A stretch of 64,000 bases of DNA from Phytophthora colocasiae (lineage: Eukaryota; Oomycota; Peronosporomycetes; Peronosporales; Peronosporaceae). The translations under genes were made by a program, and so were the position numbers. Positions 1-64,000 of the stretch are shown here, piece by piece (position 1 is the stretch's first letter; the number at the start of each line of letters is the position of its first letter). The stretch spans positions 2,046,001 through 2,110,000 of the forward strand of contig JAGKQI010000100.1 in NCBI GenBank assembly GCA_018806915.1, written 5' to 3'. The notes under the pieces were generated by a model that had not been told where the DNA came from, ran no database searches, and saw only the letters and a program-made list of their open reading frames with translations.

Positions 1-257
1 ATGAAGACACGGATGGGGGAGCCGGCGGAGCTCCCTGGTAGTTTAGCCTTGTTGTATTGCTTGTATAATGCAAAATGATTCTCTCTACTACAGTAGTTGC
101 TACTCTAGTTGGCGTCGGAGGCGTTGGTTGGACGCCCTTCGTGTCATCAGCATGTCGTGATGCACATCAACATGTCAACATCGTTGTCGTGATGCACATC
201 AACATGTAGACAGCATTGTCGATACGCAGGTGCAGCCGTTCAGGCGCACTGCAACTT
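1..257 (-). repeat. Gypsy-1 3' LTR (possibly truncated by window edge)
   Basis: Direct repeat of 4965-5222 with two visible substitutions and a 1-bp indel. Because the element reads on the minus strand this is the downstream LTR. It contains two copies of a roughly 21-bp motif (tcgtgatgcacatcaacatg), separated by about 15 bp. Confidence 0.85.
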
Positions 258-425
258 TGAAGTTGAATATAATTAATTGTTTTGGCCTCAATATTGATTT
301 GTACAATACGGGAGTTGGTGCAAGATGTTTGCACAACATATATCTACATGGTAGATTGACCAAATAGCAAAGAGAAGAAAATTGTGGATTTTGGCAAAAG
401 TATGCAATCTTTTTGATTGAAATTT

Positions 426-875
426 TTACTGGTAGTCTTTCCAGTACTTGCGTAACTTTGCATCCTGATGTTGGATGTATTTGTCTAAGAGAACCTTGAC
501 TTCTGTAGCCAAAGATTTGAGAGGTTCCCACGAGTCTTCCACGGACTCCAAGCCTTTCCAGCTTACTAGAACTTCGTAGTCCTTGATGGAGGCGTTCCAC
601 CGATGGTTTTTAAACCCATTTACGGCCAGGACGATGCCCTGAGAAGCGATGTGCTCTAGAATTTCCTCTGTTACGTTAAGCTGACTGTCAGCATAGAACT
701 TCAAACGTGAGGCATGTATATCAGACTCATCTCCAGTTACTAAATGACTGATTCTGAATGAGTGAGAGTCAGCTCGGACCACTTTGTATGGTCCTTGCCA
801 CGTTACCAGGAGCTTGTTTCCCTTTTTCTCATCTACACGTGAGCGTAGTACAAAATCCCCAACGTCGAAGCTCAC
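426..875 (-). pseudogene. Gypsy-1 integrase C-terminus plus chromodomain
   Basis: This 149-aa frame begins with the integrase C-terminal GPY-type region (VTWQGPYKVVRAD) and ends in a chromodomain recognisable by YEVLVSWKGL followed by DSWEPL near residues 115-130. Chromodomains at the pol C-terminus target chromoviruses to modified chromatin. It lies in a different frame from the integrase core upstream (829-2370), overlapping it by 47 bp, so the pol polyprotein carries a frameshift near 830-875. Confidence 0.8.
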
Positions 876-2370
876 TTCTTTCCTTTCTTTTATTGAGGAG
901 TCGCTGTTTGAGGCGGTGGTCGGCGATGGGCTGGTGCATTGCGCACAGGCTAGCTCGTAGTTCCGCTAGGTGTTTGTCTATCGCTTCCGAATTGTCGGGC
1001 AGAGTGACCAGCTTTTTGCTGTCTGGGTGATAGAACTCTGCAAGTGGCGAGGGACAAGGTAGTCCAGTGAATAGTTCAACTGGTGCTCGATTGCCAAGCG
1101 AAGGAAGAGCTGTGTGGTTCAAGCTGGCTTGAACCAATGGCACTAAGTAGGTCCAGTCTTTGGTTAATACTTTGTACTCTAGGAGCATGGCTCGTAGTAC
1201 TTGTAGGATGTCGCGGTTGACTCGCTCTACAGATCCATTTATCCATGGACTGTAGGCTAAAGTGAAGTGCTGTTGGCTTTTGAGCCTCCTCGAAAGTTCC
1301 GCTACCACTTCGTTTTTGAAGTGGCTGCCATTGTCACTAACCCACATTGGTGGTGCTCCAAATCGGCTATGCCAGTCGAGGATGGCAGCAGTAGCTACAG
1401 CACTATCCGCTGCATCACCCACAACCAACTCACAGAAGTGCGTCGCGTGATCTTTTAGCACCAGTAGGTACTTACTGTCACCAAAAGAATCGCCGAGTGA
1501 TAAGAAATCCCAATGTAGGACTCCATTTCGTTCATTGCAATCGATTGTCTCGCTCCACGGTCTTTTGATCATCTTCCCACCTTTGACATGTGGACACAGC
1601 ATGCACGTCGACACGAATGTGTGCACGACGTTTCGTAGGTCTGGGATATGAAACAGTTTCCGTAGGTGGTTGACCATTGCCTGCTCACCACGATGGCCTT
1701 GTGCCCCGCAATGAGCGATCACACAGAGTCGCTGTGTGAGGTCTGCGCAAGCATGAGGGACCCAGATGCGCTGGTCCACTCGCAGCACCTTGTGCTTGTC
1801 AGGCATCGCACCGGCAGGTGCTTGGTGTTGCTGCTGCGAATTCCTGAACTCAGCTAAAGTTGGCCACGTGAAGCCCTCCGCGTCTAAAGGTCGCAGCGCC
1901 GATGGCTTCTTCGTTCTCGCTTTCAATTGCTTCCTTTTGCCCTGAGCACGGGTGAAACGCTTCAAGTGCACCGTCGTCGTCGGCTGTCCTGCCCACCTTG
2001 AAAGCATATCAGCCCACACGTTGGAGGCTCCGTCCATATGCTCGATGACGTAGCGATAGGACATAAGTTTGAGCGCCCATCGGAGTAACTTCCCGCGAAC
2101 ATGTTTCTTGATGTTTGTATGCGGCGCGAATACATGGATCAAATTCCTGTGGTCGCAAAATAGGTGGAACGGCCGTGGTCGCAGCACCAGATAGTCTAAC
2201 TTCTCGCAGGCAACCACAATGGGGTATGCTTCCTTCTCGATCACGGTCCAATTCTGCTGAGAACCGTGAAAGGATCCACTCAAACACGTGAGTAGTTGAT
2301 GGTTTTGGGCTGTGACAGAGACCGTTGGATCAAAGTCCTTTACCTGCGTCAGTATGACTGCATAGCCCAT
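829..2370 (-). pseudogene. Gypsy-1 RNase H and integrase
   Basis: A 513-aa frame. The first ~130 residues are an RNase H-like domain (FCDHRNL, DMLSRW). About residues 215-260 hold an integrase HHCC zinc finger (HCGAQGH then CMLC), followed by the rve core with WDFLSLGD, the second aspartate in VSDNGSHF and the glutamate in NGSVERVN. Integrase inserts the cDNA copy into chromosomal DNA. The frame begins by overlapping the RT frame by 22 bp and ends by overlapping the chromodomain frame, so it is one fragment of a frameshifted polyprotein. Confidence 0.85.
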
Positions 2371-3176
2371 ATCGGAAGCGTCAGTGAAAATGCAGGTCGT
2401 CGCTTTATCATCGCGGACGTCGCCAGTAGATCTTTCACTTGATCATACGTGGCCTTTTCTTCCTGAGATAGTTCGATAGAAATGCCTGCGGCCGCACGTT
2501 TGGTCCGCTTTCCATTGCGGAGTGCATTGTCGAGGTGCTGTTGTACTCGAGCATAGTCAACAATCGACTCCCGCATCCAGTTGGCGGCGCAAACGAACTG
2601 TTGTAGTTGTCCAGCAGTGGTCGGGTACGGCATTGCCCGCAACGTATTGATCCTTTCCGGGTCGTGGGAGGTGCCCTCGCTGTCGATGATGCGACCGCAC
2701 CACTTAACAGACTTCTGGTACAAGCTGCTCTTCTTGGCACTGAGTTTCAGGCCAAAAGATGCCACTAGGTCGAAGAATTGCTCCAACTTCAACAAGTAGT
2801 TGTCGATATCATCAGCAAAGAGTAATAGATCATCGATCCAGATAATAAGACACTTGTACAAAAGCGGCTCAAAGCACTCCTCCATTGTCTGCTGAAAATG
2901 AACAGCAGCATCACAGCACCCTTGGGGTACTCGGCGAGGAGTATATATTTTTGAGTCTGTGATGTATGACATCAACTCTTGGCTAAGTTTCGCTAGATGG
3001 AGCTGCCAAAATCCTTTGAGGAGATCGAACAGTCCATAGTGCTTTTTACCTTTTGTATACTCTAGCAGAGCGCTCATGTGAGGCATCGTACTAATCATCG
3101 CCTCGATGAGGTCATTGACCAGACGGTAGTCACAGGTTTGACGATACTGGTCGTCGGTTGTGCCTGGCTTGCGCAC
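2349..3176 (-). pseudogene. Gypsy-1 reverse transcriptase
   Basis: A 275-aa frame with RT palm motifs: CDYRLVND, GLFDLLKGFWQL (first catalytic aspartate), TPRRVPQGC, and the catalytic box IWIDDLLLFADD, where tryptophan stands in the position usually held by the tyrosine of YxDD. The RT copies element RNA to DNA. The start is missing relative to the upstream ORF (3236-3667), which is in another frame; the intervening bases encode the expected fingers segment, so this is a frameshift rather than a gene boundary. Confidence 0.85.
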
Positions 3177-3235
3177 TGGTAAAACTGGGCTGGCCCAGCG
3201 ACTCTGTGGGTTCTCGTATACCCATCCCAGATCGA

Positions 3236-3667
3236 CTAACTTGCGATTGTCTCTCGCAAATACAGACGCACAGCAGGCGGGTAGCGCCGAGGCTTGCTTT
3301 TGACTGCTTGCGATCCCTCTTTGAGACGGATTTCTAGCGGTTTAACACGGGCAGGAGGATCGTTACCGAGCTCGATGCGCCAAATGTCATGCTTTGTGGT
3401 AATGGAACGAAGCTGCTCCTCCAAATTGCACGGGAAACCATGCTTGAGTGCCTCTTGAATAAGTCGTCCCACTGCTCCACGAAGATCATCATCGGTTGGA
3501 GGTGTATCAGAGACAGGCACTCCGACGTCGGAGTCTGCTATGTCGTCGCCGTCTTCGGTGTCGCGCTCTACAAGTTGCTCTAGTTGTCGATCAACATCGA
3601 TACCCAACGTCTTTAGTAGGTCTTGGCCCAAAATAAACTCAGGTTCGTCGTCGTCGATTACTGACAC
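3236..3667 (-). pseudogene. Gypsy-1 protease-RT linker fragment
   Basis: A 143-aa frame that begins with the C-terminal part of a retropepsin fold (EFILGQDLLKTLGID resembles the ILGxDxL motif) and continues into an acidic linker and the start of the RT domain (RVKPLEIRLKEGSQAV, PRRYPPAVR). It overlaps the gag-protease frame by 29 bp in another frame, consistent with an indel near 3690. It has no independent function. Confidence 0.65.
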
Positions 3668-4910
3668 TCGACCGGATCATGGATTGCAACTGCGCCTGCC
3701 GCCGTATTGAACAAGACACGAACTTGCACTGATGCACTGCGATCTCATGCTCAGCAACACCGACTATCAACATGGGTGTGTTTAGCCGGGTCAGCTTGAC
3801 CGCTGGATCACGGAGCATGAGCTCTTCAACGTGTTTCCTACTAACAGCGGTCCGGTCGGCACCGGTGTCTGCACAGTAAGGTAACTGCATCACCTCGTTT
3901 AGGGTAACAGTCTTTTGTTCATCCGGAATGCACTCACGAACTCGCTTTAGGCGAGCCACCTCACGCTTCGTGCCGTCACTTCGCTGTGCGCGAAGCTTTT
4001 TCCGAATTTCAGCTTTTTCACTATCGGTTGCACTAGTACACTCCGACAGCCAATGGAGATCGCCGCAATGTGGACAAGGAGTAGGCGGCTTCTTCGGGCG
4101 GTCAATGACACCCTTAGGTGATGGCCGTGGGCCTGAACCGCTGAATTCGTCCGCCACTCGCTGTTTCTTAGTCGATTTCTTGCCGCCAGAACGTTGGGCC
4201 GGACGCTCGGCATCACGGTCCCCACGGTCACGGTCACGCTTGGCTCGACGTTGGCTTTGAAAAGCCTTCTCGTGATCCAGCGCCTTCTCCAGGATTAAGT
4301 CGTGCAAAACTACCTCGTCCGCTTTAGCTTTGCGCGTCTGAAAGCGGGCAGTTCGGTCAACTTCCTCCCGAAGAGCTTTTGGTTCGAGTGAATTGATCAG
4401 TATCGAGCACAGTTGCTTTTTACCGTGGTCTTCGGTGAAGAAAATGCGCCAGCCGTGATCGTCAATAATCTCGTGGCACAGCTTAAAGCACTGAACGACT
4501 CGTTCGTGTACGTCACTCTCACTTAAATCCATGCGGAGGTGTTCCGCCATCTCTTGGTCGATGTCGGGGACACTATTGTTTTTCACAGTCGAAATGATCT
4601 TTTCAACCTCGTCGAGGATGAGCTCGTCTGTGACGTCCGACATGGACATCTTCCACCGAAGACGACACCACTGCCTGAGCAGTCCTTCATCAAAGGTGTT
4701 TTTTATTGGGACAATCAGATCGTCCGTCTCACCCTTGGCACGATTGCGGATGGTATCCTCATACTCGCGACGATCCTTCCTCCACTTCACTAAAGCAGCG
4801 TGCGAAGTGCTCGTAATTCGCGGTGGCAGTATCCGCGTGAAGATTGGAGCAGAAGAACGCTCCGAGTCGTCGGCAGGTGAGTTCGAGCTCTGAGCTCTCG
4901 TCATGGTCAT
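3639..4910 (-). pseudogene. Gypsy-1 Gag with zinc knuckle and protease active site
   Basis: A 423-aa frame. The N-terminal ~200 residues are a helical Gag-like region; a basic stretch (RRAKRDRDRGDRD) precedes a CCHC-like knuckle CPHCGDLHWLSEC, with spacing C-x2-C-x3-H-x4-C, one residue short of the retroviral form. Near residue 347 YCADTGADRTAVS is the aspartic protease active site (DTGA). Gag and protease are thus in one frame here, unlike Gypsy-2 and Gypsy-3. The start follows the 5' LTR by about 55 bp. Confidence 0.8.
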
Positions 4911-4964
4911 ACTTGTCTTGATTCAGCAGTGACTGCTAAAGAATTCTTTGTAGTGTCTGCAGGA

Positions 4965-5222
4965 ATGAAGACACGGATGGGGGAGCCGGCGGAGCTCCCT
5001 GGTAGTTTAGCCTTGTTGTATTGCTTGTATAATGCAAAGTGATTCTCTCTACTACAGTAGTTGCTACTCTAGTTGGCGTCGGAAGCGTTGGTTGGACGCC
5101 CTTCGTGTCATCAGCATTGTCGTGATGCACATCAACATGTCAACATCGTTGTCGTGATGCACATCAACATGTAGACAGCATTGTCGATACGCAGGTGCAG
5201 CCGTTCAGGCGCACTGCAACTT
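4965..5222 (-). repeat. Gypsy-1 5' LTR
   Basis: Direct repeat of 1-257. It is upstream of gag on the minus strand and so should carry the element promoter. The bases on its inner side (4911-4964) form the untranslated leader; I could not assign a tRNA to the primer-binding site. Confidence 0.85.
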
Positions 5223-5323
5223 ATGTTCAACAATTGCATCAAACTGGAGCTGGCTGGTCATGGATCCACTACAGTTCTGCTCGACGAAGCTGGGATAATC
5301 CCAAGAATTCCAGGATGGTAATC
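5223..5323. other. Remnant of PLD gene 5' flank between two Gypsy elements
   Basis: About 65 bp (5258-5323) match, with several substitutions, the stretch just upstream of the PLD-like gene starts at 30188-30245 and 47283-47340 (shared words gaagctggg, attccaggatgg). This shows the Gypsy insertions landed in a further copy or fragment of the same duplicated locus. No coding potential remains. Confidence 0.7.
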
Positions 5324-5623
5324 TGTGACGGGGGTCACACAGCACTTCACACAGAGGAAGGCTTGGAGTATACAAACTCCTAGTGAACGGCAGTTCACTC
5401 GGTCCCCAAAGACTTGGGGAGGTAGATTTAAGACTGAATATATTATAGATACTTGTTAGCTTGGCCTGCAATACAAACTAAAAGATATCTATAGTGTAAC
5501 CTATATAGAAGGTGATAGGTGGCAGCGGAGCCACCTGCCACGTGTCACCATGATGTATGACACACCAAAGGTATCCACATCGGAAGAGTGACTAAAGTCA
5601 CTCTTCAATGTAACCCTGTTACA
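5324..5623 (-). repeat. Gypsy-2 3' LTR
   Basis: 300 bp, TGTGACG..GTTACA. Nearly all of it folds into successive short hairpins: 5324-5339 (tgtgac/gtcaca), 5365-5380 (ggagt/actcc), 5382-5399 (agtgaac/gttcact), 5404-5419 (ccccaa/ttgggg), 5584-5605 (aagagtgact/agtcactctt). It lacks 16 bp present in the other LTR. Confidence 0.9.
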
Positions 5624-5637
5624 TCCCCCCCACTTAG
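5624..5637 (-). other. Gypsy-2 polypurine tract
   Basis: Read on the minus strand this is AGTGGGGGGGAT directly against the 3' LTR, the expected position and composition of the plus-strand primer of an LTR retrotransposon. Gypsy-3 has the equivalent at 11579-11594. Confidence 0.8.
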
Positions 5638-5787
5638 ATTCGAGAAGAGAGAAAATCCCTTTCACATTTCTCTCTTCAATGTCGAAATCGATCGACCTGC
5701 CGCCACTCTTATCGCTGCGGCTTCTGCTCTCACAGAGCACAGGGCGCACTGCCAACGCGTACCAGGCTTCCTTGGAAGCCAAGCAAC

Positions 5788-7813
5788 ATGTCTGCAAAGG
5801 GTGCAAACCCAGACGCGCAAGCGTCTTCACGGAAGAAGGCTGCAAAGCCAACTTCCAAGCCAGCCAAGCCTCGCGGCAAGGCTTCGGCACTTAATGAGGC
5901 CACAGATGTGGCCTCCAGGGCTCTTAGCTCGCCCAGCAGTACTGCTGCGACGGCTAGCCCTAGCCAAAGGCGCAGTAGGTCTCCGTCCCTACCGCCTGAT
6001 ACTCGACCGAATGACCATAGTCCCGGTTCCTGGAGTCCTTCCGAACAGGAAGCGACTCTTGTCAGCTACTCGGGCGACGAGAGCGACAACGGCGACGCCG
6101 AGGGCAAGCCTGCGGCTGGTGCTCCGACCACGGAGGAGCACTATGGAGACGTGGACACCGCGTCCAAGTCTCCCGACAATACCAGCGGCCGTGGTGGCGA
6201 CACTACGCCACCACCTGTCAGAAATCTGACACTTTCGGAAGGGCGTAAACGCGCCCGGGCCATTCTGGCAGAGGAGAAGGTGCCCAGCACCAACTCCAAG
6301 AAGCGTCATGCTTCACAGTCTCCTTGTCAAGACATGACAAGGAGAAGGGAGCTCGAAGAGATCTTCGGCCCCGACGACGTCGACGATGACGCTGATGAGG
6401 AGGAGGGCTCATCCGCGAGCCCCAAGAGATCACTAACGATCTTGATGAGCAGCAAGAGCTCTTCAGGCTGCTCAACAGCCAATGCGCACCGCACCAACGG
6501 TCGCACGTGAGTCTCATCAACACGATGAGGACTCTGCCCACCAGCGGGGATACTACCCGCCCGATCAAGGCTCGGGAGCTGCTGCGTATCTCGAGCAGCT
6601 CCAGGACCCACGTCCTCTCATAGGAGCCATACCTCCAAAGGCGCCTATGAGCGGGCCTTGGTTCAGAAAGAACCTCTCTTTCAAGGCAACCTCTCTGTTG
6701 CCAGGTGCGTGCTTCTAGCACAGCACCGAATTCCTCTCAAGGAATTCACCTCGCTTCGCAAGAAGCCTGAGACTAAGGGTGGTCTCAAGACCACATGGGT
6801 TACCCATGGTTCTCCCAGAGATCACTGCGTCGTGGGTCGACGCTGAGGACCTCTTCTGGCAATGGATCCGGTTGACAGTCAAGTCAGCCCAGGAGTACAA
6901 CAAAATCCGTGACGAAGATCACCTGGAGGACATCCTCCGCCTCCGGGACCTTCGTGTCCAGTTTGCCCACCTCGTAGGCAAACGTCAGCTCCATCATAAG
7001 ATGGAGCGACTGAGAACTGAGTCTCAGTCCAGCGCTCACAATGAGCGCGGGTATGGAACACATACATCTGTGTTCCAACCCCGTTCAGCGGCTAAGAAGC
7101 CGCGGACTACTTACGAGGCTGCCGCCGTGCCTCTTCCCAGCACGCGACAGCCTTCGGGCAGTCAACCTGGAGCCGCTCAATCGGCTCCCAGGTACTCTGC
7201 GACGCAGGGTACCCGCGCCACTTCACTCGGAGCTGACGCTTCCCACCGCAACGCCGCTCCTGGAGAACCCGCTCCACATGGTAGTGGCGTTCTCCGTTCC
7301 GGTCAAGCAAAGCCGGAGGAGGCCTCGCTCGACTGCACTTTCGAGCCGTCCCCGACGTTGGGGACTCAGAGGCCTTCGACTGGGCCTCTTGACCAACTTG
7401 TTGCTCAGCAACAGGAGGAGATCCGCCTCCTCCGAGCGCGTGTCCTTGCGCTTGAGGGTGCTCTTGGTCTTGAGCATGGCGGCCAAGCTGCCCCTGCAGC
7501 CGACCTGCCTGGTGTCTTGCGCCAGTTGGAAGACCTGCGTCTCGCGATGCAGGATCTTCATGGTCGTGTAGACCGTAGTGCCTCTTCGCGGGCACTTGAC
7601 TCTCTTCGTCAAGAGGTCTACGACCTTCAGGCGACGATGTCTCGCCGGGAGTCGCAACCGTACGCGTACTTCCAGCCGTCGTTCGACTCTCGCCTAGGGG
7701 CCTACTCCTATGGCCCCCTCGGTGTATCCACACCGCTCGTACCTTCCACCGGGGTACGGCTTCGCCCCTGGGAGTCACCAAACTCCCTATTACCTGGGGC
7801 GCTCGGCGCCTGA
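5788..7813 (+). pseudogene. Gypsy-2 antisense ORF (extra ORF convergent with pol), frameshifted
   Basis: Two long plus-strand frames, 5788-6510 (240 aa) and 6779-7813 (344 aa), appear to be one broken gene lying tail to tail with pol. The N-terminal part is Ser/Pro/Ala-rich with acidic stretches and a basic nuclear-localisation-like patch (EGRKRARAIL). The middle has a W-rich helical segment near residue 20 of the second frame (EDLFWQWIRLTV). The C-terminus is predicted coiled coil (QQQEEIRLLRARVLALEGAL, then LEDLRLAMQDLHGRV). The same order of regions occurs in the Gypsy-3 ORF at 11680-13210. I do not recognise the family. Its last ~700 bp are antisense to the chromodomain-coding end of pol. 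A Gag-like or chromatin-binding role is possible but unproven. Confidence 0.6.
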
Positions 7814-8247
7814 CGCTCAATCTCGCGTCGAGGAGGTTCGCTCTCCTCCTCGCGGCCGCCCTCAACCTCTTGAGGGGCCGCATGACCCTGAGGGTCATGG
7901 TACCGCTTCAGACGACCCACATAAAACGTCGGGTGGGTCGTCATCGACTTAGGCAAGTCGATCGTGTAGGCAGCGCCGTGCCTACCCAGGACCTTGAAGG
8001 GTCCAATGAAGCGATGCTTCAACTTGTTGCTCACCGTGGAGCTAACAGTGTTAAGAGGTAGGTTCCTAGTGTCGAGTAGCAATAAGTCACCCACATTAAA
8101 TGCACTTAAGTTTCCTCTCCCATGTTGGTCTGAGTACTCCTTTTGCTTGTCCTGTGCGAGTGCCATTGCATCTCGCACCCGGCTGATCACATTCAGCCTG
8201 TTGCCGACAAATGTCGACAACTTCTTCCACAGCGCGGCTGGTTCCAC
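7107..8247 (-). pseudogene. Gypsy-2 integrase C-terminus and chromodomain
   Basis: Two overlapping frames continue pol. 7708-8247 carries the integrase C-terminal GPY-type module (FNVGDLLLLDT, HRFIGPFKVLGRHG, TTHPTFYVGRLK). 7107-7898 ends in a chromodomain (HYHVERVLQERR, LRVKWRGYPASQSTWEPIE). Between them is a low-complexity linker. The frame change from the integrase core lies near the C-rich run at 8280-8290, and a second shift lies near 7800. The whole segment is antisense to the plus-strand ORF. Confidence 0.8.
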
Positions 8248-10646
8248 ACCGGAAACCTGGGAGGAAAGCTCTTTCCGAGCCCCCCCCCACTTACTCTCGA
8301 AGCCGCAGTGCCCCCACCCAGTGTGAGCGGCACCAGAGGGTTCCGAAGCCCGTTCAAGTAGAACGGCGTGAACCCCGTTGACGCGTGTACCGCGTTGTTG
8401 AGTGCAAACTCAACCATAGGCAGCTGCGCTGACCAAGAGCGCGGCGCCTCAGCGCAAACACTGCGCAGCACGTCCTCAACCACTCGGTTGACGCGCTCAG
8501 TCTGACCATCGGTCTGCGGATGGTCCGCTGTTGACATCGTCAACCGTGTTCCAAGCAATTGGAACAGCGTTTTCCAAAACGCAGCGGTAAACCGCGGGTC
8601 GCGGTCAGAGACAACAGTCTCAGGCAACCCGTGATAGCGGAAGACGCTATCAAGGAACAACTTCGCAGTTTGTTCCCCGGTAATGGTATCAGAGACCGGA
8701 GCAAGATGCACCATCTTGCTCAACCGGCATACAAACACCACAATGCCGGTGTTCTTCTGGTCATCGGCCGGAAGGCCGAAGACAAAGTCGAGACTCATCG
8801 ACTTCCAGCAGTCCAGTGGGACTGGCAGGCTCTGCAGCGGAGCCGACGCGTGCCCCGCTGGCTTCACGCGCTGACATGTTTCACATGTCTTGATGTACTT
8901 GGCCACCCACTTGTACATGTGGGCCCACCAAAACATCAGAGAGACCCCATGATAGGTCTTCTCTCGGCCCAAGTGGCCACTCGAAGGCACATCGTGTGCC
9001 TCGTGAAGTATATCATACTTCAGATCCTCGTCGTTCGGAACAACGACCCGCGGAGGATCCCCGGGCTCCACCCGATAGTGGAGCAGGCCATCGGCCCACT
9101 CATATCGGTGAAGCCGTACCCGCTGTCGAGGCGTAAGCCATTCGACCATAGCATCCGTGCCAGCGGACAAATACCGCACAATAGGGGCGAGGGTGTCATC
9201 GTCCCGATACGCCAAGCGTATTCGATCGTAAAGATCCGTCGTGGCCCGACTAATATGAGCGAACTCATAGTCGGGCCTGCGCGACAAAGCGTCGGCAAGC
9301 GTGTTGAGCTTGCCAGGCTTGTATTCAACGCGGAAGTTATACTCCGCGAAGAATGACAGCCAACGCGCCATCCGCTGCGATAAGTGCGGCGTATGGATGG
9401 CTGTCCGCAAGGACGCGTGGTCCGTATAGACCACAAAGGGCCTTGAGCCCAGAAGATGCACCCTGAACTTGACAAGAGCGTACTTCATCGACAAGAGTTC
9501 CTTGTCGTGAACGGGATAATTCCGTTCGGCAGCCTTTAGCTGCCTGGACTGGAACGAGATCACCCTATCTCGTCCCTCATCGTCCGGTTGCAATAGCGCA
9601 CAGCCAATTGCATAGTCGGAAGCGTCACAGACGACGCTAAACGACTTGGTATCGTCCGGCAATGCCAGGACGGGCGCGCATTGCAAACTCGCCTTGATGC
9701 TGTCAAAAGCATCCTGGTGCTGGCGCTCCCAGCACCACTCGGCCTCCTTCTTCAGAAGGTCCGACAAAGGCTTTGCGAGTCCCGCATAGCCAGCACTGTA
9801 CTTGTGCAAGTAGTTGGCTAAGCCCAACCACTTCCTCAGGTCCTTCTGTGACCGAGGAACAGGCCATGCCGCAATGGCCTTGACCTTGTCGGGATCCGCT
9901 CGGACCCCGACGCTGCTGACGAAGCAGCCGAGGACCTTAATCTCCTCAGCTGCAAAGACGCACTTTTCGATGTTGGCATAAAGCTTGTTAGCTCTCATGA
10001 CCTCAAACACTCGACGGAGGTGCTCCCGATGCACCTCTATAGCCGTCTTGCCTCCCTCGGCACGGCTATGGACGAATATATCGTCAAAGTACGTCTGCGC
10101 GAACGCACGCAAAGGTCTAACCAACTGTGTGACCAAGCGATTGAAGGTCGCTGGTGCGTTGGATAGACCTTGTGGCATTACCAGCCACTCCCAGAGCATA
10201 CCGCTCGGCGTGCTCACGGCCGTGAGCGGGATATCACACTCCCGCATCAGGATCTGGTAGTATCCATCCACCAGATCCAGCGCGCTGTACTGCGTGCAGC
10301 CGGCCATGTTGTTCAACAACACATACTTGCGAGGGATCGGCGTCTGTGCTGGCACAGTCGCGCTGTTCAGCTTATTGTAAGCATGAACCAGACGCCACTT
10401 CCCGTTCGGCTTGCGAACGCAGAAGGTTGGCGTCGAGTGCGGGGACTTCGATTCCCGCACCATTCCCGCTTTCGCCTTCGCGGCGAAGAACGCGTCAATG
10501 ACGTCGCTCTGCTCTCGAGGCAGGGGCCATTGACGCGTGACACAATACTTTGTGCCTGGCACGAGATCAATCTCGTGCCTGATCCCTCGATCTGGTGGGA
10601 GCTTTGAGGGTGGGTCCTTGGACACCATGTCCTCAAACTCCTTCAC
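8193..10646 (-). CDS. Gypsy-2 reverse transcriptase, RNase H and integrase
   Basis: An uninterrupted 817-aa frame. RT: KWRLVHAYNKLN, YSALDLVDGYYQI, VMPQGLSNAPATFNR and the catalytic QTYFDDIFVHS near residue 186. RNase H: VVCDASDYAIGCAL near 336 and VYTDHASLRT. Integrase: zinc finger HEAHDVPSSGH with CETCQRVK near 547-600, core SLDFVFGLP, VSDRDPRF and TDGQTERVN (catalytic D, D, E). It is in the same frame as 10683-11084, separated only by one TAG (10683-10685). That such an old element keeps this frame open is notable. The last ~25 residues are out of frame. Confidence 0.92.
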   Translation of the reverse strand: MKEFEDMVSKDPPSKLPPDRGIRHEIDLVPGTKYCVTRQWPLPREQSDVIDAFFAAKAKAGMVRESKSPHSTPTFCVRKPNGKWRLVHAYNKLNSATVPAQTPIPRKYVLLNNMAGCTQYSALDLVDGYYQILMRECDIPLTAVSTPSGMLWEWLVMPQGLSNAPATFNRLVTQLVRPLRAFAQTYFDDIFVHSRAEGGKTAIEVHREHLRRVFEVMRANKLYANIEKCVFAAEEIKVLGCFVSSVGVRADPDKVKAIAAWPVPRSQKDLRKWLGLANYLHKYSAGYAGLAKPLSDLLKKEAEWCWERQHQDAFDSIKASLQCAPVLALPDDTKSFSVVCDASDYAIGCALLQPDDEGRDRVISFQSRQLKAAERNYPVHDKELLSMKYALVKFRVHLLGSRPFVVYTDHASLRTAIHTPHLSQRMARWLSFFAEYNFRVEYKPGKLNTLADALSRRPDYEFAHISRATTDLYDRIRLAYRDDDTLAPIVRYLSAGTDAMVEWLTPRQRVRLHRYEWADGLLHYRVEPGDPPRVVVPNDEDLKYDILHEAHDVPSSGHLGREKTYHGVSLMFWWAHMYKWVAKYIKTCETCQRVKPAGHASAPLQSLPVPLDCWKSMSLDFVFGLPADDQKNTGIVVFVCRLSKMVHLAPVSDTITGEQTAKLFLDSVFRYHGLPETVVSDRDPRFTAAFWKTLFQLLGTRLTMSTADHPQTDGQTERVNRVVEDVLRSVCAEAPRSWSAQLPMVEFALNNAVHASTGFTPFYLNGLRNPLVPLTLGGGTAASRVSGGGLGKSFPPRFPVWNQPRCGRSCRHLSATG

Positions 10647-10682
10647 TAAAGGATACAGCGGATCCTTCGGATTCTTCCGAAT

Positions 10683-11084
10683 CTAGGAGCCCGTGCGCGA
10701 CGCACGCTGCTTCCGGAACTCCTCCAGGACGTCTTCGTCCATCACTGAGGAGGAGTTCAACTCCTCTGGAGTGGGCTCCGGCCTAAGGAGAACCATTTCC
10801 GATATCTCCCCGGCCTTCAACTCGGCCAGGAAGTCCTCCATCGTGACTTCCTCGAGGTTCAATAGCTCTGATACCTCAGGCAGGGGTGCCAACTCGATGG
10901 CCCCCGCCTTCACGCGATGCCCGGTCACGCCGTCGAAGATGTGATAGCATTCTTCGACCGACTGTGACCTAGGAGCCTTTAGCTCCTGTCCCAAGTCCTC
11001 GTGGACTTCTTCGGGATGGTATTCTACCAACCCCGGCTTATGACCATGGCGTGGGCTTAACTTACCCACGCCCGGTGATGCCAC
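10683..11084 (-). pseudogene. Gypsy-2 protease-RT linker, ended by an in-frame TAG
   Basis: A 133-aa acidic segment (EELNSSSVMDEDVLEEF) in the same frame as RT; the TAG at 10683-10685 is the only barrier to RT. It is also in frame with the protease ORF at 19585-20130 once the Gypsy-3 insertion is removed (825 bp apart). This shows that Gypsy-3 landed inside the protease-RT spacer. Palindromes are dense here, for example 11050-11070 and 11075-11098. Confidence 0.7.
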
Positions 11085-11119
11085 TACGATGGCATCACGA
11101 GCCCTCGTGGCTCCATGCG

Positions 11120-11578
11120 TGTAATGGGTCTACCTAGACCTATTAGGTGGCGTACACGTGCGCTTACGTATATGAGGAAGCGTGCAATTAGAATAGACTT
11201 AATTTAAGTATACTTATTTAAATAAGTATAATTAAATCAAATATAACTAAATTAAACTGCAAAATACCGTAAAATGAGAACTGTTATTGAATTTGGCATA
11301 AGCCAATTATGGACCTCCTAAAACTGTTTGTTATCTATTTCTAAAGGGTCTGCCAACGTGTGGCTGGTAGAAACTCTGCTCAGTGATTGGTAGAAATCCG
11401 TTACTTTCTACCAATATATGCACAAATGCACACGAACCACCCAATAATGTGGTTCGCCCATGTATCCATTGGTGTGTACAGCACACCAAGGTCTGAGGCC
11501 CATTTCCAACCTCTAACAGTTATCCTAACTGTTAGAGTTACAAGTGGTACAACCACTTGTACGTGTAACCCCGTTACA
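11120..11578 (-). repeat. Gypsy-3 3' LTR
   Basis: Pairs with 18876-19335. It holds successive hairpins, for example 11511-11537 (ctctaacagt/actgttagag), then one with acaagtgg/ccacttgt arms, and ggtagaaa/tttctacc near 11390-11413. An AT-rich block at 11190-11260 may be the promoter region. Confidence 0.92.
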
Positions 11579-11594
11579 CCATCCCCCCGTTAAG
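11579..11594 (-). other. Gypsy-3 polypurine tract
   Basis: Minus-strand reading is AACGGGGGGATGG abutting the 3' LTR, the counterpart of the Gypsy-2 tract at 5624-5637. Both are followed, further inward, by the shared word cgaatctta. Confidence 0.75.
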
Positions 11595-11679
11595 ATTCGA
11601 CGTATCGGTCTCGATACGTCAATCAACAGAACTTGACAAGACCGTCAAGTTCCCGAGAGAAATCCGAGTTCATTTCGCA

Positions 11680-13210
11680 ATGGACTCGCCAACGCCCACG
11701 TCTTTGTCCGCTTCTGCGGACGCGCAAGCCTCACCTGCTGCCTCTGCAGCAGGAACAACGACCTCAGCAGTGCCCACTAGCACTGCTGCTCCCAGCGGTC
11801 CGACAGAGAAGCTCTCTGTCACCAAGTACCATGCTCTCCATAAGGAGAAGCACGAGAAGAAGAAGAAGTCTTCTTCTCTAGCAGAGATTAAGAATCCTGC
11901 TGTCCCTCTCAAAGAACTCTTTGGAGAGGACTACGAAGACATCCTCGACTACGAGGAGGATGTCGAGGAGGGGGAGGTTGATGTCAAGGCTCCCGCTCCC
12001 GTGTCTTCGTCTGAAGACAAGTCAGACCCACCCGTGGGATCTCGACGACCTCGTGATGAGGCCTCGGACGCTTCAAGCTCGAAGCGTCCGCGCAGTGATG
12101 ATGAAGCGTCCCCCATGTCGAGGGCGCTCACTGCCTCGCGCACTGATCCGCCAGTGCGCACAGCATGGATGCCTACTGAGGCTGAGATCCATGACCGGTT
12201 CGGTGCAAGTTCACCACCGAACCCGATACTGTTGTACTCATGCAACAGTATCAACGACGACGACGTCGCCGCTAAGGTTGTCTTTGAGTCCGAGACTCAA
12301 AGACGCGACTACTATATCGGGCTCTTCCATGAGCTCCGATACTATGCAGCGAAGAAGACTTCGCGCAAGAGCAAAGTGCCAGAGTGGCAGGCACTTTGTC
12401 AGTCGTGGAATGCCTTTGTTGATAACTTCAACAAAGACCCGAAGGCGTATCGCGAGCGCGTTGCTGCGGCTCGCGATCGCTACTACACTTACACTACGCG
12501 TGGTAAGTGTGAACGCCTCCATGATCAGTCCATGGAAGCGGGGATCCCATGTGCCGTTCCCTTTGGCACACCTGTCCGCAACACGTCTCACCGAAAGTGA
12601 TCTCCTGGGGTACACGGTCGTCTGTGTACCCGATAACATCAAGGAGCTCCGTGATCGTATTGTGCCACGCGAGGCTCCGAGTGCTGTGGCTAACCGCAGC
12701 ACTCCTCGTGCAGGGCTTACCCCTGCAAGTTATGGTGGGCTTCGTACGCCCTCACCATTTCCGGAACGTCCTCCATCAGGACGTTCCGCGGCTCCCATGT
12801 ATCTCGATGGGGAGGAAATCCTCTCCAACGAATACGAAAATGAACCCCTTGAGAGTTCGTTCTCTTATGAGCCACAATCCGCTCAACAATCCAGCGGATC
12901 GCTCCACGCGCGTCGCGCAACGGCGGCGGAGGGGGTGGGAACACTCCCTCCGCATGGTCAACGCTATGACCATGACGATCGTGCCCTGCACGATCGAGTT
13001 GCTGCGCTGGAGCAGACACAGAGCGCTGAGATAGCTGCTCTGAAGCAGGAGGTTCGTGTCCTCCGTGCTGAGGTCTGCGAGGCAGCTCAGACTGCCTCGA
13101 ACCTGTCGTCCGGTCTTGGGACGAGAGTGAACCGGTTGATCGACCGTGTCGACGGTCTCGAGAAGGCCTTCCAGGCCTCTCGCACTCCTCAGTCGGACTA
13201 CCAAGCCTAG
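11680..13210 (+). pseudogene. Gypsy-3 antisense ORF (extra ORF convergent with pol), one frameshift
   Basis: The frame from ATG 11680 runs 306 aa to a TGA at 12598-12600; a +1 shift near 12540-12600 continues it (AHLSATRLTESDLLGYTVV) to 13210, about 510 aa in all. N-terminus: Ser/Ala/Thr-rich, then a Lys cluster (KHEKKKKSS), an acidic block (EDYEDILDYEEDVEEGEVD) and a basic patch (SSKRPRSDDEAS). Middle: aromatic helical segment with WQALCQSWNAFVDNFN. C-terminus: coiled coil (VAALEQTQSAEIAALKQEV, then RLIDRVDGLEKAFQ). The same order occurs in Gypsy-2. TCATTTCGCAAT immediately upstream of the ATG resembles the oomycete initiator. Its 3' ~490 bp are antisense to the chromodomain. Function unknown. 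Confidence 0.65.
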
Positions 13211-13850
13211 GTAGTCCGTGCTGCACGTACGGCTTCAACCGCCCGACGTAGAAGGTCGGGTGGAGCCTCATGCTGGACGGTATGTCCAGCCGGTACGCGT
13301 TGCCGTGCCGTTCAAGTACTTTGAACGGCCCAATGAATCTTGGAGCAAGCTTGCTTGCTCCAAAGTCAGACACTGCATGTCTAGGTAGGTTTTGTGTAGC
13401 TAACAAAACTAATGAACCCTTCAGCTTCTGTCGATCGACAGAAGCTGCGATAGCATCCTGGACAAACCGTATGACGGCTTGTCTTCGCTGGACAAAGTCT
13501 AGCGCACCCGAGCTGAATCCATTCAGCTTGTCGCCCTTGTCAGCAGCAGGCCCTGCCTGCTCGCTATCATCTCTCATGTCTGTGCCCGGCCCAGACATCG
13601 CGCGCTCGTTCCTGCTCGAACGAGACGTCGCACGCGTCACCGCAGCTGATAGTGTGCTGCTATCAGTTGCATTCTGCGGTTGTTCGGACGCAACCGTAGA
13701 TCCTCCCCCACTTAAGGAGGAAGCTACCCGCCGAGCATGCTCGGCAATCGTGGATGCCTCATGGCGTTCACGTAGAACGGTGTATGCCCTGTCGAGGCAT
13801 GCACCGAGTTGTTGATGGCAAACTCTGCCATCGGCAAGCACTCGCTCCAA
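12717..13850 (-). pseudogene. Gypsy-3 integrase C-terminus and chromodomain
   Basis: A 377-aa frame with the integrase C-terminal module near residues 160-215 (GASKLAPRFIGPFKVLERHG, LHPTFYVGRLKPY). A Ser/Arg/Gln-rich linker follows, then a chromodomain at the end (IRWIVERIVAHKR, FRIRWRGFPPHRDTWEP). It is continuous in function, but not in frame, with the integrase core at 13724-14317. Its last third is antisense to the plus-strand ORF. Confidence 0.82.
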
Positions 13851-14317
13851 TGCGGGAACGAGTGAGCGTAGCTCTTCAGCGTGTCACCCAGTACGCGGTT
13901 GACACGTTCGGTCTGCCCGTCCGTCTGCGGATGATCCGCAGTCGACATTGACAGTTGTGAACCAAGAAGTGTAAACACTTCTTGCCAGAACCGCGCTGTG
14001 AAGCGTGGATCACGGTCCGACACAATGTCGAGCGGCATGCCATGGTGTTTGAACACCATGTCAACAAACAGTCGCGCAGTCTGCGCGGCTGTAACAGTAG
14101 CCGGGACGGCAGCAAGATGAACCATCTTGCTGAATCTGTCCACAAAGACAACGATGCCCGTCCTCCGCTTGCTGTCAGGCGGAAGACCGAAGACAAAGTC
14201 CATGGACATGGACTGCCAACACTCCGACGGAGTCGGTAGTGATTGAAGAGGAGCCTGCGAGAACTGCGCAGGCTTCACGCGTTGACAAACCTCGCAAGCA
14301 CGTACGTACTTGCGCAC
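13724..14317 (-). pseudogene. Gypsy-3 integrase core
   Basis: 197 aa starting inside the zinc finger (CEVCQRVK) and holding the rve core: SMDFVFGLPPD, VSDRDPRFTA and TDGQTERVNR, giving the D, D, E triad. The ORF is separated from the first half of the zinc finger (14363-14563) by an in-frame TAA at 14361-14363 that sits in a 10-bp-arm hairpin (14351-14377). In Gypsy-2 the equivalent position reads Tyr. Confidence 0.88.
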
Positions 14318-14362
14318 CCACTTGTACTGGTGGTTCCAGTAGAAGTCACGCGTGAGAAGAGT

Positions 14363-14563
14363 TTATGTCTTCTCACGACCCGGATGCCCTGCCGTGGGGG
14401 CATCGTGATACTCGAACATGATCCTCAACCGGAGGTCATGGTCATTCGGAACGACAATGCGATCCGCATTGTCGTCTACTGCACCGTACAGCAGTAGGCC
14501 TTCGTGTACACGATAACGGTGTACACGAGCTCGAAGATGAGGGGTTAGCTTCCGACGTGCCAC
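14363..14563 (-). pseudogene. Gypsy-3 integrase zinc-finger N-terminal half
   Basis: 66 aa matching Gypsy-2 residues just before the integrase core (VPNDHDLRLRI, FEYHDAPTAGHPGREKT). It includes the two histidines of the HHCC finger and ends at TAA 14361-14363. The frame before it (14545-15570) differs, so a second break lies near 14560-14600. Confidence 0.75.
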
Positions 14564-15570
14564 GTCGGAAGGTGCTGCGAGGAACTCCAGCAGCCCCTTC
14601 GCGTCTGCATCCCTTGCATACGCGTTCTTCTCGTCGTCAACGTTGACGACGGCACACTTGTCCTCACGACGCCAACTGCGATGGCGTCGACCGTCTCCGC
14701 ATAGTCAGGTCGACGCGATAACGCGTCGGCCACTACGTTGAGTCTTCCGGGTTTGTACTCCACCCGGAAGTTGTACTCCGCGAAGAAGGACAACCATCTC
14801 GCCATACGTTGCGAGATGTGCGGCGACTTAATCGCCGTACGCAATGATGCGTGGTCTGTATAGACCACGAACGGTCTACTCCCAAGTAGATACACTCGGA
14901 ACTTTGCGAGTGCATACTTCATGGCAAGGAGCTCCTTGTCATGTACGGGGTAGTTACGCTCAGCTGGCTTCAGCTGACGCGATTGATAGTAGACCACACG
15001 ATCATGCCCTTCGTGATCGTGTTGCATCAATGCACATCCGATTGCAAAGTCGGATGCATCGCACACTACGTGGAATGGACGATCTGGGTCCGCCACGGCC
15101 AAGATCGGCGCTTCAGTCAAGCCCTGCTTGACTGCACCGAATGCTTCCTCGCACTCGGTAGTCCAAATCCACTCAGCGTCTTTCTTAAGAAGCTGTGACA
15201 ACGGGTAAATCTTGCCCGCATAGTTGTCCACATACTTGCACAAGTACGTGGCAAGCCCAAGGAACTGCCTCAGTTCCTTCATATTGGATGGCGTGGGCCA
15301 TTCATTGATCACTCTGACCTTCTCTGGGTCAGGGCGCACGCCGTCTTTCCCCACGAGACACCCCAGCACGGGTATCTCGCTCGCCCCGAAGATGCACTTC
15401 TTCAGGTTCGCATAGAGTTTATGTTTCCTCATAAGCTCTAGCAGCTTCCGGAGATGCACCTTGTGCATCTCAATGTCCGTCTTCCCGTTCACAACCCACC
15501 TTGGACGAACACGTCGTCGAAGTAGCTCGGTGCGAAGTCGCGCACCAAGCGCAATAGATGTGTCACGCAT
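14545..15570 (-). pseudogene. Gypsy-3 RT thumb and RNase H
   Basis: 341 aa with the end of the RT palm/thumb (HKLYANLKKCIFGASE, VLGCLVGKDGVRPDP, LRQFLGLATYL) and RNase H (VVCDASDFAIGCAL, RNYPVHDKELLAMK, VYTDHASLRTAI, NVVADALSRRPDY). It overlaps the RT catalytic frame 15489-15851 by 82 bp in another frame. A perfect 18-bp palindrome lies at 14633-14650 and a 7-bp-arm hairpin at 14851-14868. Confidence 0.85.
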
Positions 15571-15851
15571 CTATTGAACGTCGCAGGGGCGTTCTTAAGT
15601 CCCTGCGGCATGACGAGCCACTCCCAAAGCATACCGCTTGGAGTGCTTACCGCAGTGAGAGGGATGTCCCTCTCACGCATGAGGATCTGATAGAATCCAT
15701 CACGCAGATCTAGAGCACTGAAGATAGTGCTCAAGGCCATCGAATCGATGATAGCATCTTTTCGCGGTATCGGCGTCTGCGCCGGTATCGTCGCATCGTT
15801 CAATTTGTTGTACGCATGAACGATGCGCCAACCGCCCTGTGGTTTCTTCAC
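15489..15851 (-). pseudogene. Gypsy-3 RT palm
   Basis: 120 aa holding GGWRIVHAYNKLN, FSALDLRDGFYQI, VMPQGLKNAPATFNR and the catalytic APSYFDDVFV. The frame is lost two codons after the FDD box. Hairpins continue through this conserved region, for example 15655-15676 with 10-bp arms and a 2-nt loop. Confidence 0.85.
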
Positions 15852-17883
15852 ACAGAACGTTGGGGCACTTGACCTGCAAGACGACGACTTTCAAAGAAGT
15901 CGTCGATCGCTTGCACTTGTTCACGCGGCAGTGGCCACTGCCGTGTAACACAGTACTTTGTGCCCGGCACGAGATCAATCTCGTGCTGTACGCCCTTATC
16001 CTTCGGAAGCTCGAAGGAATCTCGTCCGGGAGTACATCCTTGTACTCCCGCAGAGCTTCGTAGTAGGGACTCGACCTCAACGAGTCCCAAATCTGCTCTT
16101 CGAAGCGCTGCTTCTTAGTCTTCGCACTGAGGGAGTCATCACCCTCAGTGATTCCACCGACGACGAGCTGCTTCAGCTCTTCGGCCTCGCGCTCCACTCT
16201 CTCGATATCCGAGAGAATGCAAATTTGTTCGATGCGTCCATCGTACAAGTCTCGTGGGAAGCGCTTCCAACTCATCGTTGGAAGTGCGGTCAACGCCGAC
16301 GCACTCGTCGGCGGATTCTCCAACCGCATCCTCTGGTACTGTAACCCAGTACCAGTACGTGTCAAGACGTTCAACGTCTCGACACTCGGTGTCTGCACTG
16401 CAGATACACCCGTCTCAGTCCCGGACTGAGACTCGCGCAGCTCCCTGAGCTTGCGCCGCGAAGATCTACCGTGGAGCCCGGCTCCAGGTGCTCCACGTCC
16501 AAGGCATCGCACCTTGGACGGGACGTTATCGCAATCGTCAGCGGATTCCTTCCGCTGACTCGCACTATCAAGCCCTGCTTGAGTGCCGCTCATCGCGTGC
16601 AGCGCTGCTGCACGTGAGCACGCAGGTTGTTCGGGTGCTGGGCGTTTGCAACCGCCAGCACCTCCTGCCGCGCAGTCGGTTCCCTGAACCGCTGCGCCTT
16701 CATCCACTCCCGGAACGGATGAAGCAACCGCATCGTCGACCCCCGGAGTCGACGTGCTCTCGCTAGCTTCCTGCGCTCGCGAGTGTTCGCTTGTACACAT
16801 ATCGTCAGCTCCCAGAGCTGACGCACGATCGCTAGTTCCCGGAACTAGCAGCGAACGTTCGCCTGTACACGCATCATCAGCTCCCGGAGCTGATGCGCGA
16901 TCGCTAGTTCCCAGAACTAGCAGCGACGCGCCAGTGGCGTCAGCTCCCAGAGCTGACGCACGCCTTTCGGTTCCCCGAATGTTATTTGCTTCGTCAACTC
17001 CCAGAGTTGACGCGACGTCGTCGGCGCGACCCTTGGGGGCTTGAAGTACCTCCAAGGATACCGGTAATACCGGTATTTTACCTTCTCTCAGGTGAATGCG
17101 ATTCACCTGACCATCACTCATGTGACAAACATCATTCAGATGTTTATGCGTCAGGTGATTCACATTCACCTGACCATCACTCATGTGACCGCGACCCTTC
17201 GGCTCAGATTTCTGAGTCGACACACATTTTCTCCCAACGACTCTCGAAGTCGTTGATGGTCGCCGGCGGCGATCGGAGGCAGCGGCGGCCGCTGCTGCCT
17301 TAACTGGGGATCCACATGCACCGGCCGGTGCATGCGCAGCACTGACAGGGCCATCGCTCTCTGTCGCGCATGTGTTGTTGAAGCGTACGAGCGTACGCTT
17401 CTCCCAGTTGATCACCGGGTCATGCCGTGCAAGCCACGGCATGCCTAATACCAAGTCGAACTTATCGTCTAGATCCAAGACGATAAGATCTTCTACAAAC
17501 GTCCTTCGTTTGTAAGAGAAGCGCACACGGACTACGCGCTTCTCAGTCCTCACGGTGGCACCTGTTGCCAACCGCACCTCCAACACGCCGCGAGGCGTGT
17601 CGGCCTCTTCGAAGTCAAGCCTTCGAAGACTTCCCTGTCGAACAAAGTTGTTCGACGCGCCCGAGTCCAATAAGGCACGAAGAGAGTTCGCTCTCTTCGA
17701 CATCACGTTCAGGATGACAAGGTTTGGCTTGTCATCTTGCAGCTTACAGCGAGAAACCTTCTCGCTGGGGGCAGCAGTCCTCATCGTCGCGTGTCCAAGC
17801 TCGACACGCGAGACTGCATCACCAGTAGGACGCCCCGCGCCTACTGGTCCTTGGCGTTTTTTGAACGCCCGCCCGCTGTGCAC
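15700..17883 (-). CDS. Gypsy-3 protease plus long repeat-bearing spacer
   Basis: A 727-aa frame entered by -1 frameshifting from gag. Near residue 70 ALLDSGASNNFVRQGS is the aspartic protease active site, and FDLVLGMPWLARHDP follows near 145. Residues ~180-560 are a spacer with an alanine run, two HMSDGQVN repeats and a run of short repeats of the form ASALGAD / LLVPGTS / STPGVD. It then leads towards RT (KDVLPDEIP), but the frame is lost at about 16020 and the remaining ~110 residues are out-of-frame translation; the correct frame reappears at 15848-16090 (HEIDLVPGTKYCVTRQ). The reading start is set by the slippery site at 17856-17862, not by a start codon. Confidence 0.8.
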   Translation of the reverse strand: MHSGRAFKKRQGPVGAGRPTGDAVSRVELGHATMRTAAPSEKVSRCKLQDDKPNLVILNVMSKRANSLRALLDSGASNNFVRQGSLRRLDFEEADTPRGVLEVRLATGATVRTEKRVVRVRFSYKRRTFVEDLIVLDLDDKFDLVLGMPWLARHDPVINWEKRTLVRFNNTCATESDGPVSAAHAPAGACGSPVKAAAAAAASDRRRRPSTTSRVVGRKCVSTQKSEPKGRGHMSDGQVNVNHLTHKHLNDVCHMSDGQVNRIHLREGKIPVLPVSLEVLQAPKGRADDVASTLGVDEANNIRGTERRASALGADATGASLLVLGTSDRASAPGADDACTGERSLLVPGTSDRASALGADDMCTSEHSRAQEASESTSTPGVDDAVASSVPGVDEGAAVQGTDCAAGGAGGCKRPAPEQPACSRAAALHAMSGTQAGLDSASQRKESADDCDNVPSKVRCLGRGAPGAGLHGRSSRRKLRELRESQSGTETGVSAVQTPSVETLNVLTRTGTGLQYQRMRLENPPTSASALTALPTMSWKRFPRDLYDGRIEQICILSDIERVEREAEELKQLVVGGITEGDDSLSAKTKKQRFEEQIWDSLRSSPYYEALREYKDVLPDEIPSSFRRIRAYSTRLISCRAQSTVLHGSGHCRVNKCKRSTTSLKVVVLQVKCPNVLCEETTGRLAHRSCVQQIERCDDTGADADTAKRCYHRFDGLEHYLQCSRSA
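17822..17862 (-). promoter_or_regulatory. Gypsy-3 gag-pol -1 ribosomal frameshift signal
   Basis: On the minus strand gag reads TCA AAA AAC, so A AAA AAC (17856-17862) is a canonical -1 slippery heptamer. Eight nucleotides later a hairpin begins: CCAGTAGG (17840-17847) pairing with CCTACTGG (17822-17829) around a 10-nt loop. The gag stop TAG (17841-17843) is inside the 5' arm. Slipping back one base enters the protease frame exactly (KKRQGPVGAGRPTG). Layout and frame direction agree with known retroviral-type signals; activity is inferred. Confidence 0.8.
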
Positions 17884-18791
17884 TCGCGTGCATAGTGACC
17901 GATGTTACTACACTTGTAACATCGAACCTTGCCGTATCTACGCTGCTGTTGACCAGCAGTCGTAGCACTCGAGAGGTCCATAGGTTCCGGACCTCCCGTC
18001 TTCACAACAGGACGCGCCGGTTTCGGCGCGTTCGCATGGAGTTTAGCTTGACGCCGGCTAAACTCCTCTTGGATCGCAAGGCTGATCCCCTCCTCGAGAG
18101 TATTCAGATACTCTCGGAAGAGATATGTTTTGACGGGACCATCTCTTAGTCCCTTCATGAACGTGACGACCTTGGTCGCCTCGTCGATCGGGTTGGCCAC
18201 TATGTTCGATACCAAGTATCGAGCACGCTGGGCAAAGGTGTGAACATCATCCTTGCCCTGTTGCAGATCGAGAAACTCTGCTCTCGATCTGAACTCGTTC
18301 TTCGGAGGCTCAAACGCAAGCTTGAGTTCCTCCTTGAACACCTCGTACGTGCTGAAGCACGTAGGATCCGAGAGTCGGCGCCCATAGGCCCAACCCCTCG
18401 CATGTCCGCCAAGACATGACATGGCGAACGCGACCTTCGACATCGGGTCGACGATACGTCGAGCCGCAACGGCTGTGTCAAGTTCGACAAGCCAACGAAG
18501 GAGGTTCTCGTCCTCCTTCCCCGTGTAGGTACTCACGTGGAGTTTCAACGACTCCACGCGTGGCTTAGGGGAAGCCACCGAGGCAGCAACATCTCGTTGC
18601 TCCTTAACAATGTACCCCAGAGCAACACCGTGTTGCTCTGTCGGCGATAGCGTACGAAGCATCGTAGCTACCGCTGCCTCTCCAATGACTCGCGAGAGTC
18701 TTTGGAGAGCCTCCCACTCTGGATCAGACAGGTGGGCGCAGTCCGTGCGCGTCACGGACATTTGAGGGGTCCCAGCAGATCCCTCATCCAT
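17841..18791 (-). CDS. Gypsy-3 Gag
   Basis: 316 aa, intact. The Gag capsid-type region occupies about residues 85-235 (NLLRWLVELDTAVAARR, FAMSCLGGHARGWAY, FRSRAEFLDLQQGKDDV, TFMKGLRDGPVKTYLF), followed by PEPMDLSSA and a CCHC zinc knuckle CYKCSNIGHYAREC with the standard C-x2-C-x4-H-x4-C spacing. It forms the virus-like particle that packages element RNA. It ends KDQ-TAG inside the frameshift hairpin. The ATG is about 65 bp inside the primer-binding site. Confidence 0.9.
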   Translation of the reverse strand: MDEGSAGTPQMSVTRTDCAHLSDPEWEALQRLSRVIGEAAVATMLRTLSPTEQHGVALGYIVKEQRDVAASVASPKPRVESLKLHVSTYTGKEDENLLRWLVELDTAVAARRIVDPMSKVAFAMSCLGGHARGWAYGRRLSDPTCFSTYEVFKEELKLAFEPPKNEFRSRAEFLDLQQGKDDVHTFAQRARYLVSNIVANPIDEATKVVTFMKGLRDGPVKTYLFREYLNTLEEGISLAIQEEFSRRQAKLHANAPKPARPVVKTGGPEPMDLSSATTAGQQQRRYGKVRCYKCSNIGHYARECTAGGRSKNAKDQ

Positions 18792-18857
18792 TGGGAAGTT
18801 CTCTACCCGCGTTCGTATGACTCCATACGAACGAACAGCAGTCGGTCGTGGGACGGA

Positions 18858-18873
18858 CTACAAAGTGCTACCA
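18858..18873 (-). other. Gypsy-3 primer-binding site
   Basis: Minus strand TGGTAGCACTTTGTAG, two bases inside the 5' LTR. TGG at the start is the usual complement of a tRNA 3' CCA end. Gypsy-2 has nearly the same site at 21331-21345, also two bases from its LTR. I cannot name the tRNA with confidence. Confidence 0.7.
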
Positions 18874-18875
18874 GG

Positions 18876-19335
18876 TGTAATGGGTCTACCTAGACCTATT
18901 AGGTGGCGTACACGTGCGCTTACGTATATGAGGAAGCGTGCAATTAGAATAGACTTAATTTAAGTATACTTATTTAAATAAGTATAATTAAATCAAATAT
19001 AACTAAATTAAACTGCAAAATACCGTAAAATGAGAACTGTTATTGAATTTGGCATAAGCCAATTATGGACCTCCTAAAACTGTTTGTTATCTATTTCTAA
19101 AGGGTCTGCCAACGTGTGGCTGGCAGAAACTCTGCTCAGTGATTGGTAGAAATCCGTTACTTTCTACCAATAATATGCACAAATGCACACGAACCACCCA
19201 ATAATGTGGTTCGCCCATGTATCCATTGGTGTGTACAGCACACCAAGGTCTGAGGCCCATTTCCAACCTCTAACAGTTATCCTAACTGTTAGAGTTGCAA
19301 GTGGTACAACCACTTGTACGTGTAACCCCGTTACA
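18876..19335 (-). repeat. Gypsy-3 5' LTR
   Basis: 460 bp, over 99% identical to 11120-11578. It sits upstream of gag on the minus strand. It is immediately followed by the ATGCG target duplication and the Gypsy-2 spacer. Confidence 0.92.
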
Positions 19336-19584
19336 ATGCGGAACTCTGTTACCCGCATCAGTTATGGTCTGAGCGACCTGGCGTCGAACTACTTCTCGTA
19401 CGCGTGGCGATGCCACTACTTCGGCATCGCGAGCCATCTTGGCTTCCTGCGGAACTCTTTCATCCGCTTGTGGACCTAAGTTACCCACCTGGTTAGTGCT
19501 CTCGGGCACTACCACAGTCGCAGCCTGTACGTCGCTGCGACTTCGTGCGTGGGGCCCTGCTGTCGTTGCAGACCCACACGTAGG

Positions 19585-20256
19585 TCAAGGGCCTCCGCCC
19601 GTTGCCCCGGCCATCCATGGCCCACGATCACTTCTCGTGTGGGGCGATGTAGCACCGACTACACCAGCCCCCAAATACTCCTCGGACGCTGCCGCGTCCT
19701 GGCGGTTCCAGCGAACGCCCTTAGTCCTGGCAGAGGTGGGAACATGACTCACCAAAGCTCTGTCAGAGACTGCAGGCCGGCTAGCCCCAATGGCTTTGCC
19801 GCGCCAATCGATCCAGGGCTCGTGCTTCTCAAGCCACGGCATCCCTAGGATCAAGTCGTACTTGTCCATCTCGAGGACAACGAACGACTCCACGCTGTCG
19901 AAGTCCTCAAACTTCACAGCCAGGTCCACCTGGACCTTTGGTACTTCCACCACCGTACCATCGGCTAGTCGTACGGCGACTAGCCCACTTCCCTCGCTCT
20001 CACGTAGAGCGTCCTCAAACTTGCCGCGATTCTTTGCGACAGTTTGTCGGCGAGCAAAGTTCTTGCTCGCCCCAGAGTCTATCAAGACTCTAAAGGGGTT
20101 GTTAAACCCCCGTACACTCGCGTGTACCACCAGCAGCCCACCGCTGCCCTTCTCCGCTTTGAGAGTCCCAAGACTCTCTGGGGCTAAGTCTCCACTGCGT
20201 GTGCCTCCCGCATCACCCGCATGGGGACTTAGTGTTTCCCCAGTAGGGCGCCCCGC
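19585..20256 (-). pseudogene. Gypsy-2 protease
   Basis: Retropepsin region with FRVLIDSGASKNFARRQ (catalytic DSGA) and KYDLILGMPWLEKHEP; an open frame begins at 20130, but the same frame extends back through GPVGAGRPTG at the gag overlap, as in Gypsy-3. It stops at TGA 19585-19587, before the Gypsy-3 insertion. Four hairpins lie back to back across the active-site codons (20050-20070, 20074-20091, 20095-20110, 20112-20127). Confidence 0.8.
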
Positions 20257-20265
20257 CCCTACTGG
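20240..20265 (-). promoter_or_regulatory. Gypsy-2 gag-stop hairpin (likely frameshift signal)
   Basis: A 9-bp stem (20240-20248 with 20257-20265, arms CCAGTAGGG/CCCTACTGG on the minus strand) encloses the gag TAG (20259-20261). It starts 8 nt after GGGGAAC, the position of the Gypsy-3 slippery heptamer. GGGGAAC is not a canonical heptamer, so the Gypsy-2 site may be degenerate. Confidence 0.65.
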
Positions 20266-21272
20266 TCCCCGGAGTTCCCCTGACTCTTGGGCGCCGGCTT
20301 CTTCCAGCGGCCCTTAGAGCCCTGAGGCTAGGAAGACCTCTTCCATTGCCCCCCAGAGGGGCAGACACGTGCGAAGTGTCCGAAACGCCCGCACTCGAAA
20401 CAGCGGATGCGTTTCTGCTCGGCGAGCCCCAAGTCCATAGGGGCTGGTCCCGAGCCTGCTCCATTCCCAGGAGCACTGGCCGACACCGTCGTCGGCCCGC
20501 TGTGGCCTTGCCACGCATAGGCAGGAGTCTGAGCCTGTGTATGATTCTAGTCCTCCTGGAGCGCGACTTGAATCGCCTCCTCCATCGTGTTGACCTGCAC
20601 GCGGAACAGTTGCGTGCGGGCCGGGCTTACTCTTAAGCCGTCCATGAACACAGTTACTTGGATGTGTTCAGGTAGGGGGTTTCCTACCAGAGATGCCGCG
20701 AGAACACGCATCTCTTGGATGTACTCGTGCAGGTCACGTTTCCCTTGCTTGCAGGCTAGGAAGCGTGACCGCTGGCGATACTCATAGTTCGCCGGGAGGA
20801 ATGCGGCCCGAAGCTGTTCGCACGACTGGGCCCAGGATGTAAAACATCCAGGCGACGTCGCTTCGCGCGTGTACGCCCATGTCTTCGCTCGACCCCCGAG
20901 GTTAGACAGCGCGAAAGCGACCCGAAGTCGCTCCACCGAGATGAGAGCCGCCTCCATGGCGAGCTCAACTTCTCGGATCCAGAAGTGAAGGTTTTCACCT
21001 TCTTTCCCGTCATAGGGAAGAACCTTGAGTCTTAAAGGCTTGGGTTGAACCGGCCTCGGTTCAACCACAGGAGCCTCAAAGGTTCCTCGAACGTGCTCAA
21101 TGAGCCCACGTTCGTACATGTCGAACGCCGCCACGCGTTCGACCTGCTCGGCCGGCGTCGCCGCCGCCAAGCTTCGGAAGGCATCCATCCCAAAGATGCC
21201 CGCCATCTTCCGGACCGACTCAAACTGAGAGTCGGTCAAGTGAGGAAACTCACTTCGATCCATGGTGGCCAA
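20259..21272 (-). pseudogene. Gypsy-2 Gag with two premature TAG codons
   Basis: The first 241 codons (21272-20547) encode the capsid-type region (NLHFWIREVELAMEAAL, FALSNLGGRAKTWAY, FMDGLRVSPARTQLFRV). A TAG at 20547-20549 precedes a spacer ending PAPMDLGLAEQ and a CCHC knuckle CFECGRFGHFARVC. A second TAG lies at 20328-20330, and the natural stop TAG (GDQ) is at 20259-20261. All are in one frame with no indel. It is homologous to the Gypsy-3 Gag. Confidence 0.85.
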
Positions 21273-21330
21273 CTACTTTTGGCCACAGAGGATTCAGGTA
21301 ATCAATCTACCCGCGTAGGCGTAGGATTGA

Positions 21331-21345
21331 CTACAAGTGCTACCA
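21331..21345 (-). other. Gypsy-2 primer-binding site
   Basis: Minus strand TGGTAGCACTTGTAG, two bases inside the 5' LTR. It is one base shorter than the Gypsy-3 site but otherwise the same, suggesting the same primer tRNA. Confidence 0.7.
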
Positions 21346-21347
21346 AG

Positions 21348-21663
21348 TGTGACGGGGGTCACACAGCACTTCACACAGAGGAAGGCTTGGAGTATACAAA
21401 CTCCTAGTGAACGGCAGTTCACTCGGTCCCCAAAGACTTGGGGAGACTAACTAAAGATTAGGTAGATTTAAGACTGAATATATTATAGATACTTGTTAGC
21501 TTGGCCTGCAATACAAACTAAAAGATATCTATATTGTAACCTATATAGAAGGTGAAAGGTGGCTGCGGAGCCACCTGCCACGTGTCACCATGATGTATGA
21601 CACACCAAATGTATCCACTTCGGAAGAGTGACTTTAGTCACTCTTCAATGTAACCCCGTTACA
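21348..21663 (-). repeat. Gypsy-2 5' LTR
   Basis: 316 bp; it contains 16 bp (gactaactaaagatta, after the ttgggg arm) absent from the 3' LTR. The final hairpin has the same 10-bp arms as the other LTR but loop TT (21634-21635) instead of AA (5594-5595). Confidence 0.9.
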
Positions 21664-21668
21664 TAATC

Positions 21669-22934
21669 AATTCGCAGTTCGAAGAACTGTAGTTTGGGGG
21701 TTGTGTTTGGATGTCATCGAGTGACATTCGCGTCACATTTGCCTTCTCCCCTGAATCGGATGTCATCGAGTAACATTCGCGTCACATAATGTATACTTTG
21801 CCACATTATCCGGACAAAAGCTATTGCATGAAATTTATAGGTTACATCATACATCCAATGTCAACACATGCATGCCATGTCTTGTCGGTATTAATGTGAG
21901 CATGTTCCAAGCTCAAGACTTTTATTGGTCAACTTTACTGTTTTTGTGCTCGACAGATATTTTGTGCTAAGTATGCTCATTCTACCTTCCGCAAGCGCGT
22001 CCTATTGGTCTACTCATCAGTGCTCGCGCAGTAATAGCAATAGCAGTGAACTTAATACGAACTTAGAGACATCTGAGAGAGCAGTAAGTTATTTAATACC
22101 TCAAAAGCTGCTAAACTATCCCTCATAGATACAAAGTGCGCCGACAGCAGCGCTGCTCTCCACAGATCTCACAAGGCAATGTAGAACAGGTGCTGGTACA
22201 GACCGAAAGGCTCCCACAAGCTACTGTGACAGCCACCTTGACGGTCGCAGTAGTTTGTGGACGCAATGTGTGATAGGAGGATAATAGTAGGCAGTTATAA
22301 GCAAGCAGCAGAACCACTTACGGTCACAATGAGGCCCTGGTGCAAGCAAATACTACTGTCACTCTAATAACTTAGCAATTCTTGATCTAGAAAACATAGT
22401 CAATTGCTGGCCGCACTCGACATCATCTAATGCCGAGTGTGGTAGGGTATGTTTTGCTCTAATTTACTTCAAGTTACACAGCAATTCCGGTTTGACATTT
22501 GTCTGACAACTTATGTGCAAATCGCGCTTTGCAGTTTTTGCCATACATTCAAACTGAAGGGAAAATTACGTTTTCAGAAAAAGACAGACAGAATGTCTGA
22601 CGCTAACATTTAAAGTAAGTTTAAGGCCTTCCGGATTCCGGAGAATGTCAAATTATATCAATCATGTTGAACTCTCAGACAGCGAAAAGTAGCTTGGTCC
22701 AGACATCGTCATTCAAAGCCCCCACAACATCATCAACTAAAGTTTTTGCCTCGTAGAAGTAGATCCAAGATGCAGTGCGAGTAAAATCTATCGGTTTTCG
22801 CACAACAACCAGCATTGCTACGAGTCTTTGAAGGCCTCACAGTGTTCATTTCCTTGTCATCGTGTCTCTTGACGACGTTGTGCATAGAGAAGAGTTGGCA
22901 GAAGGAGCTGGAGCGCACAGGTGGGTGTTCACGT
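21669..22934. other. Non-genic stretch; one 30-bp direct repeat
   Basis: No convincing ORF. A 30-bp direct repeat beginning ggatgtcatcgagt lies at 21709-21738 and 21758-21787, each copy with self-complementary segments (gtgac..gtcac in the first). The rest is AT-rich sequence with no recognisable element. Confidence 0.5.
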
Positions 22935-23198
22935 CAGGGATTGGTAGCAGTTTTCGAACTAGTACTGTTAGTACTAAATATTCTAAGTAATATCACTATA
23001 GCAGTTAGCAGGTTGGGGCATTGCCGCCTTTAGTATTATACCAAAATTAGCAGGTTTGCAAAAGCTGCGATTAGTACTAAAAAAGTACTAAAAAGGTGCT
23101 AAATCTTAGAAGGTCGCACTGGGTACATTCCCGCCTTCAATCTCACACTCGGGTGCATTCGCGCTCAGTTCGTGTTTAGCCAAGTCGTACGGACCGCT

Positions 23199-23327
23199 AT
23201 GAAGTGCGCAAAAAGCACTTGTGACTTCGGTCACCTGTCGAAAACCTACCCATGTACCATTTGCGGCCGCCGCGTTCATCACGCGTGCTGCAATGAGCTA
23301 TGTGTAGACGCTCCACTCTCCAAATAG
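23199..23327 (+). pseudogene. hAT N-terminal zinc-binding fragment
   Basis: A 42-codon ORF with a dense Cys/His pattern: C-x4-C-x3-H, then YPCTICGRRVHHACC. It lies just inside the left end of the hAT element, where a BED-like DNA-binding zinc finger would be expected. It ends at TAG after LSK. It may be the surviving N-terminus of the transposase; alternatively an unrelated PHD-like fragment. Confidence 0.45.
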
Positions 23328-23516
23328 TATGATGTGAAACGTTAAGGCCTGACAAGTCCCAGTATGCTATTTTTTAACGCGTCATTATATGCTGGAACAT
23401 CGGTTCATCTTTCAATCCATGCGTGCAAAGGAAACCTCGCGCAACGCCACAAACACGCCACTACCATCAGCCGCTAGTCCCCAGGTGAAGATTACTGCAG
23501 CACATCCGGGAACGAG

Positions 23517-24032
23517 ATGGATCTATTGTGTGGTGAGCGGGAATCTATCCAAGCTGAACAATATCTGTCGGACTCTACGCTAAATTTCGAAGCGGATGCT
23601 CTTCTACAACGGTGGTTCGGCCTCTGCATCGAATGGGCGGATGCTGTGAAGCGTCAATACAGCAAGGACGATGAAAGGCGCGCTGGTATCTTAGCCAAGT
23701 TGAGGACGAAGAACCGGGAAGGTGAAAGCGTCTGGAACGTTGAAGAGCTCTGTAAACATGTCAACGTCTGCAGGTGGTTTTCTGAAGAGGGACATGCTCA
23801 ATTTCCCTCCATTTCAAAGCTAGCCAGGGTTTGGTTGGACCGTTGCTCATCTACCGCTTATCAAGAGCGGCTTTTCTCAGCTGGATCGTTTGTTATGGGT
23901 CCACTCCGCACTCGGACAGCTAATGACCGAGCTGAGCAACAGCTCATTCTGCACCATAACCGCAAAGAGATCGAGCGCATTGAGGCTACAAAGAGAAATG
24001 CATGGTACCCCCATTTAGTACTAATGGTTTAG
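23517..24032 (+). pseudogene. hAT transposase C-terminal dimerisation domain
   Basis: 171 aa. Residues ~100-155 fit the hAT family dimerisation region: FPSISKLARVWLDRCSS, then the ERLFSAGSFV core and a trailing LILHHNRKEIE. The N-terminal two thirds of a normal transposase, including the catalytic RNase H-like core, is missing. It ends shortly before the right terminal repeat, as expected. Confidence 0.75.
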
Positions 24033-24168
24033 TAATATTTCACAGATATCTGTTTTGATTAAGGTGCCATTTATTAATATCACAAATTTAGCAGTTTTTG
24101 AGATGGCCTCCATTAGCATTATTTTATTTTTGCCAAAATCCGAAGTGCTACCAATCCCTGGTTCACGT

Positions 24169-25650
24169 TGATCGATTAGTATTTACTGCTGATTGCGCTT
24201 GCGGTGGTGCTTCTGGAATCAACACCGATACAATGGGCCTATTCATGACGAACACCTTTGAACAACCGTGGTGCCATGTATTCTGGACGATTCCATTAGA
24301 GACTGAGGACTAGATCGCTCTGATGCTGAGTGCGTTCTGCCTGTTGCTACTGGGACAGTGTCGTAGTTAAAATGGTCGTTCAGCCTTGCTGTAAGAATCT
24401 CTCGCCTGTGAGTGGATGAAAACACGAACGGTTGGATAATTAGCGTGACCTGAGAGGTTTACTTCTACTACTAGAATAAGATATTACAGAGCACTTCCGT
24501 AGATGCAAAGCTGTCAGTGGGGGCCTTCAGAAAACACCACAACAAAAGGAGCGCCCCCAGAATCCAATTCAAAAGCGAGTGATAGGTGACTCAAATTCAC
24601 GCGCAATCTGCAGAGACGGATTTGAGGTCTCCGCAATTTGCTACCATCCAAACGCTGTTCGTGGTGGATCCAGACTTTACTGGACAGCATGTAGCAGTGC
24701 AATCCCGTAACATGTGCAGCACTATCACATTCGCCACCAGGGCTGGACCACGCCGGAAACGCTATACATGCTAGGTTTGGTTGAGCAGATCCTGCCGTTT
24801 GGCTCAAACCAGTGGAATGCGGTCCAGCTCGAGAACAATACTAACCTTCCTGATGACTTCGCCGAAGTCTATAGTTCTCTCTTTAATACTGCTACGAATA
24901 AAATGTAGCAGCAGCAGCAGCTTCTTGTAGCGTTGGCGGCGTGCAGCCTTCTCCGCGACGGCTACAGACTTCAGGTTGTTTTGCCAAAACCGAAGCTGTC
25001 ACAGGCAAACGTTTGCCAGCAATTTTCGCGATTTTCTATCGGCCTCGCACTCGCAAATTCAGACACAAATGTAGGGTTAGGCGATAGCAATTACGAACGC
25101 AAAAGACCAGCAATTTGCTATTTGTGCTATTTTTCGAAACCCCCAGTGTATGTACTGTATAAAACGTACAGTAGGATGTAATTTAGTGTTGTGTTGAGGC
25201 TTGTATTTAATTTAGGCAGGTGTTAATGTCCATATTTTCTATCCAGGTTAGGTTAATATCCATAGCAAAACTAAATCGAAGCAAACATCATTTAATGACG
25301 CAAGGATGGGTGTCATGGACTTCAAATCCTGTGCAAATTCCCAAAATCCGAGCTAGGCAATTTGGATGCTGTCGCCTAGCTAAGCCACTTAGTGACCTGA
25401 GGACGCCGGCACAGCTTTCAAACGAGCTCGTTTAGATAATCCATGGCCCTGTGGTGAAGCGTGTGCCCTGCAGACACAGCTCTGTAATTACAGGTGCCCA
25501 TTTTGACGCCGGCCAAGATGGGTTCAGATTGGGTTTTCACCCCCTCTTCAGAAAACATGGACAATAGATTTTCCGTGTAATTTGGAGTGTCAAAATCCCA
25601 TACTTCGAACTGCGAAGTCACCCGGGTCCACCACCCGGGTCCCCAATATC
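24169..25650. other. Degenerate non-genic DNA with a SANT/Myb-like remnant
   Basis: The plus-strand segment 24740-24905 encodes GWTTPETLYMLGLVEQILPF and GSNQWNAVQLENN, which resemble a SANT/Myb-like domain (spaced tryptophans), but it breaks off after LPDDF. A (CAG)n run is at 24907-24922. An acccgggt motif occurs twice near 25619-25641. Nothing else could be supported. Confidence 0.4.
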
Positions 25651-25883
25651 CGTGGTCATAATCAACTACAGTCGTAAACTCCTCCAGCACGCTCTTCGAG
25701 CCATTCCTTGGATTTCTGAGTGGGTATTGCAATGTTTCATTGTAAGACAGTCCAGTGAGGCAAAGGCACTTCAAAAGACCACTGCAGAGACTCGTATCGA
25801 TAAGAGTGGAGCCACAACACAGTGTCCTCCACCTCGTGTACACATTTTTCTTTTGGCTCGTTAGCCCTACAGATATCGCACAC
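25650..25883 (-). pseudogene. Pseudouridine synthase copy B, 3' fragment beyond the MULE
   Basis: About 220 bp closely match 47349-47575, the 3' end of the intact copy: the C-terminal cysteine-containing tail and its stop (25738-25740), then a short PLD-derived segment. The MULE at 25884-28006 separates it from the rest of copy B; the duplicated 9 bp ATCGCACAC is at 25875-25883. Confidence 0.85.
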
Positions 25884-28006
25884 GGTAGATTTAATAGAGG
25901 GTCACCGGCAGGTCTGGTCTCACATTAGGTCTCGCAGTGATATGAGACCCAAACGCGTGACCAGACCTAAAGCCCATACATAACATTTTTATTTGAATGT
26001 AGCGAAGGAAATCGAGGTAAAACCTTTCTACAAACAGGTCAATATCAACGTGCTCCGAGTCCTGCGTATCTCTGCCCCAGAAGTTCCAGCTTCACCAACC
26101 AACTAGATTAACACTTCAAACTCCATATCCACTTGGGTATCTCCCGCCGTCTCTTCGTCGTTGGTGCTGTCACTGGAGTACTGGCGGCTGTCCTCTGGCC
26201 TCTCGTCTCCGATTCCTCGTCGGACGTCTCAAACTCTACCGCAGCCGGAAGAACGACCGGCTGGCGTTGGCGCCGGCGAACACGCAGTGGTGTATCTTGC
26301 CTCAGCTGTACGTGTTTCCGAGCGAGGGACTCAATTTTGCTGACGAATGCTGGTAACGTCGGGTGCGGGGTTGAAAATGTCTCGTTCAACTCGCGGTTAA
26401 ATCTCTCCAGCGGGTTATTGGTGCGGCTCACGGTGTTGCGGTCGAGGCCGTGTACATTCCACGACGCAGGCTTGTACTTCTTGATCCATGTCTTGACAAA
26501 ATACGCCCAAAATGAACGCTACTTGTCGGTGGGGTAGGAGATACCGGCAGCCGAGCACTTCTCCATCATTATTGACTTGACATGTGCAATCCCCTTTTTA
26601 GCGATATGTTTTCGCTTGATGACAGTAAGAGTGTCGAGTACACCACGCTGCATAGCGATGGAAATCTCAGCGGCAGGTAGCGACAACTTCTTCATTTTGC
26701 GCCTCAACGCCTGTTTGAAATGAAAATAACAACCCACCAAGGTTGCGTCCGGAAACTGTACGCCGACTGCGTTGATTAGAGCAGCCTCAAAGTCACATAC
26801 CACAGTACCAGGATCCAACTTCTCGTTCGTGCACTGGACAATGCTGTTGATCACGTTCCAGTAAGTGTCTTGAGTTTTTCCGGTGCACAGCACGTAGAAG
26901 ATCGGAACAAAAAGGTCGGTAGCGCTATCCATCACCATGACAATCACACATTGATGAAATTTTGACGGTACACACCGGAACATGCCGTCAACGAAGACCG
27001 TTATTGACTTGTACATGAGTAGCTTGATCAACTCAGGATGCGCCCAACCAATGATTCGCTGTGGCTCGTTCGGGTCTTTCTGGCGTGGTTCGTAGTAAAT
27101 GTTGTGGAACTGAAAGAACCGTAGGGTAGTGCCAACAACCATAGACAGCGGAGGTACTTCGATGAGTCCATGCATATCACCGCCATAATGTACATGCCGT
27201 GTGCTGTACACTCGTCCGACAACTTGGTCGCGCGTAAGGCCAATGACTGCTCTACCATCCTCTCGCTGATAAAACATACTGTTTATTGTGTCCCACACGC
27301 TCAGGGCAGGCTCAGACGGTTACTCAACCGCGATTCTGTCGATCTCGCGTTTCATCTGCTCCTCAACGTTGATCATCGCGTTATCCGCGTCCGGAACCTC
27401 AGCGACGTTGCATGTATGTGGCCTCACCCTTCTGTAGCCACCACCAGCCGCAAAAAATTCTACACGAGCGGTACAACCAGTGCGTCTGTAGTAACTGCAA
27501 CGATATGATGCCTTTACTGAAGACCGTCTTGACCGAGTAAGTTGATACCCGTCGAGAAAAATTACAGTTTCATACACCGAGCTCCGCTCGGCATCCTCGT
27601 ACAAAATGATGGTTTCTGCCTCGGACACGTCGGTGTCGCTGTGCTGGGACCCCGACCGCATTGCTGAGACTACTGGAAACGAGTTCCGGTCAGTGCCGTG
27701 AAGGCTAGTTGCCATTGGGACTTGAGAGATAATTTCGAGAATGACTTGTGGGTGCTGGCTTAGTGGTTGGATGAGGGTTTGGTTTTCTTCATCAACGCCA
27801 AGGAGCACCAGTCGTTTTGGTGATTGCTTAACAGAACAAGCAACGTAAGATCACCGAAACGCTGCTGCAAGACAATGTACTTCGTACGTGTACTAAGTAC
27901 TGGTAAGCGGTGGGACCTGAATCCGTGACCAGACCTGCAGTTGGAAAATAAACGTAGGGACCTAATGTGAGACCAGACCTGCCGGTGACCCTTGTTTAAG
28001 CTAACC
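25884..28006 (-). mobile_element. MULE (Mutator-like) DNA transposon
   Basis: 2,123 bp with long terminal inverted repeats: a perfect 33-bp core (25899-25931 and 27959-27991, beginning GGGTCACCGGCAGG) extended outward by a weaker match (ggtagattt.. and ..aagctaacc). Flanking 9-bp duplication ATCGCACAC at 25875-25883 and 28007-28015. The host sequence closes up exactly with the intact pseudouridine synthase gene, which confirms both ends. It encodes a MULE transposase on the minus strand. Confidence 0.95.
26108..27808 (-). pseudogene. MULE transposase with two in-frame stops
   Basis: One frame of 567 codons. FLYWCH zinc finger at about residues 100-133 (YRCSYYRRTGCTARVEFF then HTC). MULE core: first aspartate in VFVDGMFRCVPSKF (~269), second in VVCDFEAALINAVG (~335), and the family C-x2-H signature GCYFHFKQALRRK (~361). 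The C-terminal part includes SRTNNPLERFNRELNETF. The frame is broken only by TAA at 27320-27322 and TAG at 26519-26521; there are no frameshifts, so loss of function is recent or the stops are read through. Confidence 0.88.
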
Positions 28007-28849
28007 ATCGCACACTCGAATACACCGGTGTCGATCGTCTTCATCACCAGCCCCCTCACCATCAGCAGGATCGCCAACATCTGCATTCGAAAGTTGTCCG
28101 TCTTTTGATCCTTGCTCCGTTGCCGAATTTGCTTCTTCTCCGGTCTTAACCCCATACAGTGGGTCGTTCGCAATGGGAAAGCCCAAATGCTGTAGATGCA
28201 CACGGATCTGGTGTGTTCGTCCTTTTACAAGCAGACACTCGACGATACTTTCGCCTCCCACAGCTTCGCGACGGCGGATCAGAGTCACACAAGGTTTGGA
28301 ATCTTCAGCCTCAATCACACAGCGTACGTGGCCCTGTCGTGGTTCTTTCAGGCCTATTGGAGCCGTTATGCGCCAAAAACCTCTCTCTACTTTTTCGATC
28401 TTCACAAGCCCTGAGCTCAGTCCGTCCACTCCTGCAAACCCAACTTCGGTGTCTGGGAACTCACCCTTCACTCGTGCCACATAGAACTTCTGCACGGATC
28501 GAGTACCAGCACTTTCATCAGACGACGTAGCCGTCAATTCAGCTGTTAAACTCCGCGCTTTCTCCGCAGTTTTGGCTAGAATCAGTAACCCCGACGTCAG
28601 TCGATCCAGTCGATGCACCGGAAACAGTTCCAAAGTCTTGACCGTTAGATGGACGCTTGGTTCATGTCGATGCTTGATGTGCTCGAAGAAATCTCCACCT
28701 TTGATCACTGCGCAACGATGCAAACGTGAAAAAATTGTGCAGCACAACCTGTGTGTACATACTTGATAAGGGGTAAATGTTTTAACAACTGGTAGTACCT
28801 TGGTCACGAGGAGGTCATAAACAAGAAGGTAAAATTCATTCTCGAACAA
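28007..28849 (-). pseudogene. Pseudouridine synthase copy B, N-terminally altered and internally deleted
   Basis: 282 aa nearly identical to residues ~160-460 of the intact copy at 47434-48918, including the catalytic HRLDRLTSGLLIL and the RTHQIRVHLQHLGFPI motif. The first ~45 residues are unrelated, and about 70 residues between HLTVK and TLELF (holding the VNKPSG strand) are deleted. The 3' end was then split by the MULE. It is a degraded duplicate. Confidence 0.88.
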
Positions 28850-29051
28850 GAAATTCGCTTCTTTAATTGTGCACTATCAAAACACGAAGTACACGTATTT
28901 TCCGAGAGCCCTCAAGGTAAAGAGGTCCAACCAGAAGATAGGCAATACCGATCATGATGGGGTCAATTAGTCACGTTTCATTTGGCGCCGCCCACTTTCT
29001 TCCTACGAACAAAAACTAATTCAACATTCTCGTCGAGCTTAACACGATAGA

Positions 29052-29216
29052 ATGCAAGTTCGTACGTCTCGCAACGTCCAGGTCGCTCTTGCTTTAATCT
29101 GCGGGTTGCTTATCACACTTTCACCAACCGAAGCCTGGTCGTTCTCGTCCATTTTCGGGGGCGATGGCGACTCGAAATCAAGTTTAAGGAACGACAAGAA
29201 GAAATTAGTTGATTAA
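29052..29216 (+). pseudogene. PLD copy C: inverted N-terminal fragment with signal peptide
   Basis: 54-codon ORF on the plus strand, opposite to PLD copies A and B. It has a secretion signal (VALALICGLLITLSPTEAWS) followed by SFSSIFGGDGDSKSS as in the other copies, then stops at TAA 29214-29216. The lost frame resumes at 29401: a 17-bp direct repeat (gtttaaggaacgacaag at 29182-29198 and 29384-29400) brackets a 185-bp insertion. The sense copy ends at 29478, where it meets copy B head-on. Confidence 0.75.
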
Positions 29217-29478
29217 CAGATATCGGACTTCTCGTTTTGCTAACTAAGACTTAAGATATCAAAACTGGAAATCACTAGACCTTATGTACGAGGAATCCAA
29301 ATTCGATGTTCAGGAGGAGGTAAAACTTCAGCAGTCACTGGCTCCAAACCAAGTTGTCGAAGGACTTCGACGACTACGGCCTCGTTTAAGGAACGACAAG
29401 TCCGATGGAACCAACGTCGTGATGCAGCGGCCTCTACTGAAAGCCACAGATTGGTTCCTTACGGAGGAGGAGATCACT

Positions 29479-30143
29479 GTCGTCTTTGTCGGTCGAGTTG
29501 CCAGCAGCGATCACGAGCGTCTTCTGGTGCTGAGAGGACAAACCGTAAGGGAGGCGGTCGTCGAAAATGAAGGGCGCGTTGCCGTCATTGATACCAGACT
29601 TTGGCAGTTTGTTGATCTTGTTCCGCACCTTGACGTCCTGAAAGAACAGGAACTTGTTCGCTCAACCCATGATCTTGACGTCTCCCCCGCGCTTCACGAC
29701 GTTGCCAAAGACAATATCGAAGTTGGACTTGGCGCCAGTCGGATCCACGTCAGGTTTGAAAGGACAAGGTCCGTGTTCCAAGCAGCCAACAGGACGCGGT
29801 CGTCTTCCTTGGTCGTTGTGAGATCATCGTACACGGAGTCAAAGAACTCCTTCGTCACGGTGAACGTCGTCACGGCGTTGCCGACGCTATACGTGGCCAA
29901 GTCACTGCGAGGAGATCCACCTCTGGATGCAGTGATCTCCTCCTCCGTAAGGAACCAATCTGTGGCTTTCAGTAGAGGCTGTTGCATCACAACGTTGGTT
30001 CCATCGGACTTGTCGTTTCTTGAACTTGATTTCGAGTCGCCATCGCCCCCGAAAATGGACGAGAACGACCAGGCCTCGGTAGGTGAAAGCGTGATAAGCA
30101 GCACATAGATTAAGCCAAGAACGAACTGGGCGTTGGGAGACAT
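29479..30143 (-). pseudogene. PLD copy B: truncated secreted phospholipase D-like gene
   Basis: Starts at ATG 30143 with signal peptide FVLGLIYVLLITLSPTEAWS and follows copy A closely, but a 1-bp loss near 29760 shifts the frame after WNTDLV. Downstream, the first HKD motif region (SSQHQKTLVIAAG) is visible at 29500-29560 before the copy is cut off at 29478 by inverted copy C. The 18-bp-arm hairpin lies directly upstream of the ATG (30146-30197). Confidence 0.82.
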
Positions 30144-30253
30144 ACGAACACTGGAAACTGATGATAGAATGCAAGTTTGCATCAGTTTCCAGTGTTCTGC
30201 TCGATGAAGCTGGGCTAATCCCAGAATTCCAGGATGGCAATCAATATTCGTGG

Positions 30254-30769
30254 TCATAATAGTACTACAGTCGTAAACTCCTCCAGCAACGCTCCTCGAG
30301 CCATTCTTGCAGCGTCCAGGAACTTCATCGAGTTGATCTTCTCGTAACTCCGACCCGTCATCTCCATAAACTTGCGCACGCGGAAGTCTCGCACCACTTT
30401 GCCCACCTTAACCCCATCGGGAGTCTTGACGAGGCTGTTGTCTACAATGTTGGCGCTTAGCTCCGGGTCCGACGTCATGCTCCGCCGTCGTCATATACAC
30501 GTCATCGACCACCACCAACTTGCTGTGAACGTAGACGTCTAGATCTGGTTTCATCGAGTACAGCTTGACTTTGTTAGGGAACTTCTCCTTGAGGGGCTGC
30601 ACGTTCTGATACATATACTTTTCGTATCCGCCGCTTTTTGTGATTAACTCTGGTGGCTGGACAACAACAATGAGACGTTGTAGCCCCGGGAGGACCTCCA
30701 GCGGTGCGTCCAACAGCTCCGGCACTAGGATGAAGTACTGATCTTCGATGTAGATGAAGTTATTGGCGT
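30254..30769 (-). pseudogene. PLD copy A, 3' part beyond the Copia array
   Basis: Continues the PLD gene cut at 46162. It opens with KNANNFIYIEDQYFI, then holds the second HKD motif as VHSKLVVVDDVYMTT (H-x-K-x4-D). About 30 bp after YMTT, where family members carry a G-S-x-N-x-N stretch, are deleted, so the frame shifts before MTSDPELSANIVDN. The C-terminus ends ARMARGALLEEFTTVV. The same terminal bases also sit at the 3' end of the pseudouridine synthase copies, marking a duplication junction. Confidence 0.85.
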
Positions 30770-30774
30770 TCTTG

Positions 30775-31088
30775 TGATGGAAGGCTAGGAAGTCGACTGA
30801 AGAGTGTGGCGATGTAGGAGACTCAAGTTGCTTGTTGATTAGCTGGTAAAAGTGAGAATGAGAATAAACTGAGCTTGGGCTCTGAACTACATGTAAGGGC
30901 TACCTCCTTGCCTCCTGTGTGTTTGCTGATGAAAAATAGGTGAAGCTGGCTACCTTCTTAGCCTGTCCTTCCAACGGGACTCAAATGAGAATGCGTGGCA
31001 CGCATATCCTCTTGCGTCGGCAAACTTGTAGCAGGTACTGTTTCGAAAATCGCAGGAGTAATGCATGCTTGAATTTCCTCTTGCAACA
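30775..31088 (-). repeat. Copia LTR 1
   Basis: 314 bp, TGATGG..CAACA. 3' LTR of unit 1. Preceded on its left by the target duplication TCTTG and PLD sequence. Confidence 0.93.
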
Positions 31089-31100
31089 CTCCCCCTCAAG
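31089..31100 (-). other. Copia polypurine tract (unit 1)
   Basis: Minus strand TTGAGGGGGAG directly against LTR 1. Identical sequence abuts LTR 2 (36112-36123) and LTR 3 (41136-41147) but not LTR 4, which borders PLD sequence. Confidence 0.8.
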
Positions 31101-34100
31101 CATGATCTGTGAGATGAAGCATGGTACAAAGGCGGCCGAAGATTACTCGGTCAGTGGCTTTAGTCAAGATGTCTGTGACTTGCTGTTGCGTCGGACAATA
31201 TTCAACCACCACTTGACCTCGTGTGATGGCATCACGGACGAAATGGTACTTGATATTCAAGTGTCGAGTTCGCTGCGTGGAGACTGCATTTTGCATAGAC
31301 TTGATCGCGGATTGATTGTCAACTCGGAGTATAACCGAGTCGGTCTCACGAAGCAGTTTGAGTTCTTGAAGCAGTTGGTAAATCGCAATGCAGTCCTGCA
31401 CAGCGGAACATGCAGCAACATATTCGGCTTCCATAGTCGAAAGAGCCACAGTGGTTTGTTTACGAGATGACCAAGCAATAGTCATACCGTTGATCTGCAA
31501 GACAGCTCCACTCGTAGATTTGGCTGTAGCTGAATCACCTGCCCAATTTGCGTCTGAGTAGATGATGGGCTTCAAACGTGAGTTGATGCCATTGCCGTTC
31601 TGGTATAGCAGTCCTTTTGTCTTCGTACCTTGAAGATAGCGCAAAATGCGCTTAATTCCATTCCAGTGATGTAATGTCGGGCATGATACGAATCGGGATA
31701 GACAATTTACTGCAGTAGCAATATCGGGACGAGTGCAATTTGATAGCCAAAGTAGACTGCCGATCGCTTCACGGAATGAACTGGTATCGTGAAAAGGGTG
31801 ACTCTGCTCATCGAAGAAATAATGGTTGACATCCATCGGGGTTGCGATTTGCTTGCAATTGCTCATGCCGAATTTCTCCAATAGGTCACGTATGGTTTGG
31901 TGCTGGTGGATTATGATTCCTTCGGAGGTTCGTTTAATCCAGATGCCGAGGCACTCCTCTGCTTCGCCAATGTCCTTAATGTCAAAGCGCTGGGTCAGTT
32001 GAGACATAACGCGATCCGACAAGGCTGGGTCTTGGCTTACGATCAAAATATCGTCCACGTAGAGTCCCAAGACGCACAGACTGTCATGTTCTCGCATGAA
32101 ATAAAGACAAGGGTCCATTCGTGAGCGCTGAAATCCCAGTTCCTGTAGAAAACCATTGATGAGATCGTTCCAGAGCTTTCCACTCTGCTTCAGACCATAC
32201 AGACCTTTTAGGAGAAGCCACACGCGTGTGTCGTTGTCGTTGGAGGTTCCGGGTGGTGGCTTCAAGTAAATCGGTTTGTCCAGGTCCGATTTCAGATAGG
32301 CATTCGGGACGTCACCCTGGCGAAGCTTGGCTCTCCAGATTGCTGCCAGCATCACAATGAACCTCAAACTGGAAATTTTTAGTACCGGCGAAAATGTGGC
32401 TTCAAAATCAACACCATAACGCTGAGTAAATCCCCTCGCAACAAGGCGGGCTTTGAATCGCTCTAGCTCGCCGTTTCTGCCGAACTTGATTTTATAGACC
32501 CATTTTGAAGTTACGATGTTGGCATCGTCTGGTGCCTCCACGAGTTCCCAGGTACCATTTGCACTTAATTCACCGAGTTCCCTTTCCATGGCGGATTTCC
32601 ACTCATTCCAATATTCACTTCTCTTGGCTTCGGCGACACTCCGAGGTTCTTGTACATGATCTGAAGCGGTGATCGTCAACATTGCTTCTGATGGTCCTGC
32701 ACATTCTTCAATGAAGGACGGAGGAAGCTCAAAATCGACAGTATTCTCTTGATGACGTTTGCCAAATACTCGCCGAAGGACACCTGCTGGAATCGGGCGA
32801 CCGAAATCCTCAGGAATGCCAATATCGTTATTGTCACTGACAGTACCTGCGGGGCTGGACGCATTTGAGTCTTCATTGGTGTCAGTGTCATCTCCATTTA
32901 ACTGGTGGAGTACTTGTAATGTCTCCGGGTGTTGGGTATCCAACTTGTCAACGTTTTGAACGTCAGGACTCGTAATAAATCGCTTGGTTCGTGGTAGTAA
33001 CAGCTTGTAACCCTTCTGCGTGGACGAAATTCCAATGACTATTGCTTTCTCAGCACGTTTAACCAGGCTACGACCTGTTTTGTGCGGTACAAACACCGTA
33101 CATTTCGAACCAAATTTCAGGATGTGAGAGACACGGGGCTGTTTTCCAGTGAGGACGTCAATTGGTGACTTGTAATCCGCATTTGATCGTGTGGGTACGC
33201 GATTGCGAATGTATGACGCGTAGGTAACTGCATCTCCCCAATAACGCTGTGGAAGACCGGATGCCCACAACATTGCCCGCGCAGAATTCATAATGGTGCG
33301 ATGGAATCGCTCTGCTTTGCCTTTGGACGCTGATGTGTCCGGATGGGTGTTCTGCAGTCGAATGCCATGTCGAATGGCATATTGTTTGAATTGTGAGTTC
33401 AAAAACTCTCCTCCTCCATCGGTGCGAAGGACCTTAATTTTGAGGTCGTGCTGACGTTGGAACTCATTTGAGAACTGCAAAAACTTGTCGAAGGCTTCCG
33501 CTTTCGTATGCAGGAGAAAAATCTGGTTATAGTTGGAGGCATGGTCGACGATGGTTAGAATATGCCGATGGCCATGCCGGTCGGGTTTAAGATCGACTTT
33601 CAGGTCCATGCATATGACCGCACCGAGCTCGTCAGTTGGAGCCGAGTCAGATGTGTCTTGTGTTGGTTGCTTATTTCGGGATTGCTTTCCTTCGGAGCAG
33701 GCCATGCAAAACGTGATTTTCTTGTTCACAGGTTCAAAATCAGTAGCGAGATTGTTGTTCATCATCCGGAGGAGGTCCTGGAAATTAAGGTGACCAAGCC
33801 GTTCGTGCCATTTCTGCAGTGTATCCTTCTTCACGTTTACGAGTAAGGCATGAGCATCACTGCATGTTGGGCCGATAGTAGTTGCGTTTACGATCCAAAG
33901 TCCGTTGCGTTCAATTGCTTCGCCTACAATGGTTCCATCGCGAGAGTGAAACGTGCATTTCTTTGAGAATAGAAAACAAATACCCTGCTTGCGCAGCTGG
34001 GTCAGGGAGAGGAGGTTGCGACCAAGCTTGTCGCAGTAGTACACGTTCGTCAATAAGACACTCCGCTTGATCCCATCCACGGTAGTCTCCAGCAGGCAGT

Positions 34101-34743
34101 TTCCCCTCAGAGTCGACACAATCGTGTCCGAGTTTGCTACTCGAATAGTCAAATGGCAAACTTCGGTACCGAATAGCAGATCTCGGTTGGTGCACATGTG
34201 GTGCGTGGCACCAGAGTCTAATATCCATTCTGGTGAAGGTATTGACGACGTGGAGTCCGTAATCCACAGGTGTGCTTCCTCGATACTCTCATCATTCGTT
34301 GGCACCGATTCGGTGGTCGACACTGAAGCATTGTTAGCGTGTCCTTCCTTCTTGATGACGGCTTTCACTTTCTTCAGTTCGGGACAGGCAGGACCGCGGT
34401 GACCTTCCTCGTCACATACGTAACAAAAGTATTTTGCCGACGGGTTTCGCTGATGCGGCGTGGGCTTGGCCCTGACCAGAACGTTGATTGGGTTTCTGTT
34501 GGGGCCACCAGACTTCTTGTCACTGTTCGTAGGAGGTTGGTTCGGGCGATTAACTTGAGTGCGCTTGCGGCCATCACCTCGTAAAGCCACCAGTAGAGCG
34601 AGCATCCGATCAGCTTCCTGATAGTAATTCTGGTTTGATCGGTCAATGCGGGCGATGAGCGTGCTGGACAGCTCTGGGCAAGCATTTGCGCAAAAGATCT
34701 CTAGTAATAGCAGACTGTGGTCACCAACCATGAGACGGGCCAC
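31096..34743 (-). CDS. Copia unit 1 Pol polyprotein
   Basis: 1,215 aa uninterrupted. Zinc knuckle CYVCDEEGHRGPAC (~107-120), aspartic protease ILDSGATHHMC (~175), integrase zinc finger from WHERLGHLNF (~311), integrase core with MDLKVDL, RTDGGGEF and GKAERFH (D, D, E), RT with WVYKIKF, VWLLLKGLYGLKQSGK and the catalytic LYVDDILI (~898), RNase H YSDANWAGD (~1063) and STMEAEYVAA. The ~25 residues before the zinc knuckle look frame-shifted relative to unit 3, so even this copy carries two compensating indels. The frame is open upstream as far as a TGA shared by all units. Confidence 0.93.
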   Translation of the reverse strand: MARLMVGDHSLLLLEIFCANACPELSSTLIARIDRSNQNYYQEADRMLALLVALRGDGRKRTQVNRPNQPPTNSDKKSGGPNRNPINVLVRAKPTPHQRNPSAKYFCYVCDEEGHRGPACPELKKVKAVIKKEGHANNASVSTTESVPTNDESIEEAHLWITDSTSSIPSPEWILDSGATHHMCTNRDLLFGTEVCHLTIRVANSDTIVSTLRGNCLLETTVDGIKRSVLLTNVYYCDKLGRNLLSLTQLRKQGICFLFSKKCTFHSRDGTIVGEAIERNGLWIVNATTIGPTCSDAHALLVNVKKDTLQKWHERLGHLNFQDLLRMMNNNLATDFEPVNKKITFCMACSEGKQSRNKQPTQDTSDSAPTDELGAVICMDLKVDLKPDRHGHRHILTIVDHASNYNQIFLLHTKAEAFDKFLQFSNEFQRQHDLKIKVLRTDGGGEFLNSQFKQYAIRHGIRLQNTHPDTSASKGKAERFHRTIMNSARAMLWASGLPQRYWGDAVTYASYIRNRVPTRSNADYKSPIDVLTGKQPRVSHILKFGSKCTVFVPHKTGRSLVKRAEKAIVIGISSTQKGYKLLLPRTKRFITSPDVQNVDKLDTQHPETLQVLHQLNGDDTDTNEDSNASSPAGTVSDNNDIGIPEDFGRPIPAGVLRRVFGKRHQENTVDFELPPSFIEECAGPSEAMLTITASDHVQEPRSVAEAKRSEYWNEWKSAMERELGELSANGTWELVEAPDDANIVTSKWVYKIKFGRNGELERFKARLVARGFTQRYGVDFEATFSPVLKISSLRFIVMLAAIWRAKLRQGDVPNAYLKSDLDKPIYLKPPPGTSNDNDTRVWLLLKGLYGLKQSGKLWNDLINGFLQELGFQRSRMDPCLYFMREHDSLCVLGLYVDDILIVSQDPALSDRVMSQLTQRFDIKDIGEAEECLGIWIKRTSEGIIIHQHQTIRDLLEKFGMSNCKQIATPMDVNHYFFDEQSHPFHDTSSFREAIGSLLWLSNCTRPDIATAVNCLSRFVSCPTLHHWNGIKRILRYLQGTKTKGLLYQNGNGINSRLKPIIYSDANWAGDSATAKSTSGAVLQINGMTIAWSSRKQTTVALSTMEAEYVAACSAVQDCIAIYQLLQELKLLRETDSVILRVDNQSAIKSMQNAVSTQRTRHLNIKYHFVRDAITRGQVVVEYCPTQQQVTDILTKATDRVIFGRLCTMLHLTDHA

Positions 34744-34850
34744 GTATTTTAGGTAGTCGAGATATTCTGATCAGGAGTCTTGAGTGCGCTTGCCCGAGGT
34801 TAGGCGTTTGCATAATTGCACTTGGTTTAATCTGCAGCCGAACTCAGCTT

Positions 34851-35585
34851 TCAACCTTGCTTTAAAATCTTCGTAGTTGAAGAGGGGGTTTTCAACGCGC
34901 CACTGGGTGATATTAGATGAAAAAAGCGTGCTGCTCTTCCCGCGAGAAAATTCACAAGTACTTGAGCTTTAAGCTGAGAACTCCAACGTGATTGGTTCAA
35001 AAGCGACTCAGTCGATATTGCTTGCTCAAACTCGAGAATAAAGTCTTCAAAGCCCGCGCCTAAACCAGGGTATACTTCTTGACCATCAAATTTTCGGCAG
35101 ATAACGTCCTTTATCTTGGGCGACCTGTAAGTTGCCGCTGCTGACGGAGCTGGTGGCTGGGAGTTTTGAGCAGGTGGTGGAGGTTGGTCTCCACGTTGGT
35201 GTTGAGTTGAAGGAGGATGTACTGCCCTGGCTATGGCATCTCGTAGCTCGGTTCTAAGTTGCAAAACCTCTGATTGTAGTTGAGGTGCTGCCTGGGCCTG
35301 AGCTCTAAGCTCGGTTAGCTCGGCTTCGAGCTTCCTCGTTGTCGTTTGCCATTGCATTAGTTGGGCAAATCCTGTGCGCATCTGTTCCAATTCTTGTGCT
35401 AGTTTGGCGGTAGATGCTGCTTGTTGTCGCAATGTCGTCACTTCCGCCTTCAATGTTTCCATACTAGCATCGGTTTTCATGCTGACCGGTTCGGGTTTCA
35501 CCGAAGTTTCACCGGCCGCTGCTTGCAGCTCTGCTGCTAGGTTCCGTTGCACACGAGGTTTCCTTTCGATATCGTCGGTTTCCAT
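34851..35585 (-). pseudogene. Copia unit 1 Gag, frameshifted near its end
   Basis: 244 aa: a heptad-rich coiled coil (about residues 38-118), a Pro/Gln-rich linker, then the start of the Gag fold (VICRKFDGQEVYPGLGAGFEDFILEF). The frame is lost in a T6 run (GRAARFF); the next frame continues sensibly (SNITQWRVENPLFNYEDF) but meets a TGA before SEYLDYLKY. Both defects are the same in all three units. Confidence 0.8.
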
Positions 35586-35797
35586 GGTTCCTGGACGATG
35601 TACGGATGCAAGCTGAAGTTCTCACACGTCGCAGATTCTCACACGTCGCAGGAATCAGGTATCAGGTATCCCGAGATCAGGTATTGCGGGGATCAAGAAA
35701 CACGGGTATTCGGTTTCAGGGGTCGATAGTCTTCAATACAGCCAGGTCGTAGGACTTGTTCACTCTTTAGTGCGAGTCGAGGCTTGGGCTCATAACC
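35586..35797 (-). other. Copia leader with short tandem repeats and primer-binding site
   Basis: Untranslated leader of unit 1. It holds two copies of ttctcacacgtcgcag and several of atcaggt. Just inside LTR 2 the minus strand reads GGTTATGAGCCCAAGCC (35781-35797), the complement of the anticodon stem-loop region of initiator tRNA-Met (GGGCTCATAACC), not of a tRNA 3' end. The same leader is repeated in units 2 and 3. Confidence 0.7.
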
Positions 35798-36111
35798 TGA
35801 TGGAAGGCTAGGAAGTCGACTGAAGAGTGTGGCGATGTAGGAGACTCAAGTTGCTTGTTGATTAGCTGGTAAAAGTGAGAATGAGAATAAACTGAGCTTG
35901 GGCTCTGAACTACATGTAAGGGCTACCTCCTTGCCTCCTGTGTGTTTGCTGATGAAAAATAGGTGAAGCTGGCTACCTTCTTAGCCTGTCCTTCCAACGG
36001 GACTCAAATGAGAATGCGTGGCACGCATATCCTCTTGCGTCGGCAAACTTGTAGCAGGTACTGTTTCGAAAATCGCAGGAGTAATGCATGCTTGAATTTC
36101 CTCTTGCAACA
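35798..36111 (-). repeat. Copia LTR 2 (shared by units 1 and 2)
   Basis: 314 bp. It serves as 5' LTR of unit 1 and 3' LTR of unit 2, with the primer site on its left and a polypurine tract on its right. Confidence 0.93.
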
Positions 36112-36118
36112 CTCCCCC

Positions 36119-39100
36119 TCAAGCATGATCTGTGAGATGAAGCATGGTACAAAGGCGGCCGAAGATTACTCGGTCAGTGGCTTTAGTCAAGATGTCTGCG
36201 ACTTGCTGTTGCGTCGGACAATATTCAACCACCACTTGACCTCGTGTGATGGCATCACGGACGAAATGGTACTTGATATTCAAGTGTCGAGTTCGCTGCG
36301 TGGAGACTGCATTTTGCATAGACTTGATCGCGGATTGATTGTCAACTCGGAGTATAACCGAGTCGGTCTCACGAAGCAGTTTGAGTTCTTGAAGCAGTTG
36401 GTAAATCGCAATGCAGTCCTGCACAGCGGAACATGCAGCAACATATTCGGCTTCCATAGTCGAAAGAGCCACAGTGGTTTGTTTACGAGATGACCAAGCA
36501 ATAGTCATACCGTTGATCTGCAAGACAGCTCCACTCGTAGATTTGGCTGTAGCTGAATCACCTGCCCAATTTGCGTCTGAGTAGATGTGTGATGGGCTTC
36601 AAACGTGAGTTGATGCCATTGCCGTTCTGGTATAGCAGTCCTTTTGTCTTCGTACCTTGAAGATAGCGCAAAATGCGCTTAATTCCATTCCAGTGATGTA
36701 ATGTCGGGCATGATACGAATCGGGATAGACAATTTACTGCAGTAGCAATATCGGGACGAGTGCAATTTGATAGCCAAAGTAGACTGCCGATCGCTTCACG
36801 GAATGAACTGGTATCGTGAAAAGGGTGACTCTGCTCATCGAAGAAATAATGGTTGACATCCATCGGGGTTGCGATTTGCTTGCAATTGCTCATGCCGAAT
36901 TTCTCCAATAGGTCACGTATGGTTTGGTGCTGGTGGATTATGATTCCTTCGGAGGTTCGTTTAATCCAGATGCCGAGGCACTTCTCTGCTTCGCCAATGT
37001 CCTTAATGTCAAAGCGCTGGGTCAGTTGAGACATAACGCGATCCGACAAGGCTGGGTCTTGGCTTACGATCAAAATATCGTCCACGTAGAGTCCCAAGAC
37101 GCACAGACTGTCATGTTCTCGCATGAAATAAAGACAAGGGTCCATTCGTGAGCGCTGAAATCCCAGTTCCTGTAGAAAACCATTGATGAGATCGTTCCAG
37201 AGCTTTCCACTCTGCTTCAGACCATACAGACCTTTTAGGAGAAGCCACACGCGTGTGTCGTTGTCGTTGGAGGTTCCGGGTGGTGGCTTCAAGTAAATCG
37301 GTTTGTCCAGGTCCGATTTCAGATAGGCATTCGGGACGTCACCCTGGCGAAGCTTGGCTCTCCAGATTGCTGCCAGCATCACAATGAACCTCAAACTGGA
37401 AATTTTTAGTACCGGCGAAAATGTGGCTTCAAAATCAACACCATAACGCTGAGTAAATCCCCTCGCAACAAGGCGGGCTTTGAATCGCTCTAGCTCGCCG
37501 TTTCTGCCGAACTTGATTTTATAGACCCATTTTGAAGTTACGATGTTGGCATCGTCTGGTGCCTCCACGAGTTCCCAGGTACCATTTGCACTTAATTCAC
37601 CGAGTTCCCTTTCCATGGCGGATTTCCACTCATTCCAATATTCACTTCTCTTGGCTTCGGCGACACTCCGAGGTTCTTGTACATGATCTGAAGCGGTGAT
37701 CGTCAACATTGCTTCTGATGGTCCTGCACATTCTTCAATGAAGGACGGAGGAAGCTCAAAATCGACAGTATTCTCTTGATGACGTTTGCCAAATACTCGC
37801 CGAAGGACACCTGCTGGAATCGGGCGACCGAAATCCTCAGGAATGCCAATATCGTTATTGTCACTGACAGTACCTGCGGGGCTGGACGCATTTGAGTCTT
37901 CATTGGTGTCAGTGTCATCTCCATTTAACTGGTGGAGTACTTGTAATGTCTCCGGGTGTTGGGTATCCAACTTGTCAACGTTTTGAACGTCAGGACTCGT
38001 AATAAATCGCTTGGTTCGTGGTAGTAACAGCTTGTAACCCTTCTGCGTGGACGAAATTCCAATGACTATTGCTTTCTCAGCACGTTTAACCAGGCTACGA
38101 CCTGTTTTGTGCGGTACAAACACCGTACATTTCGAACCAAATTTCAGGATGTGAGAGACACGGGGCTGTTTTCCAGTGAGGACGTCAATTGGTGACTTGT
38201 AATCCGCATTTGATCGTGTGGGTACGCGATTGCGAATGTATGACGCGTAGGTAACTGCATCTCCCCAATAACGCTGTGGAAGACCGGATGCCCACAACAT
38301 TGCCCGCGCAGAATTCATAATGGTGCGATGGAATCGCTCTGCTTTGCCTTTGGACGCTGATGTGTCCGGATGGGTGTTCTGCAGTCGAATGCCATGTCGA
38401 ATGGCATATTGTTTGAATTGTGAGTTCAAAACTCTCCTCCTCCATCGGTGCGAAGGACCTTAATTTTGAGGTCGTGCTGACGTTGGAACTCATTTGAGAA
38501 CTGCAAAAACTTGTCGAAGGCTTCCGCTTTCGTATGCAGGAGAAAAATCTGGTTATAGTTGGAGGCATGGTCGACGATGGTTAGAATATGCCGATGGCCA
38601 TGCCGGTCGGGTTTAAGATCGACTTTCAGGTCCATGCATATGACCGCACCGAGCTCGTCAGTTGGAGCCGAGTCAGATGTGTCTTGTGTTGGTTGCTTAT
38701 TTCGGGATTGCTTTCCTTCGGAGCAGGCCATGCAAAACGTGATTTTCTTGTTCACAGGTTCAAAATCAGTAGCGAGATTGTTGTTCATCATCCGGAGGAG
38801 GTCCTGGAAATTAAGGTGACCAAGCCGTTCGTGCCATTTCTGCAGTGTATCCTTCTTCACGTTTACGAGTAAGGCATGAGCATCACTGCATGTTGGGCCG
38901 ATAGTAGTTGCGTTTACGATCCAAAGTCCGTTGCGTTCAATTGCTTCGCCTACAATGGTTCCATCGCGAGAGTGAAACGTGCATTTCTTTGAGAATAGAA
39001 AACAAATACCCTGCTTGCGCAGCTGGGTCAGGGAGAGGAGGTTGCGACCAAGCTTGTCGCAGTAGTACACGTTCGTCAATAAGACACTCCGCTTGATCCC

Positions 39101-39768
39101 ATCCACGGTAGTCTCCAGCAGGCAGTTTCCCCTCAGAGTCGACACAATCGTGTCCGAGTTTGCTACTCGAATAGTCAAATGGCAAACTTCGGTACCGAAT
39201 AGCAGATCTCGGTTGGTGCACATGTGGTGCGTGGCACCAGAGTCTAATATCCATTCTGGTGAAGGTATTGACGACGTGGAGTCCGTAATCCACAGGTGTG
39301 CTTCCTCGATACTCTCATCATTCGTTGGCACCGATTCGGTGGTCGACACTGAAGCATTGTTAGCGTGTCCTTCCTTCTTGATGACGGCTTTCACTTTCTT
39401 CAGTTCGGGACAGGCAGGACCGCGATGACCTTCCTCGTCACATACGTAACAAAGTATTTTGCCGACGGGTTTCGCCGATGCGGCGTGGGCTTGGCCCTGA
39501 CCAGAACGTTGATTGGGTTTCTGTTGGGGCCACCAGACTTCTTGTCACTGTTCGTAGGAGGTTGGTTCGGGCGATTAACTTGAGTGCGCTTGCGGCCATC
39601 ACCTCGTAAAGCCACCAGTAGAGCGAGCATCCGATCAGCTTCCTGATAGTAATTCTGGTTTGATCGGTCAATGCGGGCGATGAGCGTGCTGGACAGCTCT
39701 GGGCAAGCATTTGCGCAAAAGATCTCTAGTAATAGCAGACTGTGGTCACCAACCATGAGACGGGCCAC
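36119..39768 (-). pseudogene. Copia unit 2 Pol, three frame breaks
   Basis: Same polyprotein as unit 1, split into 36119-36523 (RNase H), 36558-38429 (integrase C-terminus and RT), 38426-39394 (protease to integrase) and 39400-39768 (Gag C-terminus). Relative to unit 1 there is a 4-bp insertion near 36590, one A lost in a run near 38429 and one A lost near 39452. The variants D-I-G-E-A-E-K and Q-V-A-D-I are shared with unit 3. Confidence 0.92.
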
Positions 39769-39875
39769 GTATTTTAGGTAGTCGAGATATTCTGATCAGG
39801 AGTCTTGAGTGCGCTTGCCCGAGGTTAGGCGTTTGCATAATTGCACTTGGTTTAATCTGCAGCCGAACTCAGCTT

Positions 39876-40610
39876 TCAACCTTGCTTTAAAATCTTCGTA
39901 GTTGAAGAGGGGTTTTTCAACGCGCCACTGGGTGATATTAGATGAAAAAAGCGTGCTGCTCTTCCCGCGAGAAAATTCACAAGTACTTGAGCTTTAAGCT
40001 GAGAACTCCAACGTGATTGGTTCAAAAGCGACTCAGTCGATATTGCTTGCTCAAACTCGAGAATAAAGTCTTCAAAGCCCGCGCCTAAACCAGGGTATAC
40101 TTCTTGACCATCAAATTTTCGGCAGATAACGTCCTTTATCTTGGGCGACCTGTAAGTTGCCGCTGCTGACGGAGCTGGTGGCTGGGAGTTTTGAGCAGGT
40201 GGTGGAGGTTGGTCTCCACGTTGGTGTTGAGTTGAAGGAGGATGTACTGCCCTGGCTATGGCATCTCGTAGCTCGGTTCTAAGTTGCAAAACCTCTGATT
40301 GTAGTTGAGGTGCTGCCTGGGCCTGAGCTCTAAGCTCGGTTAGCTCGGCTTCGAGCTTCCTCGTTGTCGTTTGCCATTGCATTAGTTGGGCAAATCCTGT
40401 GCGCATCTGTTCCAATTCTTGTGCTAGTTTGGCGGTAGATGCTGCTTGTTGTCGCAATGTCGTCACTTCCGCCTTCAATGTTTCCATACTAGCATCGGTT
40501 TTCATGCTGACCGGTTCGGGTTTCACCGAAGTTTCACCGGCCGCTGCTTGCAGCTCTGCTGCTAGGTTCCGTTGCACACGAGGTTTCCTTTCGATATCGT
40601 CGGTTTCCAT
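39876..40610 (-). pseudogene. Copia unit 2 Gag
   Basis: 244 aa, identical to unit 1 except near its end (ALKNPSS for ALKTPSS). It has the same T6 frame loss and downstream TGA. Confidence 0.8.
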
Positions 40611-40822
40611 GGTTCCTGGACGATGTACGGATGCAAGCTGAAGTTCTCACACGTCGCAGATTCTCACACGTCGCAGGAATCAGGTATCAGGTATCCCGAG
40701 ATCAGGTATTGCGGGGATCAAGAAACACGGGTATTCGGTTTCAGGGGTCGATAGTCTTCAATACAGCCAGGTCGTAGGACTTGTTCACTCTTTAGTGCGA
40801 GTCGAGGCTTGGGCTCATAACC

Positions 40823-41135
40823 TGATGGAAGGCTAGGAAGTCGACTGAAGAGTGTGGCGATGTAGGAGACTCAAGTTGCTTGTTGATTAGCTGGTAAAAG
40901 TGAGAATGAGAATAAACTGAGCTTGGGCTCTGAACTACATGTAAGGGCTACCTCCTTGCCTCCTGTGTGTTTGCTGATGAAAATAGGTGAAGCTGGCTAC
41001 CTTCTTAGCCTGTCCTTCCAACGGGACTCAAATGAGAATGCGTGGCACGCATATCCTCTTGCGTCGGCAAACTTGTAGCAGGTACTGTTTCGAAAATCGC
41101 AGGAGTAATGCATGCTTGAATTTCCTCTTGCAACA
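40823..41135 (-). repeat. Copia LTR 3 (shared by units 2 and 3)
   Basis: 313 bp; one A fewer than the others in an A-run near 40980. Boundaries as for LTR 2. Confidence 0.93.
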
Positions 41136-41142
41136 CTCCCCC

Positions 41143-44100
41143 TCAAGCATGATCTGTGAGATGAAGCATGGTACAAAGGCGGCCGAAGATTACTCGGTCA
41201 GTGGCTTTAGTCAAGATGTCTGCGACTTGCTGTTGCGTCGGACAATATTCAACCACCACTTGACCTCGTGTGATGGCATCACGGACGAAATGGTACTTGA
41301 TATTCAAGTGTCGAGTTCGCTGCGTGGAGACTGCATTTTGCATAGACTTGATCGCGGATTGATTGTCAACTCGGAGTATAACCGAGTCGGTCTCACGAAG
41401 CAGTTTGAGTTCTTGAAGCAGTTGGTAAATCGCAATGCAGTCCTGCACAGCGGAACATGCAGCAACATATTCGGCTTCCATAGTCGAAAGAGCCACAGTG
41501 GTTTGTTTACGAGATGACCAAGCAATAGTCATACCGTTGATCTGCAAGACAGCTCCACTCGTAGATTTGGCTGTAGCTGAATCACCTGCCCAATTTGCGT
41601 CTGAGTAGATGATGGGCTTCAAACGTGAGTTGATGCCATTGCCGTTCTGGTATAGCAGTCCTTTTGTCTTCGTACCTTGAAGATAGCGCAAATGCGCTTA
41701 ATTCCATTCCAGTGATGTAATGTCGGGCATGATACGAATCGGGATAGAACAATTTACTGCAGTAGCAATATCGGGACGAGTGCAATTTGATAGCCAAAGT
41801 AGACTGCCGATCGCTTCACGGAATGAACTGGTATCGTGAAAAGGGTGACTCTGCTCATCGAAGAAATAATGGTTGACATCCATCGGGGTTGCGATTTGCT
41901 TGCAATTGCTCATGCCGAATTTCTCCAATAGGTCACGTATGGTTTGGTGCTGGTGGATTATGATTCCTTCGGAGGTTCGTTTAATCCAGATGCCGAGGCA
42001 CTTCTCTGCTTCGCCAATGTCCTTAATGTCAAAGCGCTGGGTCAGTTGAGACATAACGCGATCCGACAAGGCTGGGTCTTGGCTTACGATCAAAATATCG
42101 TCCACGTAGAGTCCCAAGACGCACAGACTGTCATGTTCTCGCATGAAATAAAGACAAGGGTCCATTCGTGAGCGCTGAAATCCCAGTTCCTGTAGAAAAC
42201 CATTGATGAGATCGTTCCAGAGCTTTCCACTCTGCTTCAGACCATACAGACCTTTTAGGAGAAGCCACACGCGTGTGTCGTTGTCGTTGGAGGTTCCGGG
42301 TGGTGGCTTCAAGTAAATCGGTTTGTCCAGGTCCGATTTCAGATAGGCATTCGGGACGTCACCCTGGCGAAGCTTGGCTCTCCAGATTGCTGCCAGCATC
42401 ACAATGAACCTCAAACTGGAAATTTTTAGTACCGGCGAAAATGTGGCTTCAAAATCAACACCATAACGCTGAGTAAATCCCCTCGCAACAAGGCGGGCTT
42501 TGAATCGCTCTAGCTCGCCGTTTCTGCCGAACTTGATTTTATAGACCCATTTTGAAGTTACGATGTTGGCATCGTCTGGTGCCTCCACGAGTTCCCAGGT
42601 ACCATTTGCACTTAATTCACCGAGTTCCCTTTCCATGGCGGATTTCCACTCATTCCAATATTCACTTCTCTTGGCTTCGGCGACACTCCGAGGTTCTTGT
42701 ACATGATCTGAAGCGGTGATCGTCAACATTGCTTCTGATGGTCCTGCACATTCTTCAATGAAGGACGGAGGAAGCTCAAAATCGACAGTATTCTCTTGAT
42801 GACGTTTGCCAAATACTCGCCGAAGGACACCTGCTGGAATCGGGCGACCGAAATCCTCAGGAATGCCAATATCGTTATTGTCACTGACAGTACCTGCGGG
42901 GCTGGACGCATTTGAGTCTTCATTGGTGTCAGTGTCATCTCCATTTAACTGGTGGAGTACTTGTAATGTCTCCGGGTGTTGGGTATCCAACTTGTCAACG
43001 TTTTGAACGTCAGGACTCGTAATAAATCGCTTGGTTCGTGGTAGTAACAGCTTGTAACCCTTCTGCGTGGACGAAATTCCAATGACTATTGCTTTCTCAG
43101 CACGTTTAACCAGGCTACGACCTGTTTTGTGCGGTACAAACACCGTACATTTCGAACCAAATTTCAGGATGTGAGAGACACGGGGCTGTTTTCCAGTGAG
43201 GACGTCAATTGGTGACTTGTAATCCGCATTTGATCGTGTGGGTACGCGATTGCGAATGTATGACGCGTAGGTAACTGCATCTCCCCAATAACGCTGTGGA
43301 AGACCGGATGCCCACAACATTGCCCGCGCAGAATTCATAATGGTGCGATGGAATCGCTCTGCTTTGCCTTTGGACGCTGATGTGTCCGGATGGGTGTTCT
43401 GCAGTCGAATGCCATGTCGAATGGCATATTGTTTGAATTGTGAGTTCAAAACTCTCCTCCTCCATCGGTGCGAAGGACCTTAATTTTGAGGTCGTGCTGA
43501 CGTTGGAACTCATTTGAGAACTGCAAAACTTGTCGAAGGCTTCCGCTTTCGTATGCAGGAGAAAAATCTGGTTATAGTTGGAGGCATGGTCGACGATGGT
43601 TAGAATATGCCGATGGCCATGCCGGTCGGGTTTAAGATCGACTTTCAGGTCCATGCATATGACCGCACCGAGCTCGTCAGTTGGAGCCGAGTCAGATGTG
43701 TCTTGTGTTGGTTGCTTATTTCGGGATTGCTTTCCTTCGGAGCAGGCCATGCAAAACGTGATTTTCTTGTTCACAGGTTCAAAATCAGTAGCGAGATTGT
43801 TGTTCATCATCCGGAGGAGGTCCTGGAAATTAAGGTGACCAAGCCGTTCGTGCCATTTCTGCAGTGTATCCTTCTTCACGTTTACGAGTAAGGCATGAGC
43901 ATCACTGCATGTTGGGCCGATAGTAGTTGCGTTTACGATCCAAAGTCCGTTGCGTTCAATTGCTTCGCCTACAATGGTTCCATCGCGAGAGTGAAACGTG
44001 CATTTCTTTGAGAATAGAAAACAAATACCCTGCTTGCGCAGCTGGGTCAGGGAGAGGAGGTTGCGACCAAGCTTGTCGCAGTAGTACACGTTCGTCAATA

Positions 44101-44788
44101 AGACACTCCGCTTGATCCCATCCACGGTAGTCTCCAGCAGGCAGTTTCCCCTCAGAGTCGACACAATCGTGTCCGAGTTTGCTACTCGAATAGTCAAATG
44201 GCAAACTTCGGTACCGAATAGCAGATCTCGGTTGGTGCACATGTGGTGCGTGGCACCAGAGTCTAATATCCATTCTGGTGAAGGTATTGACGACGTGGAG
44301 TCCGTAATCCACAGGTGTGCTTCCTCGATACTCTCATCATTCGTTGGCACCGATTCGGTGGTCGACACTGAAGCATTGTTAGCGTGTCCTTCCTTCTTGA
44401 TGACGGCTTTCACTTTCTTCAGTTCGGGACAGGCAGGACCGCGATGACCTTCCTCGTCACATACGTAACAAAGTATTTTGCCGACGGGTTTCGCCGATGC
44501 GGCGTGGGCTTGGCCCTGACCAGAACGTTGATTGGGTTTCTGTTGGGGGCCACCAGACTTCTTGTCACTGTTCGTAGGAGGTTGGTTCGGGCGATTAACT
44601 TGAGTGCGCTTGCGGCCATCACCTCGTAAAGCCACCAGTAGAGCGAGCATCCGATCAGCTTCCTGATAGTAATTCTGGTTTGATCGGTCAATGCGGGCGA
44701 TGAGCGTGCTGGACAGTTCTGGGCAAGCATTTGCGCAAAAGATCTCTAGTAATAGCAGACTGTGGTCACCAACCATGAGACGGGCCAC
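41143..44788 (-). pseudogene. Copia unit 3 Pol, several frame breaks
   Basis: Split into 41143-41691, 41698-43449 and 43205-44788. One-base differences from unit 1 lie near 41690, 41747, 43449, 43527, 44470 and 44547, most of them in homopolymers. Around the zinc knuckle this unit reads GGPQQKPNQRSGQGQAHAA, which looks like the original sequence, whereas units 1 and 2 are shifted there. Confidence 0.92.
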
Positions 44789-44895
44789 GTATTTTAGGTA
44801 GTCGAGATATTCTGATCAGGAGTCTTGAGTGCGCTTGCCCGAGGTTAGGCGTTTGCATAATTGCACTTGGTTTAATCTGCAGCCGAACTCAGCTT

Positions 44896-45630
44896 TCAAC
44901 CTTGCTTTAAAATCTTCGTAGTTGAAGAGGGGTTTTTCAACGCGCCACTGGGTGATATTAGATGAAAAAAGCGTGCTGCTCTTCCCGCGAGAAAATTCAC
45001 AAGTACTTGAGCTTTAAGCTGAGAACTCCAACGTGATTGGTTCAAAAGCGACTCAGTCGATATTGCTTGCTCAAACTCGAGAATAAAGTCTTCAAAGCCC
45101 GCGCCTAAACCAGGGTATACTTCTTGACCATCAAATTTTCGGCAGATAACGTCCTTTATCTTGGGCGACCTGTAAGTTGCCGCTGCTGACGGAGCTGGTG
45201 GCTGGGAGTTTTGAGCAGGTGGTGGAGGTTGGTCTCCACGTTGGTGTTGAGTTGAAGGAGGATGTACTGCCCTGGCTATGGCATCTCGTAGCTCGGTTCT
45301 AAGTTGCAAAACCTCTGATTGTAGTTGAGGTGCTGCCTGGGCCTGAGCTCTAAGCTCGGTTAGCTCGGCTTCGAGCTTCCTCGTTGTCGTTTGCCATTGC
45401 ATTAGTTGGGCAAATCCTGTGCGCATCTGTTCCAATTCTTGTGCTAGTTTGGCGGTAGATGCTGCTTGTTGTCGCAATGTCGTCACTTCCGCCTTCAATG
45501 TTTCCATACTAGCATCGGTTTTCATGCTGACCGGTTCGGGTTTCACCGAAGTTTCACCGGCCGCTGCTTGCAGCTCTGCTGCTAGGTTCCGTTGCACACG
45601 AGGTTTCCTTTCGATATCGTCGGTTTCCAT
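44896..45630 (-). pseudogene. Copia unit 3 Gag
   Basis: 244 aa, identical to unit 2. Same T6 frame loss and downstream TGA. Confidence 0.8.
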
Positions 45631-45842
45631 GGTTCCTGGACGATGTACGGATGCAAGCTGAAGTTCTCACACGTCGCAGATTCTCACACGTCGCAGGAAT
45701 CAGGTATCAGGTATCCCGAGATCAGGTATTGCGGGGATCAAGAAACACGGGTATTCGGTTTCAGGGGTCGATAGTCTTCAATACAGCCAGGTCGTAGGAC
45801 TTGTTCACTCTTTAGTGCGAGTCGAGGCTTGGGCTCATAACC

Positions 45843-46156
45843 TGATGGAAGGCTAGGAAGTCGACTGAAGAGTGTGGCGATGTAGGAGACTCAAGTTGCT
45901 TGTTGATTAGCTGGTAAAAGTGAGAATGAGAATAAACTGAGCTTGGGCTCTGAACTACATGTAAGGGCTACCTCCTTGCCTCCTGTGTGTTTGCTGATGA
46001 AAAATAGGTGAAGCTGGCTACCTTCTTAGCCTGTCCTTCCAACGGGACTCAAATGAGAATGCGTGGCACGCATATCCTCTTGCGTCGGCAAACTTGTAGC
46101 AGGTACTGTTTCGAAAATCGCAGGAGTAATGCATGCTTGAGTTTCCTCTTGCAACA
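45843..46156 (-). repeat. Copia LTR 4
   Basis: 314 bp, 5' LTR of unit 3. It is followed by the target duplication TCTTG (46157-46161) and PLD coding sequence. Confidence 0.93.
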
Positions 46157-46161
46157 TCTTG

Positions 46162-47238
46162 ATGGCCTTGATACGCGCATAGAAGAGTGAGTTCTCGCCG
46201 TTCGGAGCGAACTCCCAGTGCTTGTACTTGCAGCTAAAAGTCCGCACGATCTGCACGTTCTGGTTGCCGAGTTTGGACGTCGTGTTACTGCTCACGTAGT
46301 CAAGCGGCGGTAAGTACGAGTACTGCGGGTTCTCAAAATCGACCAAGTCGTCTCCGAGTCCTTGAGTTGGCAGATATGGAGAATTCCATCGAGCAAGGAA
46401 GTTGTTGGCCACATCCTTCGCTGCTGGTCCGTGGATTCGGACACTGCTATCGACCCACCCGCTTTGGCGGAATTGAACTCCAGACGCTTTGCGGATCGCC
46501 GAGACGTTGTGGTGAATAGTATCCCAGCGGTCGTTGGAGAGGTCGATGCCCCCCACGTACGCGACAGGTTGGTCGTCTTTGTCGGTCGAGTTGCCAGCAG
46601 CGATCACGAGCGTCTTCTGGTGCTGAGAGGACAAACCGTAAGGGAGGCGGTCGTCGAAAATGAAGAGCGCGTTGCCGTCATTGATACCAGACTTTGGCAG
46701 TTTGTTGATCTTGTTCCGCACCTTGACGTCCTGAAAGAACAGGAACTTGTTCGCCCAACCCAGGATCTTGACGTCCCCCCCCGCGCTTCACGACGTTGCC
46801 AAAGACAATATCGAAGTTGGACTTGGCGCCAGTCGGATCCACGTCAGGTTTGAAAGGGACGAGATCTGTGTTCCAAGCAGCCAACAGGACGCGGTCGTCT
46901 TCCTTGGTCGTTGTGAGATCATCGTACACGGAGTCAAAGAACTCCTTCGTCACGGTGAACGTCGTCACGGCGTTGCCGACGCTATACGTGGCCAAGTCAC
47001 TGCGAGGAGATCCACCTCTGGATGCAGTGATCTCCTCCTCCGTAAGGAACCAATCTGTGGCTTTCAGTAGAGGCTGTTGCATCACAACGTTGGTTCCATC
47101 GGACTTGTCGTTCCTTGAACTTGATTTCGAGTCGCCATCGCCCCCGAAAATGGACGAGAACGACCAGGCCTCGGTAGGTGAAAGCGTGATAAGCAGCACA
47201 TAGATTAAGCCAAGAACGAACTGGGCGTTGGGAGACAT
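46162..47238 (-). pseudogene. PLD copy A, 5' part: secreted phospholipase D-like
   Basis: Starts at ATG 47238 with signal peptide FVLGLIYVLLITLSPTEAWS. About residues 75-150 include TTFTVTKEFFDSVYDDL and VLLAAWNTDLVPF. An extra G in a G-run near 46775-46782 shifts the frame; the second frame gives RNKINKLPKSGINDG, the first HKD motif SSQHQKTLVIAAGN (H-x-K), GGIDLSNDRWD and VRIHGPAAKDVA. It breaks at the Copia array inside ARIKAIK. The product would cleave phospholipid head groups outside the cell if intact, but insertion, frameshift and a deletion in the 3' part make it a pseudogene as assembled. Confidence 0.88.
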
Positions 47239-47240
47239 AC

Positions 47241-47292
47241 GAACACTGGAAACTGATGATAGAATGCAAGTTTGCATCAGTTTCCAGTGTTC
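47241..47292 (-). repeat. 18-bp-arm hairpin at the PLD-A start codon
   Basis: Perfect arms 47241-47258 and 47275-47292 (gaacactggaaactgatg and complement) with a 16-nt loop, 2 bp from the ATG. Copy B has the identical structure at 30146-30197. The loop read on the plus strand contains gatagaATGCAAGTT, which in copy C is the real start region. Confidence 0.9.
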
Positions 47293-47433
47293 TGCTCGAT
47301 GAAGCTGGGCTAATCCCAGAATTCCAGGATGGCAATCAATATTCGTGGTCATAATCAAGTACTACAGTCGTAAACTCCTCCAGAAACGCTCCTCGAGCCA
47401 TTCCTTGGATTTCTGAGTGGGTATTGCGATGTT

Positions 47434-48918
47434 TCATTGTAAGACAGTCCAGTGAGGCAAAGGCACTTCGAACGACCACTGCGGAGACTCGTATCGATAG
47501 GAGTGGAGCCACAATACAGTGTCCTCCACCTCGTGTACATAGTTATCTTTTGGCTCGTCAGCCCTACAGATATCACACACTCGAATACACCAGTGTCGAT
47601 CGTCTTCATCACCAGCCCCCTCACCATCAGCAGGATCGCCAACATCTGCATTCGAAAGTTGTCCGTCTTCTGATCCTTGCTCCGTTGCCGAATTTGCTTC
47701 TTCTCCGGTCTTAACCCCATATAGTGGGTCGTTCGCAATGGGAAAACCCAAATGCTGTAGATGCACACGGATCTGGTGTGTTCGTCCAGTCACAAGCAGA
47801 CACTCGACGATACTTTCGCCTCCCACAGCTTCGCGACGGCGGATCAGAGTCACACAAGGTTTGGAATCTTCAGCCTCAATCACACAGCGTACGTGGCCCT
47901 GTCGTGGTTCTTTCAGGCCTATTGGAGCCGTTATGCGCCAAAAACCTCTCTCTACTTTTTCGATCTTCACAAGCCCTGAGCTCAGTCCGTCCACTCCTGC
48001 AAACCCAACTTCGGTGTCTGGGAACTCACCCTTCACTCGTGCCACATAGAACTTCTGCACGGATCGAGTACCAGCACTTTCATCAGACGACGTAGCCGTC
48101 AATTCAGCTGTTAAACTCCGCGCTTTCTCCGCAGTTTTGGCTAGAATCAGTAACCCCGACGTCAGTCGATCCAGTCGATGCACCGGAAACAGTTCCAAAG
48201 TCTCGACATCATTAGACTCTTCCGACGCTGCACCTTCACGTCGATCATGCTGTAGCATAACTGTTAGGGAGTTTAACTGATAACTCCCAGTCGGATGCAC
48301 TGGAATGCCCGAGGGTTTATTCACCACCATCAACTCGTCTGTTTCGAAGTGTATCCATCTTGTTGATAGCGCCGTCATCTCCTTGTCGCTCTTGACTGGT
48401 AGATGGACACTTGGTTCATGTCGATGCTTGAGGTGCTCGAAGAAATCTCCACCTTTGATCACTGAGTCTAGATTCGCCGTCTCCCCATTGACTCGGATGA
48501 GCCCATGATGTGAAGCTCGAACGCAGTATTCGGTCGAGAGGGTCGGGAATTCGCTGGCAAACAGTTCCCGAAGAGTGCGACCAGCCCAGCGGCCTTTGGC
48601 GAACAGGGCAAAGCGATGCACATAGGGCTCAATGCTGCGGACGATACAGACGCTACCTGTCACTCGATTGTCACAAGTGGAGGATGTGCACGGATTGTAG
48701 TGGACGGCGGCGGACGGCACTGCACTCGCTGTTGCGCGATTCTGACGTTGGTTTCGACGTTTCCTCTTGGAAGGAACGTTATTACCCTCAGCTAGTAGTG
48801 CGGTCTTACGTTCTGCCAACCATCGAGCTTTCTCCAGCTTGCGGAGCTGCTTCTTGCTGGGCGGAGGGGCGTCCGCCATCCCCAATGTTGTGGCAAGGAC
48901 GCTTATGTTGCGCGTCAA
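47434..48918 (-). CDS. RluA-type pseudouridine synthase (RPUSD2/PUS9-like)
   Basis: 494 aa, single exon; a second in-frame ATG (MADAPPPSKKQ) lies 13 codons in. A basic N-terminus is followed by an S4-like region (about 125-175: RTLRELFASEF, LIRVNGETANLDSVIKGGDF), then the catalytic domain with VVNKPSGIPVHPTG and the catalytic aspartate in HRLDRLTSGLLIL (~248), and RTHQIRVHLQHLGFPIANDP, all hallmarks of RluA-family enzymes that convert uridine to pseudouridine in RNA. An acidic linker leads to a C-terminal tail with CDICRA and WLHSYRYESPQWSFEVPLP. It is the intact parent of the copy at 25650-28849 and is divergent from the aminotransferase gene. Confidence 0.9.
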   Translation of the reverse strand: MTRNISVLATTLGMADAPPPSKKQLRKLEKARWLAERKTALLAEGNNVPSKRKRRNQRQNRATASAVPSAAVHYNPCTSSTCDNRVTGSVCIVRSIEPYVHRFALFAKGRWAGRTLRELFASEFPTLSTEYCVRASHHGLIRVNGETANLDSVIKGGDFFEHLKHRHEPSVHLPVKSDKEMTALSTRWIHFETDELMVVNKPSGIPVHPTGSYQLNSLTVMLQHDRREGAASEESNDVETLELFPVHRLDRLTSGLLILAKTAEKARSLTAELTATSSDESAGTRSVQKFYVARVKGEFPDTEVGFAGVDGLSSGLVKIEKVERGFWRITAPIGLKEPRQGHVRCVIEAEDSKPCVTLIRRREAVGGESIVECLLVTGRTHQIRVHLQHLGFPIANDPLYGVKTGEEANSATEQGSEDGQLSNADVGDPADGEGAGDEDDRHWCIRVCDICRADEPKDNYVHEVEDTVLWLHSYRYESPQWSFEVPLPHWTVLQ

Positions 48919-49267
48919 GACCTCCCGTATAATTTAATCTGTCGCTCACGGTACTACCTATCTCGCGCCTTTTGTTGACCCATTTAGTATGTATAGATAG
49001 TTTTGTGCGCACTTGTCCTCCTCGTGCGTCCGCGGAACTGATAACGTGGTAGCTGTTCTTATAGAGGATATCCTGGTCGTGTGTGTAGTACAGGGCAGGT
49101 AGCGCCTTGCAAATTCGTCACAAGATGCTTGGACCAAGCTTCGTCCGCGCAAGTAGTCTGTGTGGAGCTCTACGGCGCTTGCGCCTATTGCACAATTTTC
49201 AGTACAGTGAGCGACATATATTAATGTGGATACAGCTCATGACATTTGAGGATACCTTACGTGCGCA
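48919..49267. promoter_or_regulatory. Divergent intergenic region, pseudouridine synthase / aminotransferase
   Basis: 349 bp separate the two start codons and must hold both promoters. A sequence cacaattttcag near 49190 resembles part of the oomycete initiator/flanking region, but no element is clear enough to call. Confidence 0.5.
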
Positions 49268-50731
49268 ATGCTGCCAGTGTCGAAGCTCCCTTCGCTGCTC
49301 CCGTCGTTCCGCCATGCGCGCAGCATCTCCACCCGCGTGCGCACGTTGCCTGCCAATGTGTTCGCAGAGTTCTCCGCCTTGGCGACGCAGCACGGGGCTG
49401 TAAATTTGGGCCAGGGCTTCCCGACGTTCCCGATGCCACAGTTCGTCAAGCAGGCGGCGATCGACGCCATCAACGACGGCAACAACCAATACACGCGACC
49501 TGGAGGCCACGTGAGCTACGTGGAGACTCTGGCCGAGATGTATTCGCCCCTGTTGAACCGAGATCTGGACCCTATGACGGAGATCGTGACGTTTAACGGC
49601 GCCCAGGAAGGTATTGCTTCCATCATGGCGGCGCTGCTGGAGCCTGGAGACGAGGTGCTCACTTTCGAGCCATATTTTGATGCCTATGTGACGGTATCGC
49701 AGCTGCACGGCATCAAGTCGGCGGGCGTCCCGTTCCGCTTCGATGCGGCCAAACGTGCTGCTTTTTTGAATGAGGACTCGGAGGTGGACGCTCGTTTCAC
49801 GTCCCACGACTTTCAGGCGGATCTGGAGAAGCTGGAGGCGATGCTGACCCCAAAAACCAAGATGCTGGTGCTTAACACGCCGCACAACCCCACGGGGAAA
49901 GTCTTCTCCAAGGAGGAGCTCGTGCAACTCGCTAAGGTGTTGGAACGCTACCCGAACGTCATCGTTTTGGCTGATGAAGTGTACGAGTTCATGACGTTTG
50001 ATGGACTCCAGCACGAGCGCATCGCGTCGCTTCCGGGTTTCTTTGACCGCACGGTGTCGCTCTTCAGTGCTGGCAAGACCTTCTCCTGCACGGGCTGGCG
50101 CACGGGCTACGCGGTGGGGCCAGCGCATCTGGTGGGAGGCATCACCAAGGCCCACAGCACGGTCCCGTTCTGCGGTACGACTCCGTTCGAGGTGGCGCTT
50201 GCATCGGCGTTTAGAGAGGCTAAGCACAACGGATACTACGACGAGCTGAGGGACACGCTGCAGGTACGAAGAGGTTAAGTTAGTTCTCTCATTGATAGTG
50301 TACACTAAACGTTACATGCTGTAGACCAAGCGCGACCGCCTGTGCGATGCGCTTCAGGCGTACAACTGGCGTCCGATTGTACCAGAGGGCGGCTACTTCG
50401 TGTGCTGCAACGTGGAAGGTCTTCCGTTCTACGACGAGTTCCGCAGTATCCAGATCACGCCTGATACCCCTAAGACGGTGCGTAGAGCTTTATCTTGATG
50501 TGTTAGCTGTTGCTGAGCTTCACACTCGTGTTATGGCGTCTGCAGGAGTTCCCGGACTACCAGTTCGCATACAAGCTGGTCAAGGCTGGTCACCTCGCCG
50601 TAATCCCGACGTCGCCCTTCTTCAGTCGTCCGGAAAACCGCCTTGCTCCTGGCGTTGTTCGTCTCGCCTTCTGCAAAGACGACAAGACGCTCGACGATTC
50701 CATCCGCGTCATTGAGTCCCTCAAGAACTAG
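49268..50731 (+). CDS. PLP aminotransferase, kynurenine/glutamine transaminase K type
   Basis: Three exons, 49268-50263, 50325-50477 and 50546-50731, with GT..AG introns of 61 and 68 bp, both phase 0; 444 aa. The Arg-rich N-terminus (LPSFRHARSISTRVRTL) looks like a mitochondrial presequence. Class I fold motifs: VNLGQGFPTFPMP, NPTGKVFS (~203), DEVYEFMTFDG (~236) and the PLP-binding lysine in FSAGKTFSCTGWRTGY (K270). The third exon ends the C-terminal domain (GVVRLAFCKDD). The family transaminates kynurenine, glutamine or methionine with 2-oxo acids and can cleave cysteine S-conjugates. Its stop is only 56 bp from the convergent helicase gene. Confidence 0.92.
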
Positions 50732-50787
50732 ACGTTGCGCAGTTCCTGCAGAGGTCGCATCTGTAAGTCATGCCGCCGTTCCTAGCT

Positions 50788-53700
50788 TTAACGCCGCACA
50801 TTTTGCTGAACGTGGTTGCGAATCTCCTCTGCTGTCGTATCCGTGATCCATGGCAACATCCGTCTCCAATGCATTTCGTTAAACTTGAGCACAGGTACCT
50901 GTCTCGCGACGAAGTTCTTAAAGCGGAAGCTCAAAGACAACGCACTGCCCAGTGATAGAGGTGCTATAGAGCGAAAAAACTCAAGTCGAGAAGCAAAATC
51001 CTTGTCTAGCCCTTTCACATCAGCAGAAAACCCGGGGCAACATAGGCTAGGAGATGGCATCTCATAACCTTCAACGAGTTCCTCGCGAGCGAGTTGGTGG
51101 AGTTGCACGCATAGAGATTCGACAGAAGGCTGAACAACGACCGTGACGTTCGGAAGCTTCCTCAACCGCGCCGCCTCAGGTGGATCACCACCATAGTGGA
51201 CGACCGCTACAACGAATTTCTTGTGCATTGCTAGCAGCATTCCGATGCGCCGACTTTTGACCACATTTTGGCTTGGAGAAGTCATGGCCATTTCATGCAG
51301 TTGCTGTCCTGTCACGAAAAGAACTCCTGCCCGTACACTCAGTAGAGCATCCGCTTCGAGAGATTTGTCGATGGCCACTGTGCACTCAGTGCTTTTCGAA
51401 GACAAAAAGGCAGGAAATGTGTTGGCGTTGGCAAAACTGGAGCTTACGAAGATAACCCACTTTGGTGGTTGACTCTGGCGAACAGATCCAGGCGTAGGAC
51501 TTGTCAGGTCGACGGTTGACGTCGGCTGCTGGGCGCTTTGTGTAGGAGTAACAGTCTTACCACTGCCTGTCGATCCCAGCAGACTAAACGATGGGGTAGA
51601 TACCTCGTCCTCGCGGGATTCTCTGGATATCAAAGTTGCAGCGGAGGTAAACCCACTAGCCACCGAAGAAGCACCAGCTCCATTACTTGACGGAAGTGCT
51701 TGATTTTGAGGTTGGGCTTGCTGCAGTTTTGCTAGCCGTCGCTCTTCCAGCTTCTTTAAAGCCTTCAAACGGTTTGCTTCGACCTTCTTGTGCAGTTCAT
51801 CACTGGTATCCTCAGCTCCATTGATATGACCGCCGGCGGGGACAACCGGCCCATTTGACGAAGAAACCCATCGTTGGGGCCTGCTTGGACTCGATGCAGC
51901 AGGGGTTTCTGTACTGGTGGAAGATGCACCATTCCCCAGCAAATTAAAGCTTGGCGGGGCCATTTCGCTATTGGTCTCTTCCTCTTCTTGAACAGTGTCG
52001 AGGGGATCAGCAGCAGCCAGCAGGGTGAAGCTGGGTGAAGGATCAGCTTCATCGTCTCCATCCTCCGTTACGGTAGCGGAAGCACTCAAAGGACATGATA
52101 ATGCTGGTGATGTAGCTGTCGAATCCTCAGCGGGATTAGAAGCTCGAGAACGCGAACGCAAACGCGGTCTTGGAGACGGAGTGTCCACTTCGTTTGGTCC
52201 GTTGTGCAATTCATCCAGGCAAGCACGTATAATTCCATTAGAAGGGAGTGTGCCCAAGTGCCTTCCACCACGGCGGAGTAGCAGAGGAGAACTTTGCGAC
52301 TCGAACAGTGACCGCGCATAGATAGCTCGCATGTTTGGACTCGATTTTTTCCGGTTCTTTTTCTTTGAGTTGCTGTCTCCAGTGTCTTCGGGAGATGCAA
52401 CCGACTGCGAATATAATAGTTGCGATGAATCGTTGATAAATGAATCATCTGCCCCATCTTTATAGTCGTCTCCGTAGTCATCGTCGTCGTCGTCTTTTGC
52501 CCCACCTCGAACGTCGGCGACATCATCGATATACGCAGCTGCTAAGACGCGCGATGTCTCCCGCCGTCTCTTGGATCGCCTGATGCGCTTCTGCCATGGT
52601 GAAGTCGATACTGGTGATGCTTTCGCTCCTGGCTGTGAGAACATTTGCGACTGGGAGGCATCGTACTTCCGTTTCAGCCTTCGGAAAGTCTTATACTTCT
52701 TTTTAGCTTCAGCAGATGAAGGAGAAGCCAGCAAGTGGCTCGGAGATGAAGCTCGCGCAGCAGGTGAAGGAAGAGGGGGCTTGGGGGATCGAGTCTTAGC
52801 TGGTGGTGGCGTTTTCTGCTGCTCTGGTAAGTTAACTGGGGCTGTCGACTTGCGATGCAGCGGGCAGTATGCCAAAAACAAAGTTCCACAGCCTTGGTCT
52901 TCGCCGTTAGGTGGGTCCAGTTGGTCCATACGATAACGCGCGAAAGCAGCACAGCTGACATGAAACGCGGCCAGACAGCGCTTGTGTGCACACTGGATAA
53001 TTCCACCCCCCTTCTGCGAGTTGCAAAGAGAGCAGTGCAGCGTTTTGCGGTCTGGATCCAATCTTTTCAAATTGCCTAGAATAAGCTGATCGTTTTCCCC
53101 CTGCTCCACTCGAAATTCTGGAATCCACAAGAAACACTGAACGTGAACCCACTTGCCGCATTCGGTCCGTTTATATGCACCACCACGGTGCGGGCAAAGC
53201 TGACAGCGCAGCTGGCGTGTGGCGACTGTACTAGCGCTAGTCTGGGCCTCCGTGCAGACATCGCAAAACCACTTGTCTTCAGGCACAACGTGTATCCCGT
53301 AGCAGAACTGATGAACTGCCAGATTACAACCATCGCAAAACACGATCGGATCGTCGTCGTACGACTCACTCTCAAGACAAACTGAGCAACATTCATCTTC
53401 TTCTTGTTCCGGTTGGGACTCTTTTCGTTGGCTTGGCACTGCATACTGGCAGGTATCGTTATCTTTGACCACAAGAGCGTGAGCCAACAAAGTCGACGGT
53501 GAAGTCGGTGCTATCTCAACTGGTTCCATTTTTTCTCCAGATATCGCAACGATGGAATGTGCCTGTTTCTTCGTAAGATCAACGACGTGTAGATCTGCAT
53601 CGGAATGCCACTCCATCTCGATTTTTGTGGTATTCTGGTGCATCTCATCAACCTCATCTCCATCAGTGCTGTCTTCAACTGATTGGGACGTTGTCGCTAA

Positions 53701-56700
53701 AGTTACTGCAGCAACCAACTCCGGTGACATTGCTGGCTTCGTTGGAGCGACTACAGCTTCAGTATTGAGAGGTGGAAGCAGGGCGAAAGAAAAGGCAGAG
53801 GCTTCTTCCTCATCTTGGCGTTCGTCTTCTGATCCCACCATAGTCTTACTTCCGATACCCGGAGGAAGTAGCGCAAAAGAAAATGCAGAGGATTCTTCAT
53901 GCCCATTTTCTGGTGTTTCATTCTCTTGTTGGAGTTCTGCCTTGTTTCCAACCACAGTCAGATTTGGATGTGCACTATCAACACTATCGTTTTGATCCAA
54001 CGGAGCGCCGACCTCTTTATCATCGTCAAATTGCAGTTGCCGTGTGCTACGATGGCGAGAAGCTACTGGATGTTGCACGGTAGCCTCCATGTCAATCTCC
54101 TCCGCAACACCTCGTTGACAGACAGCCTCGCTTGCAGAATCAGACGTGAGCGTCAAGGGTAACGATGCCGACATTTGTTGCGACCTCTCCTCGTTGTCGG
54201 CATTTTCAGAATTGGCGAGCTTACCAATGGGTATTACTTGTTGCTCTTCCAATCCATGAGCAGCACCATTGTCACTCGTCACAGTCGCCATCTTCGTTTG
54301 GGATGCTACTTGAGACGGGCTCTCGACACCGGGTACTGTTTTCTGCTTCTTCGGCGAGGGATTCATAATCTGGTCATTTTGACGGCGTTTGCTGCAACTC
54401 TTTGGCTGGTCCTCCTCTTCTACAACAGCGGTAATTTGAGTGGCTGGGTCGATGAACTCTGGGCTGAAGTGTGTGTCAAAAGTATCCACCGACTGCGTCA
54501 TTGCAGAAAATGAATCATCATCACATTTGCTGTCGCCAACGATTACATCTTCAGGGCTGGATTCTCGCCAAGGAGAGCCAATTTCGCTGTCAGTTTCCTC
54601 TTTGTCAGTGCTCGTCCTGATTCTACGGCGTTTTTTGCCCACCCTCGTAGTTTCAGTGAGTCCGCTGTCCTCGAGTGAGCCTGACTGTGCGAGTTCGGTC
54701 GGTTCTTTAGCTGTATATGTACTGTTGCCGGCACCTTTAAGCGCGTCTTCATCTTCGGAATCCATCTCCAACACTTCCTCGAGGCCGTGGATTTTTCGCA
54801 CAAGACCCTGCAAAATAAAGGATCGAGTGGAATATCCCACACGAGTGCCCACACCTTTCCGAGATAACAAACTACGCGGTTGACGTCGGAGTAAATGCAT
54901 CCGGTTAGCGACAACGGGAAACAATTTATTTCTCGAACTCGACGCAAAGTTTGGTGGGAAGTACTTCATCAAAGCCACTGCTCGCTCAGCATCGGTGAGC
55001 TGCCACAAATCAGGATCAAGCGCCACTGATGCAGTTTTACCACCAACTTGCGACGCGTGAAAAGTTGGAATCTTCATCTCCAATTCCTTTAACTGGGGGG
55101 AAATGCCAGGAGGTAACATGCGAGGGCACTTCGAATACGTGAACCTGCCCTTAAACGTGGTAAGAGCACGGCTCACGGTTTTCGCAGCTGATGCACTACG
55201 CGCCAACTTCTTCTGTTCATCGCCTTCAGTTACAAGAATGATGACTCTACCCACGCGTTTGCGGCCTGTTCTTCCCATTCGTTGGATCATCCGCACAGGA
55301 GAGGTAAGCGCGTCAAACGAGACAATCAGATCGACTTCACCGATATCCAAACCCTCTTCTGCAATGCAAGTCGCCACGAGGACATTAAACTCACCCAAAC
55401 GAAACCTGCGAACGATTTCTTGCTGCATTTTCTGTGTCTGCCCTTTGATCGACTTGGTTTTACCAGTTGCACCCTGGCCAATGAACGGTTGGACGTTCAG
55501 GAGTGGCGCTAGAGGACGCAGCAGCGAAACGATCTCCGAAACACTTGCTCGATACTGCGTGAATACGATCGCACGTGTGCTGGATTCGCCAGCAGCATGA
55601 CGTTGAAAGTGCTCCAATAAGACCTCACGAAGTTTAACCAGCTTTGGGTGGCTAGCAGTATGCGTAGAGCTGCTGTCGTTGTCAGTCACCGCCAGGTTTA
55701 ACTCAAGCGCTTGAAACTCTGGTGACAGCAACATTTCTCTCTTGGACCACGACATTTTACCTTTCTTCCGCTCCTCTATCCAATTTGTAATCTGGTCGCG
55801 AAAACTACTCAATCCATGGCCCGTCAACAAACTCTTCGCGTGAAGCAAGCTCACAAGAAGAGCCAAATCGCTTTCAGCACTACGATTGGAAGCGTAATTG
55901 GGGCTTTTTCGAAATTTCTCGCGAGCTTGCAGCACATACCAGCTCGATATCTTCTCCGGGTCGGTGTACTGAATAATATTAGCCCGGAGTAGTCGTTGTA
56001 TGACCGGTGTCAAGCATTTCAGAAATTGCGCCTTAATTTCCATAATCTGTTCACCTAGGCGACAGACAATCACTTCTTCCTGACGCGCATGAGTATACTT
56101 CTTCACATCAGGATCATCAGCTGATCGACTTTCAATGTGGGATATCCGCAAGTTTGTCACCACATCCTGGATCACGTCAAATTTGGCTCCAGGTGTGGCT
56201 GAAAGCGCTAGGATTCGGAAGAAGCGCGTCTTCGTTTCAATCTCCTGCACCACACAACAATACGCATAATTACCCGTGGCTCGGTGGGCTTCGTCCACCA
56301 CAACACACACAAACTTTTCCGCAGCGCATATACCTCGTCGTAGGTCGTTCTGTAAACTCTGTGGGGTGCAGAAGAAGACGCGCCTCGAATTCCAGAGAAC
56401 GCGGCGCATCGTTGGCGCCACATTACCCTGCAGCTCTGCAGTATCCGACAGCGGGATACCCATAATCTCATGACAAGCTTTGATCTGCTGCGCCACCAGC
56501 GGCTTCGTGGGAGCCATGAACACGATCTTTCCAGTCGGGAACCATCGATAGAAATTGTACATGACCACAGCAGCCACCAGCGTCTTGCCCAGTCCCGTCG
56601 GTAGTGACACCATTGTATTATGATACAGAGCCTTCTCTGCAATTGTCAACTGGTAATCTCGAATAGAGTAATTGGTCGGGTACACAAAATGCTGAGCTGC

Positions 56701-57321
56701 TTCGTAGTTGATCTGGGGAAGATTTGGCTGCGCTTCAACGTCTAGATACCTCTTTTGAGCTTGAATATCTTCTCCTGCAGCATGTCGGGGCACTTGTACG
56801 GGAGATGAAGCTGGTATATTTTCAAGAGGAGCTGTAGAAACCTGTCCAGAGCGTCTTGACGTCAGTACAAGTCTTGATCCTGTGGCTGCATGGCTCAGCA
56901 TTGTCTGCGACTGTTCTCCATCCCTAGAAGAGCTGAAAGGCGATGGTTCAGAGCGTCCAACGTCCTGCTGTCTCTGCGACGACCCGTTAAAGGTCAGTCG
57001 AACTTGTACTGTCTTCTTGGCAGTGGCTGGTGCTGTTACTGTAGCTCTCGATGGTGACGTCTGTGTTTGCTCCTGATACGTCTGTCCACGTGGTGTATTG
57101 CACACTTGGCAGGCTGTTCTGGCTGCTTCATTGCGTAGCGTACAGGACCTGCAGTTCCATGGTTCGTTATGAGAAAATGAATTTGAGCTTACACTATTCA
57201 CTGTATCTCGAGCTGTAGACGGAATCTGAGGCTGATTCTTGTGGCTGGTGGTCTCTAGGTGACGCTTCTCCAACGCGTCGATCTCTGACAGCAGCGCGTC
57301 GTCCCATTCGTCCTCCTCCAT
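50788..57321 (-). CDS. FANCM-like DNA helicase fused to a PHD-zinc knuckle-PHD module
   Basis: 2,177 aa in one uninterrupted frame. Residues ~55-80: RanBP2-type zinc finger (WNCRSCTLRNEAARTACQVC). ~235-720: superfamily 2 helicase of the FANCM/Mph1 type with LPTGLGKTLVAAVVMYNF (~237), APTKPLVAQQI, VVVDEAHRATGNYAY (~340) and QRMGRTGRKRVG (~680). ~1310-1360: PHD finger (CCSVCLES, CDGCNLAVHQFCYG). ~1370-1460: extended PHD (CQLCPHRGGAYKRT, WVHVQCFLWIPE, CAHKRCLAAFHVSCAAFARY), together a PZP reader as in JADE/BRPF/AF10 proteins. From ~1945 the C-terminus (PKWVIFVSSSF, KKFVVAVVHYGG) may be an ERCC4-like plus helix-hairpin-helix end, as in FANCM; that part is tentative. FANCM remodels replication forks; chromatin reading is inferred. 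Confidence 0.88.
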   Translation of the reverse strand: MEEDEWDDALLSEIDALEKRHLETTSHKNQPQIPSTARDTVNSVSSNSFSHNEPWNCRSCTLRNEAARTACQVCNTPRGQTYQEQTQTSPSRATVTAPATAKKTVQVRLTFNGSSQRQQDVGRSEPSPFSSSRDGEQSQTMLSHAATGSRLVLTSRRSGQVSTAPLENIPASSPVQVPRHAAGEDIQAQKRYLDVEAQPNLPQINYEAAQHFVYPTNYSIRDYQLTIAEKALYHNTMVSLPTGLGKTLVAAVVMYNFYRWFPTGKIVFMAPTKPLVAQQIKACHEIMGIPLSDTAELQGNVAPTMRRVLWNSRRVFFCTPQSLQNDLRRGICAAEKFVCVVVDEAHRATGNYAYCCVVQEIETKTRFFRILALSATPGAKFDVIQDVVTNLRISHIESRSADDPDVKKYTHARQEEVIVCRLGEQIMEIKAQFLKCLTPVIQRLLRANIIQYTDPEKISSWYVLQAREKFRKSPNYASNRSAESDLALLVSLLHAKSLLTGHGLSSFRDQITNWIEERKKGKMSWSKREMLLSPEFQALELNLAVTDNDSSSTHTASHPKLVKLREVLLEHFQRHAAGESSTRAIVFTQYRASVSEIVSLLRPLAPLLNVQPFIGQGATGKTKSIKGQTQKMQQEIVRRFRLGEFNVLVATCIAEEGLDIGEVDLIVSFDALTSPVRMIQRMGRTGRKRVGRVIILVTEGDEQKKLARSASAAKTVSRALTTFKGRFTYSKCPRMLPPGISPQLKELEMKIPTFHASQVGGKTASVALDPDLWQLTDAERAVALMKYFPPNFASSSRNKLFPVVANRMHLLRRQPRSLLSRKGVGTRVGYSTRSFILQGLVRKIHGLEEVLEMDSEDEDALKGAGNSTYTAKEPTELAQSGSLEDSGLTETTRVGKKRRRIRTSTDKEETDSEIGSPWRESSPEDVIVGDSKCDDDSFSAMTQSVDTFDTHFSPEFIDPATQITAVVEEEDQPKSCSKRRQNDQIMNPSPKKQKTVPGVESPSQVASQTKMATVTSDNGAAHGLEEQQVIPIGKLANSENADNEERSQQMSASLPLTLTSDSASEAVCQRGVAEEIDMEATVQHPVASRHRSTRQLQFDDDKEVGAPLDQNDSVDSAHPNLTVVGNKAELQQENETPENGHEESSAFSFALLPPGIGSKTMVGSEDERQDEEEASAFSFALLPPLNTEAVVAPTKPAMSPELVAAVTLATTSQSVEDSTDGDEVDEMHQNTTKIEMEWHSDADLHVVDLTKKQAHSIVAISGEKMEPVEIAPTSPSTLLAHALVVKDNDTCQYAVPSQRKESQPEQEEDECCSVCLESESYDDDPIVFCDGCNLAVHQFCYGIHVVPEDKWFCDVCTEAQTSASTVATRQLRCQLCPHRGGAYKRTECGKWVHVQCFLWIPEFRVEQGENDQLILGNLKRLDPDRKTLHCSLCNSQKGGGIIQCAHKRCLAAFHVSCAAFARYRMDQLDPPNGEDQGCGTLFLAYCPLHRKSTAPVNLPEQQKTPPPAKTRSPKPPLPSPAARASSPSHLLASPSSAEAKKKYKTFRRLKRKYDASQSQMFSQPGAKASPVSTSPWQKRIRRSKRRRETSRVLAAAYIDDVADVRGGAKDDDDDDYGDDYKDGADDSFINDSSQLLYSQSVASPEDTGDSNSKKKNRKKSSPNMRAIYARSLFESQSSPLLLRRGGRHLGTLPSNGIIRACLDELHNGPNEVDTPSPRPRLRSRSRASNPAEDSTATSPALSCPLSASATVTEDGDDEADPSPSFTLLAAADPLDTVQEEEETNSEMAPPSFNLLGNGASSTSTETPAASSPSRPQRWVSSSNGPVVPAGGHINGAEDTSDELHKKVEANRLKALKKLEERRLAKLQQAQPQNQALPSSNGAGASSVASGFTSAATLISRESREDEVSTPSFSLLGSTGSGKTVTPTQSAQQPTSTVDLTSPTPGSVRQSQPPKWVIFVSSSFANANTFPAFLSSKSTECTVAIDKSLEADALLSVRAGVLFVTGQQLHEMAMTSPSQNVVKSRRIGMLLAMHKKFVVAVVHYGGDPPEAARLRKLPNVTVVVQPSVESLCVQLHQLAREELVEGYEMPSPSLCCPGFSADVKGLDKDFASRLEFFRSIAPLSLGSALSLSFRFKNFVARQVPVLKFNEMHWRRMLPWITDTTAEEIRNHVQQNVRR

Positions 57322-57490
57322 CGCACGAAGAAGACCCAGGCCGTCTCAATGCGGGCTCCTCTTTCCTCAACCTTTGCAAGAGTGATGGTCGAGTAAAAAC
57401 CTTCCTTTTCGAATGGAATATGCTATTAAATAGTATTCATCACTAAAGCATTTATAGCTCACATATTGATCGGAGACCTATAGACAGAGT
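57322..57490. promoter_or_regulatory. Divergent promoter region, helicase / DIX-ELMO gene
   Basis: 169 bp between two divergent start codons. The minus strand contains tcactcttgcaaagg, a weak match to the oomycete initiator. No other element was recognised. Confidence 0.4.
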
Positions 57491-58687
57491 ATGGCACGCG
57501 AGCGCGAGTGCGGCGTCTTGTGTCGCTATTTCTTCCAGCAGATGCTGCTGGAGGCCGACGATGCGCGACTGGAGGAATTCTCTTCCTCCCTCTTGCTGTC
57601 GTCTCGCCCTACGCTGTCCGAATTGCGTCGCAAGTTTCCATTTGAGGGTACTTACCACTTCCGTCTACAAACTGGGGGCTCTGACTACTGCTGGAGAGAT
57701 CTGACGGACGAGACTCGAGTGCTCCCAGTGTCCAACAATGGGGAAGTTCATGTGAAAGTTCTGCAATTGGAACCAGCTGAGGAAGGGGAGAAAACCAGCA
57801 AGAAACCAGTGCAGGAGGAGCTCGTGGATGTTTCTGAAGACCGTCAGTTCCGCGCCTTCTTCCATTGGCAGAACCAGCTTCAAAATGAGGGGAATGCTGG
57901 TTATCCCATGCCACAGCCTCAGCAGACACAGCAGCAAGACGTGGGCAGTGTCCTCTTTGGTGTCAAGAAGGCACTTGCTTCTAAGATGAAGAGCTCCGCT
58001 ATGGCCCAAACGCTGCAAAAACGCTCAGTACAAATGTGGGAGAAGGTTACGGCTGTTGCTGGTGTTGGAGGATCAGGCAGCGCTCCACCTACAGCGACGG
58101 CATTAGCACAACTTGCGAAGCTCATTGGCGCCATGAAGGACCCGTTGCATCCTGGAAATCCTAAACACGTCGACATGCTTCAGCGGTTATGGGCTTCCTG
58201 TTTCGACGCGAAGCCGTTTGCAGTGACAAGCGCCGAATGGAACCGGCTTGGATTCCGACATGGAGACCCTACACGTGAACTGCAGTTTCTACTGCCACTA
58301 CAGTGTCTGGTGTTCTTCCATGAGGTGCATCGTACGGTGGCGCTACCCATTCTCAACGATCAAAGCGGACCAGAAGCTTATTCTTACGCGATGGTAGGCT
58401 CCCAGATCACATATCTGCTCACTGACCTTCTGCAGTTGAGAGATGGAGGTTGTTTGGGGTCTGAACGCCCATTTTGGAGGCTTTTTGAGGACCCGATGGC
58501 TTTCTTTGAGCTCTACTGCGTCGCCTTCCGTGCTTTCGACGCATCGTGGAAGCTCAACTCAGTCAACTCGACCGATATCAACTTCCACCTCAACTACGTG
58601 GGGGATTTCGCACAGGAACTACTTCGTCGTGGGCCTGAGAACGTGGCTAGTCTCGTCGAACATGCTTATCAGCTGCAGAACTGGTAG
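57491..58687 (+). CDS. DIX-ELMO domain protein
   Basis: 398 aa, single exon. Residues ~39-92 fit a DIX domain: LSELRRKFPFEGTYHFRLQ, then WRDLTDETRVLPVSNNGEVH and VKVLQLE, matching the Axin/Dishevelled pattern YxxFFK..VLPVFEEKI. Residues ~215-380 are an ELMO/CED-12 domain: LIGAMKDPLHPGNPKHVDML, LWASCF, EWNRLGFRHGDPTRELQ, LLPLQCLVFF. ELMO domains act as GAPs for Arf/Arl GTPases or with DOCK proteins; DIX domains polymerise head to tail. The pairing suggests a self-assembling ELMO regulator, an inference. It is divergent from the FANCM-like gene. Confidence 0.82.
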   Translation: MARERECGVLCRYFFQQMLLEADDARLEEFSSSLLLSSRPTLSELRRKFPFEGTYHFRLQTGGSDYCWRDLTDETRVLPVSNNGEVHVKVLQLEPAEEGEKTSKKPVQEELVDVSEDRQFRAFFHWQNQLQNEGNAGYPMPQPQQTQQQDVGSVLFGVKKALASKMKSSAMAQTLQKRSVQMWEKVTAVAGVGGSGSAPPTATALAQLAKLIGAMKDPLHPGNPKHVDMLQRLWASCFDAKPFAVTSAEWNRLGFRHGDPTRELQFLLPLQCLVFFHEVHRTVALPILNDQSGPEAYSYAMVGSQITYLLTDLLQLRDGGCLGSERPFWRLFEDPMAFFELYCVAFRAFDASWKLNSVNSTDINFHLNYVGDFAQELLRRGPENVASLVEHAYQLQNW

Positions 58688-58747
58688 GCCAGGCAGAATC
58701 AAACGGGAGCTTGATAAAATATGCAATTTATACACTTTGATTCCACA

Positions 58748-60515
58748 CTACAGCTGAACTGCAACCATTGTCTTGATCAGATCTTGCACACTTGGCGCAG
58801 TAGCTCCAGTGGAATAGATTTGCTGTGGGAATGCCTTGTGGAGCTTCTTCATCAGGTCCTTCCGTTTCTCTGGGGTGTCCATATGAGCAAACACGGAGCT
58901 TTCCTTGACTTTATCCGACTACAAAGTAGGAACACAGTGAGTTATGATCCAAGGGAAGAACGAGAAGCCTATTGTCGCGTACCAGCGTTGAGTCTTGCAA
59001 GCCTCGAATGAGCGTTTCTTGCACGTCACGGTAGACGAACACTGTACCTGATGTGCTAATGCCTACGATGGTGGGGTCGACTTGTACTGAGAAATCGTGG
59101 ATGCCCACTGCTTATTCAAGGGGAGATCAGCACAGATTGAGGCGCCAGGAAGTAAATATCACAACCTACCACAAAACATGGAGCAACCAGGCAGCAACAT
59201 CCGGAAGCGCACCAGTCTTCGCTCGCTCTGGATAGCGTACATTTGTCCACTCCAAGTGCAGACAACAATCTATCATCATTAACAGTACGGTCAAATACTA
59301 GCAAACAGGTAACGCAAACTCATTCTTGACCTACCGCATCCTGGCGATCCCCTCCTGGTGCTGTCATCTCAAGCTTGTCGGCGTTCACCACAGCTTCTGG
59401 CAACTGAACAAGCAGTAGTCACATGACCCAATGTCAACACAAAATGAACTCACTAACTACGCCACAACGTCTAACAAACCTGGAAATCCCATTGTCTCTC
59501 TCCAGACGCTGAAAACAGTGACACCAGTCCATTCATCGACACAAGGGCATTCATGCCTCGTTCTCCTGCCAGCGCGATATCACACACCACAAAGGTGATG
59601 CCATCATTTCCAGTCGGTGGGCCATCCCAAGGCGCGATCGTCCGCTTGTCGATCGGGGGGTCCGCAGTCGGCCCGCCAATCGAAAACACACCACCAGAAA
59701 AGCACCGAGCGAGAAGCTGAGGTGACTTCTGCTGTGGGATTATCAGCGTTTCAATCTCATCGTTGATTTCCATTTGAGCGACCTGGGAGTATTCCGACAG
59801 CTGATCAACAAAACTCCAGTAAGTTAGCTCGCTACGAATTACTCAGACATCAATGAACAGAGAACAAACCAGATCGGGGTCTACACGATTCAAACTACTC
59901 GTGGTAGATCGATAGACGAGCAACCTTCCATCACGCGTTGCAATGATCAGCTCGCCGTTCACGTGCACCACGTCACAGATATTGAGAGCAACACTCTATC
60001 AAGTTAAACCTCAGTAAGTCTTCAGTAATACACAGTAATACATCTCCAGTCGTACGCACAAATTCAAAGCACAACTGCAGCACTTCAGCTCCTTCCACTG
60101 AGCGGAACACGAAGCACGTTCCTTCCGCTGTAGCCACAATAATGCGCGTCTATTCCGTACAACAGCAGCAACTCATTAACATCTTCCTTCTGCATCAGCA
60201 ATCAGTAGTACTCACATCTCCAGCGAAGGAATCGTCCAAGCAAATAGCTGTAACGGATCCGTTCACCTCGCAGCTCCTCCACTGCGTCAGTCGATCCCCC
60301 ACAATCTTAAACACTGAGACTTTGCCTAAGAGCGAGCCAAAAAGCAGCTCCGTCGCGCCATCTCCGTCCACGTCGCCCACCGCATGTGCATTCGTCAGGA
60401 CTTTCCCATCCAGTTGCGCCGCGTACGTAGGCGTCAACTCCAGCTACACACACACAAACCTTAGCTCTCAGTTTATCTAAGTTGTAGAAGCTCATACATG
60501 TACCTGTCCACGCAT
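58748..60515 (-). CDS. ITFG2-like protein (KICSTOR subunit family), nine exons
   Basis: Proposed exons on the minus strand: 60504-60515, 60216-60443, 60042-60151, 59870-59995, 59480-59800, 59335-59403, 59170-59269, 58983-59107, 58748-58918; introns 46-76 bp, all GT..AG. Protein ~420 aa (human ITFG2 is of similar length). An FG-GAP-type strand DVDGDGATELLFGSLLGKVS, then ELIIATRDGRLLVYRS, FVVCDIALAGERGMNALVSM, IVVCTWSGQMYAIQSERRLV and GISTSGTVFVYRDV trace a beta-propeller that follows ITFG2 from end to end. In animals ITFG2 is part of KICSTOR, which anchors GATOR1 to lysosomes to restrain TORC1. Exon 3 needs one extra base near 60117-60124 (A-run) to stay in frame. Confidence 0.8.
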
Positions 60516-60684
60516 GTTATTAAAGTGCGAGGTCACTGTTGCGGGTATTGCTTCTTATTTTGTCTGACAAAAACGGAGTACAAGCTGTACGCCGCTTCTG
60601 CAGGATCAGACGTTGAAGCAGTTAATCGATTGCCTAAATCGTCCGAACGTCCGGCACTTGGTCATTCCCCTCCAGCCCCCAAAG
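60516..60684. promoter_or_regulatory. Divergent promoter with oomycete-type initiator
   Basis: Between ITFG2-like and P5CR genes. TCATTCCCC at 60662-60670 fits the oomycete initiator core TCATTYYNC and lies 14 bp before ATG 60685, consistent with the very short leaders typical of oomycete transcripts. Confidence 0.5.
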
Positions 60685-60784
60685 ATGTTGTCGCTCGCCT
60701 CCAAGCTCCGTCCTCTTCGTGCCCCCTGTGCTGCGCGCCTCCTTTGCCTCTGGAGGCTTCGCACGTTCCCGGAAGAGCCAGCAG

Positions 60785-61863
60785 ATGAACGCTGTCGAAG
60801 CTGTTGAACGAGTTGAGCTGGATCTTCGTCGTTTGGCTGTCATTGGCGGTGGAAACATGGCGGAAGCTATCATCACTGGAGTTCTTACGGAGGGGTTAAT
60901 CCCCAGCTCCAAAGTGGTGGTGTCAGACCCTAATCCCTCCATCAAGAAGAAATACGCACAGCTCAATGTAGAGACCCACACACGCAATAGCTCAGCGGTG
61001 AAGGACGCGGATGTCATTTTGGTGGCAGTGAAGCCGCAGGTGGTCGACGATGTACGTTCATTGGCGGAAGATGGCGAGTTAAGAGTTGCTGTGTATTTAA
61101 CTACGGACTTTGGTTTGTGCAGGTGCTGAGAGCGGTGAAGGCGGCGATGGACCCGGACGCTCTGGTCATTTCTGTGGTGGCTGGACAGAGCATCAAGCAA
61201 CTGCAGAAGCTGCTGGGCCAGAACAGCCACATCATTCGCACGATGCCGAACACGCCTGCTATGATCGGAGAGGGCACAACGGTCTGGGCACAGTCTGCTG
61301 AAGTCACCAGTGTACAGCATGAGTTGACGAAGGAGATTCTCGGATCTTTTGGTGTCGAGGTGCGATTGAGGTGGAGGTCTCTTTAAATTGCTACCGTTGC
61401 TGATATGTTTTCTTCGTCGAATTAGGTGTTCGTGGACGACGAGAACGCACTATACATGGCGACGGCGTTATCTGGCTCTGGACCTGCCTACTTCTTCCTC
61501 GTGGCTGAGGCGATGATCGACACTGGCGTTCACATGGGCTTCTCTCGGCCAGTGGCAACGGTACGATGCATTAAAATCTCATTTTGAAAGATTGAACAGC
61601 CATTTGACACTTGTTTTTTGTTGCAGAAACTGGTACAGCAAACAATGCTGGGCTCTGCATTGTACATGCAGTCGGAGGACGTGCACCCTGTGGAACTCCG
61701 GAACAACATCACGAGTCCTGGAGGCACCACCGCCGCCGGACTGTACCGTGCCGAGAAGAACGGCTTCCGTGCAGTCATCGCCGATTCCATCTGGGCCGCC
61801 TACGAGCGTTGCCTCGAACTAGGCTCCACCGAGCCTGTGCAACGCCAACGTCCTCGCTCGTAA
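60785..61863 (+). CDS. Pyrroline-5-carboxylate reductase
   Basis: Exons 60785-61051, 61123-61359, 61426-61560 and 61627-61863; introns 71, 66 and 66 bp, all phase 0; 291 aa from ATG 60785. The Rossmann motif [17 protein letters not shown] is near residue 18, [13 protein letters not shown] follows, [11 protein letters not shown] is in exon 2, [11 protein letters not shown] in exon 3 and the family signature [17 protein letters not shown] in exon 4. It reduces pyrroline-5-carboxylate to proline with NAD(P)H. The initiator at 60662 favours ATG 60685 instead, which would add a presequence (MLSLASKLRPL) but is one base out of frame. Confidence 0.92.
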
Positions 61864-62061
61864 AGCTGCAGGCCCAACATACTCTAGCTGCTAGAGCATA
61901 CAAGTTGAAGTTTCCACCCAGACACATGATGTCTTGTATAACATCACTTGGAGTCAAACTAAATATGTTTTACGCTTATACAAAATAGCAGGGACTCTGA
62001 CTGGCAGGGACTCTGACTGGCAAAAAACGCCACACAACCAAACATCCCCGTACCAACCAAA
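61864..62061. promoter_or_regulatory. Intergenic region upstream of the SR protein gene
   Basis: 198 bp. A 15-bp direct repeat ggactctgactggca lies in tandem at about 61992-62022. An acaaccaaacat-type A/C-rich leader precedes the ATG. Confidence 0.4.
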
Positions 62062-63077
62062 ATGGGCCGTCGCTCCGCTTCCCCGCGCCGCAGCCGCAGT
62101 CGCAGCCCACGTCGATCCCGTCCGCGCAGTCGCAGCGGCAGTCGCGGGCGTGGTCAGTCTCCGCCCAAGCGCTCGCGTGGCGACCGACGTGGCCGCTCCC
62201 GGTCCCGTTCGCGCGACCGGCGGAGAGACCGTAGTCGCCCCCGTGGAAACCGCGACCGCCGTGGCCGCTCGCGCTCTTTTGACCGCCGTCGGGGCCGCCG
62301 TGAGCCCATCAGCCTCCTGGTGCGCAATTTGGCGCCGGAGACGACGGCGGACGAGCTGCGTCACGCCTTCTCGCGCCGTTCGGGCGACATCCTGGACGTT
62401 TACATCCCCAAGGAGTTCAGCACCAACCAGCCACGAGGCTTCGCGTTCATCGAGTTCGCGGACGCGGAGGTGGGACGCGACGTCAAGTTCAAAATGGACC
62501 GCAAAGAGCTGGGCGGACGCGAGATCGCCGTGCTGTTCGCCAAGCAGTCCCGCAAGAGTCCACAGGAGATGCGTCGCATCCTCAACGTCCCGGGAGAAGG
62601 CTCGCCGCGCCGCCGCTCCAAGTCCCGTTCGCGCTCGCGCTCAGGCTCGGCGAAGAGACGCAGCGCCAGTCCGGACAAGAAGCGGTCGCCGTCTCCGCGT
62701 GCTTCGCCGTCCCCGCGCCGCCGTTCTCCGTCACCCAAGAAGTAAGATTTCTTTTTTTTTCACTGTGGAGGTAGGGTGGTAGTTTATCTGATGATTCTTT
62801 GTTTGCTTCTGTAGGGAGGAAGCTAGTGCTGATCGCAGTCCGTCCGCTGAGTGAGTACCACGTGATTGTCAAGAGTTTTTCCCCCTGTTGCTTACAATTA
62901 CTGCTTTTACTTTGTGTAGCGCCGACAAGGACGACGAGACGATGTCTGAGGTAAATTCTGCGTGAGTTTCATAGTGTTGGTTAGACCATGATCTAAACCC
63001 GTTTGCTGTTTCTTAACTGTAGTGAGCTGAACGCAACAATTGCTGCAATTGACGCTCCACTGCAAACTGATGGCTAA
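62062..63077 (+). CDS. SR-family splicing factor with one RRM
   Basis: Proposed exons 62062-62741, 62815-62850, 62920-62961 and 63023-63077; 270 aa. Residues 1-80 are Arg/Ser-rich, ~82-155 an RRM with RNP2 LLVRNL and RNP1 RGFAFIEF, then a second RS/SP tail (RSKSRSRSRSGS, RSPSPRASPSPRRR). It resembles SRSF10/SCL-type factors that bind exonic enhancers and recruit the spliceosome. If the first intron is retained the frame ends at TAA 62743-62745, because the donor AA|GTAAG itself contains the stop; splicing replaces it with an acidic tail (EEASADRS, DKDDETMSE). Confidence 0.85.
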
Positions 63078-63480
63078 CATGGGCCCAGAACCAATTACCA
63101 CCGCAATTTTACAGGAAAAGAAGTCAGCCGGAGAGTGACAGTGAGCCAAGAGAGAAACAGGAGCGGGGAAAGAAGCCTTGCATTTTAACTCGATCAAGAA
63201 TGTTTCATGACGATGCTTGCGTTTCAAGACGCCGCCAAGGTTCAAGATGGCGGCGTTTGTGCTGACGAAGATTGCAACGGGCAGGACAGAGCAGATTGTT
63301 CAGGGAGCCAATGGACGACTAAGTGCTGCAGTTCGTGCTACATACAGTAATACGCGTACTTCTGTATCCGCAGCACTTGACAAGTACGATGTGATCGTGA
63401 AATTGCCAAGCTAAATGCGTTGCCCAGACGATAGGCGGCTCCGATGATAGACTGCCCTTTTACCAGCTGCAAGACACCTG
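63078..63480. other. Non-genic stretch
   Basis: A 65-codon ORF (63217-63414, plus) has no recognisable motif and unconvincing composition. Nothing else was seen. Confidence 0.4.
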
Positions 63481-63490
63481 ATAAAGTCTA

Positions 63491-63960
63491 TTACACATGT
63501 ACCTGTAGTTTTAGGCCCAGTAACTTTTGGATCACGCACAGGAGGAACTCTGATGTGACTTCAAGATTCGTCCGGTCATTGCTTACGTGAAAGTGAGGTC
63601 GATCGTCATCTACAGGCAAACAAAACCTGTCCACAGCCGCTACGATCACGGTGATGTTGTTCTCCCCGTCAACCAAATCGACTCACGCAATCAGTAAAAT
63701 CCCCATCCGCATCAACAGATTGGTCGTACGATGACGTCCAGAGGTGAATTTCCGTAGTACATGTATTCGATCACCTGGACCTCCGTACGCCCACCCACTT
63801 CACTTTCCATTTTCCCCAGCACCAACCACACCATCAAAGACCACAAGAAACGATGTCCATGGTAGAAAATGATAACAGACTGGAGTTCCAATTCAAAGCT
63901 GGCCATGATAACATACGACAGCCATTCCCAGCCTACGTTCACATCAAGCAGAAATACCAA
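63491..63960 (-). pseudogene. Possible PP2C-like phosphatase fragment at the window edge
   Basis: A minus-strand segment has ENNITVIVAAVDRF near 63640, like the C-terminal DDITVIVA motif of PP2C phosphatases. About 200 bp upstream another frame reads VVFDGVVGAGENG, like the PP2C DGVGG metal-binding motif. The frames do not join cleanly and no full domain is visible, so this could be a decayed gene, an intron-containing gene cut by the window edge, or coincidence. Confidence 0.25.
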
Positions 63961-64000
63961 GAAGACTCACGGCTCCTTGCTGCAGTTTTCACTCGAAAAC

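Follow-up and report, generated by a model that had tools for sequence, protein, structure and literature searches.

Short perfect hairpins densely mark one clade of Ty3/Gypsy elements in Phytophthora colocasiae, with template switching as a possible origin

Two nested Ty3/Gypsy elements of Phytophthora colocasiae, Gypsy-2 and Gypsy-3, carry a real and strong excess of short perfect hairpins, and this hairpin texture marks one clade of Ty3/Gypsy elements in the same genome. Both elements lie in the window, i.e. the whole stretch of 64,000 nucleotides that was analysed. When hairpins were counted as perfect inverted repeats with arms of at least 7 bp and loops of at most 15 nt, with 20 dinucleotide shuffles as the control, 152 were found in Gypsy-3 (7.4 in the shuffles), 67 in the left part of Gypsy-2 (4.3) and 24 in its right part (1.8), a 13-21-fold enrichment. 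In contrast, Gypsy-1 (6 versus 4.8), the Copia region (22 versus 19) and the host genes (12 versus 13) were at background levels, and the region 25500-28900 contained 2 hairpins versus 2.7. The density of perfect hairpins was 10-19 per kb in Gypsy-2 and Gypsy-3 and about 1 per kb in Gypsy-1, Copia, the host genes and the shuffles, which bears out the contrast claimed in the original prediction. The nine places quoted there all hold perfect repeats, the palindrome given as 14633-14650 being really 14632-14651, with 10-bp arms. The claim that both elements are built almost entirely of short inverted repeats was, however, overstated, because hairpins with arms of at least 7 bp occupy 23-40% of the bases, and those with arms of at least 6 bp and loops of at most 12 nt occupy 42% (6,942 of 16,341). 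A slight rise (9 versus 3.3, sd 1.8) was also observed at 21700-25500, outside the elements.

The assignment of these elements to Ty3/Gypsy is based on gag, reverse transcriptase (RT), RNase H and integrase in Gypsy order, TG...CA long terminal repeats (LTRs) and a 5-bp target duplication. Their sense strand is the minus strand, on which all parts named below lie unless the plus strand is indicated. Gypsy-2 (5319..21668) is flanked by the duplication TAATC (5319-5323 and 21664-21668) and comprises a sense 3' LTR (5324..5623), two antisense-side ORFs without a Pfam match (5788-6510 and 6779-7813, plus strand; 20 hairpins in the stretch 5788..7813), an 817-aa pol ORF encoding RT, RNase H and integrase (8193..10646; 27 hairpins versus 3.4 in codon shuffles), a gag matching Pfam Retrotrans_gag (20547..21272) and a 316-bp sense 5' LTR with 5 hairpins (21348..21663). 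Nested inside it, Gypsy-3 (11115..19340; duplication ATGCG at 11115-11119 and 19336-19340) has its sense 3' LTR at 11120..11578 and a 460-bp sense 5' LTR with 7 hairpins at 18876..19335. Between them lie an antisense ORF (11680..12600, plus strand) with relatives across many Phytophthora, the best being 84% in P. citrophthora, a chromodomain (PF00385 in Pfam) plus Tf2-type SH3 part (12717..13850), the integrase (13730..14641, one internal stop in the window copy), RNase H (14545..15570) and RT (15492..15869) parts, an ORF for the protease and a long linker (15700..17883; 51 hairpins versus 3.9 in codon shuffles) and a gag with a zinc knuckle (17841..18791). Of the two elements, only Gypsy-3 gave a Pfam protease match, and the Gypsy-2 pol ORF gave no chromodomain match. 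The window copy of Gypsy-3 pol has five frame breaks, three of which fall within or at a hairpin, although such structures occupy 40% of the element; one break coincides with the loopless 20-bp palindrome (14632..14651), where a 4-nt deletion is private to this copy and the arms measure 10 bp versus a median of 9 in other copies.

The excess is local, with loops of 0-12 nt and little enrichment past about 15 nt, and the arms are mostly 7-11 bp long (maximum 13). As had been predicted, it extends with similar density through the LTRs (about 15 per kb), gag, protease, RT, RNase H, integrase and the antisense ORF, at 13.7-24.1 per kb in Gypsy-3 and 9.6-15.8 per kb in Gypsy-2. In codon-preserving shuffles (100 for each ORF), all 8 ORFs of Gypsy-2 and Gypsy-3 exceeded the shuffle maximum, at 7-13 times the shuffle mean and thus outside the range of such shuffles, and all 5 control ORFs fell inside it. 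Coding frames contained 114 hairpins versus 10.6 after codon shuffling, the register placing wobble positions opposite each other was depleted among them (23 of 114 versus 36.6%), and private amino acid changes were not enriched in stems. These data support the earlier proposal that synonymous choice has been bent toward hairpins; the pairing is carried by synonymous sites, and the proteins are preserved. Codon rarity did not differ between 5' and 3' arms.

Chance, base composition, amino acid repeats or assembly error might be invoked because repeated motifs of the Gypsy-3 linker, which includes one 72-bp tandem pair, bear nine hairpins (16669..17017). These have a near-fixed loop and covarying arms, and the encoded residue pairs mostly track the pairing (A-A, T-V, V-T and one V-V). 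Their 15 two-sided cells and 88.9% paired cells were each matched in 0 of 500 shuffles, with the caveat that kin repeats can beat shuffles without structure; the number of further pair types was not above shuffles (321 of 500). Nevertheless, the enrichment over both kinds of shuffle, the latter in each of eight ORFs, the hairpins of the LTRs and the recurrence of the texture in 20 Gypsy-2 (G2) and 30 Gypsy-3 (G3) family copies on many contigs refute all of these explanations.

Among the Gypsy families of the genome, hairpin density was 19.1 per kb in the G3 family (30 copies including that of the window, RNase H part), 10.3 per kb in the G2 family (14 copies, pol), 10.1 per kb in old G2 copies (6 copies), 2.8 per kb in the sister family F73 (10 copies) and 0-0.9 per kb in other Gypsy copies (20 picked among the 150 RNase H matches listed). 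A search for further families of the clade recovered F73 copies alone, and DNA of relatives was not found in the viral-contig and genome-contig collections. Stem bases shared between G2 and G3 numbered 42 versus 27 expected (sd 9), and a second comparison gave 192 versus 146 (sd 20; 14 of 910 shifts), so that sharing of positions is weak. Pairing in common between G3 and G2 did go beyond codon use (180 of 389 pairs versus 155.9; 0 of 300 shuffles). In F73, no residue of the G2 hairpins remains (83 of 175 pairs versus 81.9), and that of the G3 hairpins is slight (162 of 347 versus 151.7; 13 of 300 shuffles). Compared with the hairpin-poor F73, the third base was kept at 68 of 131 sites in 5' arms and 41 of 116 in 3' arms (p 0.010), an asymmetry that disappeared when G2 was compared with G3 (p 0.53).

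One reading of this texture is that selection for a structured element RNA or single-stranded cDNA (for packing, stability or hiding from small RNAs) built the hairpins and keeps them via synonymous sites, with template switching as a side effect. The common G3-G2 pairing speaks for it, as do the folding z-scores proposed as a check with the original prediction, which per 150-nt window were -3.3 to -4.8 (about -4) on both strands of Gypsy-2 and Gypsy-3, about 0 in Copia and host genes, and -0.5 and -1.3 in Gypsy-1. Moreover, shared third-position variants were depleted relative to single-copy ones in G3 stems (11:42 versus 72:117, odds ratio 0.43, p 0.022); the depletion was, however, absent from G2 stems (7:12 versus 47:79). 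The sense strand also had z-scores about 0.7 less negative than the antisense strand, and stem variants toward G-U showed no sense preference, with sense versus antisense counts of 30 versus 26 (single copies) and 6 versus 8 (shared) in G3, and of 7 versus 11 and 2 versus 1 in G2. None of the 29 four-base loops was GNRA or UNCG on the sense strand, against 4 GNRA and 1 UNCG of 29 on the antisense strand, and hairpin spacing was random rather than even in G3 (gap CV 0.96-1.04) and slightly clustered in G2.

Some observations do lean toward sense-strand pairing. Fixed one-mismatch helices of three families comprised 5 sense G-U, 1 antisense G-U and 5 other cases; among mismatches with flanks of 4, both G-U kinds together made up 12 of 22; and residue pairs in the proteins of relatives were compatible with sense G-U in 52 cases versus 19 for antisense, these counts not being independent. 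When selection for RNA pairs was simulated on random sequence in a toy model, the leftover mismatches were mostly sense G-U (17 of 20, 10 of 10 and 8 of 9). An ordered RNA structure should be better on the RNA strand and tolerate G-U there, and neither was found apart from the small contrary lean among fixed mismatches. Pairing is nearly all Watson-Crick with no sense-strand advantage, which argues against a simple form of selection for folded RNA. Since F73 has many stop-free copies and few hairpins, the structure seems, in addition, unneeded for copying. Taken together, the RNA-structure cause put forward in the original prediction keeps its strong folding scores, its simple form is disfavoured by the strand data and the random G3 spacing, and we regard such selection as possible but rather doubtful.

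The perfection of the arms was most evident in G3, where helices of at least 9 bp that recurred in half or more of the copies were perfect in 35 cases and had one mismatch in 7; in G2 the values were 4 and 3, barely an excess, and shuffles of the window elements gave about 0.6 and 2.4. Most hairpins (51 of 65 in G3 and 18 of 26 in G2) were present in at least 90% of family copies, which indicates a slow turnover and a stability within families that structure selection would also account for. Genuine two-sided changes from one Watson-Crick pair to another numbered only 2 among 26 G3 copies, in a recount that omitted the first 400 columns and copy L012 in addition to the divergent L016, L019, L025 and L028; an earlier tally of 18 compensatory changes was dropped, as these were mostly misaligned linker repeats plus one flank. 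Clusters of neighbouring changes improved pairing in 0 of 57 cases in G3 (4 worsened it), 1 of 29 in G2 (1 worsened it) and 0 of 9 in F73 (0 worsened it), and the 43 private deletions of G3 copies included 3 that lengthened arms and 13 that shortened them. Most hairpins are common to the family, and single copies show decay more often than formation. Homogenisation events, in which a multi-base change turns one arm into the complement of the other, are expected from template switching but were not clearly seen; because no recent making of arms is evident, we infer how the arms arose.

Spacer inversion, a known footprint of template switching, was observed at two hairpins and not at most others. 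In yeast, such inversions are described only for arms over 9 bp, with 2-5 bases changed (PMC8604942). The first is the Gypsy-2 LTR hairpin at 5583..5606 (11-bp arms, 2-nt spacer AA), whose mate in the other LTR (21623..21646) has the inverted spacer TT; genome-wide, the 141 exact-flank places had AA in 131 cases, TT in 9 and another spacer in 1, and a control AA outside the hairpin of the same LTR was AA in 100 of the 100 places listed of 133. The second is a Gypsy-3 coding hairpin (14667..14689, decayed in the window copy; 10-bp arms, 3-nt spacer), for which a hand count of the first 100 places listed of 210 gave GCT 53, GCA 29, GTT 2 and the inverted forms AGC 11 and TGC 5, i.e. inversion in 16 of 100 listed copies, although AGC and TGC could equal one inversion plus one substitution. 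Inverted-spacer places may also descend from one another. A third hairpin traced genome-wide (15655..15676, 10-bp arms) showed no inversion, the window's spacer being present in 92 of 100 listed places. Inversion was found at 1 of 24 long-armed G3 pol hairpins across 26 copies and at 0 of 21 G2 hairpins, one apparent G2 case having been rejected as a misaligned flank. Because spacer inversion is possible at any good hairpin, it may be a result of the hairpins and not their cause.

In two elements, the window's Gypsy-2 and C35:663554/671527 (treated as one element by distance and strand), the element's own two LTRs disagree in spacer orientation, so that some events came after, or at the end of, the last round of reverse transcription. 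This would suit a host replication or repair process that perfects hairpins after insertion without a role for the element's reverse transcriptase. Such a process is unlikely, given that Gypsy-1, Copia, the host genes and 20 further Gypsy copies of this genome are at background density and that family-wide hairpins decay in single copies more often than they form.

We give an even chance to the proposal that fold-back template switching, probably while the element is reverse transcribed, created the arms and has kept them identical. In this model, a nascent strand that contains a short, imperfect inverted repeat would pair with itself, and its 3' end would copy the earlier arm in place of the true template and then go back. 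Such copying would perfect the arm, and a switch between strands would instead turn the spacer round. Selection on the protein would decide which changes survive, only near-synonymous outcomes lasting in coding DNA, and hairpins would be inherited by new copies and lost from dead ones through ordinary mutation. From the restriction to one clade we infer that the agent is the element's own reverse transcriptase. Template switching as the cause, also put forward in the original prediction, is directly supported by the inversions at two hairpins and lacks recent arm-making events. The clade limits, the perfect arms with no sense preference, the random spacing in G3, the nine covarying linker hairpins and the arm asymmetry relative to F73 count in its favour, and the slow turnover of hairpins and the loss of that asymmetry between G2 and G3 count against it. 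The excess of 5'-U-A pairs forecast for one-strand switching in PMC8794818 was absent (5' arms: T 0.20, A 0.24, G 0.31, C 0.25), and an arm-copying simulation on random sequence with chosen parameters produced few long arms, which leaves the question unsettled by that simulation. More tentatively, and with somewhat less than an even chance, in one Phytophthora Gypsy clade an RT with an inborn tendency to switch to its own nascent strand may have rewritten the whole element with its genes as a string of perfect hairpins, and a sister family may have lost this habit and gone back to ordinary sequence.

If this reading holds, here is a mobile element whose synonymous sites were shaped genome-wide by a mutational copying habit, or else by very strong selection on structure. 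The presence in one genome of many copies from sister families at about 19, 10 and 3 hairpins per kb makes testable the old question of whether perfect stems arise via templated copying or via selection and compensation. No prior report of a hairpin-packed Gypsy clade was found in searches of open-licence PMC papers.

RNA viruses have ordered RNA structure on a genome scale, with a whole-genome folding excess over shuffles. The elements described here resemble them in a folding excess along the whole element, but differ in that the structure consists mostly of short perfect Watson-Crick hairpins and is not better on the sense strand, with z about -4. Chronos is an oomycete Ty3/Gypsy element with a chromodomain and an additional archaeal-type RNase H (PMC5348765), and the main text of that paper does not contain the words hairpin, inverted or palindrom-. 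The Ty3/Gypsy class and the chromodomain of Gypsy-3 are shared with it, whereas here an ordinary RT_RNaseH was the only RNase H in the ORFs and pieces scanned, the stop-bearing integrase piece lying outside the scan. As in template-switch mutation in yeast (PMC8604942) and in RNA genes (PMC8794818), spacer inversion, arms over 9 bp, spacers of 2-3 nt and arm identity were observed; those are single events, whereas here the texture belongs to a whole element clade and arm-making events are not clearly seen. Finally, mitochondrial genes of Nematomorpha contain coding palindromes, with repeats of up to 284 bp, and template switching has been proposed to keep them (PMC6649704). In both systems, perfect repeats lie in functional coding sequence, use synonymous sites and avoid the wobble-wobble register. 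That report describes no excess of imperfect repeats, and the perfect to one-mismatch ratio here is likewise 35:7 in G3, but only 4:3 in G2. Unlike the mitochondrial case (PMC6649704), the hairpins described here belong to a nuclear retroelement clade, have arms of mostly 7-11 bp (up to 13) at 10-19 per kb, and include the non-coding LTRs.

Gypsy-2 (5324-21663, target duplication TAATC) and Gypsy-3 (11120-19335, target duplication ATGCG), the latter nested inside the former, are both Ty3/Gypsy elements with their sense on the minus strand. Pfam identified gag, RT, RNase H and integrase in Gypsy-2, and gag, protease, RT, RNase H and a chromodomain in Gypsy-3, whose integrase was located by tblastn. 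The protein nearest to the Gypsy-2 pol was from P. ramorum (87%). The antisense ORF of Gypsy-3 (11680-12966, plus strand), which adjoins the 3' LTR and in which Pfam found no domain, gave 574 matches, in many Phytophthora, the nearest being from P. citrophthora (84%). These nearest proteins make a Phytophthora the likely host.

Hairpins, defined here as perfect inverted repeats whose arms have 7 bp or more and whose loops do not exceed 15 nt, were counted against dinucleotide shuffles. The three Gypsy-2/3 parts showed densities of 11.6, 18.5 and 10.3 per kb, i.e. 13 to 21 times the shuffled count. The arms measured 7-11 bp, seldom 12-13, the loops were short (mostly 0-12 nt), and every segment carried hairpins, including the LTRs and the antisense ORF, whose load equaled that of the sense genes. 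Each inverted repeat quoted in the original prediction was present, and the predicted excess extended to codon-preserving shuffles, with 114 hairpins in the true frames versus 10.6 (sd 2.8). The description of both elements as built almost entirely of such repeats was right about the repeats and overstated their extent, because they cover 23-40% of the bases. As anticipated, Gypsy-1, the Copia region and the host genes were all at the background level of dinucleotide shuffles.

Some observations concern the rest of the window. The segment 21700-25500, outside both elements, had a slightly high hairpin count (9 versus 3.3, sd 1.8, in shuffles). An 18-bp perfect inverted repeat with a 16-nt loop occurs in two copies (30146-30197 and 47241-47292) outside the Gypsy elements and close to the ends of the Copia array (30775-46300), in which a repeat unit recurs every ~5,020 bp with many 300-bp stretches 100% identical and at whose flanks the segment 29479-30058 is repeated at 46572-47153 (98%). 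An ORF of 2,177 aa with helicase and PHD-type zinc finger domains (50788-57321, minus strand) adjoins an ELMO/CED-12 ORF (57491-58687).

The families of both elements, G2 and G3, were surveyed in the same assembly (92.5 Mb). The G2 pol had a mean of 10.3 hairpins per kb (14 copies), with 10.1 in older copies (n = 6), and the RNase H part of G3 had 19.1 (30 copies). F73, a sister family with 73% amino acid identity to G2, had 2.8 per kb (10 copies) and 2.6-3.3 in four further copies; two F73 copies carried 8 and 6 hairpins versus 3.1 in their own codon shuffles. Other Gypsy copies, with 35-40% identity to the RNase H part of G3, had 0-0.9 per kb (n = 20, chosen among 150 matches listed). Therefore, as far as sampled, this dense-hairpin texture is a product neither of the host nor of Gypsy elements at large; within this genome it is a property of one clade.

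Selection for structure, one of the causes originally proposed, would favor these hairpins for their folding, and it remains the main rival to template switching as their origin. Pairing in the texture is strict and gives the sense strand no advantage. Single internal mismatches in the window were sense G-U in 15 cases, antisense G-U in 19 and other in 58 with flanks of 3, and 7, 5 and 10, respectively, with flanks of 4. Stem variants toward sense and antisense G-U numbered 30 and 26 (single-copy) and 6 and 8 (shared) over 26 G3 copies, and 7 and 11 (single-copy) and 2 and 1 (shared) over 20 G2 copies. Folding z-scores were strongly negative for both strands, the sense being ~0.7 less negative; none of 29 sense-strand four-base loops was GNRA or UNCG, versus 4 GNRA and 1 UNCG among 29 on the antisense strand; and hairpin spacing was random in G3, with slight clustering in G2. 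Selection acting simply to fold the sense RNA does not fit these data. A small sign the other way came from fixed one-mismatch helices (5 sense G-U, 1 antisense, 5 other), and shared third-position variants were rarer in the stems of G3 (p = 0.022), an outcome expected of selection or of repair, but this depletion was missing in G2 stems.

Regarding the coding sequence, private amino acid changes were not enriched in stems of either G3 (16/211 versus 40/441) or G2 (7/128 versus 41/542). In the less constrained linker of Gypsy-3, nine repeats (16669-17017) have a near-fixed loop and covarying arms, and the encoded residues mostly track pairing (A-A, T-V, V-T; one V-V). Paired cells amounted to 88.9%, versus 20-51% when slid, and the 15 two-sided cells were matched by none of 500 shuffles, which leave relatedness among the repeats uncontrolled; further pair types were no more than in shuffles (321/500). 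These residue pairs also predominated across 120 related proteins, drawn from several species of Phytophthora and sharing ancestry: of 288 motif places, A-A occurred at 83, T-V at 91, V-T at 41 and A-V, whose pairing would be sense G-U, at 49.

Template switching, i.e. fold-back copying of the nascent strand, has spacer inversion as a known footprint. In the LTR pair of Gypsy-2, the centre of an 11-bp hairpin reads AA in one LTR and TT in the other, an inverted spacer. Genome-wide, 141 exact-flank places had AA (131), TT (9) or another pair (1), whereas a control AA outside the hairpin in the same LTR was AA in all 100 matches listed of 133 (inverted 9/141 versus 0/100 listed, p = 0.012). On contig C35, another two LTRs, separated by 8 kb, carry one AA and one TT, and therefore at least two of the LTR inversions look separate. 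At a G3 coding hairpin, a hand tally of the first 100 listed of 210 copies, some in likely local duplications on contigs C17 and C52, gave GCT 53, GCA 29, AGC 11, TGC 5 and GTT 2, AGC and TGC being the inverted forms. Thus, at two hairpins, spacers invert as in template switching. Inverted-spacer G3 copies lie close together at G000:C17:444899-478367 (~16.7 kb apart) and G000:C52:6279-73166, which suggests segmental duplication. No true inversion was found among 100 listed of 196 copies of a third hairpin (15655-15676; TG 92, TA 6, TT 1, CA 1) or at any of 21 G2 hairpins, and among 24 long-armed G3 pol hairpins compared over 26 copies a single one showed inversion. The CA spacer was rejected as an inversion, since it comes from a single place on C49, read on the opposite strand, where the flank is mirrored too. 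At that place (G000:C49:1673569-1673606) an identical 8-base flank on either side makes the arms at least 18 bp rather than 10, which could reflect a fold-back event.

Several findings count against template switching, among them the few inversions at other hairpins and, for G3, the depletion of shared third-position variants in stems. Recent arm-making was sought in clusters of changes, and pairing had improved in none of 57 G3 clusters and in 1 of 29 G2 clusters. Within the family, G3 hairpins are stable, 51 of 65 being present in 90% or more of the copies, and few changes (2) were truly two-sided. The arms were asymmetric in comparison with F73 (p = 0.010); no asymmetry was seen in G2-G3 comparisons (p = 0.53). 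The loopless palindrome at 14632-14651 coincides with a frame break of the window copy, which has a private 4-nt deletion and arms of 10 versus a median of 9 in other copies.

From these data we infer that the arms were made by template switching, in which the element's own reverse transcriptase would be the agent. The closest precedent is provided by the mitochondrial genes of Nematomorpha, where the wobble-with-wobble register is avoided (PMC6649704); likewise, third codon positions were paired together in 23 of the 114 coding hairpins of Gypsy-2/3, versus 36.6% expected from shuffles (p = 0.0002). For those coding palindromes, the authors counted template switching among the possible mechanisms in their discussion (PMC6649704).
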